64,000 bases of DNA from assembly GCA_030730425.1 (NCBI GenBank), contig JANQVH010000046.1:62001-126000 (forward strand), given 5' to 3'. The DNA comes from Candidatus Nanopelagicaceae bacterium (GTDB taxonomy: Bacteria; Actinomycetota; Actinomycetes; Nanopelagicales; Nanopelagicaceae). The notes beneath the pieces are model-generated. The model ran no database searches and had not been told where the DNA came from. It saw only the letters and a list, made by a program, of their open reading frames with translations. How positions within the stretch are numbered: position 1 is the stretch's first letter; every line of letters starts with the position of its first letter. This document shows, in pieces, positions 1 to 64,000 of the stretch. The position numbers and the translations under genes are program-made.

Positions 1-285
1 CCTTAGCTTGGCCACCTCTATTGCCATATTTGACATTGCAGATTCCAATTCAATAATTCTCTTTATCCCAGCCAGGTTTATTCCTTCACCAACCATCCGA
101 GAGACATTTCTAAGGAGCGCAATATCTCGCAGTGAGTAGCGACGACCTCGCCCTCTGGCGCGCGAAGGAGAGACAAGGCCTATGCGATCGTATTGACGCA
201 GCGTTTGCGGGTGGAGACCAGAAAGTTCTGCTGCAACTGAGATTACATAGAGCGCTAGCTCTTCATCGCCTTGTTCTGTATTCAT
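1..285 (-). CDS. hspR: HspR, MerR-family heat-shock repressor (3' end outside window)
   Basis: The first 95 codons of a MerR-type regulator are visible; the stop lies beyond the left edge. Translation gives an N-terminal winged-helix DNA-binding domain with the HspR-typical LHPQTLRQYDRIGLVSPSR stretch (about residues 24-42), followed by an RGRRYS segment. HspR represses the dnaK operon by binding HAIR inverted repeats, with DnaK as co-repressor in Streptomyces. The start ATG overlaps the dnaJ stop codon (ATGA), so it is the last gene of dnaK-grpE-dnaJ-hspR. Two HAIR-like sites are present upstream of dnaK (3533-3574), which supports autoregulation of the operon. Identification is firm from domain and context. 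Confidence 0.9.
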   Translation of the reverse strand, partial: MNTEQGDEELALYVISVAAELSGLHPQTLRQYDRIGLVSPSRARGRGRRYSLRDIALLRNVSRMVGEGINLAGIKRIIELESAMSNMAIEVAKLR

Positions 286-1181
286 GCTCTAGCTCGCTGC
301 ATAAATTCAGAACGAAAATCTTCATCTTTTGTCGCTGCTGCAAAATCTTCTAGGGCTTTCTTGGCTTTGCCATCAACTCGCTGCGGGACTTGAACTTCAA
401 TCATCACTATTAGATCTCCAGCGTTCACACCTTTTTTAACCCCACGACCTTTAACACGAAGAGTTTTTCCATTTTGAGTGCCGGAGGCAAGGCGAAGCTT
501 TACTTCATCGCCTTCAATCGTGGGTACTGAAATATCAGCGCCTAGCGCTGCTTCTGAGAAGGAGACAGGAAGGCTGATATGAAGGTTCTCGCCTTTGCGA
601 GTAAAGATTGGATGCGGGATTACATTAACTAGTACAAATAAATCTCCAGGGCCTGCCTCACCAGAGCCACCACGACCTTTAACTCGAACTTTTGCTCCAT
701 CGCTAACCCCTGCAGGAATTCGAACTGTAATAGCACTTGGCGCGCTGCCCTGCCCTGAGAGGCGTAGATCTACCTCTTTGCCAAATAAAGCATCGCGAAA
801 TGAAATTGAAATCTCTGTTTCAACATCTTGTCCCTTTCGCGGGCCGCGCCTTCCTGTAAATAACTGAGAGAAAATATCTCCACCGCCATTAAATAAATCA
901 CTAAAGTCGCCCGAGAATTGTTGTCCCTGTCTATAGGCTCCTGATTGGAAAGCTTGGCGAGCTTGATCATATTCGCTACGTTTTTTGACATCACTTAAGA
1001 TTTCATAAGCTTCGCTGACTTCTTTGAAGCGATCCTCTAGTTTCTTATCACCCTTAGTCTTATCAGGATGGAGTTCGCGGGCTAGGCTTCGATATGTTTT
1101 TTTAATCGTGGCAGCATCAGCCTTCTTATCAACGCCTAATATGGCGTAATAATCCTTTTCGTAGAGATCTTTGGCAGCCAT
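282..1181 (-). CDS. dnaJ: DnaJ-family co-chaperone lacking the zinc finger
   Basis: Hsp40 co-chaperone that stimulates the DnaK ATPase and delivers unfolded clients. An N-terminal J domain (about residues 8-75) carries the HPD motif at 38-40; a short G/F-rich linker follows (about 90-115), then two beta-sandwich client-binding domains (about 118-270). The whole 299-residue protein contains no cysteine, so the four CxxCxGxG zinc-finger repeats of canonical DnaJ are absent and the domain plan resembles type II J proteins such as CbpA. It sits in the usual dnaJ place: grpE ends two bases upstream and hspR overlaps its stop by four bases. It could be labelled cbpA by domain, but its operon position argues that it serves as the operon DnaJ. 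Confidence 0.9.
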   Translation of the reverse strand: MAAKDLYEKDYYAILGVDKKADAATIKKTYRSLARELHPDKTKGDKKLEDRFKEVSEAYEILSDVKKRSEYDQARQAFQSGAYRQGQQFSGDFSDLFNGGGDIFSQLFTGRRGPRKGQDVETEISISFRDALFGKEVDLRLSGQGSAPSAITVRIPAGVSDGAKVRVKGRGGSGEAGPGDLFVLVNVIPHPIFTRKGENLHISLPVSFSEAALGADISVPTIEGDEVKLRLASGTQNGKTLRVKGRGVKKGVNAGDLIVMIEVQVPQRVDGKAKKALEDFAAATKDEDFRSEFMQRARA

Positions 1182-1183
1182 AA

Positions 1184-1654
1184 TTACTCGAGATCAGTTA
1201 CTACTACTCGAGCAGGCCTTAAAATTCGCTCTTTATATTTATATCCTGGTTGCAAAATTTTTGAAACAGTTGTCTCTCTTACCTCACTAGATGTTTCATG
1301 AAGTAGGGCTTCATGGATATTGGGATCAAATGCCTCTGGAGCGCTGCCGTATTTTTCTAAGCCAAGTTTGGTCATGGTTGCATTTATCTGCTCAGAAACT
1401 GCTTTAAATCCACCACTTAACTCGCCATGAGACTCAGCCCGATCGAGATCATCAAGGATGGCTAAAAACTCAAATAAAACACTTGAAATTGCTAGATCGC
1501 TTGCCAGCGATCTATCGCGCTCGATTCTCTTGCGATAGTTGGCAAACTCAGCCTGGAGCCTTTGAAGATCTTCAGTTAAGGCAGTAACTGGGTCAATGAC
1601 CTCAGCTACTGCCTCATCTGATACTACTTCTTCACTATTTGTTTCCTCGCTCAT
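1184..1654 (-). CDS. grpE: GrpE nucleotide exchange factor
   Basis: GrpE drives ADP release from DnaK. The 156-residue protein has an acidic, unstructured N-terminus (residues 1-25), a long coiled-coil helix (LQRLQAEFANYRKRIERDR, about 31-50) and a C-terminal beta domain ending with the YKERILRPARV signature. Its ATG overlaps the dnaK stop by one base (TAATG) and dnaJ follows after two bases, so translation is likely coupled. The length is short compared with many actinobacterial GrpE proteins (about 180-220 residues); the difference is mainly in the low-complexity N-terminus. Confidence 0.95.
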   Translation of the reverse strand: MSEETNSEEVVSDEAVAEVIDPVTALTEDLQRLQAEFANYRKRIERDRSLASDLAISSVLFEFLAILDDLDRAESHGELSGGFKAVSEQINATMTKLGLEKYGSAPEAFDPNIHEALLHETSSEVRETTVSKILQPGYKYKERILRPARVVVTDLE

Positions 1655-3477
1655 TACTTACTTTCATCAATGATCTCAGCATCTTCGACGCCATCATCAC
1701 CTTTTGGCGCTTCAGCACTCGATGCATTAGCAGCATATAAAGCAGCCCCTAATTGCTGACTTACTTCAGATAGCTTGGTTGTTGCGCTCTTGATGCTTGC
1801 ATAATCTGCGCCCTCAAGAAGTTTCTTTAGCTCTGCCATAGCGCTTTCAACTTCAACTTTTATGGTAGCTGCTTCTCCTTCATTGAGTTTCTCAGCATTA
1901 TCCTTTAAGAACTTCTCAGTCTGGTAGACAAGAGAGTCTCCTGTGTTGCGAGTCTCTGCCTCATCACGGCGCTGCTTATCTTCATCAGCATGTGATTCAG
2001 CATCTCGCATCATTCTTTCAATCTCATCTTTTGCAAGAGCTGAACCTCCAGAGATAGTCATGCTCTGTGCTTTTCCAGTTCCTAAATCTTTTGCAGAGAC
2101 ATGGACAATTCCGTTGGCATCAATATCGAATGTGACTTCAACTTGCGGGATGCCGCGAGGCGCAGGAGCAATGCCTGTTAGTTCAAACATTCCTAGACGT
2201 TTGTTATAAGCAGCCATCTCGCGCTCACCTTGGAAGACTTGAATCTGAACTGCTGGCTGATTGTCATCAGCGGTAGTAAAGATCTCTGAGCGCTTTGTTG
2301 GAATTGTGGTGTTACGTTCAATTAACTTGGTCATAATTCCACCCTTGGTTTCAATACCAAGTGATAGCGGAGTTACATCAAGCAAGAGCACATCTTTAAC
2401 CTCGCCTTTGATAACACCGGCTTGAAGGCTGGCGCCAACTGCAACTACCTCATCGGGATTTACGCCCTTATTTGGCTCTTTTCCACCAGTTAGCTCTTTG
2501 ACTAGATCAACGACGGCAGGCATACGAGTTGAGCCTCCAACTAGTACTACATGAAGAATATTGGCAATTGGAATGCCGGCATCCTTTAATACTGATTGGA
2601 ATGGGCGACGGCAGCGATCAAGAAGATCTGCAGTCATCGCTTGGAACTGCGCCCTGGTAATTGTTTCATCAAGAAATAGCGGATTCTTCTCGGCATCTAC
2701 TGTGATGTAGGGAAGATTAATTGAAGTCTGTTGAGATGAAGAGAGTTCAATCTTGGCTTTCTCAGCCGCTTCTCTTACACGCTGCATTGCCATCTTATCT
2801 TTTGCTAAATCAACGCCATTTTTAGCGGCAAATGTTTTAACTAAGAAGTCAACGAGTGCTTGATCCCAATCATCGCCGCCAAGGTTGTTATCGCCATTGG
2901 TAGCTTTAACTTCAACTACGCCATCGCCAATTTCAAGGAGTGAAACATCAAATGTTCCGCCGCCTAGGTCAAATACTAAAATAGTCTGTTCTTTATCGCC
3001 CTTATCTAGGCCATATGCAAGAGCTGCAGATGTTGGCTCGTTGATGATACGTAGAACGTTTAGCCCTGCAATTTCGCCAGCTTCTTTAGTGGCTTGGCGC
3101 TGCGCATCATTGAAATATGCTGGCACTGTAATAACAGCATCAGTAACGGTGTCACCTAAGTATGCTTCTGCATCTCGCTTTAATTTCTGCAAGATACGGG
3201 CTGAAATTTCTTGGGCTGTATATTTCTTGCCATCGATATCTATATTCCAGCTAGTTCCCATATGGCGCTTAACTGAGCGGATGGTGCGATCAACGTTGGT
3301 AACTGCCTGACGCTTAGCGACCTCTCCAACTAATACTTCGCCATTTTTTGCAAAGGCAACAATGGAGGGGGTAGTGCGCGCACCCTCAGCATTTGCAATA
3401 ACGGTGGGCTCGCCACCTTCAAGTACGGATACGCAGCTATTGGTCGTACCCAGATCGATTCCGACTGCTCTTGCCAT
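1654..3477 (-). CDS. dnaK: DnaK (Hsp70) chaperone
   Basis: ATP-dependent chaperone of nascent and stress-denatured proteins. The N-terminal actin-like ATPase starts with [13 protein letters not shown]; phosphate and adenosine motifs ([22 protein letters not shown]) follow, then the substrate-binding beta domain and a helical lid ending in an acidic tail ([11 protein letters not shown]). The reading frame is open to an ATG at 3495, but AAGGAG lies inside that extra stretch, about ten bases before the ATG at 3477, which gives the usual [10 protein letters not shown] start; 3477 is therefore chosen (607 residues). First gene of the heat-shock operon; two HAIR operators lie 56-97 bases upstream. 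Confidence 0.97.
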
Positions 3478-3532
3478 CTCTTTACTCTCCTTCAAGCTAT
3501 CTATTGGACTCCAAGGGGGATACCCTCCAGCA

Positions 3533-3574
3533 TTGAGCCCTCTACGGTCAAAAGATTGAGTCGAAGTGGCTCAA
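3533..3574. promoter_or_regulatory. Two tandem HAIR operators for HspR upstream of dnaK
   Basis: The HAIR consensus is CTTGAGT-N7-ACTCAAG. Positions 3556-3574 read TTGAGT-N7-GCTCAA and positions 3533-3551 read TTGAGC-N7-GGTCAA, both with the exact seven-base spacer. The two sites are spaced 23 bases centre to centre, about two helical turns. They lie just upstream of dnaK in an operon whose last gene is hspR. The downstream site is weaker (one arm mismatch plus a variable base). I could not place the -10 box with confidence, but TTGACC overlapping 3546-3551 on the minus strand could be a -35 element. Confidence 0.82.
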
Positions 3575-3712
3575 CACTGCAGTAGCCAGAACCCAGATAG
3601 CCCACTTTCTATTCCCGCCTCTAAGAAAGGGGCAAACTCGCCCCAATAGCCCAGCATCTTCTCAGGAAGTTCTAAAGTGAGCCCTACAAGATGGCCCTCG
3701 AGGTGATTACTA

Positions 3713-4465
3713 ATGAATTCAACAGTTCTAGTTAAGAAAGAGCCATCGATGACCACAACAAATGAAGTTAAGGTCCAAAAGGTCCTAGTCGTTGATGATG
3801 AGAAGAGTATTAGCGAACTTATAACAACAAGCCTTCGCTTTGTAGGTTTTGAAGTTCGCACTGCAGCAAGCGGGGCCGAGGCTTTGCGCGTTGCTGAGGA
3901 ATTTAAACCACATGCGCTCATCCTTGATGTGATGCTTCCAGATCTTGATGGTTTTGAAGTTTGCAAGAAGCTACGCGCAGATGGACAAGATGTGGGCGTT
4001 CTATTCCTTACAGCAAAAGACACTACTGAAGATAAAATCAAAGGATTAACTCTTGGCGGAGATGACTATGTCACAAAGCCATTTAGCTTAGAGGAACTTG
4101 TTGCCCGCCTTAGGGCTCTGCTTCGTAGAACTGGAGTTATTGAAACTTCAATTAATGAAGAGTTAATCTCTTTTGCTGATTTAGAGCTTAATGAGGCAAC
4201 GCATGAAGTGCGTAGGGCTGGGGTCTTAATTGATCTCTCTCCAACAGAATTCATTCTTCTTAGATACTTGATGATTAATGCTGATCGAGTGGTTTCAAAA
4301 TCACAGATTCTTGATCATGTCTGGCAGTATGACTTCCGTGGCGATGCTGGAATTGTGGAGACCTATATTTCATATCTTCGTAAGAAGATTGATCAGATCG
4401 AGCCACCACTTATCCATACCGTTCGTGGCGTTGGTTATCGCTTGAGGTTGCCAGCAAAGAATTAA
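3713..4465 (+). CDS. OmpR/PhoP-family response regulator
   Basis: Two-component transcription factor of 250 residues. The receiver domain (about 22-137) has the acidic pair D28-D29, phospho-acceptor D72 in LILDVMLPDLDG, T100 and K122 in DDYVTKPFS. The C-terminal winged-helix domain (about 150-248) ends with the OmpR-type HTVRGVGYRLR. The receiver closely resembles actinobacterial PhoP/TcrX-type regulators (LFLTAKD, GLTLGGDDYVTKPFSLEELVARLRALLRR). The ATG at 3713 has AGGTGA six bases upstream and is preferred; a second ATG at 3749 would also give an intact receiver. The partner histidine kinase follows after three bases. The stimulus and targets cannot be read from sequence. Confidence 0.92.
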   Translation: MNSTVLVKKEPSMTTTNEVKVQKVLVVDDEKSISELITTSLRFVGFEVRTAASGAEALRVAEEFKPHALILDVMLPDLDGFEVCKKLRADGQDVGVLFLTAKDTTEDKIKGLTLGGDDYVTKPFSLEELVARLRALLRRTGVIETSINEELISFADLELNEATHEVRRAGVLIDLSPTEFILLRYLMINADRVVSKSQILDHVWQYDFRGDAGIVETYISYLRKKIDQIEPPLIHTVRGVGYRLRLPAKN

Positions 4466-4468
4466 TTA

Positions 4469-5950
4469 ATGAATCAACCCTTTCGCAAATACAAACCAAG
4501 TCCTGGTCAATGGAGTTTGCGAAATAGGTTGGTCATTGGCGTTGTAGTTCTTGGAGCATTTGCTATTACTGCATCAGATTTTGCAGCTCAAGCAGCCTTT
4601 AGAACTTTTCTTATTGCCCAGGTAGATCTCCAGTTAGAAAGCGTTGCTGGGGGCTCCCTTTTAAGGCTTGATCGCGCAGGAATAGCAGCAGAGCCAGAGG
4701 AGACAAATACAAAAGAGCCTCTCTTTCAACCCTTTGAACCCTTAAGTGATGTGCCATCTGAAGTAAGCGTCACTCTCCTTGATGCCTCTGGAAATATCCT
4801 AGGAACAGTAGGTGATATCCAAAGCCCGCAGAGAATTCAAACTTTAGTAGCTGGAATAACTCCAGCTGAGGTAGGCCAATATAACGATAAGCCTTTTACT
4901 TTAGATGCTGGAGGCAGGGGTAGTGATTATCGAGTTCTAGCGCGACTTCTTCCCTCAAGTCTTGGAAGTGTTATCTGCGCAATCTCATTAGATGGTGTGG
5001 AGAGAGCGATGAATCAATTACGTTTTCTCTTTCTCGCTGTGGGATTTATCGTATTAATCTTCTTAGGGTTAATTGCTCGAAGAATTATTGATATCTCTCT
5101 TCGCCCATTGAAATCAGTTGAAGAAACTGCAGAGGCTTTTGCTAAAGGTGATTTCTCTGCTCGTCTTGATGAAGCACGAACTGATACTGAAGTTGGTCGA
5201 TTGACATCAGCTCTAAATCAGATGCTTGCTCGAATTGAAGAAGCATTTGCCGTTAAGGTTAAAAGTGAAGATAAATTACGTCGCTTCGTTGCAGATGCCT
5301 CACATGAACTGCGCACACCGCTGACTGCTATCAGAGGTTTCTCTGAACTTCATCGTCAGGGAGCTATCAAGGGTGAAGAAAATACCAGTGAGTTAATCCG
5401 GAGAATTGAAGATGAATCGGTACGGATGTCATCTTTAGTTGAAGATCTATTACTTCTTGCCCGCCTGGATCAATCACCTGAGATGATGATGGAGCCAGTT
5501 GATATCGGCAAGCTAATTAAAGAGGCTGTGGAGTCAGCAAAGGCAGCGAGATCTACCCATGAAATCTCTATCGAACTTGAGAGTGAAGAGTTATTTCTGC
5601 TGGGAGATTCACTTCGAATCCATCAAGTAATAGCTAATCTACTTGCAAATGCCCAGATTCATACTCCCCCTGGAAGCAAGATAATTGTGAGCGCCGGTCA
5701 GGATGATTTAGCGATCTATATCTCTGTTTCAGATAACGGACCTGGAATTTCAGTTGAATCTCAGGAAAGAATATTTGAACGTTTTTATAGAGCAGATCTC
5801 TCTCGCAAGCGAAGTGGGGTTGAGGGAACCGGGCTTGGTTTATCAATCGTTGATGCGGTGATGAATGCCCATGGCGGCCAAGTCAAAGTCGAATCGGAGT
5901 TAGGCAAGGGCGCCAAATTTACTCTCACTTTCCCAATAAAGGATTTATAG
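4469..5950 (+). CDS. HAMP-domain sensor histidine kinase
   Basis: Membrane sensor kinase paired with the preceding response regulator. It has a short cytoplasmic N-terminus, TM1 at about 20-42, an extracytoplasmic sensing region of roughly 140 residues, TM2 at about 184-205, HAMP (about 206-262), a dimerisation/phosphoacceptor domain with H279 in VADASHELRTPL, and a HATPase domain with N-box (IANLLANAQIHTP), G1 (DNGPGIS), F (FERFYRAD) and G2 (GTGLGLSIV) boxes. All catalytic boxes are intact. The architecture matches PhoR/TcrY/MprB-type actinobacterial kinases. The extracytoplasmic region shows no recognisable named sensor fold, so the signal is unknown. Confidence 0.92.
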   Translation: MNQPFRKYKPSPGQWSLRNRLVIGVVVLGAFAITASDFAAQAAFRTFLIAQVDLQLESVAGGSLLRLDRAGIAAEPEETNTKEPLFQPFEPLSDVPSEVSVTLLDASGNILGTVGDIQSPQRIQTLVAGITPAEVGQYNDKPFTLDAGGRGSDYRVLARLLPSSLGSVICAISLDGVERAMNQLRFLFLAVGFIVLIFLGLIARRIIDISLRPLKSVEETAEAFAKGDFSARLDEARTDTEVGRLTSALNQMLARIEEAFAVKVKSEDKLRRFVADASHELRTPLTAIRGFSELHRQGAIKGEENTSELIRRIEDESVRMSSLVEDLLLLARLDQSPEMMMEPVDIGKLIKEAVESAKAARSTHEISIELESEELFLLGDSLRIHQVIANLLANAQIHTPPGSKIIVSAGQDDLAIYISVSDNGPGISVESQERIFERFYRADLSRKRSGVEGTGLGLSIVDAVMNAHGGQVKVESELGKGAKFTLTFPIKDL

Positions 5951-5962
5951 AGCTCTGGCCAA

Positions 5963-5968
5963 TAGGAT
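5963..5968 (+). promoter_or_regulatory. Putative -10 box for leaderless cysD mRNA
   Basis: TAGGAT lies exactly six bases before the cysD ATG (5975). This matches the TANNNT-N6-start pattern seen at many genes here and would place transcription initiation at or next to the start codon. It implies that the sulfate genes can be transcribed separately from the upstream two-component pair. No convincing -35 was assigned. Confidence 0.55.
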
Positions 5969-5974
5969 TTCCTA

Positions 5975-6880
5975 ATGCGCAGCTCCCCTGAGATTCTCGA
6001 ATCTTTAGAAAATGAGTCCATTGAAATAATAAGAGAGACTGCAGCTAGTTTTAGAAACCCTGTCTTTTTATATTCAATCGGCAAAGACTCATCGGTAGTT
6101 CTTCATTTAATTAGGAAAGCATTCTTTCCTGCTCAGGTTCCCTTTCCGATGCTACATATCGACACCACCTGGAAATTCCGCGAGATGATTGAATTTAGAG
6201 ATCAGATGGCAGATAAGTATCAGATCAAGTTAATGACTCACACCAACCAAGATGGCGTCAGAGATGGAGTTACTCCCTTCTCAACTACCGCCTCTGAATA
6301 CACCAGAGTGATGAAGACTGTTGCGCTACGCCAAGCCTTAGATTCCTATGGATTTGATGCTGCCATCGGTGGTTCGCGCCGCGATGAGGAGAAAAGTAGA
6401 GCGAAAGAGAGATTATTTAGCGTTAGAGAAGCTGGTCATCGCTGGGATCCAAGAGCGCAGCGACCAGAGCTCTGGAGAACCTATAACCCAAGAATCAGGC
6501 CAGATCAAAGCATGCGGGTATTTCCAATTTCAGATTGGACCGAACTTGATATCTGGAGCTATATCCAGCTTCACAATATCCCGGTAAATCCTCTCTATTT
6601 CGCTAAAGAACGCCCTGTTGTAAAGCGCGGCGAGCAATTAATTATGATCGATGATGATCGCTATCCATTAATTAATAATGAAAAGCCTGAGATGAAGAAG
6701 ATTAGATTTAGAACTCTCGGCTGCTACCCATTAACTGCCGGCGTTGAATCAGATGCCATCACACTTGAGCAGGTAGTAGCAGAGGTGATGGCTGTGAAAT
6801 TAAGTGAGCGAGCCACACGCCTAATTGATGGCGATAAGGAAGATTCAATGGAGAAGAAAAAGAAAGAGGGATATTTCTAA
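5975..6880 (+). CDS. cysD: Sulfate adenylyltransferase subunit 2 (CysD)
   Basis: Catalytic subunit of ATP sulfurylase, forming adenosine 5'-phosphosulfate (APS) from sulfate and ATP. The 301-residue protein has the PP-loop SIGKDSSV (about 34-41), the family motifs [10 protein letters not shown]-like (as [13 protein letters not shown]) and [15 protein letters not shown], and the typical C-terminus EKKKKEGYF. Its stop codon overlaps the cysNC start by one base (TAATG), which suggests coupled translation of the two subunits of the GTP-dependent enzyme. Length and motifs are normal. Confidence 0.96.
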
Positions 6881-8715
6881 TGTCCTCACTTTCTTCAAAG
6901 CCTATAGTTCGCCTCCTTACCTGCGGCAGCGTTGATGATGGAAAGAGCACTTTAATTGGGCGTCTATTAGTTGAAACAGATTCTGTTCCTCATGACACAG
7001 TCTCATCAGCTAGAAGCACAAGGAGAGCTGGATCAATAATTCCAGCAGGTGAAATTGATTTTAGTTTATTAACAGATGGCCTTGAGGCAGAGCGTGAACA
7101 AGGAATAACTATTGATGTGGCATATCGCTCTATGTCACTTCTTGATGGAAGACGATTAATAATTGCCGATGCTCCAGGTCATGAGCAGTACACAAGGAAT
7201 ATGGCAGTTGCAGCATCAAGGGCCGATATTGCCCTTGTTTTGGTAGATGCTACAAGAGGGGTAAGGGTTCAAACTCTTCGCCACTTAACTATTTGCGCGC
7301 TCATGGGAGTTGAGAAAGTAATAGTTGTTATCAATAAATTAGATGCAAGTAACTTTGATCAGAAGATTTATGACGACCTTGTCCAAGAGTTAACGCCTAC
7401 TATAAAACGTTTAGCTATTGAGGATGCTTGTTTTATTCCGGTAAGCGCGCTTGAAGGCGATAATGTGGTTTATAAGACTCCAAAAACTTCGTGGCATACC
7501 GGTGGATCTCTCTTGGAAGAGATTCAGAATTGGCGTGAAAAGCCTAGAAATAATGAGCATAAAAGAATGGGTGTACAACTCATTTCAAGAGCTGAGAACT
7601 TCCGCGGCCTTTCAGGCACAGTGAGCCAGGGAGAATTTAAAGTTGGAGATGAGGTTGTAATTCTTCCTAGTGCTAAAAAAGCAAAAATCTCAAGGCTTGC
7701 CACCTTCGATGGCGATATCCAAAGCGCGCCCAGTGGCAAAGCGATAACTATGGTCTTGACCCCAGAGGTTGATGCAACTCGCGGCGACTTTATTGAAGGT
7801 GCTGATAATTTCACAATCCCTGCTGATCGCTTCAGCGCAAACTTGGTCTGGTTAGGTGAAGAAGAGTTGATTCACTCTCGCTCTTACTACCTCATAAATG
7901 GCTCAGCAATGGTCGCTGCGACGATAACAACTATCCGCCACCGAATCGATATTAATAATGGAGAGCATGAATCAACTAGAACTCTTGCAATGAATGAGAT
8001 TGGCTTAGTGGAGATTGCTACTGATTCCCCTATCGCACTTACTAAGTACTCGGAGAACCGAATATCAGGTAATTTTGTAATTGTAGATCGAGTAACTCTT
8101 AACACTATTGGTGCTGGAATGGTAGTTCACACACTAAGAAGAGCATCTAATATCACTAAGCATGATTATGAAATAAACAAAGCTACTCGCTCTAAACAAA
8201 AGGGCCAGAGAGCTAAAGTAATTTGGATGACTGGGCTATCTGGCTCTGGAAAATCAACTATCGCTGATGCTCTTGAGAAAGAATTGTTTGCCAAAGGCAT
8301 TCATAGCTATGTATTAGATGGCGATAATCTAAGGCTCGGGCTAAATAAAGATCTTGGTTTCACAAAAGAAGATAGGGCAGAAAATGTCCGCCGCGTTGCA
8401 GAGGTTGGTAAATTAATGGTTGATGCCGGTCTTGTTGTAATTGTCGCCCTAGTAAGTCCATTTAAAGTAGATAGAGATCATGCAAGAGAGATTTTTGATT
8501 CCGGTGAATTTATTGAAGTCTGGGTTAAGACACCTTCTGAAATATGCGCTCAAAGAGATCCAAAGGGGCTCTATAAGAAGGCTAGAGAAGGTAACCTGCC
8601 TAATCTAACTGGAGTGGGTCAAGATTATGAGGCGCCAACATCGGCTGAGTTAATCCTTGATGGCACTACAGATATCGCTTTAAATGTAGAAAAACTAATG
8701 AAAGAAGTTCTGTGA
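6880..8715 (+). CDS. cysNC: Bifunctional CysNC: ATP sulfurylase GTPase subunit fused to APS kinase
   Basis: Residues about 8-430 form an EF-Tu-like GTPase (G1 GSVDDGKST, DAPGHEQYTRN, NKLD) that drives APS synthesis with CysD. Residues about 440-611 form an APS kinase with P-loop GLSGSGKST at about 451, DGDNLR and the FxEVWVKTP-like (FIEVWVKTP) signature, making PAPS. The fusion (611 residues) is common in actinobacteria and proteobacteria. Its stop codon overlaps the next gene (GTGA). No PAPS reductase or sulfite reductase is encoded near it, so whether PAPS is used for cysteine synthesis or for sulfation cannot be decided from this window. Confidence 0.96.
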   Translation: MSSLSSKPIVRLLTCGSVDDGKSTLIGRLLVETDSVPHDTVSSARSTRRAGSIIPAGEIDFSLLTDGLEAEREQGITIDVAYRSMSLLDGRRLIIADAPGHEQYTRNMAVAASRADIALVLVDATRGVRVQTLRHLTICALMGVEKVIVVINKLDASNFDQKIYDDLVQELTPTIKRLAIEDACFIPVSALEGDNVVYKTPKTSWHTGGSLLEEIQNWREKPRNNEHKRMGVQLISRAENFRGLSGTVSQGEFKVGDEVVILPSAKKAKISRLATFDGDIQSAPSGKAITMVLTPEVDATRGDFIEGADNFTIPADRFSANLVWLGEEELIHSRSYYLINGSAMVAATITTIRHRIDINNGEHESTRTLAMNEIGLVEIATDSPIALTKYSENRISGNFVIVDRVTLNTIGAGMVVHTLRRASNITKHDYEINKATRSKQKGQRAKVIWMTGLSGSGKSTIADALEKELFAKGIHSYVLDGDNLRLGLNKDLGFTKEDRAENVRRVAEVGKLMVDAGLVVIVALVSPFKVDRDHAREIFDSGEFIEVWVKTPSEICAQRDPKGLYKKAREGNLPNLTGVGQDYEAPTSAELILDGTTDIALNVEKLMKEVL

Positions 8716-9467
8716 ACTGGCTCTTTTTTGCACTCGCTGGATCGATCGCTCAATTAATAGATGGCGCACTTGGTATGGGATTTGGCCTTACCAGCTCCAC
8801 TCTACTTCTAACTCTAGGAACATCGGCGGCAGTTGCATCAGCAGCTGTTCATTTTGCAGAGATTGGAACCACTCTGGCATCTGGTGTTTCACATTGGCAC
8901 CGTGAAAACGTTGACTTTGAAATCTTAAAACGCCTAGCAATTCCTGGAGGAATTGGTGCATTTGCTGGAGCAACTTTCTTATCCTCTATTGATCTAAGTG
9001 GCGGAACAATATTTATCTCAACAATTCTTCTCCTTCTCGGATTTGTTCTTTTATATCGAAATGTCTTTCAAACAAATATCAAACCAAATATGGCCGAACT
9101 TAATAACCCTAAATATCTGACATTTCTAGGGGCTACCGGTGGTTTTATAGATGCATCCGGTGGCGGTGGTTGGGGACCAATAGTTACTCCAACTCTGCTT
9201 GCCACTACAGAGCATGAACCAAGAAAAATCATTGGCACTGTAAGCGCAGCTGAATTTATCGTGGCAGTCTGTGCCAGCATTGGTTTTCTTGCCAATATTT
9301 CACGTATTGATATTGATTGGTCAGCAGTTGGCGGCCTTGCTCTAGGTGGAGTTCTTATGGCGCCAGTTGCAGCAAAATTAGTCTCTGTTGTTCCTAGAAG
9401 ACCACTTGGTATCGCAGTAGCTACTGCAATCATTGTTATCAATGGAATTCGCCTACTTACTACCTGA
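8712..9467 (+). CDS. TauE/SafE-family membrane permease
   Basis: Integral membrane protein of 251 residues with about seven to eight hydrophobic helices and the family signature GALGMGFG near the N-terminus (DGALGMGFGLTSS) plus a repeat-related GGFIDASGGGGWGP near residue 145. Members move sulfite, sulfonates or related anions. The GTG start overlaps the cysNC stop by four bases, so translation is likely coupled with sulfate activation. The context suggests a sulfur compound as substrate; in Corynebacterium a TauE-type protein (CysZ) is linked to sulfate uptake, so import of sulfate is a reasonable inference, not shown by the sequence. Confidence 0.85.
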   Translation: MNWLFFALAGSIAQLIDGALGMGFGLTSSTLLLTLGTSAAVASAAVHFAEIGTTLASGVSHWHRENVDFEILKRLAIPGGIGAFAGATFLSSIDLSGGTIFISTILLLLGFVLLYRNVFQTNIKPNMAELNNPKYLTFLGATGGFIDASGGGGWGPIVTPTLLATTEHEPRKIIGTVSAAEFIVAVCASIGFLANISRIDIDWSAVGGLALGGVLMAPVAAKLVSVVPRRPLGIAVATAIIVINGIRLLTT

Positions 9468-9517
9468 TTCTCTGTAAATTCTCAGCCTATTAGGCTCAAT
9501 TGTTCATATTAGGGTTT

Positions 9518-9547
9518 TTGACCTTAAGTTTGATGAGCAGTTATGGT
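9518..9547 (+). promoter_or_regulatory. Promoter of the DapB-like gene, leaderless type
   Basis: A -35-like TTGACC (9518-9523), an 18-base spacer, a -10 TATGGT (9542-9547) and then exactly six bases to the ATG at 9554. This is the clearest complete promoter of the leaderless type in the window. It argues for the 9554 start over the in-frame TTG at 9500 or ATG at 9533, since the promoter would lie inside those longer frames. Confidence 0.65.
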
Positions 9548-9553
9548 CTTTCC

Positions 9554-10462
9554 ATGACAATAACTTCAGAATGGCTCCTTGAACCAAAGAAAGTTATACG
9601 AGTAGGCCTGGTTGGTTTTGGCAAGACAGGTAAAGCTGTAGCAACCGTTCTGCTTAAAGATCCCAAGGTCCGCCTTGAGTGGGTGGTTCGCAAGAGCCAT
9701 AAATTAGAGCACCGCTCAGTTCCTGAATTCCTAGGCATTGATTCTGGGGAGCCTGGAACTATTTACTCCAGCTCAGAGTTCTCTGCCGCTGAGCTATTGG
9801 ACAAGTATCCAGTGGATGCCATTATCGATTTCTCCTCAGAAGATGGGGTCGACTTCTATGGCCAGGCTGCGGCTGACAAGGGAGTTGCAATTGTTAGCGC
9901 TATATCGGCTTATCCCAATAGTCAGATCAGGCTCCTAAAGAAACTTAGCGCTCACACTAAGGTTCTCTGGTCGCCGAATATAACTCTTGGGATTAATTTC
10001 ATGATTCTGGCAGCTAAGACTTTGAAGTTCATTGTTCCATTTACCGATATCGAGATAGTTGAAGAGCACTTTAAATTAAAATCAGAGACCTCAGGAACTG
10101 CTATACAGATTTCTACAGCTCTTGAGCTTGAACCTGAGAATATCAAGAGTATCCGCGCTGGAGGCATAATCGGTGTTCATGAGATTATCTTTGGATTTCC
10201 TTTTCAGACTGTGCGCTTAAAGCATGAGTCGATATCACGAGAAGCTTTTGGAGATGGTGCAAAGTTTGCAGTTGAAGAATTAGTAAAACAAGAAAATGGG
10301 TTCTACTCGATGGAGCAGATGCTTGGTCCCTACTTCATCGACTCAAATAAGGAATTTATGCCTAAATCCCAAGCCCCTAAACTCTCACTAGGAAAGAGGG
10401 TTAGCCTCAAGCTTACGCAGGGTTTCAATTCGCTCCTGAATCGGAGGATGGGTGGCAAATAA
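9554..10462 (+). CDS. DapB-like dihydrodipicolinate reductase family protein
   Basis: NAD(P)-binding reductase resembling 4-hydroxy-tetrahydrodipicolinate reductase (lysine and meso-diaminopimelate synthesis). An N-terminal Rossmann fold (VGLVGFGKTGKAV) is followed by a C-terminal domain with IEIVEEHFKLK...SGTA. Aligned with the E. coli motif EAHHRHKxDAPSGTA, the catalytic His and the Lys four residues later are both present and SGTA is kept, but the second His is Phe and the DAP part is replaced. The C-terminus (about the last 40 residues) is a basic extension that overlaps htpX by 75 bases tail to tail. It may be the DapB of this organism or a paralogue with a different imine or enol substrate. 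Confidence 0.72.
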   Translation: MTITSEWLLEPKKVIRVGLVGFGKTGKAVATVLLKDPKVRLEWVVRKSHKLEHRSVPEFLGIDSGEPGTIYSSSEFSAAELLDKYPVDAIIDFSSEDGVDFYGQAAADKGVAIVSAISAYPNSQIRLLKKLSAHTKVLWSPNITLGINFMILAAKTLKFIVPFTDIEIVEEHFKLKSETSGTAIQISTALELEPENIKSIRAGGIIGVHEIIFGFPFQTVRLKHESISREAFGDGAKFAVEELVKQENGFYSMEQMLGPYFIDSNKEFMPKSQAPKLSLGKRVSLKLTQGFNSLLNRRMGGK

Positions 10463-11287
10463 TTTAGAAGCAGCTGAGGCATCAAGTGGAGATTCGATAT
10501 AAAAGTGGGCAACAGCGCTTGATCGAGCTTGCACTACCGTGTTATCTCTAGCTAATACTTCAAGTGCTGATCTAAGCCCGGCTGGGTTTCTAGTAAATGA
10601 AACAGCTGTGGCATCAGCAAGTGATTCTCTCCGGCGAGATATTGCTGACTTCAATAGCGTTGCTGCTATTGGAGCGAGAATCAAAGGGATAATTGCAAGA
10701 AATAAAGGCATCTGATTTTGATGGCTTCTACTTCTTCCTCCGCCAAACCAGAGCATCCGCATCAAAATATCAGATATCAAAGCAATGACTCCTGCAGTTG
10801 TTGCAGCAACTGCTGAAACTAAAGTATCGCGATTAGCAACATGGGCCATCTCATGGGCTGTTACTCCTTGTAATTCATCGCGATCCATTGACTCTAGTAA
10901 GCCAGTAGTAAAAGCAATGAGAGCATTCTCAGGATTTCGCCCAGTTGCAAAGGCATTAGGAGCTGGATCATTAACAATTGCTACCTTAGGCATAGGAAGT
11001 CCAGAGGCAATTACAACTTCATTAACTACATTAAATAGATTTGGATTATCTTCATAGCGAATTACTTTTGCTCTAGTCATTTTTAACACTAATTTATCTG
11101 AGGCAAAATATGATCCCCAGACTGAGATCAAAGTTATTAGAACAGCAAGAGGTATTACTCCAGCCCCAGTTCCACCAAAGAAGGTGATTGCAACATAGGA
11201 GATACTCCAGACCAAAACTGCCATGAAGAAGAGCAGATAGAAGGTCTTTCGTTTATTTACTGATTCAAGCGCGCGAAAATCTGCCAT
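10388..11287 (-). CDS. htpX: HtpX-like M48 zinc metalloprotease
   Basis: Membrane protease for quality control of damaged membrane proteins. The 299-residue protein has hydrophobic helices at about 15-38 and 42-62, the zinc motif HEMAH at 145-149, two more membrane segments around 158-180 and 192-215 (LFLAIIPLILAPIAATLL), and a third zinc-ligand region RRRESLADA. Length and plan are those of the HtpX family. It lies four bases after lemA, the classic lemA-htpX pairing. Its 3' end overlaps the convergent DapB-like gene by 75 bases. Confidence 0.93.
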   Translation of the reverse strand: MADFRALESVNKRKTFYLLFFMAVLVWSISYVAITFFGGTGAGVIPLAVLITLISVWGSYFASDKLVLKMTRAKVIRYEDNPNLFNVVNEVVIASGLPMPKVAIVNDPAPNAFATGRNPENALIAFTTGLLESMDRDELQGVTAHEMAHVANRDTLVSAVAATTAGVIALISDILMRMLWFGGGRSRSHQNQMPLFLAIIPLILAPIAATLLKSAISRRRESLADATAVSFTRNPAGLRSALEVLARDNTVVQARSSAVAHFYIESPLDASAASKLFATHPPIQERIETLRKLEANPLS

Positions 11288-11291
11288 TTAC

Positions 11292-11846
11292 CTAGAACTT
11301 AACATTTGGAGCGTTTCGAACTGCTGGGTCATCAACTTCATAAAACTCTCTCTCCCCGACCTTAGCAAGGCCAACAAATAGAGATGATGGAATCGTTTTA
11401 ACTGCAGTATTAAGGCTTCTCACAGTGTCGTTATAGAACTGGCGAGCAAAGGAGACTTTATTTTCTGTAGTTGCCAGCTCTTCTTGAAGCTGGAGGAAGT
11501 TAGTAGAAGATTTCAAATCTGGATAAGCCTCAGCAACAGCTAATAATCCACGCAGGGCGTTAGTTAGAGCGCCATCTGCCGCAGCAACTGCTGGAAGAGT
11601 TGATGCAGTAGTTGATGCCGCTCTTGCCTGGACAACTCGTTCAAATACTTCTCGCTCTTGTGTGGCATATCCTTTTACTGTCTCTACAAGATTTGGGATT
11701 AGATCTGCTCTTCGCTTTAACTGAACTTCAATCTGTGAAAAGCCTTCATCAACTTGGATATTAAGGCGAATCAATTTGTTATATTGAATAATGGCAAAGA
11801 CAACAAGGAAGAGAATTAGAGCTAGCGCAATTACAGTTATATCCAT
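11292..11846 (-). CDS. lemA: LemA family protein
   Basis: A 184-residue protein with one N-terminal membrane anchor (about 3-22) and a long helical domain with the family pattern QVDEGFSQIEVQLKRRADLIPNLVETV and FARQFYNDTVRSLN. LemA proteins are membrane-anchored helical bundles of uncertain biochemical role, often next to M48 proteases; here htpX follows in the same direction after four bases. A TAGATT hexamer lies six bases before the ATG, suggesting a leaderless lemA-htpX transcript. Confidence 0.9.
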   Translation of the reverse strand: MDITVIALALILFLVVFAIIQYNKLIRLNIQVDEGFSQIEVQLKRRADLIPNLVETVKGYATQEREVFERVVQARAASTTASTLPAVAAADGALTNALRGLLAVAEAYPDLKSSTNFLQLQEELATTENKVSFARQFYNDTVRSLNTAVKTIPSSLFVGLAKVGEREFYEVDDPAVRNAPNVKF

Positions 11847-11852
11847 GGCTTA

Positions 11853-11858
11853 AATCTA
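11853..11858 (-). promoter_or_regulatory. Putative -10 box for leaderless lemA mRNA
   Basis: Read on the minus strand, TAGATT is followed by six bases and the lemA ATG (11846), matching the TANNNT-N6-start pattern found repeatedly in this window. Confidence 0.55.
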
Positions 11859-11883
11859 CTTAATTTCCTAAAACCTTGCTTGC

Positions 11884-12462
11884 CTACTTAATTTCAGTTT
11901 TATAGAAGTTAAGCCAAGATTTGCTTGGAGTCGGGCCGCGCTGGCCTTGATATCTTGAGCCATAAACTGCAGAGCCATAAGGGTGCTCGGCGGCAGATGA
12001 GAGTTTAATGAGACATAACTGACCAATCTTCATTCCTGGATATAGCTTGACTGGAAGGTTTGCCACATTTGAAAGCTCAAGGGTTATATGACCACTAAAT
12101 CCTGGATCGATAAAGCCTGCAGTTGAGTGGGTAAGTAAACCAAGGCGCCCTAAAGAAGATTTTCCTTCAAGTCTTCCGGCAATGTCATCTGGAAGAGTGA
12201 TTACTTCATAGGTAGAAGCTAGAACAAATTCACCTGGGTGGAGGATAAAGAAGTCATCAGGGGCAACAGCAACTTCGCGAGTTAGCTCTGATTGCTCTAG
12301 CGATGGGTCAATCACCTCATACTTATGGTTTTCAAAGACTCTAAAGAATCTATCGAGCCGAACATCAACACTTGATGGCTGAATCATCTTCGCCTCGAAG
12401 GGCTCAACCTGAACTCGGCCTGCCTTTATCTCTGCTGCAATATCGCGATCACTTAGTAGCAT
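11884..12462 (-). CDS. dcd: dCTP deaminase (possibly bifunctional dCTP deaminase/dUTPase)
   Basis: Deaminates dCTP to supply dUTP/dUMP for dTTP synthesis. From the ATG at 12462 the protein is 192 residues, starting [12 protein letters not shown] as is normal for Dcd. Motifs include [33 protein letters not shown] and the C-terminal region [12 protein letters not shown]. An upstream in-frame ATG at 12504 would start inside the tRNA-Gly gene and is rejected; TAGCAT seven bases before 12462 supports the shorter start. Some actinobacterial Dcd proteins make dUMP directly; this cannot be decided here. The dcd/tRNA-Gly neighbourhood also occurs in mycobacteria. Confidence 0.94.
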
Positions 12463-12469
12463 GGGCTCA

Positions 12470-12475
12470 ATGCTA
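12470..12475 (-). promoter_or_regulatory. Putative -10 box of dcd
   Basis: TAGCAT on the minus strand, seven bases upstream of the dcd ATG. The corresponding -35 region must fall inside the divergent tRNA-Gly gene (12481 onward), so the two transcription units share sequence. Confidence 0.5.
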
Positions 12476-12480
12476 TTGCT

Positions 12481-12551
12481 GCGGGCGTAGTGAAATGGCA
12501 TCACGCCAGCTTCCCAAGCTGGCAGCGCGGGTTCGATTCCCGTCGCCCGCT
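12481..12551 (+). tRNA. tRNA-Gly (anticodon CCC)
   Basis: A 71-base cloverleaf: acceptor arms GCGGGCG (12481-12487) and CGCCCGC (12544-12550), discriminator T at 12551, anticodon stem GCCAGC/GCTGGC around loop TTCCCAA giving anticodon CCC, and a T arm with GGTTCGATTCC. No CCA is encoded. It is divergent from dcd with 18 bases between the dcd start codon and the tRNA 5' end. Confidence 0.95.
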
Positions 12552-12578
12552 CGTCGTATTGCGTAAGTTACTCACCAG

Positions 12579-12584
12579 TAGCAT
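12579..12584 (+). promoter_or_regulatory. Putative -10 box of the acyl-CoA dehydrogenase gene
   Basis: TAGCAT ends nine bases before the ATG at 12594, and no Shine-Dalgarno sequence is visible. It fits a promoter giving a leaderless or nearly leaderless mRNA, located between tRNA-Gly and the gene. Confidence 0.45.
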
Positions 12585-12593
12585 TATTGGGCT

Positions 12594-14423
12594 ATGGGAC
12601 ATTACATAGCCAACCTGCGCGATATCGAATTCTGCCTCTTTGATCTTCTAGATCGTGAATCAATTCTAGGCAAAGGTATTTATGCAGATCTTGATAGAGC
12701 AACTGCTATGGGAATGCTCGAGGAAGTTAAGCGCCTCTGTGAAGTGGATTTAGCAGAATCATTCATCGAAGGTGATCGCAAAGGAACAGATTTTGATAAA
12801 GCAACAGGTGATGTGAAAGTTCCTGCAAGTTTTAAAAAATCATATCGCGCCTATGTTGATGGTGGTTGGGGCATGGTCGATGTTCCGGCAGAGCTTGGTG
12901 GAACAGAGATTCCGCCATCGCTTCGTTGGGCAATCGCTGAAATGGTTCTTGGTTCAAATCCCGCAGTTCATATCTATGCATCAGGTTTTGCTTTCGCTCA
13001 AGTTGCACATGTATTAGGTGATGAGAGACAGAAAAAGCTTGCAAAGATTATGGTTGAGAAAGAGTGGGGAGCAACGATGATGCTCACCGAACCTGATGCC
13101 GGCTCCGATGTTGGAGCAGGAAGATCAAAGGCTGTGAAGCAAGCAGATGGCACATGGCATATCACTGGAACTAAGCGTTTTATTACTTCAGGTGATGCAG
13201 ATCTATTTGAAAATATTGTGCACTTTGTTCTTGCGCGTCCTGAGGGCGCTGGCCCTGGAACAAAAGGTTTATCTCTCTTCTTAATTCCTAAATTCATCTT
13301 TGATTTTGAAACCGGAGCTCTTGGAAAACGTAATGGCGTTTATGTCACAAATGTTGAACATAAAATGGGGCTTAATGTCTCATCAACTTGTGAGATGAAT
13401 CTAGGTGAGAATGAACCAGCTGTTGGATATCTACTTGGCGAAGTTCATAATGGCATCGCGCAGATGTTTAAAATCATTGAATTTGCCCGCATGATGGTTG
13501 GAACTAAGGCAATTTCAACGCTTTCCGCTGGTTATCAGCAGGCTCTGGCCTATGCAAAGACCAGAGTTCAAGGCGGAGATATGAAGGATATGGCTAATAA
13601 GGCAAGTCCTAGAGTCACCGTTATCCATCATCCTGATGTTAGAAGATCGCTAATGACACAGAAGGCTTATTCGGAGGGAATGCGGGCCTTAGTTTTATAC
13701 ACCGCAACAATTCAAGATGAGGTACTTCTTGCTAAAGCTAACGGCAAATCAGAAGATGAAATTAAAGATTTAGAGCATCTAAATGATCTCTTGCTTCCAA
13801 TTGTTAAAGGATACGGATCTGAGAGAGCTTGGACTCTGCTAGGAACAGAGTCGCTACAAACATTTGGTGGATCTGGATTCACTCAAGATTGGCCGCTAGA
13901 GCAATATGTAAGAGATGCCAAGATTGATACGCTCTATGAAGGAACAACAGCTATTCAAGGTTTAGATTTCTTCTTCCGTAAAATCGTTAAAGATAATGGT
14001 CGCGCGCTAACAAAACTTTCTAAAGAGATCGGCAAAGTTGCAGCAAGTGGTGGCAATAATGCTGAAGAGAAAGCATCCCTTGGAAAAGCTTTGGAGGAGA
14101 TGCAAGCAATTATCGGTCTTCTTGTTACACACGCGATGGCAAGCCAAGAAAAACCTGATGAAATCTATAAGTGCGGACTTAATACTTCACGACTATTGAT
14201 GGCTGTTGGAGATGTAATAATTTCTTGGCTTTTGCTTCGCCAAGCAGATATCGCAGCTTCTAAAATTGGTAGCGCTTCTGGAAAAGAGAAAGACTTCTAT
14301 GAAGGAAAGATTGCAGCATCTAGATACTTCATTCATAACTTCTTGCCGTTAATTAGCGCAACCAGAGCAATAGTTGAGCGTGAAGATGGCGAGATTATGA
14401 CAATTTCTGAGGGAGCCTTTTAG
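12594..14423 (+). CDS. Acyl-CoA dehydrogenase, large FadE type
   Basis: FAD-dependent dehydrogenase introducing the alpha-beta double bond into acyl-CoA thioesters in beta-oxidation. At 609 residues it is longer than the 380-400 of small acyl-CoA dehydrogenases and matches the large FadE5-like class with extra N- and C-terminal segments. The substrate and FAD region contains MMLTEPDAGSDVGAG and WHITGTKRFITSGD; the C-terminal helical domain has QTFGGSGFTQDWPLEQYVRDAKIDTLYEGTT (cited in part: QTFGGSGF, DTLYEGTT), where the YEGT glutamate region holds the catalytic base in this family. Other beta-oxidation genes are not in the window, so chain length is unknown. Confidence 0.92.
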   Translation: MGHYIANLRDIEFCLFDLLDRESILGKGIYADLDRATAMGMLEEVKRLCEVDLAESFIEGDRKGTDFDKATGDVKVPASFKKSYRAYVDGGWGMVDVPAELGGTEIPPSLRWAIAEMVLGSNPAVHIYASGFAFAQVAHVLGDERQKKLAKIMVEKEWGATMMLTEPDAGSDVGAGRSKAVKQADGTWHITGTKRFITSGDADLFENIVHFVLARPEGAGPGTKGLSLFLIPKFIFDFETGALGKRNGVYVTNVEHKMGLNVSSTCEMNLGENEPAVGYLLGEVHNGIAQMFKIIEFARMMVGTKAISTLSAGYQQALAYAKTRVQGGDMKDMANKASPRVTVIHHPDVRRSLMTQKAYSEGMRALVLYTATIQDEVLLAKANGKSEDEIKDLEHLNDLLLPIVKGYGSERAWTLLGTESLQTFGGSGFTQDWPLEQYVRDAKIDTLYEGTTAIQGLDFFFRKIVKDNGRALTKLSKEIGKVAASGGNNAEEKASLGKALEEMQAIIGLLVTHAMASQEKPDEIYKCGLNTSRLLMAVGDVIISWLLLRQADIAASKIGSASGKEKDFYEGKIAASRYFIHNFLPLISATRAIVEREDGEIMTISEGAF

Positions 14424-14428
14424 CCCTG

Positions 14429-14434
14429 TAAAGT
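14429..14434 (+). promoter_or_regulatory. Putative -10 box for leaderless DMT transporter mRNA
   Basis: TAAAGT lies exactly six bases before the GTG at 14441, within the 17-base gap after the acyl-CoA dehydrogenase stop. No ribosome binding site is visible, which supports leaderless expression and the GTG start. Confidence 0.5.
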
Positions 14435-14440
14435 ACGCGA

Positions 14441-15367
14441 GTGCTATCAAAGCTTCGTGGCGAGATATACCTGCTTTCTGGGGCTCTTCTTTTCTCCTTC
14501 AATGGCATCATTTCAAAGATCGTCCTAGTTGATGGCCTCTCGGCCTGGCGCCTGACTCAGATACGAACCGGTGGGGCATTTGTAATCCTCTTTGCTATCT
14601 ACTTCGCATTTAGAAGATCAGAGCTAAAAACCAATAGAAAAGAACTGCCTTGGTTAATCGCATTTGGAGTTGTTGGAGTAGCTCTTGTGCAAGTGTTATA
14701 TTTTGTTGCAATTGAAAGACTTTATATTGGCGTTGCACTTCTTATTGAATTTACAGCTCCTATTTGGATTCTTTTATTCCTTCGCTTTGTTTTAAAGAAG
14801 CACGTTCCAAATTCTCTCTGGTATGCCATTTTTCTAAGTTTCACTGGGCTAATTCTTATCACCCAAGTCTGGTCAGGTCTCTCGCTAGATAAAATCGGGC
14901 TCATTGCAGCCCTCCTTGATGCATTTGCACTTGCTGGATATTTTCTTATTGGGGATCGCTTAGGAGAGACAAAGACAAGTGCTGCAATTGCTCTCTGGGG
15001 CTTTGGTGTAGCTAGCGCCCTACTCTTCTTCACGCTTCCTGCTTGGCAATTTCCAGTGGAGGTATTTAGCAAAGATATGGAGCTACTTGGTCGCTTTAGC
15101 CAATATAGCCTTCCTGGCTGGGTATTAATTCTGTGGATAGTTGTTATGGGAACTATTGCGCCATATCTTCTTGTTGTAAGTGGTCTCAAGATTCTCTCAG
15201 CATCAACTGCAAGTATCTTTGGAATGATTGAGCCGGTTCTAGCAGGAATGTTTGCCTGGTGGTGGCTAAGTGAGAGTTTAAGTGGAATCCAAGCAATCGG
15301 CTCCATGGTCGTTCTACTCGGTATATTTGTCGCTGATAAAGCGCGAGTAAAGGCAGGCGGTCATTGA
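14441..15367 (+). CDS. EamA/DMT-superfamily transporter
   Basis: A 308-residue membrane protein with about ten hydrophobic helices arranged as two EamA repeats (about 5-140 and 150-300). The second repeat shows the typical LKILSASTASIFGMIEPVLAG-like helix (in part: STASIFGMIEPVLAG) and a glycine-rich last helix. Such transporters export or import amino acids, nucleobases or other metabolites; nothing here fixes the substrate. The next gene overlaps its stop by four bases (TTGA), so it may be co-expressed with the carbonic anhydrase. Confidence 0.85.
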   Translation: MLSKLRGEIYLLSGALLFSFNGIISKIVLVDGLSAWRLTQIRTGGAFVILFAIYFAFRRSELKTNRKELPWLIAFGVVGVALVQVLYFVAIERLYIGVALLIEFTAPIWILLFLRFVLKKHVPNSLWYAIFLSFTGLILITQVWSGLSLDKIGLIAALLDAFALAGYFLIGDRLGETKTSAAIALWGFGVASALLFFTLPAWQFPVEVFSKDMELLGRFSQYSLPGWVLILWIVVMGTIAPYLLVVSGLKILSASTASIFGMIEPVLAGMFAWWWLSESLSGIQAIGSMVVLLGIFVADKARVKAGGH

Positions 15368-15861
15368 GTAGCGAATTTGATGCAATATTTGCCGCAAATA
15401 GTGAGTATGTAAAGGGCTATAAATCAAGTGATTTGACTGGGCGGGCAGCAAAAGGGCTAGCAATTATTACCTGTATGGATTCAAGGATAGATCCTTTGAA
15501 AATTGTTGGAATGAGCGCAGGGGATGTAAAAATCCTTCGTAACGCAGGTGCGCGCGTAACTGATGACATGCTGCGAACTCTCCTTCTTGCTACCTATCTT
15601 CTAGAGGTAAAGAGAGTCTTAGTAATGCCACATACCGATTGCCGTATGGCAAGTGGAACAGAGGAGCAGATTCACCAAGCGCTATTTGATGCATCGGGCA
15701 TTGATACTAGATCTATTGAGATTAGAACTGTGACAGATCAAGTAGCTGCATTAAAAGATGATGTAGCAAGTATTAAAAACTATCCACTACTTCCAAAAGA
15801 TTTAGAAGTTGTGGGAGCGATATTTGATGTTAAAACTGGAGAGCTGAGAAAAATCGTTTAG
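15364..15861 (+). CDS. Beta-class carbonic anhydrase-like protein
   Basis: Interconverts CO2 and bicarbonate with a zinc ion. The 165-residue sequence has the beta-class ligands C37 and D39-x-R41 in TCMDSR, and H90-x-x-C93 in MPHTDCRM, so the zinc site is complete. It is of the short, Rv1284/YtiB-like type. The start is TTG overlapping the previous stop (TTGA). Its last four bases overlap the convergent dnaB stop codon. Confidence 0.9.
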   Translation: MSSEFDAIFAANSEYVKGYKSSDLTGRAAKGLAIITCMDSRIDPLKIVGMSAGDVKILRNAGARVTDDMLRTLLLATYLLEVKRVLVMPHTDCRMASGTEEQIHQALFDASGIDTRSIEIRTVTDQVAALKDDVASIKNYPLLPKDLEVVGAIFDVKTGELRKIV

Positions 15862-17255
15862 TTATCCTTAACAAACTTCTCAGGAGCGGCATACTTCGGC
15901 GCAATATCGCCAAATTTTGCAAAGTGAAGAAGTGAAGCAACAGTAATTGTCTTGGTAGGTCCATTTCGATGTTTAGCGACAATTAGATCTGCTTCGCCAG
16001 AGCGATTCTGTGAATCATATAGATCATCGCGGTGTAGCAAGATAACAAGGTCGGCATCCTGCTCGATAGAACCTGATTCACGAAGATCAGAGAGAAGCGG
16101 CTTCTTATCAGAGCGCTGCTCTGGAGAACGATTCAGCTGTGAGATGGCAACGACAGGAACATTAAGCTCCTTTGCAAGAAGCTTTAACTGACGAGAGAAC
16201 TCAGAGACTTCTTGCTGGCGATTTTCTACTCTCTTTCCTGAGGTCATCAGCTGGAGATAATCGATAACAACTAACTTCAAATCATGGCGCTGCTTAAGTC
16301 TGCGCGCCTTTGCTCTAATTTCCATCATTGAAAGATTCGGTGAATCATCGATAAATAGCGGCGCTTCATTGATTTCGCCCATTCTTCGAGCAAGGCGTGA
16401 CCACTCCTCATCACTTAGCGCACCTGAGCGAATATTGTTAAGAGCAACTCTGGCCTCTGCTGAGAGCATGCGCATGGTAATTTCAGATCGGCTCATCTCA
16501 AGTGAGAAGATAACTGAGCAATCACCATTTGTAATTGATGCATGTCTTGCAATATCAAGGCCAAGGGTTGATTTACCAACTGCAGGACGAGCTGCAATGA
16601 CAATCATATTTCCAGGATGGAAACCATTTGTTAGCGCATCTAAATCTTTAAAACCAGTTTTGATTCCTTCTGCCAGCTCTCCTGATTGCAACTTCTCAAT
16701 CTGATCAAGCGCAGTTGGAATTAAGGAACTTAACTGAACAAAATCTTCCCCGGCTCGTCTCTCAGTTACTTGATAAACCTCTTGCTCGGCCATATCAACA
16801 ATTGAATCAACATCGCCCTCTGCGGCATAACCTAATTGAACAATCTTGGTTCCTGCTTCAACAAGTCTTCTAGCGATGGCTCGCTCTCTAACAATCTTTG
16901 CGTAATAGCTAGCATTCGCTGCAGTTGGAACAGCAGAGATAAGGGTGTGGAGATATGGAGCGCCGCCAGCCCTTGTAATCTCACCACGCTTTGTTAGCTC
17001 AGCAGAGACTGTTACTGCATCTGCTGGTTCACCTTTGCCATAGAGATCAACAATTACTTCAAAGATTAATTCATGCGCTGGCCGATAAAAATCTCGATGT
17101 CTAATTACTTCAACAACTTCGCCAATCGCATCTTTTGATAAGAGCATTCCACCAAGAACTGATTGTTCAGCAACTAAATCTTGTGGAGGCGTGCGATCAA
17201 ATTCAGGTGCGTTTGATCTACGCTCATCAAAATTTGGGACCTCAGCCAGACTCAT
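15858..17255 (-). CDS. dnaB: Replicative DNA helicase DnaB
   Basis: Hexameric helicase of the replication fork. The 465-residue protein has an N-terminal DnaB domain (about 20-125, VAEQSVLGGMLL), a linker, and a RecA-like ATPase with Walker A ARPAVGKST (about 222), Walker B LVVIDYLQLM, the arginine-finger region and SDLRESGSIEQDADLV. No intein is present, unlike several mycobacterial DnaB proteins. The start ATG has AGAGGA about nine bases upstream. The gap upstream contains four TGTGGGTAA motifs (17319-17445), which may connect its expression to DnaA. Confidence 0.97.
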   Translation of the reverse strand: MSLAEVPNFDERRSNAPEFDRTPPQDLVAEQSVLGGMLLSKDAIGEVVEVIRHRDFYRPAHELIFEVIVDLYGKGEPADAVTVSAELTKRGEITRAGGAPYLHTLISAVPTAANASYYAKIVRERAIARRLVEAGTKIVQLGYAAEGDVDSIVDMAEQEVYQVTERRAGEDFVQLSSLIPTALDQIEKLQSGELAEGIKTGFKDLDALTNGFHPGNMIVIAARPAVGKSTLGLDIARHASITNGDCSVIFSLEMSRSEITMRMLSAEARVALNNIRSGALSDEEWSRLARRMGEINEAPLFIDDSPNLSMMEIRAKARRLKQRHDLKLVVIDYLQLMTSGKRVENRQQEVSEFSRQLKLLAKELNVPVVAISQLNRSPEQRSDKKPLLSDLRESGSIEQDADLVILLHRDDLYDSQNRSGEADLIVAKHRNGPTKTITVASLLHFAKFGDIAPKYAAPEKFVKDN

Positions 17256-17502
17256 GTGCGTATCCTCTTACCCAGCACTGACAGGGGCTAATTCCTTGAT
17301 TTTTGCTGTGTATTTGGCTGTGGGTAAAAGTTCCATATCTGTGGGTAAGTACCCCTAATCCTGTGTGGAGCTTGTGGAGGAATTGTGGGTAACTTCCAAT
17401 TTCTCAGCAAACACGCAGACCAGAGGGCTTTTGCTCTGTGGGTAAAGATTTATTTCTAATTCTCAATAGTTGAGATTTCTACCTACTTTGCGATTGGAAA
17501 AT
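17256..17502. promoter_or_regulatory. dnaB upstream region with four TGTGGGTAA motifs
   Basis: Perfect TGTGGGTAA copies begin at 17319, 17340, 17384 and 17437, all in the same orientation. The motif differs by one base from TGTGGATAA, the DnaA box reverse complement present near dnaA in this window. Between them lie further partial matches (TGTGGAG at about 17363 and 17374). The first two copies are 21 bases apart, about two helical turns. The array lies in the promoter region of dnaB, downstream of the rplI terminator, and no open frame explains it. DnaA binding, replication-linked control or titration are inferences. Confidence 0.6.
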
Positions 17503-17504
17503 AA

Positions 17505-17533
17505 AAAACGGCCCGCACGTGGCGAGCCGTTTT
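17505..17533 (-). terminator. Intrinsic terminator of the rpsF-ssb-rpsR-rplI operon
   Basis: An eight-base-pair perfect stem, AAAACGGC (17505-17512) with GCCGTTTT (17526-17533), and a 13-base loop. Read on the minus strand the stem is followed by a T-rich tract (TTTTAT). It lies 13 bases after the rplI stop codon. The symmetrical A/T flanks mean it could also act on the plus strand. Confidence 0.85.
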
Positions 17534-17546
17534 CTCTAACGTTTAA

Positions 17547-17990
17547 CTATTCAACAACGTTAACGGTGATGTTTGCTGCCACTCCAGTCATAAGTGAAAC
17601 CCTAGCTGAATGCTTACCAAGGTTCTTCACATGCTTAACCAGTTTGATCTTATGGCGATCAACATCAATGCCAGTTGCGCTCTTAATTACTAACGCAATG
17701 TCTTTCTCTGTTACTGAACCAAAGAGGCGACCAGTTGCTCCGACCTTTGCTTTGATTTCAAGGTTTGCTTCTTCAAGCTTTGCCTTGATCTCATTGGCAT
17801 GATCTTTATCGCGAATCTCTCGATTTTGACGAGCTTTGCGAATTCCATCAATCTGGCTCTCCCCGCCTTTAGACCAAGCAATAGCTGATCCTCTAGGAAG
17901 AAGGAAGTTTCTGGCATAGCCATCTTTAACATTAACTACATCGCCTGGATTTCCAAGGCCTGCAACTTCACGAGTAAGGATTAGTTTCAT
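17547..17990 (-). CDS. rplI: 50S ribosomal protein L9
   Basis: A 147-residue ribosomal protein that binds 23S rRNA domain V. The N-terminal RNA-binding domain has GNPGDVVNVKDGYARNFLLPRG (in part: VNVKDGYARNFLLPRG), then a long connecting helix (about 45-75) and a C-terminal domain. It is the last gene of the rpsF-ssb-rpsR-rplI operon and is followed by a clear intrinsic terminator. Length is normal. Confidence 0.97.
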   Translation of the reverse strand: MKLILTREVAGLGNPGDVVNVKDGYARNFLLPRGSAIAWSKGGESQIDGIRKARQNREIRDKDHANEIKAKLEEANLEIKAKVGATGRLFGSVTEKDIALVIKSATGIDVDRHKIKLVKHVKNLGKHSARVSLMTGVAANITVNVVE

Positions 17991-18008
17991 TTTTTTTCTA
18001 TCCTCTCC

Positions 18009-18287
18009 TTATCGCGCTGTTGAGGTGTAGGGAAGTAGCGCTACTTCACGACTATTTTTAACAGCATCAGAGATCTGGCGTTGGTGCTGAGTACAAGCAC
18101 CTGTGATTCGTCTTGCGCGAATCTTGCCGCGATCGGTGATGTATTTGCGCAGGGTCGCTACATCTTTATAGTCGATATAGGTGACCTTATCTCTGCAGAA
18201 ACTGCAGGGCTTTTTCTTAAACTTCTTATTTAACGCTGGCGAAACCTTTGGTTTCTGCTTCAGCGTCCGGTTGGAACGTGCTCCCAT
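18009..18287 (-). CDS. rpsR: 30S ribosomal protein S18
   Basis: A 92-residue S18, slightly longer than the usual 75-85 because of a basic N-terminal tail (about residues 1-25). The core has PCSFCRDK (CxxC) and TGACTQHQR, so cysteines of the zinc-binding (C+) form are kept. It pairs with S6 in the ribosomal platform. It lies between ssb and rplI in the standard operon order. Confidence 0.96.
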
Positions 18288-18343
18288 TGTGGTGCTCCTT
18301 CTTTTAGGGCCCGCCTGATTAAGGGCGGAATGGTTGGTTTATA

Positions 18344-18838
18344 TTAAAACGGTGGCTGTTCATCAGCGGTGGTGGATGTCCATCCTCCGCCACTAACGCC
18401 TGCCGGTGATGACCAAGGATCATCGCTTGATTCAGTTGGTGCGCTAAAGCTGGTGTTATTACCGCCTTGGCGTGTGGTCTTTGTGACCTTAGCGGTTGCG
18501 TTTCGAAGTGATGGACCGACTTCATCGACCTCAACTTCATAAACGGTGCGCTTTTCGCCTTCTTTGGTTTCATATGAACGCTGCTTTAAACGACCAGAGA
18601 CAATTACGCGCATTCCGCGAGTAAGTGATTCGGCAACATTCTCTGCTGCTTGACGCCAGATCTGACAGTTAAGAAAGAGAGTATCTCCGTCTTTCCATTC
18701 ATTTGTCTGGCGGTCCATATAACGTGGTGTTGATGCCACGGTGAACTTTGCAACTGCAGCACCTGATGGTGTGAAGCGCAGTTCTGGATCGCTGGTTAAA
18801 TTACCAACGAGTGTGATTTGTGTATCTCCGGCTGCCAT
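18344..18838 (-). CDS. ssb: Single-stranded DNA-binding protein
   Basis: A 164-residue SSB with an N-terminal OB fold ([21 protein letters not shown], in part: [12 protein letters not shown]) and a disordered Gly/Thr/Ser-rich linker ending in the acidic tip DEQPPF, which recruits partner proteins in the family. It lies between rpsF and rpsR, as in most bacteria with this operon. Confidence 0.96.
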
Positions 18839-18884
18839 TTCTTATCCTCTATCTACTTTAAGTGGTCTCTACTTATCTGCGGAT

Positions 18885-19169
18885 TTATTCTGGACGGACA
18901 ACTTTTGTACGAAGCACTGCTTCATTCAGATTGAGTTGACGGTCCAGCTCTTTTATTGCTGCTGGCTCACAATGCATATCAACAACGGCATAAATACCTT
19001 CGCTCTTTTTTGCGATTTCAAATGCCATTCTTCTCTTGCCCCAGATATCAAGTTTGTCTACGCGACCACCTGATTCTTTTATGATCTTAAGATATGTCTC
19101 AAGACTTGGTGCCACTGTGCGCTCTTCTAGATCGGGATCTAGGATCACCATTAATTCATAGCGACGCAT
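18885..19169 (-). CDS. rpsF: 30S ribosomal protein S6
   Basis: A 94-residue S6, starting [17 protein letters not shown], normal for the family; it forms a heterodimer with S18. The start has a strong, unusually long Shine-Dalgarno (AGGAGG, about 19183-19188 on the minus strand). The roughly 130-base upstream region holds a strong hairpin and a pairing partner for the Shine-Dalgarno, suggesting leader-mediated autoregulation. Confidence 0.96.
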
Positions 19170-19245
19170 GCGTTAAACCCACCTCCTTCGGACTCATTCG
19201 GTCACGGTCTCTCCGCGACAGGAGGGTTACCTACATTTCCTATCC
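19170..19245 (-). promoter_or_regulatory. Structured rpsF leader, candidate S6:S18 autoregulatory element
   Basis: On the minus strand the leader contains GTCGCGG-AGAGA-CCGTGAC (19201-19219), a seven-pair hairpin with a five-base loop, then CCGAATGAGTCCGAAGG and the Shine-Dalgarno AGGAGGTGGG. ACCCTCC just before the hairpin can pair with parts of the Shine-Dalgarno. S6:S18 leader motifs with conserved CCG are known upstream of rpsF in many bacteria; this match is judged by eye only. Confidence 0.4.
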
Positions 19246-19301
19246 CTCTTCTTATAGCCCTCTATTTAGAGAGCCCTTCAAAAAAGGAAAGGAGGGCGAG
19301 C

Positions 19302-20528
19302 CTAGCCGTAGATACTGTCAGGGAGAAAATCCAGCGGGTTTCTCTGTGCATTACGCAGGTTCTGGGATCTATCTGCCAGAGCAGCCTTAATTAGAGCCCT
19401 TGAGAAGTAGGCAAGGCCCGCAATTCGAATCAAGATGGCAAGGGCGTATAGATCCTGGCTAAGGCCAAATTTTGCCCCAGAGTAGGAAGCTAGATACTGC
19501 CAGATAGCAACGTGATAGAGCGCCTCACCTGCCTGCCAAACCCAGAATGCAAAACGTTGGCTATCTCTACTCAAAGCCAACACTGCAAGCGGGGTTAACC
19601 AGAGGATGTACTGGGGTGAGTAGACCTTACTAATAGTTACAAAGGCAGCAAGAGTTAAAAAGGCAACGGTACTTAAGTTCGCCAGATCACTTCTTGATGG
19701 GGCAGTTGCAAAGAAGAAGAGCGCAATAGCGCTAAGTGCAATTAGGAAGGCGATGATGGTTAAGTTATTTATATTACCGCCATAAAAACCAAGAAGATTA
19801 GCTGCATACCAAATTGAGCCAAGATCGCTATCTCGATCAAGATTTAATTTAAAGAAACGGAGCCAGCCGTCATAGCTATTAATAGCTACCGGCAGATTAA
19901 TAAGTAGCCAGGAAATAAATGTTATTGCTAAATACTTAATTAGCGCTAATCGCTTTGCCTGACTCCAAAGAAGTAGCGCAATAGCAAAGAGAATTATCCC
20001 TGGATAGAATTTAGTTGAGATAGCAACTCCTAGAAAGAGCGCTGAAAGATTAGGTCTGTTTTGAAAGAAGTAGATAGCAAGAAGAGCAAATAAAACAGCC
20101 CAGATATCCCAATTAATAAAGAGTGAACCAAAGACTGCTGGCGCTATTGGAAATAGCGGGGTGTATTTAGGAGCAAGGCGCCAGAGGATAAAGACTAATA
20201 CAAATAACAGGAGCACAATTAAGAAGGCATTTACATCAAAGTATGCGCGATATCCGCTTGGATCATCGATAAGTAAACCAGTTAAGTAAGTAACCACTCC
20301 GGTGAGCACTGGATATTCCAGTGAGTTATCAGCTGAGGCATAGGGCCACTTATCAGTATCTATCTGCCTTGCTCCATAGAGGGCTGATATATCTGAATAA
20401 CACATATGAATATAGACATCTGGGCTTGCCCAATTGGTGCCGCGGCAATGATTGAACTTAGCAAAGGAGAGTAGCGTTGCAATCAGTGTTACTAGCAGAG
20501 CTATTTGCAGGCTCTTGCTCTTTAACAC
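19302..20528 (-). CDS. GT87-type polytopic membrane glycosyltransferase-like protein
   Basis: A 408-residue protein with about ten or more hydrophobic helices. It occupies the place of the Rv0051-type DUF2029/GT87 protein between ponA1 and rpsF in mycobacteria. GT87 members are polyprenyl-phosphate-sugar-dependent mannosyltransferases of the cell envelope; the first extracellular loop here has acidic and aromatic residues (DVYIHMCYSDISALYG) as in GT-C enzymes, and a PQYILWLTPL segment near residue 310 typical of the family. It starts one base after the PBP1 stop codon. The acceptor and sugar are unknown. Confidence 0.72.
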   Translation of the reverse strand: MLKSKSLQIALLVTLIATLLSFAKFNHCRGTNWASPDVYIHMCYSDISALYGARQIDTDKWPYASADNSLEYPVLTGVVTYLTGLLIDDPSGYRAYFDVNAFLIVLLLFVLVFILWRLAPKYTPLFPIAPAVFGSLFINWDIWAVLFALLAIYFFQNRPNLSALFLGVAISTKFYPGIILFAIALLLWSQAKRLALIKYLAITFISWLLINLPVAINSYDGWLRFFKLNLDRDSDLGSIWYAANLLGFYGGNINNLTIIAFLIALSAIALFFFATAPSRSDLANLSTVAFLTLAAFVTISKVYSPQYILWLTPLAVLALSRDSQRFAFWVWQAGEALYHVAIWQYLASYSGAKFGLSQDLYALAILIRIAGLAYFSRALIKAALADRSQNLRNAQRNPLDFLPDSIYG

Positions 20529-20529
20529 T

Positions 20530-22569
20530 TTATGGCTTCTCCTCTAAGACCGGCGTAGTAATCAAATACTTCTTCAACGCCTTTTTGCAGAACTCCCTTA
20601 GGTCTTTCATAGTTCCTTCAAGATCTGCAGTAGAGCACCATGCGGCAGCATCTGATGGCGCGATTGTGGCAACTGGTTCTGGGATTGGAAATGGCTCAAC
20701 TCCGCCTATAAATGTGGGCGCTTGAAAATCTAACTTTGGCTGGCCCTTAAGAGCTGCCTTCATATATGCGTTCCAGATTCGAGCCGGAAAACTTCCACCA
20801 GTTACAGAATTTAGTCCGCCTATTCCATTTAGTGATTCCGTGGCATCATTTCTATAAAATGCAATCGATGTTGCAAGTTGTGGGGTATATCCAGTAAACC
20901 AAGCTGAAGCATTCGATTGAGAAGTTCCGGTCTTTCCAGCAGCGGGTCTACCAAATCCTCTTAAAGCCGATGATGCAGTTCCAGCTCTTACTACCTCCCC
21001 AAGTGCGTAATTAAGATCAGCCATAACGCTCTCATCAAAGACCTGTTCAGTCTCAATACGAGCTTGGTAAAGAATCCCTTTATTTGGGCCCAATACTTCT
21101 TTAACTAGAAATGGTTTTGATTTAATACCGTTTGCAGCAAAGGTGGCAAATGAATTAGCAACATCAATAACTCTTGGACTTGCTACTCCAAGCACTACAG
21201 AGGGAGATGGCACCATCACAACGCTTTCTGGAATACCGGCTCTTCTTGCAGCGTCAATTACTTTATCTACGCCAATTTTAATACCAAGTGGAACATAGAT
21301 TGTGTTAACAGAGACAGCGCTTGCATTGAGCAGTGTCACATCTCCAAATGATTTACCGCCATAATTTGAAACTTCATAAGGCCGACCTAAAAAGTCATCA
21401 AATATCTTCGGTCCATCTCCATTCCAAACGCTTGCAAGAGATATTCCTTGTTCAAGGGCTGCAACGAGGGCAAATGGTTTAAAGGTTGATCCTGCCTGGG
21501 TAATTCCCTGAGTAGCATCATTTAATTGTCGCTCTAGATAATCTTTACCGCCAAACATTGCCACAATCTCACCGGTTCCAGGCCTGATTGAAACTAGGCC
21601 AATACGGAGATCATCTGGGGCATTTTCTGGAGATTGTTTAAAGACTGCTCTCTCTGCTGCGCTCTGTGGCCCTTTCTCTAGAGTGGTTCGAACAATAAGC
21701 CCACCAACCATCAACTCTTCTTCAGTAAAGCCAAGAGCGTTTAGCTCTTTTTTTACTGCCTCAATTAAATGGCCTTTATTTCCTGCTAATTGTCCGGTGC
21801 TAAGGCGAGGGCGAATGTTTGGGACTTTCTTCAAATATCTATCAGCTACATCTCTCTCCAGCCAACCTTCACCAACCATATTGTTAAGCACATATTTATA
21901 TCTACCCTCTAAGCGCTCCTTATTTCCCTCTCTATATTCAGGGTCGTAGTAGCCAGGGGAGCGCAATATTGCTGCTAGAACTGCAGCCTGCGGAATAGTG
22001 AGTCGGTTTGCACTCTTACCAAAGTAAACCTTTGCTCCTGTCTCCACTCCATATGCGCCTCTTCCAAAATAAATAGTGTTTAAGTAATTTTCAAAGATTT
22101 GATCCTTTGATAATTGATTCTCAAGTTTTATAGCGACAATTAACTCGATGATTTTTCTCTGAATTGTTCGATCTGGGGTTAGAAATGCAGTCTTTGCATA
22201 TTGCTGGGTAATCGTTGATCCACCTTGCAGCCCTCTACCAAGTGCGGTATTTATCGCCCCTCTTAATATTGCTAGTGGATTAAAGGCACCTTGCGAGTAA
22301 AAGCCTTTATCTTCTGCTGCAAGTACTGCTCTCCTTAAATCTTGGGGAACTGTTGCTAGAGGAATAATGGTGCGATTTTGTGCACCAATTCTTCCTACCT
22401 CACCGCCATCAGCGAATTGAATTATTGTGGATTGAGAATTTACATATTCGTTTGGATCTGGAATATCTGTTGTGAAGTAAGCGATAGTAAAAGCGGTGGC
22501 TCCTATAAGAAATAAAAAGCCTGAGATTCTAATTCCCAGCTTTACCCAATGTTTTTTTAGCCATTCCAT
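20530..22569 (-). CDS. Bifunctional class A penicillin-binding protein (PBP1, PonA-like)
   Basis: Peptidoglycan glycan polymerisation and peptide cross-linking. Residues 12-33 form the membrane anchor; the GT51 domain (about 60-225) has catalytic E86 in AAEDKGF and GGSTITQQ; the transpeptidase domain (about 320-610) has S361-TFK364, S420-VN and KTGTS. All catalytic residues are present. It is 679 residues with no visible C-terminal PASTA domain. The order DUF5318-PBP1-GT87-rpsF matches the mycobacterial ponA1 locus. TAGGCT six bases before the ATG suggests a leaderless transcript. Confidence 0.94.
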   Translation of the reverse strand: MEWLKKHWVKLGIRISGFLFLIGATAFTIAYFTTDIPDPNEYVNSQSTIIQFADGGEVGRIGAQNRTIIPLATVPQDLRRAVLAAEDKGFYSQGAFNPLAILRGAINTALGRGLQGGSTITQQYAKTAFLTPDRTIQRKIIELIVAIKLENQLSKDQIFENYLNTIYFGRGAYGVETGAKVYFGKSANRLTIPQAAVLAAILRSPGYYDPEYREGNKERLEGRYKYVLNNMVGEGWLERDVADRYLKKVPNIRPRLSTGQLAGNKGHLIEAVKKELNALGFTEEELMVGGLIVRTTLEKGPQSAAERAVFKQSPENAPDDLRIGLVSIRPGTGEIVAMFGGKDYLERQLNDATQGITQAGSTFKPFALVAALEQGISLASVWNGDGPKIFDDFLGRPYEVSNYGGKSFGDVTLLNASAVSVNTIYVPLGIKIGVDKVIDAARRAGIPESVVMVPSPSVVLGVASPRVIDVANSFATFAANGIKSKPFLVKEVLGPNKGILYQARIETEQVFDESVMADLNYALGEVVRAGTASSALRGFGRPAAGKTGTSQSNASAWFTGYTPQLATSIAFYRNDATESLNGIGGLNSVTGGSFPARIWNAYMKAALKGQPKLDFQAPTFIGGVEPFPIPEPVATIAPSDAAAWCSTADLEGTMKDLREFCKKALKKYLITTPVLEEKP

Positions 22570-22575
22570 GTGCTT

Positions 22576-22581
22576 AGCCTA
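22576..22581 (-). promoter_or_regulatory. Putative -10 box for leaderless PBP1 mRNA
   Basis: TAGGCT on the minus strand followed by six bases and the ATG at 22569, in the 27-base gap behind the DUF5318 gene. Confidence 0.55.
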
Positions 22582-22596
22582 ACCAAGTGATACCTA

Positions 22597-22995
22597 CTAG
22601 AGAGTCTTGGCCTTTCGTGGTGGTTTGCGCTCTTGCCCATCTCCTAAGAGGAATGAGGAGGTTAAGTGATTCCATCCGCAGCCTAAGCAGACTTCGACAA
22701 CATAGACGCGAAACTCTCCAAATTCACTCTGCATCTCATCTAATTCTGAATCGTTCTTAATGCGCCCTGAGTATTGACCGAGTTGATCACCGAAGGTGTA
22801 CTGCAGCTCATGGACTTTATCTCTGCGACACATTGGACAATCTCTCTGAGTTAAAAGTCCATGATGTTTAGCAGCCATTCTTAAATACGGGTGGGCATCA
22901 CAGGCATCAGAGGTGGTATTAAGCCCGCGGTAGATGGCGGCAATAGTTGCCCGCTTCCTTAAGGTGAAATCAACATAGGCTCGCTTAGACCACAC
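22597..22995 (-). CDS. DUF5318 family protein with zinc-ribbon-like cysteines
   Basis: A 132-residue actinobacterial protein with no assigned biochemical role. Two CxxC pairs (CPMC at about 58 and CLGC at about 109) suggest a zinc ribbon. In Mycobacterium the homologue (Rv0049) precedes ponA1, as here, which supports the assignment. The GTG start has TATCCT six bases upstream. It is divergent from the MFS gene with a 40-base shared promoter region. Confidence 0.82.
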   Translation of the reverse strand: MWSKRAYVDFTLRKRATIAAIYRGLNTTSDACDAHPYLRMAAKHHGLLTQRDCPMCRRDKVHELQYTFGDQLGQYSGRIKNDSELDEMQSEFGEFRVYVVEVCLGCGWNHLTSSFLLGDGQERKPPRKAKTL

Positions 22996-23001
22996 CGGAG
23001 A

Positions 23002-23029
23002 AGGATAAAGCCAAAAACTTAACTACGCT
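23002..23029. promoter_or_regulatory. Divergent leaderless promoter pair, DUF5318 and MFS genes
   Basis: Within the 40 bases separating two divergent GTG starts, TATCCT (23002-23007 on the minus strand) stands six bases before the GTG at 22995, and TACGCT (23024-23029 on the plus strand) stands six bases before the GTG at 23036. Each -35 region must overlap the other promoter, so polymerase binding could be mutually exclusive. Confidence 0.55.
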
Positions 23030-23035
23030 TGAGAT

Positions 23036-24325
23036 GTGAATTTCTGGAAAGTCATACGAAAAACGGCTGTGGGAAGACTTCTTGCCCTTCGTTGGATGGG
23101 GCAATTCACAGATGGGGTATTTCAATCAGCCCTAGCCTCATTTGTTTTATTCTCACCAGAGCGCCAACCAGATGCAAAATCTGCCGCTGCTGCCTTCGCT
23201 GTTGTATTACTTCCTTACTCGCTAATTGGACCTTTTGTTGGAACTATTCTAGATCGAGTATCAAGACAGAGAGTTATCTTATTTGCTAATTTGTTTAGAG
23301 CTCTGACTTTAATCTTTATTGCAGGGCTTGTAAGAAATGGCGCAACTGGAATTGAGTTAACGATATTTGTACTTCTTGCCTTTGGGGTTAACCGATTAAT
23401 CCTTGCTGGCCTCTCTGCAGGGCTTCCATTATTAATTAATCTTGATGGAGTTGAGGGGAGAAATAATCTAGTTTCAGTTAATGCCACAGCTGTTACTGGC
23501 GGAACAGTCTTTGTAGTTATTGGCGGCGGAGTGGGGATTGGAATTCGCACTCTCTTAGAAGGAGAGGTGAGCGCCAATCAAGCAGATGCCAGCTTAATAA
23601 TTTTCGCTTCACTCTGTTTTCTCATCGCATCACTTCTCTCTCTTCGTCTAAAGAGGGAGCAGTTAGGCCCCATGGCCCATGAGGTGAGAAAGCAGAGTGT
23701 CGCTGCGGCTTATAGAGAGATGGCTGAGGGATATAGATTCCTTCGAAAGGTTCGTGATTGCTTCTCTGGAATTGCAGCAACTGCTGTTCAAAGAGGCGGA
23801 TTAACAGCTCTGACTTTAATGGCGCTTTTATTAAATCGAAATACTTTTAATGATCCAGCAGATTCTGATGCCGGCCTTGCTGGCTTTGCCTTTGCAATTA
23901 CCGTAGCAGGTGTTGGTATAACACTCGGAGCAATTATTGCTCCCTTTGGAGTTAAGAAATATGGAAGACATGCCTGGATTAGATACTCTCTATTTGCAAG
24001 CGGGATACTTCCAATCGCTCTAGCTTTTAACCAAGGTGAATTCTTTTTAGTTGCTACTGGTTTCTTTGCTGGCATGGCAGGGCAGGGCGTTAAAGTAACA
24101 AATGATGCTTTAGTGCAATCAAAGATTGATGATAATTATCGTGGCCGAGTATTTGCAGTTTATGATGTAATAGTAAATGGTGGGATTGTCTCTGGCGCGA
24201 TAATAGCTGCTCTTTTATTGCCACCATCTGGACAATCTTCAGTTTTGCCTTTAGTAATTGCAATTACATACTTTCTCTTTGCGCTATTACTTCTTAGAAA
24301 GTCACGCTTTAACTCTGACTTCTAG
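23036..24325 (+). CDS. Major facilitator superfamily transporter
   Basis: A 429-residue integral membrane protein with about twelve hydrophobic helices and an MFS-type loop (GPFVGTILDRVSRQRV, about 62-77) matching the conserved loop 2-3 pattern with D and R residues. It resembles drug/multidrug-type exporters of the MFS_3 (enterobactin exporter EntS-like) class. The substrate is not readable. It starts with GTG, preceded by TACGCT at six bases, and its last 17 bases overlap the convergent cca gene. Confidence 0.85.
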   Translation: MNFWKVIRKTAVGRLLALRWMGQFTDGVFQSALASFVLFSPERQPDAKSAAAAFAVVLLPYSLIGPFVGTILDRVSRQRVILFANLFRALTLIFIAGLVRNGATGIELTIFVLLAFGVNRLILAGLSAGLPLLINLDGVEGRNNLVSVNATAVTGGTVFVVIGGGVGIGIRTLLEGEVSANQADASLIIFASLCFLIASLLSLRLKREQLGPMAHEVRKQSVAAAYREMAEGYRFLRKVRDCFSGIAATAVQRGGLTALTLMALLLNRNTFNDPADSDAGLAGFAFAITVAGVGITLGAIIAPFGVKKYGRHAWIRYSLFASGILPIALAFNQGEFFLVATGFFAGMAGQGVKVTNDALVQSKIDDNYRGRVFAVYDVIVNGGIVSGAIIAALLLPPSGQSSVLPLVIAITYFLFALLLLRKSRFNSDF

Positions 24326-25748
24326 CGCTCCACCAATTCATCAACTCTTGCTCTGCTCTCTCTCTTCCAAGAGGGCCATGCTCTAACCTTAATTCCAAGA
24401 GATGTTCGTAGGCTTTACCAACATTTGGGCCGGCTGGGATATTAAGAAGTTTCATAATCTCATTTCCATCAAGATCAGGTCTGATTTTTAATAGCTCTTC
24501 CTGCTCCATTAAAACAGCGATGCGCTCTTCTAGATGATCATAATGGCGCGCTAAAGTCTCGGCTTTCTTCTTGTTTCTAGTTGTGCAGTCAGCTCTAGTT
24601 AGAACATGAAGGTGGGTTAGAAGATCGCCTGCATCTCTAACATATCTTCGCACCGCAGAATCACTCCAAGCTCCATCGCCATAGCCGTGAAAACGTAGAT
24701 GTAGAAAGGTTAATTCGCTAACCGCAGCAACTACATCTTGATCAAAACGAAGCTTTTTTAAGCGCTCTTTAGCCATTCTTGCACCCACTACTTCATGGTG
24801 ATGAAAGGTAACCCCGCCGCCATCAACTAAAGCTTTGGTTTTAGGTTTTCCAATGTCATGAAAGAGGGCAGCTAATCTGACAACAAGATTTGCTCCACCT
24901 AAGCGCTGCTCTAGAGCGATGGCTTGTTCAAAAACTGTCAGCGTATGCTCATAGACATCTTTATGGTGGTGATGTTCATCAACTTCTAGCCTTAGCTTTG
25001 AAATCTCTGGAAGAAACTTATCGCAAAGCCCGCTCTCAACCAGAATATTGATTCCAACGCGTGGGTTATCAGAGAGCACAGTCTTTATAAATTCATCTCT
25101 TATCCGCTCTGCAGAGACTATCTCTAAGCGATCTTTCATCTCGCCCATTGCCTTTAGCGCTGCTTCATCAATTGCAAAACCTAATTGCGAAGCAAAACGA
25201 GCAGCTCTTAGCATTCTTAGTGGATCATCAGAGAATGACATCTCAGGGGTTGCTGGAGTGCGAAGTATTTTCTTAAGTAAATCAGTTACTCCGTTATAGG
25301 GATCGATAAATTCAGGAGTATCCGTTGTTAGCTCTATCGCCATTGCATTGACAGTGAAATCTCGACGGCGCAGATCATCTTCTAAATTGTCGCCAAATTG
25401 AACTTCTGGTTTTCTAGTATCTGCTTCATAGCTATCGGCTCTATAGGTCGTTACTTCAAAAGTTATATCACTGCGCTTTGCTCCAATAGTTCCAAACTTG
25501 ATTCCAACATCCCAAGTCTCATCAGCAAACTTCTTTAATATCTTCTTGCTCTCTTCAGGTTTTGCATCAGTTGTGAAATCTAAATCATTTCCAAGGCGAT
25601 TAAGTAGAGCATCTCGAACTGTTCCACCTACAAGAGCTAGACGAAAACCGGCAGCCTTAAAAGACCCAGCTAATTCAAAGGCTTCTGGGGCGCGCTCTTT
25701 AAGCGTTGCGATTGCGATCTGGCTCGCTGCCGATAGTGGAGTTTCCAT
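24309..25748 (-). CDS. cca: CCA tRNA nucleotidyltransferase
   Basis: Adds or repairs the 3'-CCA of tRNAs; relevant because two tRNA genes here (Gly, Ala) encode no CCA. The head domain has LVGGTVRDALL and the metal ligands of DLDFTTDA; the neck and RNA-binding domain follow; the C-terminal HD domain has LFHDIGKPKT and HHHEVVGARM. The frame is open to 25868, but that would run through the divergent NUDIX start; the ATG at 25748 gives METPLSAAS and has TAACCT eight bases upstream, so 479 residues is preferred. In mycobacteria pcnA likewise neighbours the MutT4-type NUDIX gene. Confidence 0.94.
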   Translation of the reverse strand: METPLSAASQIAIATLKERAPEAFELAGSFKAAGFRLALVGGTVRDALLNRLGNDLDFTTDAKPEESKKILKKFADETWDVGIKFGTIGAKRSDITFEVTTYRADSYEADTRKPEVQFGDNLEDDLRRRDFTVNAMAIELTTDTPEFIDPYNGVTDLLKKILRTPATPEMSFSDDPLRMLRAARFASQLGFAIDEAALKAMGEMKDRLEIVSAERIRDEFIKTVLSDNPRVGINILVESGLCDKFLPEISKLRLEVDEHHHHKDVYEHTLTVFEQAIALEQRLGGANLVVRLAALFHDIGKPKTKALVDGGGVTFHHHEVVGARMAKERLKKLRFDQDVVAAVSELTFLHLRFHGYGDGAWSDSAVRRYVRDAGDLLTHLHVLTRADCTTRNKKKAETLARHYDHLEERIAVLMEQEELLKIRPDLDGNEIMKLLNIPAGPNVGKAYEHLLELRLEHGPLGRERAEQELMNWWSARSQS

Positions 25749-25756
25749 TATGTCTA

Positions 25757-25762
25757 AGGTTA
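25757..25762 (-). promoter_or_regulatory. Putative -10 box of cca
   Basis: TAACCT on the minus strand, eight bases before the ATG at 25748. The gap to the divergent NUDIX start is only 64 bases. Confidence 0.42.
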
Positions 25763-25800
25763 CCGATGCAGGCTTGCCTTCCGTTCTTGGCCATGACGAG

Positions 25801-25806
25801 TAGTCT
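25801..25806 (+). promoter_or_regulatory. Putative -10 box for leaderless NUDIX mRNA
   Basis: TAGTCT followed by six bases and the ATG at 25813. No Shine-Dalgarno is visible. Confidence 0.55.
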
Positions 25807-25812
25807 TGAGCC

Positions 25813-26400
25813 ATGACCCCGGCACCTAGTGCGGGCGGCGAAGAAATTAAGAAAAAACGAAAGCGCAAGCGCTCTCGCTCTAAATCTTCAAAACGCTCAC
25901 ACTCAAATAGCTCTGATAATAAAAGCCCTAATCAGGGTTTAAATAAGCGCCATAAACGCACCCCTTATGCAAAACGCGTTGATGAAGTCAGCGCTGGTGG
26001 GCTGGTAATCAATAAATCTAGAACTCAAGGCCTATTAATTGGTCGCTTAGATGCAAAAGATCCAAATCGAGAGAGGCTTCTCTGGTCGCTACCTAAGGGC
26101 CATATCGAAGAGGGTGAGAGCGCTGAGGCTGCAGCACTTCGTGAGGTTAAAGAAGAAACTGGAATTGAAAGTGAGATTGATAAATCACTTGGTGTAATTG
26201 ATTTCTGGTTTATGGCTGGGGGAAAGAGAATTCATAAAACAGTTCATCACTTCCTATTTAAGGAAGTAGGGGGAAAAATAGCTCCCCAAGTTAGTGAAGT
26301 AGATGATGTTCGATGGTTTCCAATAGATGAGATTGTCACAAAGTTGGCCTATCCCGATGAGAAGAAATTAATCTCTCGCTCTAAGGATCTACTCTCTTGA
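25813..26400 (+). CDS. NUDIX hydrolase with basic N-terminal tail
   Basis: The NUDIX box is complete: GHIEEGESAEAAALREVKEETGI (G-x5-E-x7-REVKEETG, about residues 96-118). The protein sits between cca and the DUF6049 gene, the position of mycobacterial mutT4, so a role in hydrolysing nucleotide substrates is likely but unproven. Residues about 10-60 are an unusual Lys/Arg/Ser-rich stretch (KKKRKRKRSRSKSSKRSHS) that lies outside the catalytic fold and may bind nucleic acid. The last four bases overlap the next gene (TTGA). Confidence 0.9.
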   Translation: MTPAPSAGGEEIKKKRKRKRSRSKSSKRSHSNSSDNKSPNQGLNKRHKRTPYAKRVDEVSAGGLVINKSRTQGLLIGRLDAKDPNRERLLWSLPKGHIEEGESAEAAALREVKEETGIESEIDKSLGVIDFWFMAGGKRIHKTVHHFLFKEVGGKIAPQVSEVDDVRWFPIDEIVTKLAYPDEKKLISRSKDLLS

Positions 26401-27497
26401 AGCGAATACTCCTTGCCTTCTTACTTATCCTGCTTCCAATATCTCCTGCCCAAAGCTCCACTCTGATAACGCTTACTGCGCCAACAAATAAACTTGCCGA
26501 TGGACGTTTTATTAATAATGAACTTGCGCTCTCTATCTCACCTGGCGGTGATTTAGGAAAGGCTTTAGAGATAACTGCCTCTAGTGATCGAACTTGGTTA
26601 ATTGATCCAGCTTTAATTGAAGAGATTGTTGATTTAGTAGATGGTTATATCTATCTTGATCAAGAGGGAGAAGATATTGAAGTGGCCCCCTTTGATCTTG
26701 CTAATGATTGGCTGTTAAAACTTCAATCTTTAACTAGAGATAATCGTGTTGTTGCTATTACCTATGGCGCCCCTTCTCAATCCTTTATGGAGCGACTAGC
26801 CCCAGGTGAGCTCTCTAGATATAACTCTCTTTCAAAGCTTCGCCTTGAATCACTTCTTAATAGAGAAGTCATCGCCCCTGGGAAATCAAGTGTTGAAGGT
26901 GAGCCTGCGCTAGTTGCAAAGAATGCCTATACAGCCTTGCGAAAATCAATCAAAATTACTAATTCGGTGATTACAAGTAAAGATGTGGAAGATCTACGCC
27001 TTGGCCTTGCAAAGACTTTAAATCCAGAGCTATCTAAAGGAAGCGCTTTTTTAATATCTAAAAGCTATAGCGCAGCTATAAAAGAGGCAGACAATAAAGT
27101 TCGCATCTCGCCGGGTAACTACACCATAACTACTAAAAATTATGATCTTCCCGTAACTATTATCAATGACTTCACGCAGCCTGTGAGCCTTGACTTAATT
27201 ATTACCACCACTAATTCCCGAGTATTAGTTGATGATGTTCCAAGAATTACTATTGATGGCCAGTCCCAAGTTCAAATAGAGGTTCCTATAGAGGTAATTG
27301 CATCTGGCGATACCTCACTTCGCCTCCAGCTCTACACGCCTAAGAAAGACTTGATTGGCCTTGAGCAGCGAATCCCACTTCGACTCGCGGTTATTTCCCC
27401 CGTTACCACCTGGTTGACCACTGGGATGGCGATAATTCTTTTACTCGCCGCAATTGTGCAGAGTGTTAGAAGAGTTAAGAGCAGGAGAGGCAAATGA
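26397..27497 (+). CDS. DUF6049-like secreted or membrane-anchored protein
   Basis: A 366-residue protein starting with TTG. It has a signal peptide (residues 1-20, KRILLAFLLILLPISPAQSS) and a C-terminal membrane helix (about 337-357) followed by a short basic tail, so the bulk lies outside the cytoplasm. Between cca/NUDIX and murJ, actinobacteria carry a DUF6049-type protein with the same plan (about 700 residues in mycobacteria), and the assignment rests mainly on this context. This copy is much shorter. A cell-envelope role is plausible; no catalytic motif was recognised. Confidence 0.6.
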   Translation: MKRILLAFLLILLPISPAQSSTLITLTAPTNKLADGRFINNELALSISPGGDLGKALEITASSDRTWLIDPALIEEIVDLVDGYIYLDQEGEDIEVAPFDLANDWLLKLQSLTRDNRVVAITYGAPSQSFMERLAPGELSRYNSLSKLRLESLLNREVIAPGKSSVEGEPALVAKNAYTALRKSIKITNSVITSKDVEDLRLGLAKTLNPELSKGSAFLISKSYSAAIKEADNKVRISPGNYTITTKNYDLPVTIINDFTQPVSLDLIITTTNSRVLVDDVPRITIDGQSQVQIEVPIEVIASGDTSLRLQLYTPKKDLIGLEQRIPLRLAVISPVTTWLTTGMAIILLLAAIVQSVRRVKSRRGK

Positions 27498-29083
27498 GTG
27501 AAGATGCCAATCTAATTAGATCTTCCTCTTTTATGGGCCTTGGAACAATAATTTCAAGAGCTACTGGGTTAATTAGAAATCTTCTCCTTGTTGCAGCACT
27601 TGGAACTGGGTTATTAGGAGATGCTTTTAATGTTGCAAATACCACTCCTAATATTATTTATAACCTTCTTATAGGTGGAGCGCTATCGGCTGTATTTGTT
27701 CCCTTAATTGTTCAATCTTTTAGGCAGGAAGATGGCGGCAGCGCATATATCAGCCGCCTACTTTCGCTAATTGCATCAGCGCTACTCTTTATAACAATTG
27801 CAGCGATGTTGCTAGCTCCATTGTTAATTTCACTCTATGCCCCAACTTTCTCTGGGCGCTCTAGAGATGTAACCCTTGCTTTTGCTCTCTACTGTCTGCC
27901 GCAAATTCTCTTCTACGGCCTATATGGAATTTTGGGCCAAGTTGCCAATGCCAAAGAAAAATTTGGACCAATGATGTGGGCTCCAATAGCTAATAATCTC
28001 CTCGTTATTGTCCTCTTCTCCTACTTCATCTCAGTAACAGATGAGATCTCACTAGAAACAATAAGTGATTCACAAATTGCTCTACTGGGCCTAGGAAGCA
28101 CAGTAGGAATTGCGCTACAAGCGCTAATTCTTATTCCGACTCTAAAGAAATCTGGGTTAAAACTCTCTTTCCGTAGGGATTGGCGGGGAGTTGGCCTTGA
28201 TAAGGCTATGAGGCTTGCTAGTTGGGCATTTATATTTGTTCTTGTTTCACAGATTGGTTTTCTTATAACGGTAAATCTTGCAACTAGAGCCGCTGTTTTA
28301 GCACAAGAGCAAGGTATTGATTATGGAGTTGGTTATACCCCATATGCCAATGCTTACTTGGTTATGTTGCTACCGCATTCAATAGTCACTATCTCAATTG
28401 TCACAGCTCTACTTCCTGGTTTATCCAAGTTAGCATTTGATAAGAAGTTATCTGAAGTTAGAGATCAATTGAGTAAAGCGCTTCGATTAACTGCCATACT
28501 AACTATCCCTGCATCACTTTTCTTCTTCTTCTTTGCAGAGGAAATTGCTAGCGCAATCTTCTTTGGTATTTCAGAGCAATCTGCAGAATATATTGGAAGA
28601 GTTCTTGCTGCTATGTCTCTTGGTTTAATCCCGCTTTCAATAAATTTAGTATTAATTAGAGGGCTAAATGCCTTTGAAAATACTAAATATCAGGTGATTT
28701 CAAATTTAGTAATTAACCTAGTTGCTTTAACAATTAGTATTTGGGCTTTCTTAAATCTAGATGTTGTGGATATAACGGTAGGACTTGGAGCCGCTCTTGC
28801 AATTAGTTATTGGGTGGGAATTGTTTGCACCTACTATTTATTGCGTAGATATTCAGGGCCACTTAACATCACCTCTTTATTACTCTTTCATAGCAAGGTT
28901 GCTCTTATAGCGCTCGTATCTTGCTTAGCCATCTCAAGCTTGCTATCAAGGCTTGATTTGGAGGGGAATCTTTTCTCATTACTTATTGTTCTCTTAAGCA
29001 CATTTGCCCTCTATCTTGCGATAGGGCGAGTGTTAAAGGTTTCAGAGATTAGCCAAGTATTAAAAGTTCTATTACGAAGGTAG
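27494..29083 (+). CDS. murJ: MurJ/MviN lipid II flippase
   Basis: Flips lipid II across the membrane for peptidoglycan synthesis. The 529-residue protein has about 14 hydrophobic helices and the family N-terminal motif GTIISRATGLIRN with the essential basic residues. The mycobacterial C-terminal pseudokinase extension is absent. Its ATG overlaps the previous stop by four bases (ATGA). It sits upstream of trxB-trxA-cwlM as in other actinobacteria; CwlM also acts on cell-wall synthesis in mycobacteria. Confidence 0.93.
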   Translation: MSEDANLIRSSSFMGLGTIISRATGLIRNLLLVAALGTGLLGDAFNVANTTPNIIYNLLIGGALSAVFVPLIVQSFRQEDGGSAYISRLLSLIASALLFITIAAMLLAPLLISLYAPTFSGRSRDVTLAFALYCLPQILFYGLYGILGQVANAKEKFGPMMWAPIANNLLVIVLFSYFISVTDEISLETISDSQIALLGLGSTVGIALQALILIPTLKKSGLKLSFRRDWRGVGLDKAMRLASWAFIFVLVSQIGFLITVNLATRAAVLAQEQGIDYGVGYTPYANAYLVMLLPHSIVTISIVTALLPGLSKLAFDKKLSEVRDQLSKALRLTAILTIPASLFFFFFAEEIASAIFFGISEQSAEYIGRVLAAMSLGLIPLSINLVLIRGLNAFENTKYQVISNLVINLVALTISIWAFLNLDVVDITVGLGAALAISYWVGIVCTYYLLRRYSGPLNITSLLLFHSKVALIALVSCLAISSLLSRLDLEGNLFSLLIVLLSTFALYLAIGRVLKVSEISQVLKVLLRR

Positions 29084-29086
29084 GGT
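29081..29086 (+). promoter_or_regulatory. Putative -10 box for leaderless trxB mRNA, made from the murJ stop
   Basis: TAGGGT lies six bases before the GTG at 29093; its first three bases are the murJ stop codon TAG. It would give trxB its own leaderless transcript within the cluster. Confidence 0.5.
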
Positions 29087-29092
29087 GCTCTA

Positions 29093-30034
29093 GTGAGCGT
29101 TGATTACGAGAAAGTCCATGAGTTAGTAATTGTTGGATCTGGCCCTGCTGGTTATACCGCGGGGGTTTATGCCGCTCGAGCTCAATTAGACCCAGTTCTC
29201 TATGAAGGTTCAGTAACTGCTGGTGGAGCTTTGATGAATACCACTGAGGTAGAAAACTTCCCAGGATTTAAAGATGGAATTATGGGACCTGATCTTATGG
29301 ATCAGATGAGAAAACAAGCCTCTCGCTTTGGAGCTCAATTAGTAACCGATGACATCACTGAGATGAAATTAGATTCAGATGTAAAAGTATTAATAGATGG
29401 CTCTGGAAATACGATTAAAGCTCGCGCTGTGATTCTTGCTATGGGTTCTGCATATAAGGAAATTGGTTTAAAGAATGAGAAGCGCTTATCAGGGCGAGGT
29501 GTTTCTTGGTGTGCTACTTGCGATGGATTCTTTTTTAAGGAACAAGTTATTGCTGTTGTTGGTGGGGGAGATTCAGCAATGGAGGAAGCTAATTTCTTAA
29601 CTAAGTTTGCTAAGAAAGTAGTTTTAATCCACCGTAGAGATCAGTTGCGTGCATCAAAGATTATGATTGAACGCGCTAAGGCAAATCCAAAAATTGAATT
29701 CCTACTTAATACCGAGGTAATAGATGTATTAGGCGAAGATAAAGTTACTGGCCTTAAGCTTAAGAACACTGTTACTGGCCAGGAAAGTGATGGCGACTTC
29801 ACTGGTTTATTTGTTGCTATCGGACATCTTCCAAGAAGTGAATTAGTTGTTGGTCAAGTAAAGACAAATGCTGAAGGTTATGTCTTAGTTGAATCTGGCT
29901 CCACTAAAACCAACCTATCTGGGGTCTTTGCCTCAGGTGATCTAGTTGATTTCACTTATCGCCAAGCAATCACTGCAGCTGGATCAGGTTGTGAGGCCGC
30001 TTTAGATGCTGAGCGATTCCTAGCGGGACACTAG
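29093..30034 (+). CDS. trxB: Thioredoxin reductase
   Basis: NADPH-dependent flavoenzyme reducing thioredoxin. The 313-residue protein has the FAD motif GSGPAGYTAG, the redox-active pair CATC (SWCATCDGFFF, about 139-142), an NADPH-binding VVGGGDSAMEEA and a C-terminal FAD motif GVFASGDL. The start is GTG. trxA follows after 75 bases, the usual trxB-trxA arrangement near the actinobacterial origin. Confidence 0.97.
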   Translation: MSVDYEKVHELVIVGSGPAGYTAGVYAARAQLDPVLYEGSVTAGGALMNTTEVENFPGFKDGIMGPDLMDQMRKQASRFGAQLVTDDITEMKLDSDVKVLIDGSGNTIKARAVILAMGSAYKEIGLKNEKRLSGRGVSWCATCDGFFFKEQVIAVVGGGDSAMEEANFLTKFAKKVVLIHRRDQLRASKIMIERAKANPKIEFLLNTEVIDVLGEDKVTGLKLKNTVTGQESDGDFTGLFVAIGHLPRSELVVGQVKTNAEGYVLVESGSTKTNLSGVFASGDLVDFTYRQAITAAGSGCEAALDAERFLAGH

Positions 30035-30109
30035 AAGAGAAAAAGAAATTCCTTTAATAAAGAGATAAAGTTCTCAAATCAATATCAAATAGAGAGAGGC
30101 AATAAGAAG

Positions 30110-30433
30110 ATGGCAACCGAGAAAGTAACTGCAGAAAACTTTGATGCGATGGTGCTAAAGAGTTCAACCCCAGTATTAGTTGATTTTTGGGCTGAGTGGT
30201 GTGGTCCATGCCGAGCAGTAGGCCCAATTTTGGAGGAAATCTCCAACGAATACGGCAGCAAAATTAAGATTGTTAAGCTCAATACCGATGAAGAGGGTTC
30301 TATTGCTATGAAATATGGCATCAACTCAATCCCAACAATGAATGTATTTGTTGGTGGCCAGGTTGTTAAGAGCATTGTTGGCGCTCGCCCTAAGCCAATG
30401 ATTCTCAAAGAGCTCTCTGAGTACATCAACTAA
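30110..30433 (+). CDS. trxA: Thioredoxin
   Basis: A 107-residue cytoplasmic dithiol protein with the active site WCGPC (AEWCGPCRAV, near residue 32), and the cis-proline region GINSIPTMNVF. It pairs with the upstream trxB. The start has GAG-rich sequence (AGAGAGG) upstream and is conventional. Length is normal. Confidence 0.97.
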   Translation: MATEKVTAENFDAMVLKSSTPVLVDFWAEWCGPCRAVGPILEEISNEYGSKIKIVKLNTDEEGSIAMKYGINSIPTMNVFVGGQVVKSIVGARPKPMILKELSEYIN

Positions 30434-30439
30434 AGAGCA

Positions 30440-31528
30440 ATGATTAAGCCCGGCGATCACGGGGATGTTGTAACTGATGTTACAAACACCCTCCATCGCC
30501 TTGGCTTCATTGCAAAGGCAAGTGAAACCTTCTCTGATGAGGTAGGCCAGGCTGTTCGCGCTTTTCAACAAGAGCGCGGCTTATCTGTTACTGGTCTTAT
30601 TGATGAAACTACTCAAGTTGCTATAAATGAAGCGCGCTGGAAGCTTGGTGATCGCTCGCTTAAAGTAAGTGAACCAACTATGCGCGGTGATGATGTCGCA
30701 TCTCTTCAGAGCCGTTTAATTGAGATGGGATTTAATCCAGGAAGAGTCGATGGAATATATGGAAGTCGGAGCGAAGCTGCAGTTAAAGACTTTCAAAAAT
30801 CAGTTGGCGCAAAAGTTGATGGAATCTGCGGGCCTGCAACAGTAATTGCGCTGATGCGTTTACTTCGCACAGTCACTGGAGGAGCCCCAGCTCTACTTCG
30901 TGATCAAGCAAGTAGGGAAAAACGTGGGCCAGCACTTGCCGATAAAGTAATTGTTTTAGACCCTAGCTCTAGCGCTGATATCGCAGAGTTCACCTTTGAT
31001 CTAGCTCAAAAGATTGAAGGAAGACTTATCGCACTCGGCGTCTCTGTATTTCTAACTAGAGGTTTAACTACCGCGCCAAGTGAAGATGAGCGAATAGCTT
31101 TTACAAACAATACTTCAGCTGATCTATTAATCTCACTTAGCGTTGATCGAAACAGTAGTGGAGCTGCTAATGGACTTGCTACTTATTTCTATGGAAGTGA
31201 GACCCATGGGATTCATTCAATTGTTGGTGAGAAGTTTGCAACTATTGTGCAGCGAGAGTTGATTGCTAGAACCGACTTATCAAATAATAGAACGCATGCT
31301 AAAACCTGGAACTTACTGCGTTTAACAAAGGCCCCAGCGGTGATGTTAGATATTGGCTATATTTCAAATCCAAAAGATTCAAGCAGATTAGCAGACCCAA
31401 ATTTTCGTGATGTAATAGCTGAAGGTTTAGTGGTTGCTATCCAGAGAATGTATTTATCTGCAGAGCAAGATGCAAAGACAGGAACCTTGCGCCTAGAGGA
31501 TCTGCGCAGAGCTGGAATAAGAAAGTAA
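30440..31528 (+). CDS. cwlM: CwlM-like protein: two peptidoglycan-binding domains and a degenerate amidase
   Basis: Residues 1-70 and 72-140 are two PG-binding repeats (VRAFQQERGLSVTGLID, VKDFQKSVGAKVDG). Residues about 165-350 are an Amidase_3 fold, but the expected DxGHGG zinc motif reads LDPSSS, the second histidine region (SxHxN) reads SLSVDRN and the catalytic glutamate region reads LDIGYISNP with Asp. Zinc and catalytic residues are therefore mostly missing. There is no signal peptide. In Mycobacterium, CwlM (also next to trxA) is a cytoplasmic PknB substrate that activates MurA and controls peptidoglycan precursor synthesis; a regulatory role is likely here too. Confidence 0.82.
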   Translation: MIKPGDHGDVVTDVTNTLHRLGFIAKASETFSDEVGQAVRAFQQERGLSVTGLIDETTQVAINEARWKLGDRSLKVSEPTMRGDDVASLQSRLIEMGFNPGRVDGIYGSRSEAAVKDFQKSVGAKVDGICGPATVIALMRLLRTVTGGAPALLRDQASREKRGPALADKVIVLDPSSSADIAEFTFDLAQKIEGRLIALGVSVFLTRGLTTAPSEDERIAFTNNTSADLLISLSVDRNSSGAANGLATYFYGSETHGIHSIVGEKFATIVQRELIARTDLSNNRTHAKTWNLLRLTKAPAVMLDIGYISNPKDSSRLADPNFRDVIAEGLVVAIQRMYLSAEQDAKTGTLRLEDLRRAGIRK

Positions 31529-31569
31529 ATCTGCGCCAAGTAAGCGAGTAGTTATGGCAGACTTCGCCA

Positions 31570-32838
31570 ATGAATTCATCCTCATCTGATGGTCTAGAGC
31601 GTTATCAGACGCACGAACCAGAGAACTTGCAAGAGCGTTATGCCCATCGGGCCGCTCATATGAAACCAAGTGAAATCAGATCTTTATTTGCAGTTGCATC
31701 CAGACCTGAAATTGTTTCACTGGCTGGAGGGATGCCGAATTTAAGTGCTATTCCCATGGATATGATGGCTGGAATTGTTGAAAAGTTAATAAGAGAACAT
31801 GGCCAAGAAGCGCTCCAATATGGAAGTGGGCAAGGACACCCCCAGCTTCGTGAACAGATCTGTGATGTGATGGCTCTTGAAGGAATTAAAGCCAATCCTG
31901 ATGATGTTTTAATTACTACTGGCTCTCAGCAAGCGCTGGATTTAATTTCAAGGATCTTTATAGATCCAGGTGATGTGGTTTTAGTTGAAGCGCCTTCATA
32001 TGTTGGAGCCCTTGGAACCTTTGCTCAATATGAAGCAAGTGTGGTTCACGTCGAGATGGACCAAAACGGCCTTATCCCTGAAGCGCTTCGTCAAGCAATT
32101 AAGACCTTGAGATATCAAGGGCGGAGAATTAAGTTCCTATATCTCATTCCAAATTATCAAAATCCAGCTGGAGTATTACTACCTGCGGATCGAAGAAGTG
32201 AGATCCTTGATATCTGCCGCGCTGAGAAGATTTTTATCGTTGAAGATAATCCCTATGGCCTCCTTGGTTTTGATCGCCCATCACCAAATGCGATGCGAGC
32301 TGAAGATTCAGAAAATGTGATCTATCTTGGTTCTTTCTCTAAAACAATAGTTCCAGGATTTCGAATCGGCTGGGCTTTAGTTCCTCAATCTTTGAAAGAG
32401 AAGCTAGTTATCGCATCAGAATCCTCGATTCTCTGCCCATCAAACTTCTCTCAAATGGCTATCGCTAGCTATCTAGCTAATCAGCCTTGGCGCGAACAAA
32501 TTGCCTCTTTCTGCGCTCTCTATAAAGTTAGGCGAGATGCCATGCTCTCCGCCCTCGATGCCTATTTTCCAAAGGCAGCAACATGGACAAAGCCTGCTGG
32601 TGGTTTCTATGTCTGGGTCACTCTGCCACCTGAGATAGATACCAAAGCTATGGTCCCAAGGGCAATTGCAGCCAAAGTTGCCTATGTTCCAGGAACAGCA
32701 TTTTTTGCCGATGGTTTTGGATCATGGTCGCTACGTCTTTCTTATTGCTATCCAACTCCTGAAAGAATTACTCAAGGAGTTATGGCTTTAAGTAAAGTTG
32801 TAGAGCAAGAGATGTTAAACCGCGGAATTACTAACTAA
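31570..32838 (+). CDS. PLP-dependent class I/II aminotransferase (MocR/LysN-like)
   Basis: A fold-type I aminotransferase of 422 residues without an N-terminal GntR domain. The PLP lysine lies in YLGSFSKTIVPGFRIGW; LIPNYQNPAGV, EDNPYGLL and the C-terminal arginine region LRLSYC are present. It resembles 2-aminoadipate/valine-type aminotransferases; the substrate is unknown. It sits between cwlM and parB at the end of the plus-strand cluster, and its last eight bases overlap the convergent parB stop. Confidence 0.9.
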   Translation: MNSSSSDGLERYQTHEPENLQERYAHRAAHMKPSEIRSLFAVASRPEIVSLAGGMPNLSAIPMDMMAGIVEKLIREHGQEALQYGSGQGHPQLREQICDVMALEGIKANPDDVLITTGSQQALDLISRIFIDPGDVVLVEAPSYVGALGTFAQYEASVVHVEMDQNGLIPEALRQAIKTLRYQGRRIKFLYLIPNYQNPAGVLLPADRRSEILDICRAEKIFIVEDNPYGLLGFDRPSPNAMRAEDSENVIYLGSFSKTIVPGFRIGWALVPQSLKEKLVIASESSILCPSNFSQMAIASYLANQPWREQIASFCALYKVRRDAMLSALDAYFPKAATWTKPAGGFYVWVTLPPEIDTKAMVPRAIAAKVAYVPGTAFFADGFGSWSLRLSYCYPTPERITQGVMALSKVVEQEMLNRGITN

Positions 32839-33697
32839 TAACTCCCACAATTCTCTGTAGGTCTTGACCATCTGCATATTCAATAACAATCTTTCCGCCA
32901 GTATTACTTCCAGCAATTGTGACTCTAGTATCTAGCGCCCCCTCTAAGCGCTCAACAAGCTCGGCATACTTTCCATCGCTTGTCTTTGTTTTACTCTTCT
33001 TTGATTTCTTCTGCTCAGGATTGCTAAGAGCAATTAGCTCTTCAATAGCCCTAACACTTAAACCCTCGCTAACTATTTTATTTGCAAGTCGCTCCATCTC
33101 ATCTGTGGAGTTAAGACCAAGAAGCGCCCTGGCATGGCCTGCGCTTATAGTTCCCGCTGCTAATCGTTTCTGAACCGACGGTGGCAGGTTTAATAACCTT
33201 AAGGTGTTGGTAATTACCGGGCGAGATTTTCCAAGTCGCTCTGCTAGTTCATCATGGGTAAAACCAAAGTCACTTAGCATCTGGTTATATGCCGCAGCCT
33301 CTTCTAGTGAGTTTAAGTTGCTGCGATGAATATTCTCAACTAGCGCTTCACGTAATAACTCGTTATCGCTAGTTTGTCGGACGATTACTGGAATATTTAC
33401 TAGACCTGCAAGTTTGGCAGCTCTATAGCGCCGCTCTCCCATTATTAACTCATATTGATTATCGCCAATCTTTCGCACAACAGGAGGTTGAAGGATTCCT
33501 ATCTCTTTAATTGATGCTGCAAGTTCATCAAGTGCTGAGTTATCAAAGACAGTTCTTGGCTGTCTTGGATTAGGTTTGATCCAAGTTAATGGAATCTCAC
33601 TTCGCTCGCCAACTGTCTCATTACTTCCGATGCGATTAATTGGAGTTGGTATAAGTGAATCAAGATTTCTTCCTAGGCCGCCTTTTTTACTACTCAT
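32831..33697 (-). CDS. parB: Chromosome partition protein ParB
   Basis: CTP-dependent clamp that loads at parS and spreads on DNA for chromosome segregation. The 288-residue protein has the N-terminal nuclease-like/CTP domain with GERRYRAAKLAG and ENIHRSNLNSLEEA, the central HTH (GKSRPVITNTLRLLNLP) and a C-terminal dimerisation domain. Its ATG overlaps the parA stop by one base. Two parS sites are visible nearby (34579-34594 and 35197-35212). Confidence 0.97.
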   Translation of the reverse strand: MSSKKGGLGRNLDSLIPTPINRIGSNETVGERSEIPLTWIKPNPRQPRTVFDNSALDELAASIKEIGILQPPVVRKIGDNQYELIMGERRYRAAKLAGLVNIPVIVRQTSDNELLREALVENIHRSNLNSLEEAAAYNQMLSDFGFTHDELAERLGKSRPVITNTLRLLNLPPSVQKRLAAGTISAGHARALLGLNSTDEMERLANKIVSEGLSVRAIEELIALSNPEQKKSKKSKTKTSDGKYAELVERLEGALDTRVTIAGSNTGGKIVIEYADGQDLQRIVGVIS

Positions 33698-34599
33698 TAA
33701 CCAACACCTTTCTCGCTATTTGAATTAGATGAAGGAGCGCCGCGTCTTGCAATCTCTCTTGCAACAAGACCATATGCTTCTGCGCCATTTGATGCTGGGT
33801 CATAAGTCATAACTGTTTGACCATAAGAGGGAGCCTCTGAGATACGGACTGCTCTTGGAATTGGAATGTCAATTAACTCAGCGCTGTAATGTTTTCTCAC
33901 CTCTGAAGCAACATCATTAGCTAGCCTTGTTCTGCCATCAAACATAGTAAGTAAGATAGTTGTTAGCTTTATATTTGGATTTAGATGTTCTTGAATTAAT
34001 GAAACTGTATGAAGAAGTAGCGTTAAACCTTCTAGCGAGTAATACTCACATTGAATTGGAATCAATAACTCTTGCGCAGCAACTAGAGCATTAATTGTTA
34101 ATAAGCCTAAACTTGGTGGGCAATCAATAATTACATAATCAAATCGCTCACCTTTATTTGCTGCATCAAGTAAATAATTATTTAAAGATTTTTTTAATCT
34201 CATCTCTCTTGCAACCATTGGAACTAATTCCACTTCAGCATTTGCAAGAGATTGTGTTGCAGGAATTACTTCAAGGCTTGGATAGCCTGGAATCTTTAGC
34301 GCTGCAGATTGCATTGGTAGATCTTTAATAATTACTTCATACATCCCGCTTACTTCATCCCTTGAAATCCCAAAAGCGGTGCTGGCATTTCCTTGAGGAT
34401 CTAGGTCGATTATTAGGGTTTTTAAGCCCCCCATAGCTAGGGCTGCTGCCACATTGACTGCGGAGGTGGTTTTGCCGACCCCGCCCTTCTGGTTGGCAAC
34501 GGTAAAGATCCGAGTAGTTATCGGTTTAGCCATAGGCTCTCGGAAACGCTTAGTTCCAACTACCTGCCTAGGGGCCGATGTTTCACGTGAATCACTCAC
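33697..34599 (-). CDS. parA: Chromosome partition ATPase ParA
   Basis: Walker-type ATPase that moves ParB-bound origins. The deviant Walker A is KGGVGKTT (about residues 34-41), followed by IDLDPQGNAS and the D in VIIDCPPSLG. From 34599 the protein is 300 residues and begins SDSRETS, encoded by a parS site. An in-frame ATG at 34533 would leave the parS upstream. Mycobacterial ParA has a similar parS-encoded SRETS near its N-terminus, so the longer form is favoured, with moderate certainty about the start. Confidence 0.95.
   Translation of the reverse strand: MSDSRETSAPRQVVGTKRFREPMAKPITTRIFTVANQKGGVGKTTSAVNVAAALAMGGLKTLIIDLDPQGNASTAFGISRDEVSGMYEVIIKDLPMQSAALKIPGYPSLEVIPATQSLANAEVELVPMVAREMRLKKSLNNYLLDAANKGERFDYVIIDCPPSLGLLTINALVAAQELLIPIQCEYYSLEGLTLLLHTVSLIQEHLNPNIKLTTILLTMFDGRTRLANDVASEVRKHYSAELIDIPIPRAVRISEAPSYGQTVMTYDPASNGAEAYGLVAREIARRGAPSSNSNSEKGVG
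34579..34594. other. parS site 1, inside parA
   Basis: TGTTTCACGTGAATCA differs at one base from the parS consensus TGTTTCACGTGAAACA. It lies in the first codons of parA (encodes DSRET on the minus strand), 3 to 4 kb from the origin. ParB from the adjacent gene is the expected binder. Confidence 0.92.
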
Positions 34600-34608
34600 G
34601 CCACCTAG

Positions 34609-35217
34609 TTAACCAGCCTTGACCGCCTCAATGATGCGCCCTGTCGGCAAGTCATCGAGATTTATCTCATGAAGTTGATGGGATTTGAACTTTTTGAGGT
34701 TAGTTGTAGCCATCTCTTGGGCTGCCGACTCCCCTTTGATGGCAAGAAGTGATCCTGCTGGGGCAATTAGGTGCCAGGTGCTCTCAATTAAACGAGGAAG
34801 CGGGGCAACTGCTCTTGCTAAAACGTAGTTATAGCTACCTTTTACCGATTCGGCTTTAGCTCTAATGACCTCAACATTGTCGAGCTTTAAAGCCTCAATT
34901 ACTTCATATAGAAATTCAACTCGTCTTTGAAGGGGTTCAATTAGGCTCACTTTGAGCTCTGGGCGAGCTAGAGCAACAACGATTCCAGGTAGGCCAGCTC
35001 CAGAACCAATATCTGCCACCTTAGCCCCGCTCATTGGAAGCAGGGTTACTACTGGAAGGCAGTTTTCAATATGGCGCTGCCAGATCCGCTCCCCTTCAGC
35101 TGGGCCAATTAGGCCTCGCTCAATAGCGGTAGTTGCTAGGAGTTTTTCAAAAGCTAGGGCTTCTTCGAACCTCTCTGGGAAGTATCGCTTAGCCCTAGTT
35201 TCACGTGAATCAATCAG
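34609..35217 (-). CDS. rsmG: RsmG/GidB 16S rRNA (guanine-N7) methyltransferase, CTG start inferred
   Basis: SAM-dependent methylation of 16S rRNA G527. The SAM motif is VADIGSGAGLPG. The first ATG in frame (35034) is directly before this motif and would remove the family N-terminus; coding sequence continues upstream with RYFPERFEEALAFEKLL and IERGLIGPAEGERIWQRHIENC, typical of RsmG. No ATG, GTG or TTG exists in this stretch. The only fitting starts are CTG at 35217, which overlaps the jag stop as CTGA, or the next codon ATT at 35214. With CTG the protein is 202 residues, the normal size. A parS site lies within its first codons. Confidence 0.85.
   Translation of the reverse strand: MIDSRETRAKRYFPERFEEALAFEKLLATTAIERGLIGPAEGERIWQRHIENCLPVVTLLPMSGAKVADIGSGAGLPGIVVALARPELKVSLIEPLQRRVEFLYEVIEALKLDNVEVIRAKAESVKGSYNYVLARAVAPLPRLIESTWHLIAPAGSLLAIKGESAAQEMATTNLKKFKSHQLHEINLDDLPTGRIIEAVKAG
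35197..35212. other. parS site 2, inside the 5' end of rsmG
   Basis: AGTTTCACGTGAATCA keeps the palindromic core TTTCACGTGAA and shows two mismatches to TGTTTCACGTGAAACA. It lies about 600 bases from site 1, same orientation, again encoding DSRET on the minus strand, in the first codons of rsmG next to the jag stop. Confidence 0.85.
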
Positions 35218-35690
35218 GCTGGCATCACCACAACGCAGCGATCTGGGTCTTCGCCTTCAGATTCACTACTTAAGCCGATCTTCTGGATGGTGTCATGGAT
35301 GACTTTTCGCTCAAAGGCATTCATTGGGGCGAGTTTTATTGGCTTGCCCTTAGATTTGACCTCATCGGCTGTCTCCTCTGCAAGCTTTGCAAGGGCGCTC
35401 TTTTTATCAGCTCTAAACCCATCGATATCAAGCATTAATCGGGAGCGCTCACCTGTTGCAGTTTGAACAGCTAGGCGAGTGAGCTCTTGAATGGCATCTA
35501 ATACCTCTCCATCCCCGCCTACTAGATGGGTTAGGTCGCCGCCCTCAATAACTAGCGCTGCTCGCTCATTTTCCACGCTGATTTCAATATCGCCATCGAG
35601 ATCTGCGATATCAAGTAAGCCCTCTAGGTAATCAGCAGCGATATCGCCCTCTTCTTCAAGGCTTGTCACTACAGTCTTCTCTTCGCTCAT
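35214..35690 (-). CDS. jag: Jag/KhpB-like RNA-binding protein (KH + R3H)
   Basis: A 158-residue protein with an acidic N-terminus, a KH domain (about 30-95, GDLTHLVGGDGEVLDAIQELTR in part: VGGDGEVLDAIQ) and an R3H domain (about 100-155, MNAFERKVIHDTI). The Jag-N domain of longer homologues is absent, as in other actinobacteria. It lies downstream of yidC, its usual partner. AGGAGAAG precedes the ATG. The last bases overlap the inferred rsmG start. Confidence 0.93.
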   Translation of the reverse strand: MSEEKTVVTSLEEEGDIAADYLEGLLDIADLDGDIEISVENERAALVIEGGDLTHLVGGDGEVLDAIQELTRLAVQTATGERSRLMLDIDGFRADKKSALAKLAEETADEVKSKGKPIKLAPMNAFERKVIHDTIQKIGLSSESEGEDPDRCVVVMPA

Positions 35691-35732
35691 ATCTTCTCCT
35701 TCGTCTTTTGCCCCGTTTTGAGGCTTTTAATG

Positions 35733-36647
35733 CTATTTGCGCCTTTTCTTCTTTTTCTTCTTTGGTTGCTCTCTCTGCCCCATTGGTTTTGGCTCCTCTG
35801 TGGCAACTCCTCCGCCATTACTTTCACCCTCTGGCTCCTGGCCTGACTTCTTAGCTTTCTTTGCTTGGAGCTCCTCCCAGGCTGGCGATCCTGGGGTTGG
35901 GTTTCTCTTAATCACATAGAACTGCTGACCCCAGGTCCAGAAATTTGTTGTAGACCAGTAGATCAAAACTCCGATTGGAAAGTTAACTCCTGAGACAGCA
36001 AAAATAACTGGGAATAAATAAAGCATTATTTTCTGCTGCTGCAACATCATATTGTTTGAGGAATCTAGTTTTGGCATTCCTTTAACCATCAACTGACGCT
36101 GGGTAGTAAATGTTGTTAGTGACATTAAAAATATTAGAAATACTGTAACTATCTTTACTGTGCCATCAGATGTTCCAAGGAATGTCTGTGAGATTGGAGC
36201 GCCAAAGAATTCTGCCTTTGCCATCTGCGCTGCAATTTCGCTAGTTAAAACTCCACGAGCCTGTGGTGGGTTTTTACCAATTCCATTAAGCACTGTGAAG
36301 AGTGCGAAAAATATTGGGGCTTGAGCCAGAATTGGAAAACATGAAGCCATTGGATTTGTCTTATGGGTCTTATATAACTTCATCAACTCTTCTGATTGCT
36401 TCTGGCGATCATCTTTATATTTCTGTTGAATCTTCTTCATCTCTGGAGCTAGGGCAGTTAGAGCTCGCTGGGATTTAATCTGTTTTACAAAGAGTGGAAT
36501 CAAAATAGTTCTAATTAAAACAACAAGGCCCATGATAGAAAGAGTCCATGTGACTCCACTTGCTCCGCCAAATACTGGTGAGAGAGCTTTATGGATAGAG
36601 ACCATAACTCCAGAAACAATCCAATAAAGCGGATCTAAAATGCCCAT
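35733..36647 (-). CDS. yidC: Membrane protein insertase YidC
   Basis: Inserts membrane proteins with or without SecYEG. The 304-residue protein has an N-terminal hydrophobic segment, the YidC/Oxa1 core (about 28-240) with the LVVLIRTILIPLFVKQIKSQRA helix carrying the groove arginine (R in VLIRTILIP), and NPMASCFPILAQAPIFFALF. The C-terminus is strongly basic (KKKKKKRRK), which in the family contacts ribosomes. It follows yidD with one-base spacing, the standard rpmH-rnpA-yidD-yidC order. Confidence 0.96.
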   Translation of the reverse strand: MGILDPLYWIVSGVMVSIHKALSPVFGGASGVTWTLSIMGLVVLIRTILIPLFVKQIKSQRALTALAPEMKKIQQKYKDDRQKQSEELMKLYKTHKTNPMASCFPILAQAPIFFALFTVLNGIGKNPPQARGVLTSEIAAQMAKAEFFGAPISQTFLGTSDGTVKIVTVFLIFLMSLTTFTTQRQLMVKGMPKLDSSNNMMLQQQKIMLYLFPVIFAVSGVNFPIGVLIYWSTTNFWTWGQQFYVIKRNPTPGSPAWEELQAKKAKKSGQEPEGESNGGGVATEEPKPMGQREQPKKKKKKRRK

Positions 36648-36938
36648 TTAGCTCACCATGCTTTCTGTCTCTTTATTTGATAGTAAAAAAGGGCCTATTT
36701 TCAACGTTTTTGGAGGGTAATCCACCCCACCATGGCTTAGTGGGTTACATCTAATAACTCTCCACACACCTAGAGCTAGACCAAAGATATGGAAGTTTTT
36801 TATTGATTCATATGTGTATTGAGAGCAAGAAGGATAATACTTACACCTTGGAGCAAGTCCTGGGGCTATAAATTTCTGCCAAATTTTAATTATTAAAATA
36901 AATGGAAGCATAAGTAAGTCAAGTAATTTATTAATCAT
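36648..36938 (-). CDS. yidD: YidD membrane protein insertion efficiency factor
   Basis: A 96-residue protein with the N-terminal hydrophobic helix (LPFILIIKIWQKFIAPGL) and the conserved CKYYPSCSQYTYESI and RCNPLSHGGVDYPP motifs. It overlaps rnpA by four bases and abuts yidC. Its exact role is uncertain in the family; it aids YidC-dependent insertion. Confidence 0.95.
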   Translation of the reverse strand: MINKLLDLLMLPFILIIKIWQKFIAPGLAPRCKYYPSCSQYTYESIKNFHIFGLALGVWRVIRCNPLSHGGVDYPPKTLKIGPFLLSNKETESMVS

Positions 36939-37267
36939 CTTCCCGCCTTTTCATTTAACGCGGTAAATAACCTTGGGATTTCATTATGAACATTCTGCTC
37001 ATGTTTAGTTGCTCTAATTACCACCATGGATTGTGGGGGAAGAATATGAAGGCTGCTTTTTGAAGCATGTCTTAACTGCCTTGTCACTCTATGGCGAATC
37101 ACTGAGCCACCGATCGCTCTTGAGACAACAAAACCAACTTTCGGAGATATGAGATTTGGTTCTTTGCTTAAATAACCAACAAGGCTCTTTGTTGTTGAAC
37201 GAATTGGTGAACGAGTAACCCGCGCGAAGTCTTCGCGAGAAGTTAGGCGGTTAATGGCTGCTAGCAC
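36935..37267 (-). CDS. rnpA: Ribonuclease P protein component
   Basis: Protein subunit of RNase P, which matures tRNA 5' ends. The 110-residue basic protein starts MLAAINRLTSREDFARV and contains the family box VGFVVSRAIGGSVIRHRVTRQLRHA (in part: VIRHRVTRQLRH), with the RNA-binding RxxxRxxR-type arginines. It lies 15 bases after rpmH and overlaps yidD by four bases, the standard order at bacterial origins. Confidence 0.96.
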   Translation of the reverse strand: MLAAINRLTSREDFARVTRSPIRSTTKSLVGYLSKEPNLISPKVGFVVSRAIGGSVIRHRVTRQLRHASKSSLHILPPQSMVVIRATKHEQNVHNEIPRLFTALNEKAGR

Positions 37268-37282
37268 GCCGGTTATTACAGC

Positions 37283-37417
37283 TTAGGCGGATATACGAGC
37301 GCGACCCTTAGCGCGACGGGCAGAGAGAACTGCGCGTCCACCACGAGTTGCCATACGAGCGCGAAAACCATGCTTCTTCGCGCGCCGACGATTATTCGGC
37401 TGGAAAGTACGCTTCAT
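37283..37417 (-). CDS. rpmH: 50S ribosomal protein L34
   Basis: A 44-residue ribosomal protein beginning [18 protein letters not shown] and ending [11 protein letters not shown], fully typical of L34. It is the first gene of the leftward rpmH-rnpA-yidD-yidC-jag-rsmG-parA-parB cluster. The preceding region toward dnaA contains DnaA boxes. Confidence 0.98.
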
Positions 37418-37761
37418 CTTCTTCTCTCACTCCTTTAAAAACAGCTCTTAATTTGAGCTGTTGGGATTGATCAGGCCTTGAGGTAATCGCGTAGCTGCGA
37501 TTGGGGGCCACAAGAGCAGGGGGCAACGGTATCTGTTGACCTACCGATTTGGAAAACTGGGGATATCTTTTAGGGCATTTAGGGCCTTTGGGAAGATTTT
37601 GTGGATAACCACTTGCTTTTATTTGGATAAAGGCATACTTTCCGCCTCTATCCACAGGCAAGAAGGTTTTTAAGCTCTTTTCCCCCGAGATTAAGCCTAA
37701 AGTCGAAGTATAGACCACAGCCTGTGGATAACTTTGTGGATAACTAGTGAGATGAGGGGTT
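37418..37761. promoter_or_regulatory. rpmH-dnaA intergenic region with DnaA boxes
   Basis: A 344-base gap without a gene. Perfect TGTGGATAA (DnaA box TTATCCACA) occurs at 37600-37608, 37723-37731 and 37735-37743; CTATCCACA (one mismatch) is at 37648-37656. The last pair is 12 bases apart and sits 19-39 bases upstream of the dnaA ATG, suited to DnaA autoregulation. The dnaA ATG at 37762 has GAGGGG nearby. The region could form one half of a bipartite origin together with the dnaA-dnaN gap. Confidence 0.85.
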
Positions 37762-39192
37762 ATGTCGATTGCTGAACCAGGAGCCCTTGAAGCCAAGGAA
37801 ATTGAGGCTGACCTTTTAGAGCTTTGGAAGGGAATTGTTGATTCTGTTGCTAAAGAGTCTCCTCAAAATCGCGCCTTTCTTACTCTGACTAAACCTCTAG
37901 GTTTATTAAAGAGCGATGGGGGATCAAATCTCCTTCTTGCCGCCCCTAATGTTTTTGCAAAAGATGTTTTAGAGAGCCGTTTAAAGGTTTTATTAAATGA
38001 TGCGCTCTCGGCCAAATTGGGCGAGCGAATAAATATCGCAGTAACTGTTGATGAATCTCTCGATGCTGATCTCTCTGTAGTTGAAGAGGTAGATGTTGAG
38101 GTTGAATCTCCAAGGGCGGGAACTGGTCGCCAAGAGGTCCAGAGTAAAAGCTCTGATCAAACTCAGTTAAACCCTAGATATATTTTTGAAACTTTTGTTA
38201 TCGGTGCATCTAATCGTTTTGCCCACGCCGCAGCTGTTGCTGTAGCTGAGGCTCCTGCAAAGGCTTATAACCCGCTCTTTATTTATGGTGAGTCAGGTCT
38301 TGGAAAGACCCATTTATTACAAGCAATTGGGGCTTATGCCAAAGAGTTATATGGCGGAGTTCGGGTTCGCTACGTCTCATCTGAAGAGTTTACAAATGAC
38401 TTTATTAACTCAATTCGCGACGATAAATCTTCTAACTTTCAACGCCGCTACCGCGATCTTGATGTTCTACTTGTTGATGATATTCAATTCTTAGAAAATA
38501 AAGAGAGAACCCAAGAAGAGTTCTTTCATACTTTCAATACTTTATATAACGCTAACAAACAAATTGTTATCTCAAGTGATCGCCCACCAAAACAATTAAC
38601 TACTTTGGAAGATCGACTCCGCTCTAGATTTGAGTGGGGTTTAATAACTGATATTCAACCACCAGAACTTGAGACTCGAATTGCTATTTTAAGAAAGAAA
38701 GCTGCGCAAGATAAATTAAATGCACCCGATGATGTTTTGGAATATATCGCTTCAAAAATTTCCACAAACATTCGTGAGTTAGAGGGAGCGTTAATTCGTG
38801 TTACCGCTTTTGCTTCTTTAAATCGTCAGATAGTTGATATGAATTTAGCTGAGATAGTTCTTAAGGATTTAATCCCTGATGACTCAACACCTGAAATCAC
38901 AGCTAGTTTGATAATGGCCCAAACTGCCTCATATTTCAGTTTAACTTTAGATGATCTCTGTGGAACTTCTCGTTCAAGGGTTTTAGTTAATGCTCGCCAG
39001 ATCGCTATGTATCTCTGCCGGGAGATGACCGAGTTATCACTTCCTAAGATAGGTCAGACTTTTGGCGGCCGGGATCACACCACTGTTATGCATGCAGACC
39101 GAAAGGTCCGCCACTTAATGGCTGAGCGTAGATCGATTTTTAACCAGGTTTCCGAACTAACAAACCGGATAAAACTGCAGGCTAAGGCTTAA
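37762..39192 (+). CDS. dnaA: Chromosomal replication initiator DnaA
   Basis: Binds DnaA boxes and melts the origin. The 476-residue protein has domain I (about 15-95), an acidic variable linker (about 100-135), the AAA+ domain with Walker [10 protein letters not shown] (176-184) and Walker [10 protein letters not shown], and the DNA-binding domain with [24 protein letters not shown] (in part: [12 protein letters not shown]) near the C-terminus. All motifs are intact. The linker is shorter than in Streptomyces. Confidence 0.98.
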
Positions 39193-39514
39193 TCTCTGAA
39201 ATATCAGAGGTTGGGGATAACCTGTGGATATGTGTGGATAACCTGTTGGTAAAGGTGGGGTTTGAAAAGACCTTATTTTTCCAAGTGGTTTGTTTTAAGA
39301 GTTACTCACAGTTTTTACACAGAGAAGAGGTGGTTTAAATGAAGGGTAATGCGGCCTTGAACAGGGCTTTTATTTCTTTTCCACAGTTAAACCGCCTGGT
39401 TACTACTACTAACTTTATAGATAAGAAATCTCATCTTAGAGAACAGATCTTGATAAGAAGCTTTAAATCAAACCAACTATCTAAAGTAAAGACGAAAGAG
39501 TTAGGCTGAAGATT
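39193..39514. other. Candidate oriC between dnaA and dnaN
   Basis: A 322-base gap. DnaA-box-like elements on the same strand: TGGGGATAA (39212-39220, one mismatch), TGTGGATAT (39223-39231, one mismatch), TGTGGATAA (39233-39241, perfect), spaced 10-11 bases, then TTTTCCACA (39377-39385, one mismatch in the other orientation). The right part is AT-rich with A/T runs. In Streptomyces and Mycobacterium oriC lies between dnaA and dnaN, which supports this place. A small hairpin CTCTGA-AATA-TCAGAG (39194-39209) directly follows the dnaA stop. TAGGCT (39502-39507) seven bases before the dnaN ATG may be its -10 box. Confidence 0.8.
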
Positions 39515-40642
39515 ATGAAATTCACAGTAGATAGCGCAGTGTTAACCGATAGCGTTAATTGGGTTTCAAGGAGCCTCTCAACCAGGCCAATTATGACCGC
39601 GCTACTAGGAATTGTGATCGAGGCGGGAAGCGATATCACTTTAAGTGCTTCAGATTTAGAGACCTCTGCCAAGTCTTCATTCTCTGCAGATATAAAAGAA
39701 AAAGGAAGAGTGTTAGTTCCAGGAAGGTTGTTAGCTGAAATCTCTAGAGCGCTACCAAATAAACCGGTTTCATTTAATCTAGATGGAAGTAGGGTTTTAG
39801 TAACAGCAGGAGCAGCTAAGTTCACCCTTCCAACACTTCCAATAAATGAATATCCAAACCTTCCAGTAATGCCTGATACATCAGGAAGCATCGCTAGTGA
39901 TTTATTTGCAACAGCGGTTAATCAAGTGGCGGTAGCAGCTGGGCGAGATGACTCGCTACCGACCTTAACTGGAATCCATGTTGATATAAATAAAGAAGTT
40001 ATTACATTTGCTGCAACTGATCGATACCGCCTAGCTGTTAGAGAGATTAACTGGAGCCCAAATAACCCAGAGGAAACAACAACAGCTTTACTTAGAGCAA
40101 GAACTTTGGCAGATGCAGCTAAAACAATTTCATCCAGTAAGAACATTTCATTCTCAGTAGCTCCTAATACCTCTAATGAGCGCTTAATTGGCTTTACAAC
40201 TGAGCAGAAATCGATGACTTCAAGGCAGTTAGATGGCGCCTTCCCTCCTTACCGCCATCTACTCCCAAGTGAAAGTATCGCAACTGCGGTAATTGAAGTT
40301 GCAGCACTCTTAGATTCTGTGCGCCGGGTAGCCTTAGTAACTGATAAAACTGTGCCGCTTCGTTTAAAGTTTTCAGATAACTCACTTCACCTTGAAGCTG
40401 GCGCAGGAGATGAAGCAACAGCTACCGAAGAACTTCAAATTTCATACACTGGAGAGGCGATAGATATCGCTTTTAACCCAACATTTTTAGCTGATGGTTT
40501 AAATGCTCTCGGAACAACTTATGTAAATATCGCATTTACCGGATCTAATAAACCGGCGGTTTTATCAGGTAAAAATAAAGTAGATGGCGAGATAGATAGC
40601 TCTTACCGCTATCTTCTAATGCCTATGCGTTACGCCTCTTAA
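39515..40642 (+). CDS. dnaN: DNA polymerase III beta sliding clamp
   Basis: Ring-shaped processivity clamp of replication. The 375-residue protein has three repeated clamp domains (about 1-120, 130-245, 250-375); MKFTVDSAVLTDSVNWVSRSL and the C-terminal YRYLLMPMRYAS are typical, with the MPMR peptide-binding region. It follows the origin region and precedes recF by 16 bases. Confidence 0.97.
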   Translation: MKFTVDSAVLTDSVNWVSRSLSTRPIMTALLGIVIEAGSDITLSASDLETSAKSSFSADIKEKGRVLVPGRLLAEISRALPNKPVSFNLDGSRVLVTAGAAKFTLPTLPINEYPNLPVMPDTSGSIASDLFATAVNQVAVAAGRDDSLPTLTGIHVDINKEVITFAATDRYRLAVREINWSPNNPEETTTALLRARTLADAAKTISSSKNISFSVAPNTSNERLIGFTTEQKSMTSRQLDGAFPPYRHLLPSESIATAVIEVAALLDSVRRVALVTDKTVPLRLKFSDNSLHLEAGAGDEATATEELQISYTGEAIDIAFNPTFLADGLNALGTTYVNIAFTGSNKPAVLSGKNKVDGEIDSSYRYLLMPMRYAS

Positions 40643-40658
40643 TTAACAAGCGTTAAAA

Positions 40659-41747
40659 ATGTTTGTTTCCCATCTATCTTTAAAAGATTTCCGCTCTTAT
40701 GAAAACTTAGAGCTTTCTTTAAAAACAGGGCAGAACATATTTATTGGTGAAAACGGTGAAGGCAAAACCAACATCATTGAGGCTTTAATGTATCTAGCCC
40801 TACTTTCATCACACCGGATATCAAGTGATCAACCTCTTATTAAATTAGGTAGTGAGCGCGCTTATATCCGCGCCAAAATTGAATCAGATGAGAGAGCCAC
40901 ACTTGTTGAGTTAGAGATAAACAACGGTAAGGCAAATCGCGCCAAAGTAAATCAAAATCCGGTACGAAGCCAGAAGGAGTTATTAGGTTTAGTAAAGAGC
41001 GTTTGTTTCTCGCCAGAGGATTTAGATTTAGTTCGCGGCGACCCGAGCGAGAGAAGGTCTTTTTTAGATCAACTTCTAATCCAACAGAGCCCGCGTCTTG
41101 CTGGTGTAATAAGTGATTATGAGAGAGCTTTAAAGCAGCGCAATTCACTACTAAAGAGCCGGGCTCCTGAGTCATCACTTCGTTCATGGAGCGATCACCT
41201 AGCTACTTTTGGAGGTGAGTTAATTGCGGGACGAATTAAATTAATTAATCAGATCGAGCCGTTATTTCAAAAAGCCTATAAAAATCTATCAGCGAAAAAA
41301 CTCGCTAAATTAGGATATAAATCAAGTATTCCTGCTCCCTCTGCAGAAAAGGAAGTAAATAGAGAGTTAATATTAAAAGCAATAGACGAGGTTAAAACAC
41401 AGGAGATAGAGCGAGGAATTTCTTTAGTAGGTCCGCACCGCGACGATCTTCTTTTAAACCTAGGTGATCATCCAGTTAAAGGCTATGCCAGCCACGGAGA
41501 GTCTTGGTCGATTGCTCTCGCTCTACGTCTAGCAAGTTATCAACTATTTATTAATGAAGGAGCAAAACCAATATTAATATTAGATGATGTTTTCTCTGAA
41601 CTTGATGAAGGGCGACGAGAGAAACTATTAGAGATTGCAGATAGCGCAGAGCAGACATTCATTACAGTTGCGGTTGAAAACGATTTACCTAAAGCAATTC
41701 AAGGCGCTAAATTTAACGTTGAGCTAGGCAAGGTAATAACTTTATGA
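40659..41747 (+). CDS. recF: DNA repair ATPase RecF
   Basis: Gap-repair ATPase loading RecA with RecO and RecR. The 362-residue protein has Walker A GENGEGKTN (about 32-40), the SMC-like signature region, and Walker B ILILDDVFSELDEGRR near residue 310. Length and context (dnaN-recF-DUF721-gyrB) are standard. The next ATG overlaps its stop by four bases. Confidence 0.97.
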   Translation: MFVSHLSLKDFRSYENLELSLKTGQNIFIGENGEGKTNIIEALMYLALLSSHRISSDQPLIKLGSERAYIRAKIESDERATLVELEINNGKANRAKVNQNPVRSQKELLGLVKSVCFSPEDLDLVRGDPSERRSFLDQLLIQQSPRLAGVISDYERALKQRNSLLKSRAPESSLRSWSDHLATFGGELIAGRIKLINQIEPLFQKAYKNLSAKKLAKLGYKSSIPAPSAEKEVNRELILKAIDEVKTQEIERGISLVGPHRDDLLLNLGDHPVKGYASHGESWSIALALRLASYQLFINEGAKPILILDDVFSELDEGRREKLLEIADSAEQTFITVAVENDLPKAIQGAKFNVELGKVITL

Positions 41748-42193
41748 AGCGAGATATTGCAAGGGAGCTCTACCGCTCTTATAGAAGTGGTTATAAAAAG
41801 AAGAAAGAGGTAGTTGAACAAGAACGTAGCCTCAGTGGAGAGCCAGAGAAGATTTCAAACCTTATAAATGAGCTGGTTCAAAATAGAGAGTGGCGACAGG
41901 GAATTGCTGAGGGAAATCTTTTTAGTGATTGGGATCAAATTGTTGGTAGTGAGGTCTCAGAACATGCCACACCAATTACTTTATTTGAAGGGAAATTAAC
42001 GATTCAAACCTCATCAACTGCTTGGAGCACACAACTTCGTTTAATAGAGAGCGAGCTTTTAAAGACAATTCGCAGAAGTTCTCCAGGAGCTTTAGTCGAT
42101 GAATTAGTGATCATGGGTCCTCACGCCCCATCTTGGAAGCGCGGCCTAAGAACGATCCGAGGGGCAAAAGGGGCTAGGGATACCTTTGGGTGA
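41744..42193 (+). CDS. dciA: DUF721 / DciA family protein
   Basis: A 149-residue protein with an N-terminal charged region and a DUF721 core (about 45-135: NLFSDWDQIVGSEVSEHATP and LTIQTSSTAWSTQLRLI, both in part). DciA proteins help load the replicative helicase in bacteria lacking DnaC or DnaI. It sits between recF and gyrB, as Rv0004 does in M. tuberculosis. Start overlaps recF as ATGA. The helicase role is family knowledge, not tested here. Confidence 0.9.
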   Translation: MKRDIARELYRSYRSGYKKKKEVVEQERSLSGEPEKISNLINELVQNREWRQGIAEGNLFSDWDQIVGSEVSEHATPITLFEGKLTIQTSSTAWSTQLRLIESELLKTIRRSSPGALVDELVIMGPHAPSWKRGLRTIRGAKGARDTFG

Positions 42194-42297
42194 TATTCAA
42201 GGCTCAACTACCTTCTAAAAACGCGCCTAATCCACCAACAACGCCCTTTTTTGGCTATCTCTAATCTGATTTACCACTAGGATTTACCTATACCTAG

Positions 42298-44327
<2,030 letters not shown>

Positions 44328-44328
<1 letters not shown>

Positions 44329-46796
44329 TGGAAAATCTTGATGAAAATAAAGTAGATCGCATTGAAATGGTCGATCTTCAAGTGGAGATGGCTCGCTCCT
44401 ATCTTGATTATGCAATGTCAGTTATCGTTGGAAGAGCGCTTCCTGACATTAGAGATGGTTTAAAACCAGTGCACCGAAGAGTTTTATATGCAATGTATGA
44501 CGCTGGTTATCGCCCAGATAAGGGTTATTACAAATCATCACGCATCGTTGGTGATGTTATGGGTAATTACCATCCACATGGCGATGGAGCTATCTATGAC
44601 ACCTTGGTTCGTTTAGCTCAACATTGGTCGCTTAGATACCCATTAGTTGATGGCAATGGAAACTTTGGATCTCCTGGCAATGATCCAGCTGCAGCAATGC
44701 GTTATACCGAAGCTCGTATGGCTCCTCTTGCAATGGAGATAATGCGAGATATCGATGAAGAAACTGTTGATTTTATTGCAAACTACGATGGACGAAGCCA
44801 AGAGCCGCTAGTACTTCCCTCTCGCTTTCCGAATTTATTAGTCAATGGATCAGCTGGTATCGCTGTTGGAATGGCAACAAATATTCCACCGCATAATCTG
44901 CGCGAAATTGCTGGGGCTGTGCAATGGGCCCTTGATAACCCAGATGCATCAAATGAGGAAACGCTAAAGGCTCTTCTTGGAATTGTTAAAGGACCAGATT
45001 TTCCAACTAAAGGAATCATTGTTGGGCGCCAAGGAATAGAAGATGCCTATCGCACAGGTCGCGGCTCTATTCAGATGCGCGCTGTTGTGGAAGTTGAAGA
45101 GATTAATAAGCGAACATGTTTAGTAGTAACAGAGCTGCCATATCAAGTAAATCCCGACAACCTTGCTCTAAAAATTGCTGAGCTAGTAAAAGATGGCAAA
45201 ATCAAAGGCATTGCTGATGTTAGAGATGAAGGCAATGAGCGCCTTGGTCAACGTTTAGTTATTGTGTTGCGAAATGATGCCACCCCTAAAATTGTCTTAA
45301 ATAATCTCTATAAACAGACACAACTCCAAGACTCTTTTGGAGCAAATATGTTGGCCTTGGTTGACAATGTTCCAAGAACACTACGCCTTGATGAATTTGT
45401 CCGCTATTACATTACTCATCAAGTAGAAGTAATTATCAGACGAACAAAATTTAGATTAAAAGAGAAAGAGAAACGCGCTCATATATTAAGTGGTTACTTA
45501 AAAGCACTTGATGCCCTAGATGCCGTAATAGCTTTAATCAGAGCTAGCGCTACATCAGAGCAAGCTCGGGAAGGTTTAATTAAACTTCTTGAAGTCGATG
45601 AACTTCAAGCCAATGCCATTCTTGATATGCAGCTGCGCCGCCTTGCAGCACTTGAGCGCCAGAAGATTATTGATGAATTCGAAACCTTGATGGCTGAAAT
45701 TAAAGAGTTGAAGATAATCCTTAATGATCCTGCTGCTCAAAGAGTGATAATTAAAGAGGAGCTTAAAGAGATTGTAGATAAGTATGGAGATGAGAGAAGA
45801 ACTCAGATAGTTGCTGGCGATACTGATTTATCAGTCGAGGATCTGATTCCAAACCAAGATGTAGTTGTAACCATTACAAGGGGCGGATATGCCAAACGCA
45901 CCAAAGCCGACCTTTATAGATCTCAGAGACGCGGCGGTAAAGGGGTTAAAGGAGCCGCCTTAAAACAAGATGACATAGTTGAACATTTCTTCACCGCATC
46001 AACTCACGATTGGCTTCTCTTTTTAACAAATCAAGGCCGGGTCTATAGAGCCAAAGTTCATGAGCTTCCTGATGCTGGACGTGATGCCAGGGGCCAGCAT
46101 GTTGCAAACTTATTGGCATTTAAACCAAATGAAACTATCGCCTCCGTTATCGGTATTAACGATTACTCCTCGCTTCCATACTTAGTAATCGCCACAAAAG
46201 GTGGAATAGTAAAGAAGAGCCCACTTAGTGAATATGACTCACCAAGAACCGGCGGCTTAATAGCAATCTCATTAAAAGATGGTGATGAGGTTGTGGCAGC
46301 TTCTGCTATTACGGCAAAAGATGAACTACTTTTAATTTCAAAGAAGGGAATGTCTCTTCGCTTTACAGCAGATGATGAGTCCTTGCGTTCTATGGGTAGA
46401 TCTGCAACTGGCGTGATTGGAATGAAGTTTAGAAGTGGTGATGAATTGCTCACTATGGCAACAATTAGAAGTGGTGATGAAAAGAGTTTTGTACTAACAG
46501 CAACCGATGGTGGTTTTGGAAAGAGAACTGATATCAGCGAGTATCGTTTGCAATCCCGCGGCGGCATTGGAGTTAAAGCTGCCAAAGTTGATGAAGGCGC
46601 GCGAGGTGGTTTAGTAGGAGCTCTAATTGTTAATGAAAGTAATGAGATTTTAGTTATTACCTCAGGAGGCGTAGTTATGCGCACCCCAGTAAAAGAAGTT
46701 CGCCAGACCGGGCGCGATACTCTTGGAGTTCGCCTAGTAAATCTTGATCAAGGCACCTTTGTGGTTTCACTAGCTAAGGTCAATGACGAGGATTAG
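44328..46796 (+). CDS. gyrA: DNA gyrase subunit A
   Basis: DNA cleavage-religation subunit. The 822-residue protein has the quinolone-resistance region [16 protein letters not shown], catalytic tyrosine in [10 protein letters not shown], and a C-terminal beta-pinwheel with the GyrA box QRRGGKG. Its ATG overlaps the gyrB stop by one base (TAATG). The DUF3566 gene that follows gyrA in mycobacteria is absent; the tRNA-Ile gene begins about 80 bases after the stop. Confidence 0.98.
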
Positions 46797-46831
46797 AAAG
46801 TGAAAAAATAAGCGGAAAAAAAGTGCTATTT

Positions 46832-46859
46832 TTGCGCACGCCCGCAGGTCAGGTAGCCT
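46832..46859 (+). promoter_or_regulatory. Putative promoter of tRNA-Ile/tRNA-Ala
   Basis: TTGCGC (46832-46837), 16-base spacer, TAGCCT (46854-46859), about 17 bases before the tRNA-Ile 5' end. Weak -35 but correct geometry. Confidence 0.42.
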
Positions 46860-46876
46860 TGCGCTTCCCGTTTTGC

Positions 46877-46954
46877 GGGCCTATAGCTCAGCCTGGTTAG
46901 AGCGCTTCCCTGATAAGGAAGAGGTCAGTGGTTCAAGTCCACTTAGGCCCACCA
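46877..46954 (+). tRNA. tRNA-Ile (anticodon GAT)
   Basis: Acceptor arms GGGCCTA (46877-46883) and TAGGCCC (46944-46950), discriminator A, and encoded CCA (46952-46954). The anticodon loop CTGATAA gives GAT. It is followed by tRNA-Ala 27 bases later, the usual ileT-alaT pair after gyrA. Confidence 0.96.
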
Positions 46955-46981
46955 TATCAACGCTCTTTTTTGCTGCGATAT

Positions 46982-47054
46982 GGGGACTTAGCTCAATTGG
47001 TAGAGCACCTGCTTTGCAAGCAGGGGGTTAGGGGTTCGATTCCCCTAGTCTCCA
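46982..47054 (+). tRNA. tRNA-Ala (anticodon TGC)
   Basis: Acceptor arms GGGGACT (46982-46988) and AGTCTCC (47047-47053), discriminator A at 47054; anticodon loop TTTGCAA gives TGC. No CCA is encoded. The PPIase start codon begins only two bases after the discriminator. Confidence 0.96.
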
Positions 47055-47055
47055 C

Positions 47056-47589
47056 ATGGTTAACGATTCAATGCCGCCAATTACTCAAGCGACCCTGCAT
47101 ACATCAATGGGGGATATTGTTATTGAGTTATTTCCAAATCATGCACCAAAAACAGTTGCAAACTTTGTTGAGTTAGCTGCAGGAATGCGTGAGTGGGTTA
47201 ATCCAAATACTGGCGAGAAAACTAATCAGCCACTCTATGACGGAACAGTGTTTCATCGAGTAATCAAAGGTTTCATGATTCAAGGTGGGGATCCACTCGG
47301 AACTGGAACTGGCGGGCCTGGATATCGCTTCGCTGATGAATTTCATCCTGAGTTATCTTTTACTAAACCATATCTACTAGCGATGGCTAATGCTGGCCCT
47401 GGAACAAATGGTTCACAATTTTTTATAACCGTTGCACCAACTACCTGGTTAGATCGCAAACATAGTATTTTTGGCGAAGTTAAAGATGAAGCAAGTCAGA
47501 AGTTTGTTCAGGCAATATCAGAGGTTAAAGTTGGCGGAGCAGATCGCCCGATTCAAGCGGTGAAGATAACTTCAGTATCACTGGCATAA
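47056..47589 (+). CDS. Cyclophilin-type peptidyl-prolyl isomerase
   Basis: Cytoplasmic PPIase of 177 residues, without signal peptide. Catalytic-site motifs [41 protein letters not shown] and [12 protein letters not shown] are present. The position after the tRNA pair matches ppiA in mycobacteria. The ATG at 47056 starts one base beyond the tRNA-Ala 3' end, so the mRNA likely comes from the tRNA transcript; a second ATG at 47071 is possible. Rhomboid protease gene follows after five bases. Confidence 0.93.
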
Positions 47590-47594
47590 AGTTA

Positions 47595-48119
47595 ATGCGC
47601 CGCTCTATAACTGGCTCACTACTTTTAATAATCGCTGTCTCATATTTATTACAAATCACCACAGTTGGGTATGAAGATAGGCTGTTACTCAATCGTTTCT
47701 ATGTAGAAAATGGCGAGTATTACCGCTTATTTACTGTTGCTCTACTACATGGCGGGTTATGGCATTTAGCCTTTAATTTACTTGCGCTTTACGCACTAGG
47801 CACCCCACTTGAAAACTACTTTGGCAAGGGCAGATATCTACTAATTTTATTTGTCTCCCTAATTTGTGGTTCAACGCTTTCGGTTCTATTAAACCCTGCC
47901 TATGTTTATTCAATAGGGGCATCTGGGATGATCTTCGGGCTCTTTAGCGCTCTTGCCTTAGTTGGCAAGAAAGCTGGTATCGAGTGGCGATCAATTTCGA
48001 TAATTGTTGGTCTTAATTTTGCTATTGGTTTTGTATTAGGCGGGGTGGATTGGCGCGGACATTTAGGTGGGTTAATTGGTGGGGCTTTGATTACTCTCAC
48101 TCTTAACAGATCTAAGTAA
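47595..48119 (+). CDS. Rhomboid-family intramembrane serine protease
   Basis: A 174-residue membrane protein with six hydrophobic helices. The catalytic serine is in IGASGMIFGL (about residue 109) and the histidine in GHLGGLIGGAL (about 156), with the WHLAFNLLALY helix of the family. The catalytic pair is intact. It lies after the PPIase as in mycobacteria (Rv0110-type families elsewhere). Its last 48 bases overlap the convergent Fe-S reductase gene. Confidence 0.9.
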   Translation: MRRSITGSLLLIIAVSYLLQITTVGYEDRLLLNRFYVENGEYYRLFTVALLHGGLWHLAFNLLALYALGTPLENYFGKGRYLLILFVSLICGSTLSVLLNPAYVYSIGASGMIFGLFSALALVGKKAGIEWRSISIIVGLNFAIGFVLGGVDWRGHLGGLIGGALITLTLNRSK

Positions 48120-50138
48120 TACCTGGGCAACATCAATAACGTTTGTATCTGAGCCTTTAGCAGTTACGCCATCACTAACCATCACTCGACAGAATGGGCA
48201 AGCCACAGCAACTTCCTTAGCGCCGGTGTTTATAGCTTCTTCAACTCGGTTCATGTTGATACGAGTACCTAATTTTTCTTCCATCCACATTCTTCCGCCG
48301 CCTGCGCCGCAACAGAAAGACCGCTCTTGATTTCTTGGCATCTCAATTAATTCAACTCCAGTTGATTCCAATAACTCTCTAGGTGGTTCATAGATTTGGT
48401 TATGACTGCCTAGGTAACAAGGGTCGTGATAGGTAAGAGAATTACTGCTCTGTGTTACTGGCTTTAAACGCCCTGTTTTAACTAAGGTATTAAGAAGTTG
48501 AGTGTGATGAAGCATCTCTAATTCAAAACCTTGCTGTTTATAGTCACGGCCGATTGTTGTGAAGCAATGCGGGCAGGTCACTACAACTTTCTTTTTGCCC
48601 TTGTAATTTGCATAAACCTCATTAAAGGTATCGATATTTTCTCTTGCGAGAATTTGATAGAGAAATTCATTACCAGCTCTACGCGCAGGATCTCCAGTGC
48701 AGGTCTCTCTTGCGCCAAGGACAGCGAATTTAACTCCTGAGATATAGAGCAGCTCTGCAACTGCCTTTGTAGTTTTCTTTGCTCTCTCTTCATATGCTCC
48801 AGCGCATCCAACCCAGAAGAGATATTCCACTTCATCTGGAAGAGCGCCAGTAATTACCTCAACTGGAAAATCACATTCTGTGATCCATGCATTTCTATCT
48901 GCTCTATTAGCGCCCCAAGGGTTACCGGCTTTTTCAAGATTCCTAAATGTTCCACCAAGTTCTGTTGGAAACTCTGATTCAACTAAAACTTGAAAGCGTC
49001 TCATATTGACTATGTGATCGATATGTTCGATATCAACCGGGCATTCATTAACGCAGGCGCCGCAAGTTGTGCAGGACCAGAGGACATCAGGTGAGATTGT
49101 CTGGCCAACAACATTTCCTTCTTTAGGGACATTTGCAAGGGCGTGATCTCTAAGAGCCATTATTAATAACTTAGGCGATAAAGGTTTATCGGTATGCCAT
49201 GTGGGGCATTGTGATTGGCATCTGCCGCACTCAGTGCAGCTAGCCATATCCAATAGACCTTTCCAGGATATGGAGGCAGCATCGCTAATACCAAAGAGAT
49301 CATCATCTTTAGGGTTTTCAAAGTCAATTACTTTTCCATTTGAAATCATCTCAGGAAGAGCGCCTAGCGTTGGCTTTTCTGAAACCTCGCGCTTAAAGAA
49401 GATATTAAATGGCGCTAGGAATCTATGCCAGGCAATACCCATAGTTAAATTGGCAGCGATAACAATAAACCAGAGCATAGAGACAATAATTTTTAGCGAT
49501 GCAACTATCACAATCCAGTTTTCAATACTCTCTTTATCAAGATCTGCAAAGGCGTTAACAGCAGGCTTTGAAAGAGCAAAGTCCCAAGGATTTCCACTAT
49601 ATCCAATTAGCGCTCCTTCAAGTCCGCGCAGCGTTATTACAAAGAAAACAATTGCAAGTATTGTTCCTTCAACATAATAAGCTTTCCAAGAACCTGAACC
49701 ATAAAAACGAGAGCTACGGCCTTTATTAGTAAATCTTGTAACTTGTCGAATTCCAATTAATGTAACTATTGATATTCCAGTAAGCCAGGCAAAGCTTTCA
49801 GTAAATAAGTTATAGACAACCCAATGTCCAATTAGAGGCAGTGCAAACTCTGGATTTAATATCTGGCCATATGCAGTAAGAAGAGTTCCAGAGAGTGCAA
49901 AGAAACCTAACATCACAAACCAATGGGCAATTCCAGATCCAGTAAATTTCAACATCTTGGCATGGGTTAAAACTTCTTTTGCCATGAGAGCAAAACGTTT
50001 AGCTCTTTGATTTGATCTAGTTGGATCTGCTTGACCTGCTTTAATCCGGCGATAGAGTTCTAGAGAGCGAATAGTTATAGCCACAATTGCAATCACTGTG
50101 ATTAGGTAGGCGCTAAGACCAAAAACACTTCGCATCAT
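48072..50138 (-). CDS. Membrane Fe-S reductase: NarI-like heme domain + 4Fe-4S + two CCG domains
   Basis: A 688-residue respiratory-type protein. The N-terminal third (about 1-250) has about six membrane helices of the NarI/HdrE cytochrome b type; then two 4Fe-4S motifs (CTECGRCQSQCP and CTTCGACVNECP, about 300-370) and two cysteine-rich CCG domains (CYLGSHN region and FCCGAGGG) of the HdrB/D and GlpC type. Related actinobacterial proteins (Rv0338c type) are called iron-sulfur reductases; the electron donor is unknown. The two in-frame ATG codons at 50138 and 50135 are preceded by TACCCT at seven bases. Confidence 0.88.
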   Translation of the reverse strand: MMRSVFGLSAYLITVIAIVAITIRSLELYRRIKAGQADPTRSNQRAKRFALMAKEVLTHAKMLKFTGSGIAHWFVMLGFFALSGTLLTAYGQILNPEFALPLIGHWVVYNLFTESFAWLTGISIVTLIGIRQVTRFTNKGRSSRFYGSGSWKAYYVEGTILAIVFFVITLRGLEGALIGYSGNPWDFALSKPAVNAFADLDKESIENWIVIVASLKIIVSMLWFIVIAANLTMGIAWHRFLAPFNIFFKREVSEKPTLGALPEMISNGKVIDFENPKDDDLFGISDAASISWKGLLDMASCTECGRCQSQCPTWHTDKPLSPKLLIMALRDHALANVPKEGNVVGQTISPDVLWSCTTCGACVNECPVDIEHIDHIVNMRRFQVLVESEFPTELGGTFRNLEKAGNPWGANRADRNAWITECDFPVEVITGALPDEVEYLFWVGCAGAYEERAKKTTKAVAELLYISGVKFAVLGARETCTGDPARRAGNEFLYQILARENIDTFNEVYANYKGKKKVVVTCPHCFTTIGRDYKQQGFELEMLHHTQLLNTLVKTGRLKPVTQSSNSLTYHDPCYLGSHNQIYEPPRELLESTGVELIEMPRNQERSFCCGAGGGRMWMEEKLGTRINMNRVEEAINTGAKEVAVACPFCRVMVSDGVTAKGSDTNVIDVAQVLLRSVKSESNQSPTN

Positions 50139-50242
50139 GCGCCTTAGGGTAGGTGGGCAGGGGCCAATCTGCAGGCAAGGGCTCTATGCACAGGGGTGGA
50201 TAACCTGTGGAGAATTACACAGATGTAATTAATAAAGAGGTA
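50139..50242. promoter_or_regulatory. Gap upstream of the Fe-S reductase with DnaA-box-like pair
   Basis: GGTGGATAA (50195-50203) and TGTGGAGAA (50206-50214) each differ by one base from TGTGGATAA and are spaced 11 bases, like the phased boxes in the dnaA-dnaN gap. The minus-strand -10 TACCCT (50146-50151) for the Fe-S reductase lies in the same gap. DnaA binding is inferred. Confidence 0.45.
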
Positions 50243-50503
50243 TTAGCGCCAGCGAGTAGCTAGGGAGAAGCCCACTCCGATGAAGGCAAAGCCCACAACC
50301 ATGTTCCAAGCCCCGATATTAGGTATTGGGTAGAGGGTCTGGGAGACATAGAAAATTACTATCCAAAATAGCCCTACTAAGAATGCGCCAATCATTGTTG
50401 GGGCGAGCCAGGCTGGGCTCTCTATTTCAGCAGGATCTCGCTCAGCAAGAAGTATCTCTGGGCGGTTATCTTTCTTCTTCTTACGCAGTCTGGATTTAGG
50501 CAT
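50243..50503 (-). CDS. crgA: Cell division protein CrgA
   Basis: An 86-residue septum-formation regulator with a basic N-terminus (PKSRLRKKKK), a short linker (SPAWLAPTMIGAFLVG), two membrane helices (about 34-55 and 63-80) and a final RWR. CrgA recruits divisome proteins in actinobacteria. It lies between the Fe-S reductase and pabA/trpG, comparable to Rv0011c. TATCCT seven bases before the ATG (50511-50516) suggests a leaderless mRNA. Confidence 0.93.
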   Translation of the reverse strand: MPKSRLRKKKKDNRPEILLAERDPAEIESPAWLAPTMIGAFLVGLFWIVIFYVSQTLYPIPNIGAWNMVVGFAFIGVGFSLATRWR

Positions 50504-50510
50504 AGGCGTC

Positions 50511-50516
50511 AGGATA
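50511..50516 (-). promoter_or_regulatory. Putative -10 box for crgA
   Basis: TATCCT on the minus strand followed by seven bases and the crgA ATG at 50503, in the 30-base gap divergent to pabA/trpG. Confidence 0.52.
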
Positions 50517-50533
50517 CAGGAGAGGATGAGGCC

Positions 50534-51160
50534 ATGGGAACAAGGATCTTGGTGGTTGATAACTATGACTCATTTGTCTTTAACCTCGTTCAATACCTCC
50601 AACAACTAGGGGCCGAGTGCACGGTAGTAAGAAATGATGAAGTTAGCGCAAGCCTTGCCGATCAATATGACGGGGTCTTAATCTCCCCAGGTCCTGGAAC
50701 CCCTGAAGAAGCTGGCATCTCAGTAGAGATGATTAAGTATGCAGCTCAAATTAAAAAGCCTTTACTTGGAGTTTGCCTTGGACATCAAGGAATTGGAGTT
50801 GCTTATGGAGCAACTGTTAATCGAGCGCCAGAGCTACTTCATGGAAAGACATCGGTAATTACTCATAACAACTCTGGAGTTCTAAAAGATATCCCTAATA
50901 ACTTCACCGCCACTCGCTATCACTCACTTGCGATAGGTGAGGAGAGCTTGCCGGAGGAGATTGAAGTAACTGCTAGAAGTGAGAGCGGTTTAGTAATGGC
51001 TATTAGACATAAAACTCTTCCGATCCACGGAGTGCAATTTCATCCAGAGTCAGTTCTTACCGAACATGGTTATCAGATGTTAGGTAATTGGTTAGTTGAG
51101 TGCGGTGATAGCGGAGCAAGAAAGAGATCTGAAGGTCTCTCTCCAGTTGTTTCTCGCTAG
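50534..51160 (+). CDS. pabA: Glutamine amidotransferase, anthranilate/aminodeoxychorismate synthase component II
   Basis: Supplies ammonia from glutamine for anthranilate or aminodeoxychorismate synthesis. The 208-residue class I GATase has the nucleophile Cys in GVCLGHQG, and His and Glu in HGVQFHPESV. It sits where M. tuberculosis trpG (Rv0013) lies, between crgA and pknB; such proteins may serve tryptophan, folate or both, since the partner component I is not in the window. Its last four bases overlap the pknB stop (CTAG). Confidence 0.9.
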   Translation: MGTRILVVDNYDSFVFNLVQYLQQLGAECTVVRNDEVSASLADQYDGVLISPGPGTPEEAGISVEMIKYAAQIKKPLLGVCLGHQGIGVAYGATVNRAPELLHGKTSVITHNNSGVLKDIPNNFTATRYHSLAIGEESLPEEIEVTARSESGLVMAIRHKTLPIHGVQFHPESVLTEHGYQMLGNWLVECGDSGARKRSEGLSPVVSR

Positions 51161-52722
51161 CCTTGAGTCTTATTAATAGTAATTGTTACTGAAGAGCCAA
51201 TTAATTTAACTTCTCCAGCGTTTGGAGCCTGCGCTAAAACACTTCCGATTACTTGATTTGCATCATATGCCTCAACAATTTTTACTAAGAATCCTGCTTG
51301 GGTAAGAATTGTTCTAGCTTCAATTTCATTAAGCCCCACTAAAGATGGCACAGAGATATTTCCACTAGCGATCTCTAGAACTACCCCAGTACCTGCTTCA
51401 ACTGTGCTTCCTGGCTCTGGAGTTATCTTCAAAACAATTCCAGGTTCTTGCTCTGAATCAACAGCGATAGTTCTACTAACTCTTAAACCTGCAGCAGTTA
51501 AGGCTGCTCTAACCTCTTCAAGAGGCTTGCCCAATAAACCAGTAGGAACAATGGCATCTCCTGGTCCATCCGAAATCGTCAGCGTCACAGCCGATCCCTC
51601 AGAGACGCGGATTGTGGCAAGTGGTAACTGGCTAGCGACTCGGTCTCTAGGAATTCTAGGATCTGGCGCTCTCTGGATAGTGATAGTTAGCCCTGATAAT
51701 TCCTGACGCGCCTGAGCCTCTGTTAAACCAACAACATTAGGAAGAACCCTTGTTGCTGCGCTCTGGTTTGGATTAAAGATGAAGTAACTAACGCCGCCAA
51801 CAAGAAGTACTAAAGCGATAGATAGGGCAGCGATTCTACTTCGCGCCTTTTCTTTTCTTAATTGTTTTGGAATCTGAGTAGTAATACCTTCGCCTTTATT
51901 TAACTTCCTTAGATCTTTAAGCATTGCATTAGCGCTTTGGTATCTCTCATTTGCATCTTTAGCAAGAGCGATACTAAAGAATGCATTTAAAGCAGGATCA
52001 AGACTTTCTTGAATTTCAGTAATTGGGATAAGTGGAGCTGAGACATGTTGATAAGCAATAGCAACTGGGGTATCACCAGTGAAGGGAGGTCTTCCTGCTA
52101 ATAGTTCATAGAGCAAACATCCAACAGAGTAAAGATCACTTCTAGCATCTGCTTGAGTTCCAGTGGCTTGTTCTGGCGAGAGATATTGCGCTGTTCCAAT
52201 TATGTTCCAGGTGCTAGTCATAGTAGCTCCGGTATCAGCAAGAGCTCTAGCGATACCAAAATCCATCACCTTCACATCATTGTTATCTGTGATCATGATG
52301 TTTCCTGGCTTTATATCGCGATGAATAATTCCATTCTTATGTGAGTATTGCAGGGCAATCAAAATACCTTCAACTATTTCAACAGCGCGATTTAGCGCAA
52401 AACGCTCACCCTTATTGACTATCTCTCGTAGGGTTTTGCCCTCTACAAACTCCATAACAATGTATGGCATAGCCCCACTAGGGCTATCTTCTTTCCCAGA
52501 GTCATAAACAGAGACAATCCCTGGATGATTTAGGGCGGCAACAGATAAGGCTTCTTTGTTAAACCTAGTAACAAATGATGGGTCTCTAGCTAAATCACTT
52601 CTTAATATCTTGATAGCAACTTGGCGATTAAGTCTTACATCTTGAGCTAGATAGACATCTGCCATCCCGCCAGTGCCAATCATTGCTCCTAATTCATATC
52701 GCTCGCCTAATATTTTTTTCAT
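51157..52722 (-). CDS. pknB: PknB-type Ser/Thr protein kinase with three PASTA domains
   Basis: Receptor kinase controlling cell wall and division. The 521-residue protein has the kinase domain (about 8-270: GTGGMADVYLA, HRDIKPGNIM, DFGIARA), a membrane helix (about 297-316), and three PASTA repeats (about 325-390, 391-456, 457-521). In mycobacteria PknB has four PASTA domains. Its ATG overlaps the pstP stop by four bases. The genes pknA, pbpA and rodA that lie between pstP and pknB in other actinobacteria are missing. Confidence 0.95.
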   Translation of the reverse strand: MKKILGERYELGAMIGTGGMADVYLAQDVRLNRQVAIKILRSDLARDPSFVTRFNKEALSVAALNHPGIVSVYDSGKEDSPSGAMPYIVMEFVEGKTLREIVNKGERFALNRAVEIVEGILIALQYSHKNGIIHRDIKPGNIMITDNNDVKVMDFGIARALADTGATMTSTWNIIGTAQYLSPEQATGTQADARSDLYSVGCLLYELLAGRPPFTGDTPVAIAYQHVSAPLIPITEIQESLDPALNAFFSIALAKDANERYQSANAMLKDLRKLNKGEGITTQIPKQLRKEKARSRIAALSIALVLLVGGVSYFIFNPNQSAATRVLPNVVGLTEAQARQELSGLTITIQRAPDPRIPRDRVASQLPLATIRVSEGSAVTLTISDGPGDAIVPTGLLGKPLEEVRAALTAAGLRVSRTIAVDSEQEPGIVLKITPEPGSTVEAGTGVVLEIASGNISVPSLVGLNEIEARTILTQAGFLVKIVEAYDANQVIGSVLAQAPNAGEVKLIGSSVTITINKTQG

Positions 52723-53498
52723 AGCGCAGCGCCAAAGCCCTGAGTTTTTATATTAGCCTTACTCTCTCCAACTTCGGCCACTATCACCGTGACATTATCT
52801 GGGGCTCCCGCTTTATATGTAAGGTCAATTAATGAATTCACAGCACTTGTTAAGTCTTGTTGCATCGCTTTAGCAATCTGCGCCTCATCTAGAACAGCGG
52901 TAAGTCCATCGCTACAAAGTAGGTATCTATCGCCTTTTAATACCGGATAGGCAAGAAGAATAGGAGAGAGATTCTCTTTACCCATTAGCGCTTGGGTTAG
53001 AAAAGATCTCTGTGGGTGATCTGCAATCTCATCTGGGCTAAGTCTTCCTTGATCTATTAACTCTTGAACGACAGTGTGATCATGGCTTAACTGCTCTATT
53101 TTCTTGCCTCGCAAGCGATAAGCCCTTGAATCTCCAAGGTGTAATAAAAGTAGGTTGCTATCAAAGAGAGCTATTGAGGTAAGAGTTGTTCCCATTCCTA
53201 CTAGCTCAGGGCGCGCAGCTCCTATTTCAGCAATTGCTGCATCCATACTTTCAATAGAGGAGCTAAGAAGATCTTCCCTAGATTCATTATCTAGCTCTGG
53301 ATTTTCAAGGGTAGGTAGAAGTTGAATCAACTTTTCAATTACAGTCTTTGATGCAATCTCACCACCAACATAACCACCCATGCCATCTGCTACTGCAAGA
53401 AGTGATTGCGAGACTAAAGCTGAATCTTCATTACCTTGGCGATGCAGGCCAACTTCAGATCGCCAGGCAATATCAGAGAAGTTCAGTTTTGCCGCCAT
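52719..53498 (-). CDS. pstP: PP2C-family Ser/Thr phosphatase PstP
   Basis: Metal-dependent phosphatase reversing PknB phosphorylation. The ATG at 53498 gives 259 residues beginning AAKLNFSDIAWRSEVGLHRQGNEDS; motifs VADGMGGYVGGEIAS (DG, GG metal ligands), LHLGDSRAYRLR, LLCSDGLT and GAPDNVTVIV are complete. The frame opens further to 53594, but this would overlap the divergent pheA region and is rejected. No C-terminal membrane helix is visible, unlike mycobacterial PstP, so it appears cytoplasmic. TAGGCT lies ten bases upstream. Confidence 0.92.
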   Translation of the reverse strand: MAAKLNFSDIAWRSEVGLHRQGNEDSALVSQSLLAVADGMGGYVGGEIASKTVIEKLIQLLPTLENPELDNESREDLLSSSIESMDAAIAEIGAARPELVGMGTTLTSIALFDSNLLLLHLGDSRAYRLRGKKIEQLSHDHTVVQELIDQGRLSPDEIADHPQRSFLTQALMGKENLSPILLAYPVLKGDRYLLCSDGLTAVLDEAQIAKAMQQDLTSAVNSLIDLTYKAGAPDNVTVIVAEVGESKANIKTQGFGAAL

Positions 53499-53566
53499 AA
53501 TATTGCCAAGCCTAACGCGCAAATCGCTATTGATAAAAGCGTATGCGCCCAAGATGGCCCTACGAG

Positions 53567-53572
53567 TATCCT
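53567..53572 (+). promoter_or_regulatory. Putative -10 box for leaderless pheA mRNA
   Basis: TATCCT followed by six bases and the GTG at 53579, supporting this start over the upstream ATG at 53543. Confidence 0.55.
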
Positions 53573-53578
53573 TACGCA

Positions 53579-54499
53579 GTGAGAAGATACGCATATCTAG
53601 GGCCAGCTGGAACTTTCACAGAAGAAGCTCTACGCACTATTGCAGAACCAAGCGATGAATTACACCCTTATGCCAATGTCACTGCAGCGCTTAATGCGGT
53701 TAGAAGCTCTCAAGCAGATCAAGCTCTAGTTCCTATTGAGAACTCTGTTGAAGGTGTTGTCGCAAGAACCCTTGATGAGTTGGCGATAGGCGAGCCGCTG
53801 GTGATTTATAAAGAGATAACTCTTCCAGTTTCCTTCTCACTTCTTGTGGCTAAAGGAAAAGAGGGCTCACAGGTAAAGAAAATCGCTACCCATCCTCATG
53901 CCGAGGCGCAGTGCCGTAGTTTTATTGCAAAGAATTATCCAGATGCTGAAATTATTCCAACCTCTTCAACAGCTGCTGCGGCAGCAGATTTAGTTAAAAG
54001 CGGTTTTGATGCAGCAATTGCTAGCCCTGCAGCAGCAAAAGAGTATGGGCTAAGCGCAATCGCTAATAACATTGGTGATAACGATGGGGCTGTTACGCGA
54101 TTTGTATTGGCAGGAAAACCAGGTTTAGTGCCAGCTCTATCAGGCCATGATCGAACATCGCTAGTTGCATTTATTGGCGCAGATCATGCTGGCGCGCTTT
54201 TGGAGGTCTTAACTGAGTTTTCCATGCGCGGGGTTAATCTCACCTTTATCCAATCTCGCCCAACAGGAAAAGAATTAGGCAGCTATCACTTTATTATTGA
54301 TGTGGAAGGGCATATAAACGAAGAACGCGTAGGAGATGCGCTAACTGGCCTTAGAAGAATATGTGAAGATGTGCGCTATCTAGGTTCTTATCCAAGAGCA
54401 GATAAAATTGCTCCAACGACAACGACAAGAACTGCCGATAATTCTTTTAAGCAGGCAGATGCTTGGCTTTCAGCAGTTCGGGCCGGAGAGAAGATTTAG
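53579..54499 (+). CDS. pheA: Prephenate dehydratase
   Basis: Converts prephenate to phenylpyruvate for phenylalanine synthesis. The GTG start gives RRYAYLGPAGTFTEEAL, the normal N-terminus; the catalytic region includes IENSVEGVVARTLD and NNIGDNDGAVTRF-like (in part: GDNDGAVTRFVL); a C-terminal ACT domain (about 205-280: LLEVLTEFSMRGVNLTFIQSRP, in part: NLTFIQSRPTGK) allows feedback by phenylalanine. 306 residues, no chorismate mutase domain. serS follows directly. Confidence 0.95.
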   Translation: MRRYAYLGPAGTFTEEALRTIAEPSDELHPYANVTAALNAVRSSQADQALVPIENSVEGVVARTLDELAIGEPLVIYKEITLPVSFSLLVAKGKEGSQVKKIATHPHAEAQCRSFIAKNYPDAEIIPTSSTAAAAADLVKSGFDAAIASPAAAKEYGLSAIANNIGDNDGAVTRFVLAGKPGLVPALSGHDRTSLVAFIGADHAGALLEVLTEFSMRGVNLTFIQSRPTGKELGSYHFIIDVEGHINEERVGDALTGLRRICEDVRYLGSYPRADKIAPTTTTRTADNSFKQADAWLSAVRAGEKI

Positions 54500-55765
54500 A
54501 TGATTGATATAAAGGTATTAAGAGAGAGCCCAGATTTAGTTAAAGCATCGCAGAGCGCCCGCGGCGAAGATGTAACTCTTGTTGATCGCGTAATTGCGGC
54601 AGATGAAATTAGACGAAGTGCGATAGTGGAATTTGAAGCGCTAAAGGCCGAACAGAACGCTCTCTCAAAGAGCGTGGGATCTGCAAAGGGCGATGAGAAG
54701 GCAGCGCTTTTAGAAAAAGCAAAAGCTTTATCAGATGCAGTAAAAGCGGCTGAAGTTAAGAAAAATTCGACAGAGGCAGAGTATAAAAATATTGCGATGT
54801 CCCTTTCAAATATTGTTGATAATGCAGCGCCAGTTGGCGGAGAGGCAGATTTCAAAGTATTAGAAGAGGTTGGCAGACCACGAGAGTTTAATTTCACTCC
54901 AAAGGATCATGTTGAACTTGGCAAAATATTAGGAGCAATTGATGTAGAGCGAGCAGCTAAAGTCTCTGGCGCTCGTTTTTATTATTTAACAGGTGTAGGA
55001 GCGCTTTTGGAGTTAGCGCTTGTTAACTACGCAATTACTAGCGCTAGTAAAGCAGGCTTTATCCCAGTTATTCCTCCAGTCTTAGTTAAACCTGCAGCTA
55101 TGGAGGGGACAGGTTTTCTTGGGCAAGCTGCTGAGAATGTATTTCATTTAAAAGATGAAGATTTCTATTTAGTTGGAACTAGCGAAGTTGCTCTAGCAGC
55201 TTTACATATGGATGAGATATTAGATTCCAAATCACTTCCAATTCGCTATGCCGGATACTCTCCATGTTTCCGCAAAGAGGCAGGCTCTTATGGAAAAGAT
55301 ACAAGAGGAATCATTAGAGTCCATCAGTTCGATAAAGTAGAGATGTTCTCCTACTGCGCTATGCAAGATGCAGAAGCAGAGCATCAAAGATTATTAAATT
55401 GGGAGAAAGATTTCCTAAATGCTATGGAGATTCCTTACCGCGTAATTGATGTTGCAACTGGAGATCTTGGTTCTAGCGCTAATCGCAAGTTTGATTGTGA
55501 AGCATGGATCCCAACCCAGAACGCTTATAGAGAGGTAACTAGCACCTCTAATTGCAGTGATTTCCAGGCAAGAAGACTTAACATCCGAATCAAGACAGAG
55601 TCTGCAACAACTCCAGTTGCAACTCTTAATGGAACGCTAGTTGCTATTCCAAGAATGATTGTGGCAATTTTAGAAAATCACCAACAAAGTGATGGCTCGG
55701 TAATAATTCCCAAAGCTCTTCAAGGCCTTCTTGGTATGGAGCGTTTTACTCCGGTGGCTAATTGA
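54500..55765 (+). CDS. serS: Seryl-tRNA synthetase
   Basis: Class II aminoacyl-tRNA synthetase. The 421-residue protein has the N-terminal coiled-coil arm (about 25-100) that holds the long variable arm of tRNA-Ser, and class II motifs 1-3 ([50 protein letters not shown]). A tRNA-Ser gene lies downstream at 57244. The ATG begins immediately after the pheA stop codon. Confidence 0.97.
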
Positions 55766-56583
55766 GCGAACTTAACCGCCGCCCTAAATTAATTGCAACA
55801 GATCTTGATGGCACAATCGTTGCTCACTATGGAAAAATCTCAGAGCGAACTAAGGCAGCATTTAATGCAGCCCATGATATGGGCGTTGAAATATTTTATG
55901 TAACAGGAAGACCTCCAAGATGGATGGTAGAGATTGCAAAGGTATTTCCTTTCGGTCACGGGATTTGCGCCAATGGCGCTCTGCTCTATGACATCCATAA
56001 GGAGCGAGTATTGGAAGAGTGGGCGATGCCTGTTGAAAATCAGATTGAGACAGTAAATCGCTTAAGGCGCAGTATCCCCGAGATCTCATTTGCCGTTGAG
56101 TGGCATAACTACTTTCTTCGTGAGAAGAAATATGTCCCGCGCTGGGATGTTGGTCAAGACAATGTTGGCGTTGATGACATCACAGAGATTATTGATAGCC
56201 CAGCAATAAAAATTATGGCTAGATGCTCAAATCAAGAACTAACTTCAGATCAGATGCTTAGAATTGCTCAAATAGAGTTGGAGGGAGTCGCCACTGTGAC
56301 TCATTCAAATCCTCATGATTCACTACTTGAAATTAACGCTCATGGAATTTCCAAGGGAGAAACACTTTCCAAGATTGCTGCCAGATATGGCATAGGCGCC
56401 GATGAAACTGTGGCATTTGGTGATAATCCAAATGACTTTTCAATGCTTGCTTGGGCTTCTCGCTCTTGGGCTATGGCTGATGGTCATCCAGATGCTGTTA
56501 AGCATGCCAAGTTTGTTGCAGAACCACATGAAGAAGATGGTGTTGCAAAAGAGATAGAGAGGCTATTGGAGTTACCTGAATGA
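55762..56583 (+). CDS. Cof-type HAD-superfamily phosphatase
   Basis: A 273-residue HAD hydrolase of the Cof subfamily. Motif I DLDGTIV (ATDLDGTI, nucleophile D), motif II VTGRPP, motif III lysine (SKGETL) and motif [12 protein letters not shown] are complete; the C2-type cap is in between. Substrates of the family include sugar phosphates and phosphorylated cofactors; not predictable. TTG start overlaps serS stop (TTGA), and the next gene overlaps its stop (ATGA). Confidence 0.9.
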
Positions 56584-57227
56584 ACGCAGCTCTAGCAGTT
56601 CCACTCTGGCTTGATCTACTAACTGTTGGAATCGGCGCTCTCCAAGGCGCACTCTTTGCAATTTTCTATAAACGCTTTGATCTAGTTGGAGTTATTTCAG
56701 TCGCAATACTTACAGGTCTTGGCGGCGGAATTTTGCGAGATTTATTACTTGCCGTTGGTAGACCTGCAGCGATGCAAGATAAATATATTCTCACCGCTAT
56801 CGCATCTTGCTTAGTCGCAATTCTTATTGGGCGTTGGTATAAAAAAGCAAGTAGCGCAGTAGTCTTTCTAGATTCAGCAGCAATGTCACTATTTGCAGTT
56901 GCTGGAACTTATAAAGCAATTGTTAATGACACCTCTAACTTAGTTGCAATTTTGCTTGGAGTATTAACAGCAGTAGGAGGCGGAGTACTGCGCGATGTGG
57001 TCTGCAGAATAACGCCACAGATTTTTACTGGCGGCCCTCTTTATGCCACAGCCTCTGCAATAGGAGCTACGCTTTTTGTATTACTTGAGAAGAGTTCACT
57101 TGATTTAAATGTTGCCCTCGTAATATCTGCAATAACGATTGTGGCAATTCAGATGGCATCGCTGCGCTTTCGAATTCACCTAAAGCCCGTCCTAGATTCA
57201 TTGGATTTTGAAGACCCCTCTAAGTGA
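56580..57227 (+). CDS. TRIC/UPF0126 family membrane channel-like protein
   Basis: A 215-residue membrane protein of about seven helices built from two UPF0126 repeats, each with a glycine-rich motif (GLGGGILRDLLL and AVGGGVLRDVVC). Prokaryotic TRIC homologues form trimeric cation channels; the ion here is unknown. The start overlaps the HAD gene (ATGA). It is the last gene before tRNA-Ser. Confidence 0.88.
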   Translation: MNAALAVPLWLDLLTVGIGALQGALFAIFYKRFDLVGVISVAILTGLGGGILRDLLLAVGRPAAMQDKYILTAIASCLVAILIGRWYKKASSAVVFLDSAAMSLFAVAGTYKAIVNDTSNLVAILLGVLTAVGGGVLRDVVCRITPQIFTGGPLYATASAIGATLFVLLEKSSLDLNVALVISAITIVAIQMASLRFRIHLKPVLDSLDFEDPSK

Positions 57228-57236
57228 AGGTAAGTT
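57208..57236 (+). promoter_or_regulatory. Putative tRNA-Ser promoter
   Basis: TTGAAG (57208-57213), a 17-base spacer, TAAGTT (57231-57236), then seven bases to the tRNA-Ser 5' end at 57244. Transcription would begin at the mature 5' end, making RNase P processing nearly unnecessary. Confidence 0.5.
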
Positions 57237-57243
57237 TCCCCAC

Positions 57244-57329
57244 GGAGGGCTCGCATAGTGGCCTAGTGCACCGGTCTTGAAAACCGGCAAGGGAAACCTT
57301 CGTGGGTTCAAATCCCACGCCCTCCGCCA
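57244..57329 (+). tRNA. tRNA-Ser (anticodon TGA)
   Basis: Acceptor arms GGAGGGC (57244-57250) and GCCCTCC (57319-57325), discriminator G and encoded CCA. Anticodon loop CTTGAAA gives TGA. A long variable arm follows the anticodon stem (CAAGGGAAACCTTC), as required for tRNA-Ser. Confidence 0.95.
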
Positions 57330-57451
57330 TCTGCCACGCCTAGTTCCTAACTTCTTGTGGGCGATTTCATAAGGCTCTGCCTAGCAGGATTTAGCCAACA
57401 CAAGGAAAATAAGAAGGTATTTCTCAATCTAGTTTTATAAGGAGGCGCTAA

Positions 57452-58255
57452 GTGGCTACAGGAGTTTTCTCTACAACTCGAGCCGCAATTAAAGAGCGCA
57501 CTCTTCGAACCGATCGTTGGTGGTTACAACCATTAATTATTGTTGCAGTTTTAATCTCATTTATTATCTATGCGACATTTCGCGCCTTTGAAAATAAGTA
57601 TTACTTTGCAGAGCCTCTAATCTCACCTTTTTATTCTCCATGTCTTTCAACAGCATGCGTTGAGGGAGCTGCTCACTTTGGTACACCTATTGGCGCAGTA
57701 ACTATCTTTGGCTTTTTAATTTCTCCTGCGCTATTTATTCTAATTTTCCCGCTAGGTTTCCGTTTAACTTGTTATTACTACCGTAAGTCCTACTACCGCT
57801 CTTTCTGGATGTCGCCACCTGCATGCGCAGTTGCAGAACCTCACTCCAAATACACAGGGGAGACCAGGGCGCCACTTATTTTGCAAAATGGCCATAGATG
57901 GTTTTTCTATGCAGGTTTAGTTTTCAATGTCATTCTCACCTACGACGCAATCATTGCCTTTAAAAACCCAGAGGGTGAATGGGGCCATATGAGCGTTGGC
58001 ACTTTAGTTCTGCTACTAAATGCTGCAATGCTCTGGCTATATTCAGCTTCTTGTCATACCTGTCGTCACACTATTGGCGGGCGACTTAAGAATTTCTCTA
58101 AACATCCGATCCGATACAAATTATGGAGTTGGGTTTCAGTCCTAAACCATAGCCACCCGACCTATGCCTGGATCTCACTATTTGTTGTGGCATTTACTGA
58201 CTTTTACATCCGCCTGGTTGCCACTGGCACCATAACCAATTTCTACTTCTTCTAG
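57452..58255 (+). CDS. sdhC: Succinate dehydrogenase membrane cytochrome b subunit
   Basis: Membrane anchor of complex II. A 267-residue protein with about five hydrophobic helices (e.g. about 26-45, 85-108, 148-170, 178-198, 238-258) and several histidines suited to heme b binding (e.g. in SCHTCRH). The single long anchor subunit and the sdhC-sdhA-sdhB order are the type found in actinobacteria. GTG start with a GGAGG Shine-Dalgarno. The 122 bases before it after tRNA-Ser hold no other gene. Confidence 0.88.
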   Translation: MATGVFSTTRAAIKERTLRTDRWWLQPLIIVAVLISFIIYATFRAFENKYYFAEPLISPFYSPCLSTACVEGAAHFGTPIGAVTIFGFLISPALFILIFPLGFRLTCYYYRKSYYRSFWMSPPACAVAEPHSKYTGETRAPLILQNGHRWFFYAGLVFNVILTYDAIIAFKNPEGEWGHMSVGTLVLLLNAAMLWLYSASCHTCRHTIGGRLKNFSKHPIRYKLWSWVSVLNHSHPTYAWISLFVVAFTDFYIRLVATGTITNFYFF

Positions 58256-58262
58256 GCCGTCG

Positions 58263-60158
58263 ATGAATAACGATATTGAATTTAGTCGCTATAACTTTGA
58301 TGTTGTAGTTATTGGTGCAGGTGGAGCAGGCCTTCGCGCAGCAGTTGAAGCCCGTCAGGCAGGTCTTCGCGTTGCAATTATTTGTAAATCACTCTTTGGC
58401 AAGGCTCATACCGTTATGGCAGAGGGCGGCGCAGCTGCTGCTATGGGTAACGTGAATGACAATGATGGTTGGAAAGTTCACTTTAGAGACACAATGCGCG
58501 GCGGAAAGTTTTTAAATAACTGGAGAATGGCTGAGCTTCATGCAAAAGAATCTCCAGATCGCATCTGGGAGCTAGAGACCTGGGGCGCGTTATTTGATAG
58601 AACTAAAGATGGCCGTATTTCGCAGCGAAACTTCGGTGGCCATGAATATCCACGCCTTGCACATGTCGGTGATAGAACAGGTCTTGAGTTAATTAGAACT
58701 ATGCAGCAGAAAATTGTTGCGATGCAACAAGTAGATGCTAAAGAGCATGGTGATGCAGAGAAGTATTTAAAAGTATTTGCAGAGCTAACAATTACAGAGA
58801 TATTAAAAGATGGAGATAAAGTCTCCGGTTGCTATGGATACTGGCGAGAGACTGGCGATGAAGTTTTATTTGAAGCACCTGCTGTTGTTTTAGCAACTGG
58901 CGGAATTGGTAAATCATTTAAAATTACCTCCAACTCCTGGGAAGGAACTGGCGATGGCCACGCCCTAGCCCTTAAGGCAGGATCTGCTTTAGTTGATATG
59001 GAGTTTGTGCAATTTCACCCAACCGGGATGGTCTGGCCACCATCTGTTAGAGGAATTTTAGTTACTGAATCTGTTCGTGGAGATGGTGGGGTACTTACCA
59101 ATAGTGAAGGTAAGCGCTTCATGTTCAATTACATTCCGGAAGTTTTCAAAGATAAATATGCTGATAACGAAGCCGAGGCTGATCGTTGGTATAAAGATCA
59201 GGAGAATAATCGTCGCCCACCAGAGCTACTACCTAGAGATGAAGTAGCGCGCGCAATTAACTCTGAAGTTAAGGCAGGACGTGGATCTCCAAGAGGCGGG
59301 GTTTATCTTGATGTCTCAAAGCGTCTGCCAGCTGATGAAATTAAGCGTCGCCTGCCTTCTATGTGGCATCAATTTAAAGAGCTAGCAGATGTTGATATTA
59401 CTGAGCAGCCAATGGAAGTTGGTCCTACCTGTCACTATGTAATGGGTGGAGTAAAGGTAGATCCTGATACCGCCGCTGCTTATCAAGTTCCAGGCTTATT
59501 TGCTGCAGGCGAGGTTGCAGGCGGGATGCATGGCTCTAATCGCCTAGGCGGTAATTCACTTTCAGATCTTCTTGTTTTTGGAAGAAGAGCTGGAGCAGGA
59601 GCTGCTGAGTATGTAAAGAGTTTAGCTAGCAATAGACCGGCAGCTAGCGATAGAGAAATTGCAAGAGCTCATAGCCATCTAAATGAACCATTTACCCGCG
59701 ATGGCAATGAAAATCCTTATGCTCTACATGATGAGCTACAGAATGTGACCCAAGATTTAGTGGGAATTATTCGACATGAGAAAGAACTCTCTGATGCTCT
59801 AGTGAAACTCGAATCCATTCGGCAAAGAGCTGCTCAGGTCAAAGCAGTTGGCGGCAGAGCATTTAATCCAGGTTTTCACTTAGCTTTAGATTTAGAGAAT
59901 ATGTTATTGGTCTCTGAATCAATTGCTCGCTCAGCACTTGCAAGACAGGAGTCAAGAGGTGGGCATACTCGCGACGATTATCCAAAGCTGGATCCAAATT
60001 GGCGCACTATTAATCATTTGAGTAAATGGAGCGGCAAGCAGGTTGAAATTGACCCTGCCAAATCTCAGATGCTTCCTGCCGAGCTAATTGAGGTATTTGA
60101 GATGGATGAGCTAAAGAAGTATTACACTGAAGCAGAGCTTACGAAGGGTGGCAACTAA
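58263..60158 (+). CDS. sdhA: Succinate dehydrogenase flavoprotein subunit
   Basis: Oxidises succinate to fumarate with covalent FAD. The 631-residue protein has GAGGAGLRAAVEA, the FAD-linking His in KAHTVMAEGG, HPTGMVWPP and the catalytic Arg region. It resembles the SdhA of actinobacterial complexes with quinone reduction on a single anchor. Eight bases after sdhC and overlapping sdhB start by one base. Confidence 0.96.
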   Translation: MNNDIEFSRYNFDVVVIGAGGAGLRAAVEARQAGLRVAIICKSLFGKAHTVMAEGGAAAAMGNVNDNDGWKVHFRDTMRGGKFLNNWRMAELHAKESPDRIWELETWGALFDRTKDGRISQRNFGGHEYPRLAHVGDRTGLELIRTMQQKIVAMQQVDAKEHGDAEKYLKVFAELTITEILKDGDKVSGCYGYWRETGDEVLFEAPAVVLATGGIGKSFKITSNSWEGTGDGHALALKAGSALVDMEFVQFHPTGMVWPPSVRGILVTESVRGDGGVLTNSEGKRFMFNYIPEVFKDKYADNEAEADRWYKDQENNRRPPELLPRDEVARAINSEVKAGRGSPRGGVYLDVSKRLPADEIKRRLPSMWHQFKELADVDITEQPMEVGPTCHYVMGGVKVDPDTAAAYQVPGLFAAGEVAGGMHGSNRLGGNSLSDLLVFGRRAGAGAAEYVKSLASNRPAASDREIARAHSHLNEPFTRDGNENPYALHDELQNVTQDLVGIIRHEKELSDALVKLESIRQRAAQVKAVGGRAFNPGFHLALDLENMLLVSESIARSALARQESRGGHTRDDYPKLDPNWRTINHLSKWSGKQVEIDPAKSQMLPAELIEVFEMDELKKYYTEAELTKGGN

Positions 60159-60919
60159 TGTCTCGTAAAGTAAAGCTACGTATCTGGCGCGGTGATGCCA
60201 AAGAAGGCAAGTTAGAAGATGTCAGCGTTGAGGCCAATGAGGGCGAAGTAGTTCTTGATGTGATTCATCGAGTTCAAGGCACACAGATGCCAGATTTAGC
60301 GGTTCGTTGGAACTGTAAAGCCGGCAAATGTGGCTCCTGCTCTATGGAAATTAATGGAAAACCTCGCCTTGCCTGCATGACGCGCATGAATACATTTGCA
60401 GAAGATGAAACGATAACTGTCACTCCACTTAGAGCTTTTCCAGTAATCCGCGACTTAGTCACCGATGTTTCCTATAACTATAGAAAAGCTATGGAGATTC
60501 CTTCATTTGCAGCGCCAGAGGATTTAAAGCCTGGTGAATACCGTATGGCTCAAGTCGATGTGGAGCGAAGCCAAGAGTTCCGTAAATGTATTGAATGCTT
60601 CCTCTGCCAAGATACTTGCCATGTTATCCGCGACCATGAAGAGAATAAGAAGTCTTTTGCTGGCCCACGCTTCTTTATTCGAATTGCAGAGCTTGATATG
60701 CATCCACTTGATCGCCTTCGTAATCGCAAGCAAAAGGCTCAAGAAGAGCATGGCCTTGGAATGTGCAACATCACTAAGTGCTGCACTGAAGTTTGTCCAG
60801 AACATATCAAGATTACCGATAACGCCATCATTCCAATGAAGGAGCGAGTGGTGGATGTGAAATATGATCCTATTCGCTGGCTTGGTTCAAAGATTCGCAA
60901 GCGCGAAGGAATAGTTTAA
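60158..60919 (+). CDS. sdhB: Succinate dehydrogenase iron-sulfur subunit
   Basis: Carries electrons from SdhA to quinone. The 253-residue protein has a 2Fe-2S ligand set (CKAGKCGSC...C), a 4Fe-4S set (CIECFLCQDTC) and the third cluster (CNITKCCTEVCP), all complete. ATG overlaps the sdhA stop (TAATG); its stop overlaps the next start by one base. Confidence 0.96.
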   Translation: MSRKVKLRIWRGDAKEGKLEDVSVEANEGEVVLDVIHRVQGTQMPDLAVRWNCKAGKCGSCSMEINGKPRLACMTRMNTFAEDETITVTPLRAFPVIRDLVTDVSYNYRKAMEIPSFAAPEDLKPGEYRMAQVDVERSQEFRKCIECFLCQDTCHVIRDHEENKKSFAGPRFFIRIAELDMHPLDRLRNRKQKAQEEHGLGMCNITKCCTEVCPEHIKITDNAIIPMKERVVDVKYDPIRWLGSKIRKREGIV

Positions 60920-61263
60920 TGAACTTAGTCAAGCGCTGGGTGATACTGGCGCTTGCTTTCTGGTTAACAACTTTTATTGTTTCAGGAATAGAGATCGAAG
61001 ATGGCGCTTGGAATTACTTCTGGGTAGCGGCTCTCTTTGGAGTAGTTAATACATTTCTTGGTGGCTTATTAAAGCTATTTACACTTCCTGCAGTGATACT
61101 AACCTTTGGCCTCTTTGTATTTGTAATTAATGCAGCAATGTTGACATTGGTAGATCGCTGGAGCGATGTTTTAACAATCGATAAATTCACATCAGCTCTA
61201 ATAGGAGCCTTGATTATTAGCCTTATTTCAGGCTTTACAAATAAATTAGTTAATAAGGCCTAA
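60919..61263 (+). CDS. YvlD-type (phage holin family 4) small membrane protein
   Basis: A 114-residue protein with four hydrophobic helices and the family pattern AALFGVVNTFLGGLLKLFTLPAVILTFGLF (in part: LFGVVNTFLGG, LPAVILTFGLF). Despite the holin label this family is chromosomal with no phage genes nearby; function unknown. It overlaps sdhB by one base and precedes two crcB genes, so it may share their transcript. Confidence 0.85.
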   Translation: MNLVKRWVILALAFWLTTFIVSGIEIEDGAWNYFWVAALFGVVNTFLGGLLKLFTLPAVILTFGLFVFVINAAMLTLVDRWSDVLTIDKFTSALIGALIISLISGFTNKLVNKA

Positions 61264-61274
61264 TTACAAGTAAA

Positions 61275-61601
61275 TTGAAACGCTTACTAGCAGTTGGCCT
61301 TGGAGGAGCTCTTGGCTCCCTGATTCGCTATTTAACTGTTTCAAAAGGTGATGAGATCTCACTATTTCTAGTAAACATCTTTGGCGTGGCAGTTGCTGGT
61401 TTTATTGCCTTTCGCTTATCTACCTCAGAGTTAACTCGCCTCGCCTTAATCCCAGGATTTGCCGCAGGCTTAACCACTTTTTCATCGGTTGCAGTTATTC
61501 ATGTAGAGGATAGTTCGCTACGCAGTATCGCCTATTTCTTTGGCAGCGTCTTGGTGAGTCTTTTGATTCTCTTTGCGATAAAACCAAAGGCGAAGATATG
61601 A
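61275..61601 (+). CDS. crcB: CrcB/Fluc fluoride channel subunit A
   Basis: Fluoride exporter of 108 residues with four membrane helices, GGALGSLIRYL and FAAGLTTFSSVAV motifs. TTG start. The adjacent second crcB overlaps it by four bases (ATGA), so the two probably form a heterodimeric Fluc. No fluoride riboswitch leader space exists before it. Confidence 0.88.
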   Translation: MKRLLAVGLGGALGSLIRYLTVSKGDEISLFLVNIFGVAVAGFIAFRLSTSELTRLALIPGFAAGLTTFSSVAVIHVEDSSLRSIAYFFGSVLVSLLILFAIKPKAKI

Positions 61602-61933
61602 GAGTTAGTTATTTTCTACTAGGTGCATTTATTGGCGCTCCAGTCAGATATGTAATTGTTGAATACTTAAAGAGCTATCTCAAATTCCCGCTGGGAATAT
61701 TGCTAGTTAATGTAATTGGCTCTTTTCTACTTGGCTTAATCCTTGAATCAGAGACGAACATTGCCTTTGCCTTGATGGGCTTTTCAGGAGCTCTTACTAC
61801 CTGGTCTGCTTTTGCTATGGACTTGTTTGAGCAGGCTAAAAGGCGAGAGCAATTGCTCTTTTTACTAAATCTCTTTGGAAATTATGCTCTAGCTCTTCTT
61901 GCTGCAGGCCTTGGCATCTGGATTGCGCAATAA
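61598..61933 (+). CDS. crcB: CrcB/Fluc fluoride channel subunit B
   Basis: Second Fluc-type subunit, 111 residues, four helices; GAFIGAPVRYVIVEYL, LLVNVIGSFLLG and FSGALTTWSAFA motifs match the family (the N/S/T residues of the pore are present). Overlap with the preceding gene implies stoichiometric synthesis. Confidence 0.88.
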   Translation: MRVSYFLLGAFIGAPVRYVIVEYLKSYLKFPLGILLVNVIGSFLLGLILESETNIAFALMGFSGALTTWSAFAMDLFEQAKRREQLLFLLNLFGNYALALLAAGLGIWIAQ

Positions 61934-61934
61934 T

Positions 61935-62864
61935 ATGAAGGTGAAAAAGAGCGCACTCCTTCTTATCTTCTCTCTATTGCTCACCTCATGTAGCAGCCAG
62001 CAGGAGGTAGCTGCTCCAGAGCTTCCATCAGTTCCAAGTAATTGCGCCGATACAGAGGTTTTAGAATCTATATTGCCAAGAATTGCTGAGGCGAAATACA
62101 TTGAAACAGAGTGGGAGCCAGCAGAGGGCACAGATTTATATGCTGCCTATAACGCTGGCGGCATTGCTTGCACCTATGGGCTACAAGAAGCTGAAGTTGG
62201 AGCAACCATTTTGTGGGCTCCTGATAATAAATCTCTCTTTTCAGAACTAACTCCAAACTGGGTTGGCTTTGGTCAGAAAGAGATCGATCTACCCGGGATA
62301 GAAGAGGATGCTGCTTATTATTTAAGTGAAGGTATTGAGGGCCAGGGCGAGTATCACATCTGGTCAGTTAACTTATTGATAAATGGCTCATGGATCCAGG
62401 TCGGAGCAACATTTTTTAATTCACTAGAGGATGCAATCCCAGTAATACAAGCAGCCATTGATTCACTACAAAGACCAAAGCGGGCAGAAGTCAATAAAAT
62501 TACTGGGTGTTATTTAGCAGAGCTACCTGAAGATCTCTATGTATTTAACGTTCACTATCATGATAACAACACAATCTCGGCAGACTTTTACTACAAAAAT
62601 ATCAATAGTGAACCAACTAAGGGATTATTTCTTGGGACTTATACCAATGGAATAGCTCGAGGTTTCTATAGTTTGTCCACTAGTAATGGAACAAGTGAAC
62701 GCGAACTCTTTTTAAAGGGCGATAAGAGCGGATTTATAACAGCAAGTGCGAAATTAGAAAAAGTAGGAAGTATCGAAAAGTACGTCAGACCTTTGGATAT
62801 AACTTGGAGTGAGGAAATTAAATACATTCCTGCAGATGAGTGCGAAGCCTTACTTAGAAATTAA
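61935..62864 (+). CDS. Putative lipoprotein of unknown function
   Basis: Starts at ATG 61935 with a lipoprotein signal (KKSALLLIFSLLLTSC, lipobox LTSC, Cys at about residue 19), so it is expected anchored outside the membrane. The 309-residue protein has no domain I recognise; the middle is rich in Trp, Gly and acidic residues. The frame is open upstream to 61899, overlapping crcB, but the lipoprotein start is clearly at 61935. Its last 15 bases overlap the convergent pepP. Confidence 0.75.
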   Translation: MKVKKSALLLIFSLLLTSCSSQQEVAAPELPSVPSNCADTEVLESILPRIAEAKYIETEWEPAEGTDLYAAYNAGGIACTYGLQEAEVGATILWAPDNKSLFSELTPNWVGFGQKEIDLPGIEEDAAYYLSEGIEGQGEYHIWSVNLLINGSWIQVGATFFNSLEDAIPVIQAAIDSLQRPKRAEVNKITGCYLAELPEDLYVFNVHYHDNNTISADFYYKNINSEPTKGLFLGTYTNGIARGFYSLSTSNGTSERELFLKGDKSGFITASAKLEKVGSIEKYVRPLDITWSEEIKYIPADECEALLRN

Positions 62865-64000
62865 AGCTGCCATCCAAGCTTCAACTTCATCTGGATGAGA
62901 AGGCATAGCGCTACTTAAGTTCTCGCAGCCATCTTTAGTTACTAAAACATCATCCTCAATTCTTACTCCAATTCCTCGATATTCTGCAGGAAATAGCGTG
63001 TCATCTGGCTGGATATAAAGTCCTGGCTCAACAGTTAGGATCATTCCTTCTTTCAAAATACCTTCAGTGTGAGCTTCTTTTCTAGCCTTTGCACAATCAT
63101 GAACATCCATTCCGAGCATATGTCCTGTGCCATGTACGGTCCATCGGCGATGAAGTCCTACATCTGGCTTTAGCGATTCTTGCGCTGAAATTGGAAGAAC
63201 TCCCATCTCTTCAAGCCCTCTAGCAAGGACTTCACTTGCTGCAACGTGAAAGTCACGAAACTTTGCCCCAGGTTTTACTGCCTTCATTCCAGCTCTCTGT
63301 GCTTCATATACCAAGGTATAGATCTTGCGCTGGGCTGGAGTAAACCTGCCATTTATAGGAAAAGTTCTAGTGATATCAGCTGTAAATAGAGAGTCCATTT
63401 CAACTCCAGCATCAATTAGAAGTAATTCTCCATCACGAAGTTGTCCATCATTTCTAATCCAATGAAGGACGCAGGCATGAGAACCAGCTGCCACGATACT
63501 GTCATAGCCGAGATCATTTCCTTCAAATCTAGCTCTTGTGAAAAAGGCGCCTTCAATTAATCGCTCTCCACGCTTTTTACCGATTGCGCTTGGAATCTGC
63601 TTAATCATGTCTTCAAAGCCGCGATGGGTAGCATCAATTGCTCTTCGCATCTCTAGGATTTCATACTCATCTTTGACTAAACGCGCTTCAGAGATCCATG
63701 AAGCAAGTTCTTCATCTCCACTATTTTCTTTTACTCTAGAATCAATGTAATTATCTTCCCCGCGAATAATAAAAGTTTCTCTCTGGCTTGCTAGGAAGTC
63801 ATCAAGGGAATCAATATGGCGAACAGTTATGCCATAGACAAGTTCACTTTCAGCTAGAGTCATTCTTCGCCCAATCCAGAACTCTCCATGTCTTGGGTTT
63901 CTATAAAACTCATCACTTCTCTCCCGTGGAGATCTAGGATGAATAAATAGGAGACTCTCATGGCTTGAGCCACTTGGTTCTAGTATTAAAATAGAATCAG
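62850..64000 (-). CDS. pepP: Aminopeptidase P / Xaa-Pro peptidase (5' end outside window)
   Basis: M24 metallopeptidase removing N-terminal residues preceding proline. The visible part runs from the right edge, with N-terminal PRSPRERSDEFYRNPRHGEFWIGRR (in part: PRHGEFWIGRR) upstream of the first ATG at 63863, to the stop at 62850, so the ATG at 63863 is internal. Metal ligands are recognisable: D in LLIDAGVEMDSL and FTADITRTFP, H in GTGHMLGMDVHD, E in LTVEPGLYI and E in RIEDDVLVT. The true start is to the right of 64000. Confidence 0.93.
   Translation of the reverse strand, partial: DSILILEPSGSSHESLLFIHPRSPRERSDEFYRNPRHGEFWIGRRMTLAESELVYGITVRHIDSLDDFLASQRETFIIRGEDNYIDSRVKENSGDEELASWISEARLVKDEYEILEMRRAIDATHRGFEDMIKQIPSAIGKKRGERLIEGAFFTRARFEGNDLGYDSIVAAGSHACVLHWIRNDGQLRDGELLLIDAGVEMDSLFTADITRTFPINGRFTPAQRKIYTLVYEAQRAGMKAVKPGAKFRDFHVAASEVLARGLEEMGVLPISAQESLKPDVGLHRRWTVHGTGHMLGMDVHDCAKARKEAHTEGILKEGMILTVEPGLYIQPDDTLFPAEYRGIGVRIEDDVLVTKDGCENLSSAMPSHPDEVEAWMAALISK

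Follow-up and report, generated by a model that had tools for sequence, protein, structure and literature searches.

About one fifth of the genes of this freshwater actinobacterium appear, as judged from their sequences, to carry a promoter directly before the start codon, and very probably these promoters are SigA-type -10 elements that give rise to leaderless mRNAs. The TANNNT hexamers found in front of these genes would be the -10 elements of a housekeeping-type (SigA) promoter, where RNA polymerase would melt the DNA and start the RNA 6–7 bases downstream, so that the RNA would begin with the first base (A or G) of the start codon. The resulting mRNA would have neither a 5' leader nor a Shine-Dalgarno (SD) site, and ribosomes would be expected to bind the 5'-terminal AUG or GUG directly, with SD-led and leaderless genes coexisting. 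In actinobacteria, -10-only promoters are assisted by RbpA and CarD. Since some 12 bases upstream of the start codon would suffice for such a promoter, it could be packed into tiny intergenic gaps. It could sit on the stop codon of the preceding gene, and one gap could serve two divergent genes, at the extreme by overlapping -10 hexamers. The widespread leaderless transcription proposed in the earlier note is supported by a sharp peak in hexamer position, depletion of SD sites, rarity of TTG starts, a pyrimidine at position -1, a preference for genes that come first in a transcription unit, and conservation.

In the window, i.e. the whole 64-kb stretch of DNA that was analysed, which comes from a Nanopelagicaceae (acI-type) genome, 16 genes had been listed with TANNNT ending 6–9 bases before the start codon. 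All 16 hexamers were found at these distances (Table 1), the spacer (number of bases between hexamer and start codon) being 6 in ten genes, 7 in four, 8 in one and 9 in one. The ORFs named grpE, dnaJ, sdhA and rpsR in the earlier note indeed have no TANNNT at spacers 5–10. The chance rate, put there at 1 in 50, was too high: the frequency of TANNNT in the window is 0.0104–0.0108 per strand, or 1 in 93–96 positions, and about 2.7 of 64 starts are thus expected to have it at spacers 6–9. A scan of the 64 ORFs of the window at spacers 5–10 recovered the same 16 genes, together with htpX (spacer 8), a PP2C-type gene (spacer 10), an internal ATG of gyrA (spacer 9), two TTG codons of ORF 61899 (spacers 10 and 7), and the second ATG of the Fe-S reductase gene, which has the same hexamer at spacer 10. 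Profile matches agree with most names: CysD (TIGR02039), cca (TIGR02692), trxB (TIGR01292), dnaN (TIGR00663), DapB_N/C for the DapB-like gene, DCD for dcd, EamA for the DMT transporter, MFS_1 for MFS, PF17249 for DUF5318, CrgA (PF06781), NUDIX, CCG plus Fer4 for the Fe-S reductase, prephenate dehydratase for pheA, and acyl-CoA dehydrogenase domains. For PBP1 the best model is the PBP1A family, with a score below the cut-off of the model. The name lemA comes from the earlier note, and the sole profile match of this gene is MamQ, below cut-off.

Table 1. Putative -10 hexamers in the window, and the two divergent intergenic regions with predicted promoters for both genes (start codon given where it is GTG)
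Feature	Hexamer	Positions	Strand	Gene start	Spacer (bases)	Length (bp)
cysD	TAGGAT	5963–5968	+	5975	6	
DapB-like gene	TATGGT	9542–9547	+	9554	6	
lemA	TAGATT	11853–11858	-	11846	6	
dcd	TAGCAT	12470–12475	-	12462	7	
acyl-CoA dehydrogenase	TAGCAT	12579–12584	+	12594	9	
DMT/EamA transporter	TAAAGT	14429–14434	+	14441 GTG	6	
PBP1	TAGGCT	22576–22581	-	22569	6	
DUF5318	TATCCT	23002–23007	-	22995 GTG	6	
MFS	TACGCT	23024–23029	+	23036 GTG	6	
cca	TAACCT	25757–25762	-	25748	8	
NUDIX gene	TAGTCT	25801–25806	+	25813	6	
trxB	TAGGGT	29081–29086	+	29093 GTG	6	
dnaN	TAGGCT	39502–39507	+	39515	7	
Fe-S reductase	TACCCT	50146–50151	-	50138	7	
crgA	TATCCT	50511–50516	-	50503	7	
pheA	TATCCT	53567–53572	+	53579 GTG	6	
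DUF5318 / MFS divergent region		22996–23035	.			40
cca / NUDIX divergent region		25749–25812	.			64

Counting of the motif by spacer, which had been proposed as a check, gave a sharp peak at spacers 6–7, so that the refutation foreseen in the earlier note (lack of enrichment there) did not occur. In the window's genome (275 kb, 232 genes), 35 genes have the motif at spacer 6 and 17 at spacer 7, other spacers averaging 4–6 genes. Three further genomes of the family gave 35 and 18 of 172 genes, 26 and 12 of 177, and 36 and 14 of 177, the background in the four family genomes being 3–6 genes per spacer. For comparison, E. coli has 5 and 9 of 126 genes at these two spacers over a background of 3–4; its bump is at spacer 7 alone (9/126, 16/125 and 10/117 under three gene-calling rules), and no excess over spacers 5–9 was found under two of the three rules. 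When the GyrB-region loci of 78 relatives were pooled (L022 and L023 left out), 48 of 767 genes had the motif at spacer 6 and 22 at spacer 7 over a background of 17, a much weaker excess that is probably due to repeated sampling of one operon-rich region. The choice of start favours motif-bearing starts where several are possible, and control spacers were run under the same rule. These controls lack most features of the genes with spacer 6 or 7, but a pyrimidine at -1 was also found in 23 of 29 genes with spacers 9–10.

The context of the genes with spacer 6 or 7, pooled over the four family genomes (n = 193), was compared with that of the 565 other genes. Only 4 of the 193 start with TTG, versus 85 of the others; among the genes with spacer 6 (n = 132) there are 107 ATG, 25 GTG and no TTG starts, and all four TTG starts belong to the 61 genes with spacer 7. 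SD sites are depleted but not absent (16/193 versus 184/565). They are present as tetramers before other genes of these genomes, and the anti-SD end of 16S rRNA is intact in two of the family genomes. A pyrimidine at -1 was found in 148 of 193 genes versus 258 of 565, and +1 of the assumed transcript is a purine. Since the pyrimidine occurs in most genes of both spacer classes, the initiating purine would fall on the start codon in both. Bias in the -35 region is weak.

With regard to gene arrangement in the four genomes, the motif stands before 95 of 188 divergent genes versus 6 of 148 overlapping tandem genes. For tandem genes it was found in 36 of 148 with a gap of 0–19 bases, 28 of 104 with 20–59, 11 of 82 with 60–149, and 11 of 65 with at least 150 bases. 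Tandem genes behind wide gaps should often have their own promoters, yet the motif is rarer there than at narrow gaps. Among 87 tandem cases there are 16 in which the upstream gene's stop codon also belongs to the -10 hexamer predicted for the next gene. The hexamer of trxB is an example: its TAG terminates the preceding gene at 27494–29083, which we take to be murJ-like.

Hexamer and spacing are mostly kept in orthologues, in up to 16 genera. Orthologues were excluded if they had less than 40% identity, if the alignment began only after residue 12, if they were at least 99% identical or duplicates by upstream sequence, or if the nearest start codon was more than five codons away from the aligned start (cysD 1, DMT 1, PBP1 3, MFS 6, cca 4, NUDIX 1, trxB 2, cysN 2, gyrA 7, recF 2, rpsF 1). 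TANNNT at spacers 5–9 was found in 268 of 369 orthologues of 15 genes versus 32 of 278 for 13 contrast genes. The loci of this comparison contain no orthologue of DapB, nor of the contrast genes murJ and sdhA. Motif and SD site avoid each other, the latter being present in 26 of the 268 orthologues with the motif versus 54 of the 101 without it. The motif was said to settle four starts. It is kept for dcd at 12462 (26/26 orthologues), for pheA at 53579 (8/8, each at spacer 6) and for cca at 25748 (19/23, at spacers 7–9, of which 16 at spacers 8–9). For the DapB-like gene at 9554, two of three orthologues have the motif, before their own shifted start codon and again at spacer 6. The motif is also kept in NUDIX (25/25), DMT (31/32), DUF5318 (29/33, spacers 6–9), MFS (21/25), Fe-S reductase (11/11), crgA (11/11), PBP1 (17/23) and acyl-CoA dehydrogenase (24/33, of which 18 at spacer 9). 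Conservation is incomplete for lemA (8/20), cysD (11/17) and trxB (17/27). Some contrast genes have the motif as well: htpX (11/25), carbonic anhydrase (6/14), a cwlM-like gene (7/26), recF (6/61) and serS (2/6). For dnaN only the clade of the window has the motif (10 of 55 orthologues), and 34 of the 55 have an SD tetramer. This putative leaderless start is lineage-specific, with one change on a GyrB tree.

Could these hexamers be explained in another way? If they are promoters, many genes might still have very short leaders of 1–5 bases rather than none, which would suit the spacers of 8–9 in cca, of 9 in acyl-CoA dehydrogenase and of 6–9 in DUF5318 orthologues; moreover, Cortes et al. (2013), in the part of that paper available to us (PMC3898074), count starts within 5 bp as leaderless. 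For the majority of genes we find this unlikely, because the pooled peak lies exactly at 6, then at 7, and the -1 pyrimidine implies for either class that the purine at which the RNA starts is that of the start codon. For the spacer 8–9 cases (cca, acyl-CoA dehydrogenase) a leader of 1–3 bases is the more likely prediction, and for acyl-CoA dehydrogenase at spacer 9 a leader of 2–3 bases is likely.

If TANNNT acted in translation, as an AT-rich landing site for the ribosome, this would account for the fixed distance to the start codon, for the avoidance of SD sites and for the motif being rarer at wide-gap tandem genes than a pure promoter signal predicts. This reading seems highly improbable in view of the background level in overlapping, operon-internal genes and the high frequency at divergent genes, of the overlap of hexamers on opposite strands at divergent pairs, and of the -1 pyrimidine and +1 purine, which are initiator features. 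We give even less credence to an artefact in which in-frame stops upstream of the longest ORF start, combined with AT composition, create the pattern. A TAA or TAG in frame with the start can mimic TARNNT at spacer 6, and six of the ten spacer-6 hexamers in the window begin with one of these triplets. However, in-frame control spacers hold 5.8 genes on average, compared with 35 for spacer 6, and spacers 3, 9 and 12, with 4, 9 and 4 genes, have no equal peaks. TAYNNT, which is never a stop, peaks too (11 genes at spacer 6 and 6 at spacer 7, background 1.4–1.9), as does the out-of-frame spacer 7, and the motif is conserved across genera. Leaderless initiation from -10 elements thus remains the best reading.

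Leaderless genes of this kind are already known in actinobacteria. The earlier note suggested that their density here may be unusual, and we rejected the family as an outlier: its 14.4–28.2% of genes lies within the 2.3–29.8% (mean 19.2%) given for Actinobacteria in the accessible part of Zheng et al. (2011). The excess at spacers 5–9 in the four family genomes is 20.1, 25.7, 14.5 and 27.8% of genes under one gene-calling rule, 16.2, 26.7, 14.4 and 28.2% under a second, and 18.6, 25.0, 16.3 and 27.9% under a third. Five other actinobacterial genomes gave 5.9–11.6, 5.7–11.9 and 2.0–13.2% under the three rules. Four of them exceed 72% GC, and there the gene caller (third rule) marks 37–41% of genes as divergent, so only the fifth (G045, 69% GC, 11.6–13.2%) is trusted. 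An unusual richness of the family's divergent genes in leaderless starts (34–61% under the third rule, versus 27% in G045) is therefore only suggestive. As far as the parts seen of Zheng et al. (2011), Cortes et al. (2013), Pfeifer-Sancar et al. (2013) and Shell et al. (2015) tell, the TA-led genes of Actinobacteria likewise have TANNNT some 12 bases upstream of the start, a scarcity of SD sites, ATG or GTG with hardly any TTG, C or T at -1, and a share of about one fifth of genes; for C. glutamicum, the portion consulted of PMC3890552 gives about 79% AUG and 21% GUG in the leaderless set. What differs here is the low-GC acI-type lineage and the apparently high share among divergent genes. No paper on leaderless transcription in the acI-type lineage was found in the literature searched.

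For the two divergent pairs of the window, the motif stands on both sides in 21 of 25 distinct orthologous DUF5318/MFS intergenic regions (window's included, median gap 43 bp) and in 19 of 22 cca/NUDIX regions (window's included, gaps 23–112 bp). Across the family both genes are apparently leaderless in 28 of 85 divergent ortholog clusters, versus 0–3 for controls; 18 of the 28 are single pairs without orthologue among the compared loci; pairs with identical first residues were counted once. Start codons in these pairs are as close as 17–25 bp. Overlap of the opposing hexamers was found in 39 of the 88 pairs and in 8 of the 85 clusters. Two of the overlap clusters were seen in many genera: birA/accD-like, with a predicted start spacing of 19 (both-sided motif absent in 10 of 23 family regions), and metF/polyprenyl synthase, with 24–26 (absent in 3 of 19). 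One 18-bp divergent pair is present in the window's own genome (L003). For 112 of the 176 starts of these 88 pairs, no other start codon lies between the preceding in-frame stop and the start; for the remainder, a further candidate start lies upstream or the frame is open. Negative gaps in 2 of the pairs result from wrong start choice.

It is rather probable, in our view, that in Nanopelagicaceae leaderless starts compress the genome in this way: divergent leaderless pairs would share one symmetric -10 element (TANNNTA, or ANNNTANNNT sharing TA), the intergenic region of 17–25 bp would be a single bidirectional promoter between two start codons that is conserved from genus to genus, and the stop codon of a preceding gene would double as the -10 element of the next one. 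Overlap like that predicted here between opposing -10 elements, with starts 7–25 bp apart, characterises the bidirectional promoters with a shared symmetric -10 of Warman, Grainger et al., where, in the parts available of PMC12825309 and PMC10268837, the commonest spacing of divergent starts is 18 bp, with 10 and 23 also reported. Two differences are that leaderless mRNAs of conserved genes are predicted here in both directions, which would leave nothing but the shared -10 and two discriminators in the intergenic region, and that in the window itself each of the two divergent pairs has separate hexamers. No description of divergent pairs with both genes apparently leaderless was found in the literature searched.

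According to the part seen of PMC5301498, the acI actinobacteria belong to the most abundant bacteria of fresh water. If at least one fifth of their genes are leaderless, those who annotate start codons, model expression or analyse metatranscriptomes of acI should complement the Shine-Dalgarno rule with a -10-to-start rule. Since one clade has the motif at dnaN and its relatives mostly have an SD site there, this essential gene would offer a natural switch of initiation mode. Doubly leaderless pairs would form a clean experiment of nature on how small a divergent promoter can be and still work, and on how genes compete for a single -10 element. If they share a promoter as proposed, the paired genes would compete for one polymerase, and their expression would be coupled without any regulator.

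All sixteen TANNNT hexamers that the earlier note had listed before start codons of the window are present, and they were recovered in a scan of 64 ORFs with few extras. The chance rate quoted with them, one in 50 positions, was too high. TANNNT occurs at about 1 in 95 positions, so that about 2.7 of the 64 starts would be expected to carry it at spacers of 6–9 bases between hexamer and start codon, against 16 seen. A peak at spacer 6, which the earlier note had predicted, is seen in the source genome. After addition of 19 further stretches, with genes called by a simple codon-bias caller made for this analysis, TANNNT is located at spacer 6 in 35 of 232 genes and at spacer 7 in 17, versus an average of 4–6 at other spacers. 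Because a hexamer at spacer 6 shares the reading frame of the start codon, upstream stop codons could mimic the motif. However, in-frame control spacers averaged 5.8 genes in the same set, and TAYNNT, whose TAY cannot be a stop codon, peaks at the same spacers (11 and 6 genes at spacers 6 and 7 versus 1.4–1.9). Three more Nanopelagicaceae genomes showed a similar peak, and the same counting in E. coli gave no peak at spacer 6, only a bump at 7. The excess was weaker at the GyrB-region loci of 78 relatives (48 and 22 of 767 genes at spacers 6 and 7 versus 17), which we ascribe to repeated sampling of a single operon-rich region.

The source genome comprises 1.17 Mb in 54 contigs, the window being bases 62001–126000 of contig 46 (43% GC). 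Its GyrB is 82–99% identical to that at the best 80 loci, which include records bearing the titles Nanopelagicaceae, Nanopelagicales and Planktophila, and on this evidence the organism is placed as an acI-type freshwater actinobacterium. GyrB of the same type and identity range was also found in records titled Clavibacter, Streptomycetaceae, Bifidobacterium breve, Streptomyces griseus and Flavobacteriaceae (among these loci L022, L039, L051, L061, L094 and L097). These are probably mislabelled metagenome bins.

The motif is largely conserved among orthologues from up to 16 genera (see table). Overall it precedes 268 of 369 orthologues versus 32 of 278 for 13 contrast genes, including cysN, trxA, rpsF, gyrA and pknB, and also htpX, a carbonic anhydrase gene, a cwlM-like gene and serS, which are impure contrasts. 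In alignments of five genes the three fixed letters are kept and adjoining letters vary. Two of three DapB orthologues start elsewhere, with a hexamer at spacer 6 before that start. Shine-Dalgarno (SD) tetramers were found in 54 of the 101 orthologues without the motif versus 26 of the 268 with it. The dnaN orthologues divide cleanly: the 10 carriers are all from the window's closest relatives (77–99% identity, versus at most 71% in the rest), the change maps once on a GyrB tree (FastTree, 56 rows, support 73), and 34 of the 45 orthologues without the motif have an SD tetramer. A stretch upstream of the acyl-CoA dehydrogenase gene, found again in most of the 33 orthologues aligned, looks like an operator.

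Motif occurrence at spacers 5–9 in orthologues, and positions of individual features (window coordinates unless indicated)
Feature	Position	Orthologues with motif	Remark
dcd		26/26	
NUDIX		25/25	
crgA		11/11	
Fe-S reductase		11/11	
pheA		8/8	
DMT		31/32	
DUF5318		29/33	
MFS		21/25	
cca		19/23	
PBP1		17/23	
acyl-CoA dehydrogenase		24/33	
cysD		11/17	
trxB (-10)	29081-29086	17/27	TA from TAG stop of upstream gene, presumably murJ-like
lemA		8/20	
dnaN (motif)	39502-39515	10/55	
GTTACT-N6-GTAGCAT-like stretch	~12565-12584		Upstream of acyl-CoA dehydrogenase, extends into -10
Divergent neighbour of pheA	53498 (possible start)		TAGGCT at spacer 10; presumably a PP2C-type phosphatase gene
Divergent pair in another stretch of the source genome	L003:8279-8296 (C46:8279-8296)		Minus gene (presumably Sua5/YrdC-type) and plus gene (presumably SIMPL-like) start 18 bp apart around TATCTTA, which reads TANNNT on both strands

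Pooling the four family genomes, the motif precedes 95 of 188 divergent genes and only 6 of 148 overlapping tandem genes, about the background rate. This distribution points to a promoter and away from a ribosome site. A simple rule does not hold throughout: the motif is scarcer at tandem gaps of at least 60 bases (22/147) than at gaps of 0–59 bases (64/252), which suggests that many wide-gap promoters are leadered. Tandem motif carriers numbered 87, and 16 of them, trxB of the window included, take the TA of the hexamer from the stop codon of the upstream gene. This reuse reached 11 of 12 among pairs with a 9-base gap. Start choice in these counts favours motif-bearing starts.

Several features of the start codons are consistent with transcription beginning on them. 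Among 758 genes of the four genomes, the 193 that carry TANNNT at spacer 6/7 differ from the 565 others in more often having a pyrimidine at -1 (148 versus 258, Fisher p 4e-14) and in having fewer TTG starts (4 versus 85, p 9e-8) and fewer SD tetramers (16 versus 184, p 2e-12). For M. tuberculosis, Cortes et al. described TANNNT together with a preference for starting on a purine and with C at -1 (PMC3898074). Work by Shell et al. on mycobacteria showed that a 5'-terminal ATG or GTG is both required and sufficient, and that TTG initiates poorly there (PMC4633059). At spacer 6 we counted 107 ATG, 25 GTG and no TTG, a mix close to that of the mapped leaderless mRNAs of C. glutamicum (79% AUG, 21% GUG; PMC3890552). 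The anti-SD at the 16S rRNA 3' end is intact in two family genomes, so SD-led initiation can operate alongside. From the sequence and from established work in mycobacteria and corynebacteria, we infer that transcription would start at the codon from a SigA-type -10 and that translation would be leaderless.

The earlier note had also suggested that the density may be unusual. The excess at spacers 5–9 amounts to 14–28% of genes (four genomes, three gene-calling rules), which lies inside the range known from 86 actinobacterial genomes (2.3–29.8%, mean 19.2%; Zheng et al., PMC3160421), mostly around or above its mean. In C. glutamicum, 707 of 2147 mRNAs are leaderless (PMC3890552). Five other actinobacteria gave a lower excess by the same comparison, with doubtful gene calls for four of them.

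Divergent pairs with the motif before both start codons, here called doubly leaderless, made up 6/27, 10/21, 3/20 and 9/23 of the pairs in the four genomes (spacers 6–8), versus 0–0.25 per genome at control spacers. Across all sampled family loci they represent 88 of 236 distinct pairs and 28 of 85 ortholog clusters (0–3 for ten control spacer triples), 18 of these 28 clusters being single pairs without orthologue among the sampled loci. The genes lie close together, with cluster medians of 18, 18, 18, 22, 24, 24, 25, 26, 30 bp and upward between start codons. In the four genomes the median divergent gap is 43.5 bp when both ends carry the motif at 6/7 (22 pairs), 86 bp for one (51) and 205 bp for none (21). 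Opposite hexamers overlap in 39 pairs (8 clusters). The start codons of metF and a polyprenyl-diphosphate-synthase-like gene are separated by 23–25 bp, and the opposite hexamers have their TA in common in 16 of the 19 spacers examined in the family. For birA and a carboxyltransferase gene (accD/mmdA-like, by model matches below cut-offs) the motif is both-sided in 13 of 23 spacers, 10 of them exactly 18 bp long with a single heptamer TANNNTA for both strands. In the window, DUF5318/MFS (40 bp) and cca/NUDIX (64 bp) carry the motif on each side, in separate hexamers, and in one relative cca/NUDIX has a 23 bp gap and overlapping hexamers. The metF and birA geometries are close to those of known bidirectional promoters, where 18 bp is the commonest distance between divergent starts and 10 and 23 bp occur as well (PMC12825309, PMC10268837).

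Leaderless genes and bidirectional promoters are each already known. We found no literature on leaderless genes in Planktophila or the Nanopelagic group, and no doubly leaderless pair was apparent in the titles on leaderless genes and bidirectional promoters or in the portion of PMC4512697 consulted, a coverage to which Warman 2021 does not belong. The genes of the window are taken as a further case of the known leaderless kind, and the doubly leaderless pair with a shared -10 is proposed as a probable reading that goes furthest beyond what is established.

Follow-up and report, generated by a model that had tools for sequence, protein, structure and literature searches.

An array of DnaA-box-like sites conserved in the dnaB leader of Nanopelagicales and its predicted role in helicase expression

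Comparative alignment indicates that the four copies of TGTGGGTAA preceding dnaB, which encodes the replicative helicase of this tiny freshwater actinobacterium, are the best-kept portion of a longer array, with six or seven sites resembling DnaA boxes. These copies are quite probably the most conserved members of a set of six to seven DnaA boxes clustered in the dnaB promoter and leader, through which DnaA would adjust the transcription of dnaB. The coordinates given below refer to the window, the whole 64-kb stretch of DNA that was analysed, and the features are listed in Table 1.

An exact match search located + strand copies of TGTGGGTAA at 17319, 17340, 17384, and 17437 and no further copy in the window. 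This agrees with the positions and the single orientation given in a sequence-only reading of the same DNA, and the gene coordinates agree with its placement of the array in the gap before dnaB, about 20 kb from dnaA/oriC. The array-bearing gap between rplI and dnaB is non-coding, and the dnaB-strand reading of TGTGGGTAA is TTACCCACA. Shuffled sequences contained a mean of 0.23 copies of TGTGGGTAA, and four copies were reached in 0/100. The draft genome (1.17 Mb, 54 contigs) has nine copies in total, four of which are in the dnaB gap; the other five are singletons on five separate contigs, three of them within long ORFs. The genome-wide count and clustering check proposed in the sequence-only reading thus indicate that the word is not randomly scattered. 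The helical phases of the four copies, calculated with 10.5 bp per turn, are 0.00, 0.00, 0.19, and 0.24, which places them roughly on one face of the helix.

Table 1. Features of the dnaB leader and the neighbouring genes, in window coordinates
Feature	Position	Strand	Remarks
DnaA-box-like site 1, TTACCCACA	17437..17445	-	right after the conserved -10-like element; invariant in nine same-genus leaders; column in relatives TTATGCACA, TTGTGCACA, TTATACACA
DnaA-box-like site 2, TTACCCACA	17384..17392	-	invariant in nine same-genus leaders; well kept order-wide
Degenerate box 3, TCCTCCACA	17373..17381	-	11 bp past site 2; relatives align TnATCCACC/A
Degenerate box 4, CTCCACACA	17362..17370	-	relatives align TTGTGCACA/TTGTACACA; CACAGG end strongly conserved
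DnaA-box-like site 5, TTACCCACA	17340..17348	-	invariant in nine same-genus leaders; relatives mostly TTATCCACC
DnaA-box-like site 6, TTACCCACA	17319..17327	-	two columns vary within the genus
Degenerate box 7, AAATACACA	17307..17315	-	12 bp past site 6; relatives align TTATCCCCA
Palindrome TCTCAACTATTGAGA (TCTCA-N5-TGAGA)	17461..17475	-	precedes box 1; aligns across most Nanopelagicales
Putative -10 element TAAATCT (relatives TACTTT)	17446..17452	-	predicted dnaB promoter; basis, conservation only
TGTCAGTG element	17276..17283	-	upstream of the dnaB start codon; resembles the PafBC promoter motif of PMC8151990
Divergent copy of the conserved TGACCTGCGCTTT element, here CTGGTCTGCGTGTTTGC	17407..17423	-	
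Intrinsic terminator of rplI	17510..17535	-	-21 kcal/mol, z = -4.7
dnaB, replicative helicase	15858..17255	-	
rplI	17547-17990	-	
dnaA	37762..39192	+	intact DNA-binding domain; oriC DnaA boxes on both flanks; ~20 kb from the array

The dnaB leaders of ~33 Nanopelagicales were aligned, and seven box columns were recovered in one shared orientation, reading towards dnaB. The window retains TTACCCACA at sites 1, 2, 5, and 6 and has degenerate forms at sites 3, 4, and 7. The order-wide base counts approximate TT(A/G)(T/C)NC(A/C)CA, with columns 3 and 5 often ending in C; in the order-wide logos, variation is all but absent at positions 6 and 8 and, in most columns, at position 9; position 4 admits only T or C, and position 5 is unconstrained. 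The commonest step between adjacent boxes was 12 bp (41 pairs in 30 Nanopelagicales leaders), a count that is descriptive, since the regular expression used for spacing was loosened after the alignment to admit TTATCCACC and TTATCCCCA. The same 12-bp step separates the oriC pair at 37723/37735. Among nine same-genus leaders, variable columns amounted to 2/36 in the boxes vs. 56/91 in the spacers (Fisher p = 2e-9, an optimistic value because these leaders share ancestry and the window itself served to define the box columns, with the contrast still plain). Sites 1, 2, and 5 were identical in 9/9 of these leaders. Within the genus, the box columns are therefore kept beyond the neighbouring sequence, and the conservation of the gap in relatives that the sequence-only reading had proposed to look for was observed. 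The complete relative used for comparison was Candidatus Planktophila lacus (1.46 Mb). The closest named DnaB matches were from Candidatus Nanopelagicaceae/Nanopelagicales MAGs (94%). One MAG labelled as uncultured Clavibacter (L012, CAKZXY010000065.1) encodes a DnaB 99% identical to that of the window, and the label is probably wrong.

Across the Actinobacteria, the densest box cluster of the locus lay no more than 450 bp upstream of dnaB in 61 of the 77 actinobacterial dnaB loci. At least three boxes within 750 bp were found in 35 of the 44 leaders from outside Nanopelagicales; this limit was raised from 420 bp once the Streptomyces cluster had been found near -693, where the helicase start codon is apparently located some way upstream of the conserved match. 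The box density in those 44 leaders was 5.5/kb vs. 0.15/kb elsewhere. The exceptions are L027, with one box, and L044 and the two Klenkia loci L083 and L088, with none. Two further elements were seen in these leaders. An TGACCTGC-type element is kept from Nanopelagicales to Pseudonocardiaceae (window copy at 17407-17423; loci L049, L051, L053-L057, L062, L063, L067, L081, and L086). Words of the form GACACGCCG, sometimes repeated, immediately precede the first DnaA box in L049, L054-L056, L071, L080, and L086, which belong to Pseudonocardiales, Mycobacteriales, and others.

Box clusters, defined as three or more boxes separated by gaps of no more than 150 bp, were searched for genome-wide. The only clusters in P. 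lacus (1.46 Mb) were those at the dnaA flanks (oriC) and in the dnaB leader, and only oriC and the dnaB leader were likewise found in the 0.86 of 1.17 Mb scanned of the genome under study. Third-order Markov genomes (20 trials) yielded zero to three clusters of three boxes and, in 0/20, a cluster of four or more; a dnaB cluster of four therefore stands out, whereas clusters of three would not. Single box words were not enriched genome-wide in P. lacus, where their counts were near the Markov expectation, and single boxes dispersed over the genome were rejected as a titration pool.

The array could instead mainly titrate or inactivate DnaA in the style of datA or the B. subtilis clusters, its position at dnaB being incidental. 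Near oriC it would double soon after initiation and lower the amount of free DnaA. This explanation is improbable, though it deserves some weight: the dnaB cluster is the sole non-oriC cluster found in P. lacus and in the 0.86 Mb scanned here, and its distance to dnaA is ~20 kb in the window as well as in P. lacus (cluster at 1,439.6 kb of the 1,460-kb circle, dnaA at 0.1-1.5 kb). Conserved gene order could, however, account for the distance to dnaA, and the cluster tracks the dnaB leader across many actinobacterial orders, which would be needless for a pure sink.

The assignment of the sites to DnaA is suggested by their behaviour in relatives. TTACCCACA departs from the canonical DnaA box at position 4 and, given this position, may bind DnaA weakly. 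In the aligned dnaB columns it is exchanged for TTATCCACA, TTGTGCACA, TTATGCACA, TTATACACA, and similar words, and the same spelling is present at the dnaA-flanking oriC (the dnaA-dnaN gap) of relatives, twice in L263, once in L264, and twice in L269. The DnaA of the genome under study was matched almost end to end in its DNA-binding domain (domain IV), and TGTGGATAA occurs at 37600, 37723, 37735, and 39233, flanking dnaA. The TTACCCACA repeats before dnaB are thus very probably DnaA binding sites in this organism, judging from sequence comparison, and are best read as degenerate DnaA boxes. The sequence-only reading had also considered a site for another factor; that option is made less likely by the exchange of the sites with canonical DnaA boxes and by their presence at the oriC of relatives. 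It would require another DNA-binding factor to recognise TTACCCACA, with the likeness to a DnaA box being coincidental, which is very unlikely: the single uniform spelling in the window, unlike the oriC boxes of the same genome, would suit such a factor, but the equivalent region is bound by mycobacterial DnaA (PMC7738170).

An accessory replication start or DnaB-loading site, with no regulatory function, would share the box density and the 12-bp head-to-tail spacing, both of which resemble oriC, and the local A+T content is as high as in the oriC gaps (maximum per 40 bp of 0.78 in the dnaB gap vs. 0.70 and 0.75 in the dnaA-flanking gaps). However, the genome has an intact oriC at dnaA, with the usual boxes, and the array sits in a gene leader, which makes this explanation highly improbable. 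As a marker of a second origin, the GC skew was too noisy, and its minimum in P. lacus was located at 1,411 kb, ~49 kb from dnaA.

The strong intrinsic terminator at the end of rplI implies that dnaB must have a promoter of its own in the array region. A sigma-70 consensus scan gave no promoter match, and the geometry of promoter and boxes was therefore deduced from conservation. The palindrome TCTCAACTATTGAGA is a candidate for either a factor site or the -35 region. The palindrome TCTCA-N5-TGAGA was rejected as a regulon site, with only four copies counted in P. lacus and a small number in the genome under study, mostly within ORFs. A PafBC-type promoter was also rejected for the window, where TGTCAGTG is present with no TAnnnT at the required spacing. 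If an upstream promoter were used, most boxes would be transcribed, and the conserved element might work as RNA in the dnaB leader; this was rejected as having a negligible probability, because the conservation falls on DnaA-box positions, the stability of the leader is ordinary (z = -0.37), and an Rfam search gave no match at the gathering score.

A DnaA-controlled helicase promoter, the first option of the sequence-only reading, is supported by a motif that is non-random, conserved in relatives, and in line with mycobacterial experiments (PMC7738170). DnaA would bind the array as a head-to-tail cooperative multimer, the sites being often 12 bp apart and all directed towards dnaB, and dnaB transcription would thereby be set by the amount and nucleotide state of DnaA. 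As to the sign of the effect, activation is very slightly favoured over repression. In most other lineages in which the PafBC-type motif was seen, it is preceded by the boxes, and the M. tuberculosis I282T mutant under-expresses dnaB, both of which suit activation; the TACTTT-like element directly before box 1 in Nanopelagicales would put box 1 on the predicted start site, which suits repression.

The binding of DnaA upstream of dnaB in mycobacteria is already known (PMC7738170). The breadth of the arrangement, its regular architecture, and the spelling with C at position 4 are new; the arrangement is a novelty in this lineage, and its conservation is unusually strong. These data suggest that the mycobacterial link between DnaA and dnaB is encoded in the dnaB leaders of the majority of the actinobacterial lineages examined, streamlined freshwater bacteria among them. 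More tentatively, the array might belong to an old, phylum-wide actinobacterial feedback, with DnaA sensing a phased head-to-tail run of boxes in the dnaB leader and matching the supply of helicase to initiation potential; in many lineages, this feedback would be placed atop a DNA-damage promoter of the PafBC type, and certain of the smallest genomes of free-living organisms would keep it as their only DnaA-box cluster outside oriC. DnaA control of helicase supply becomes directly testable, with a handful of mapped boxes to mutate, and a comparative box matrix with an unusual C at position 4 has been gained.

Several known systems resemble the array in part. The DnaA-box clusters of B. subtilis and the datA locus of E. 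coli are likewise DnaA-box clusters away from oriC; they act on initiation through the sequestration or inactivation of DnaA, and this initiation role is theirs. In Caulobacter crescentus, dnaB likewise has predicted DnaA boxes upstream and DnaA-responsive expression as a member of the DnaA regulon (Hottes et al. 2005, as cited in PMC8203912); the phylum is distant. The induction of M. tuberculosis dnaB by mitomycin is partly PafBC-dependent (PMC8151990), which fits the TGTCRG-type match to PafBC-type promoters, a loose TGTC(A/G)G...TA, in 25 of the 44 other actinobacterial dnaB leaders; the DnaA boxes of those leaders are mostly upstream of the match. In Nanopelagicales, TGTCAGTG is kept ~20-30 nt before the start codon, whereas a -10 element at the spacing of PafBC-type promoters is absent. 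Two adjacent WYL-domain ORFs of 341 and 319 aa in the genome under study (G000:C13:28064-29198) are candidates for PafB and PafC.

The mycobacterial system also has a DnaA-binding region before dnaB. DnaA of M. tuberculosis (IDAP-seq) and of M. smegmatis (ChIP-seq) had five top regions, one of which was upstream of dnaB (the Rv0057 region in M. tuberculosis), among the few strong sites besides oriC and dnaA (PMC7738170). The I282T variant of M. tuberculosis DnaA showed weaker binding at the dnaB site, and dnaB was under-expressed (PMC7738170). Binding was demonstrated experimentally in mycobacteria, whereas here it is predicted from sequence; unlike in mycobacteria, the boxes described here share one orientation and a regular spacing, with the spelling TTACCCACA in the window.
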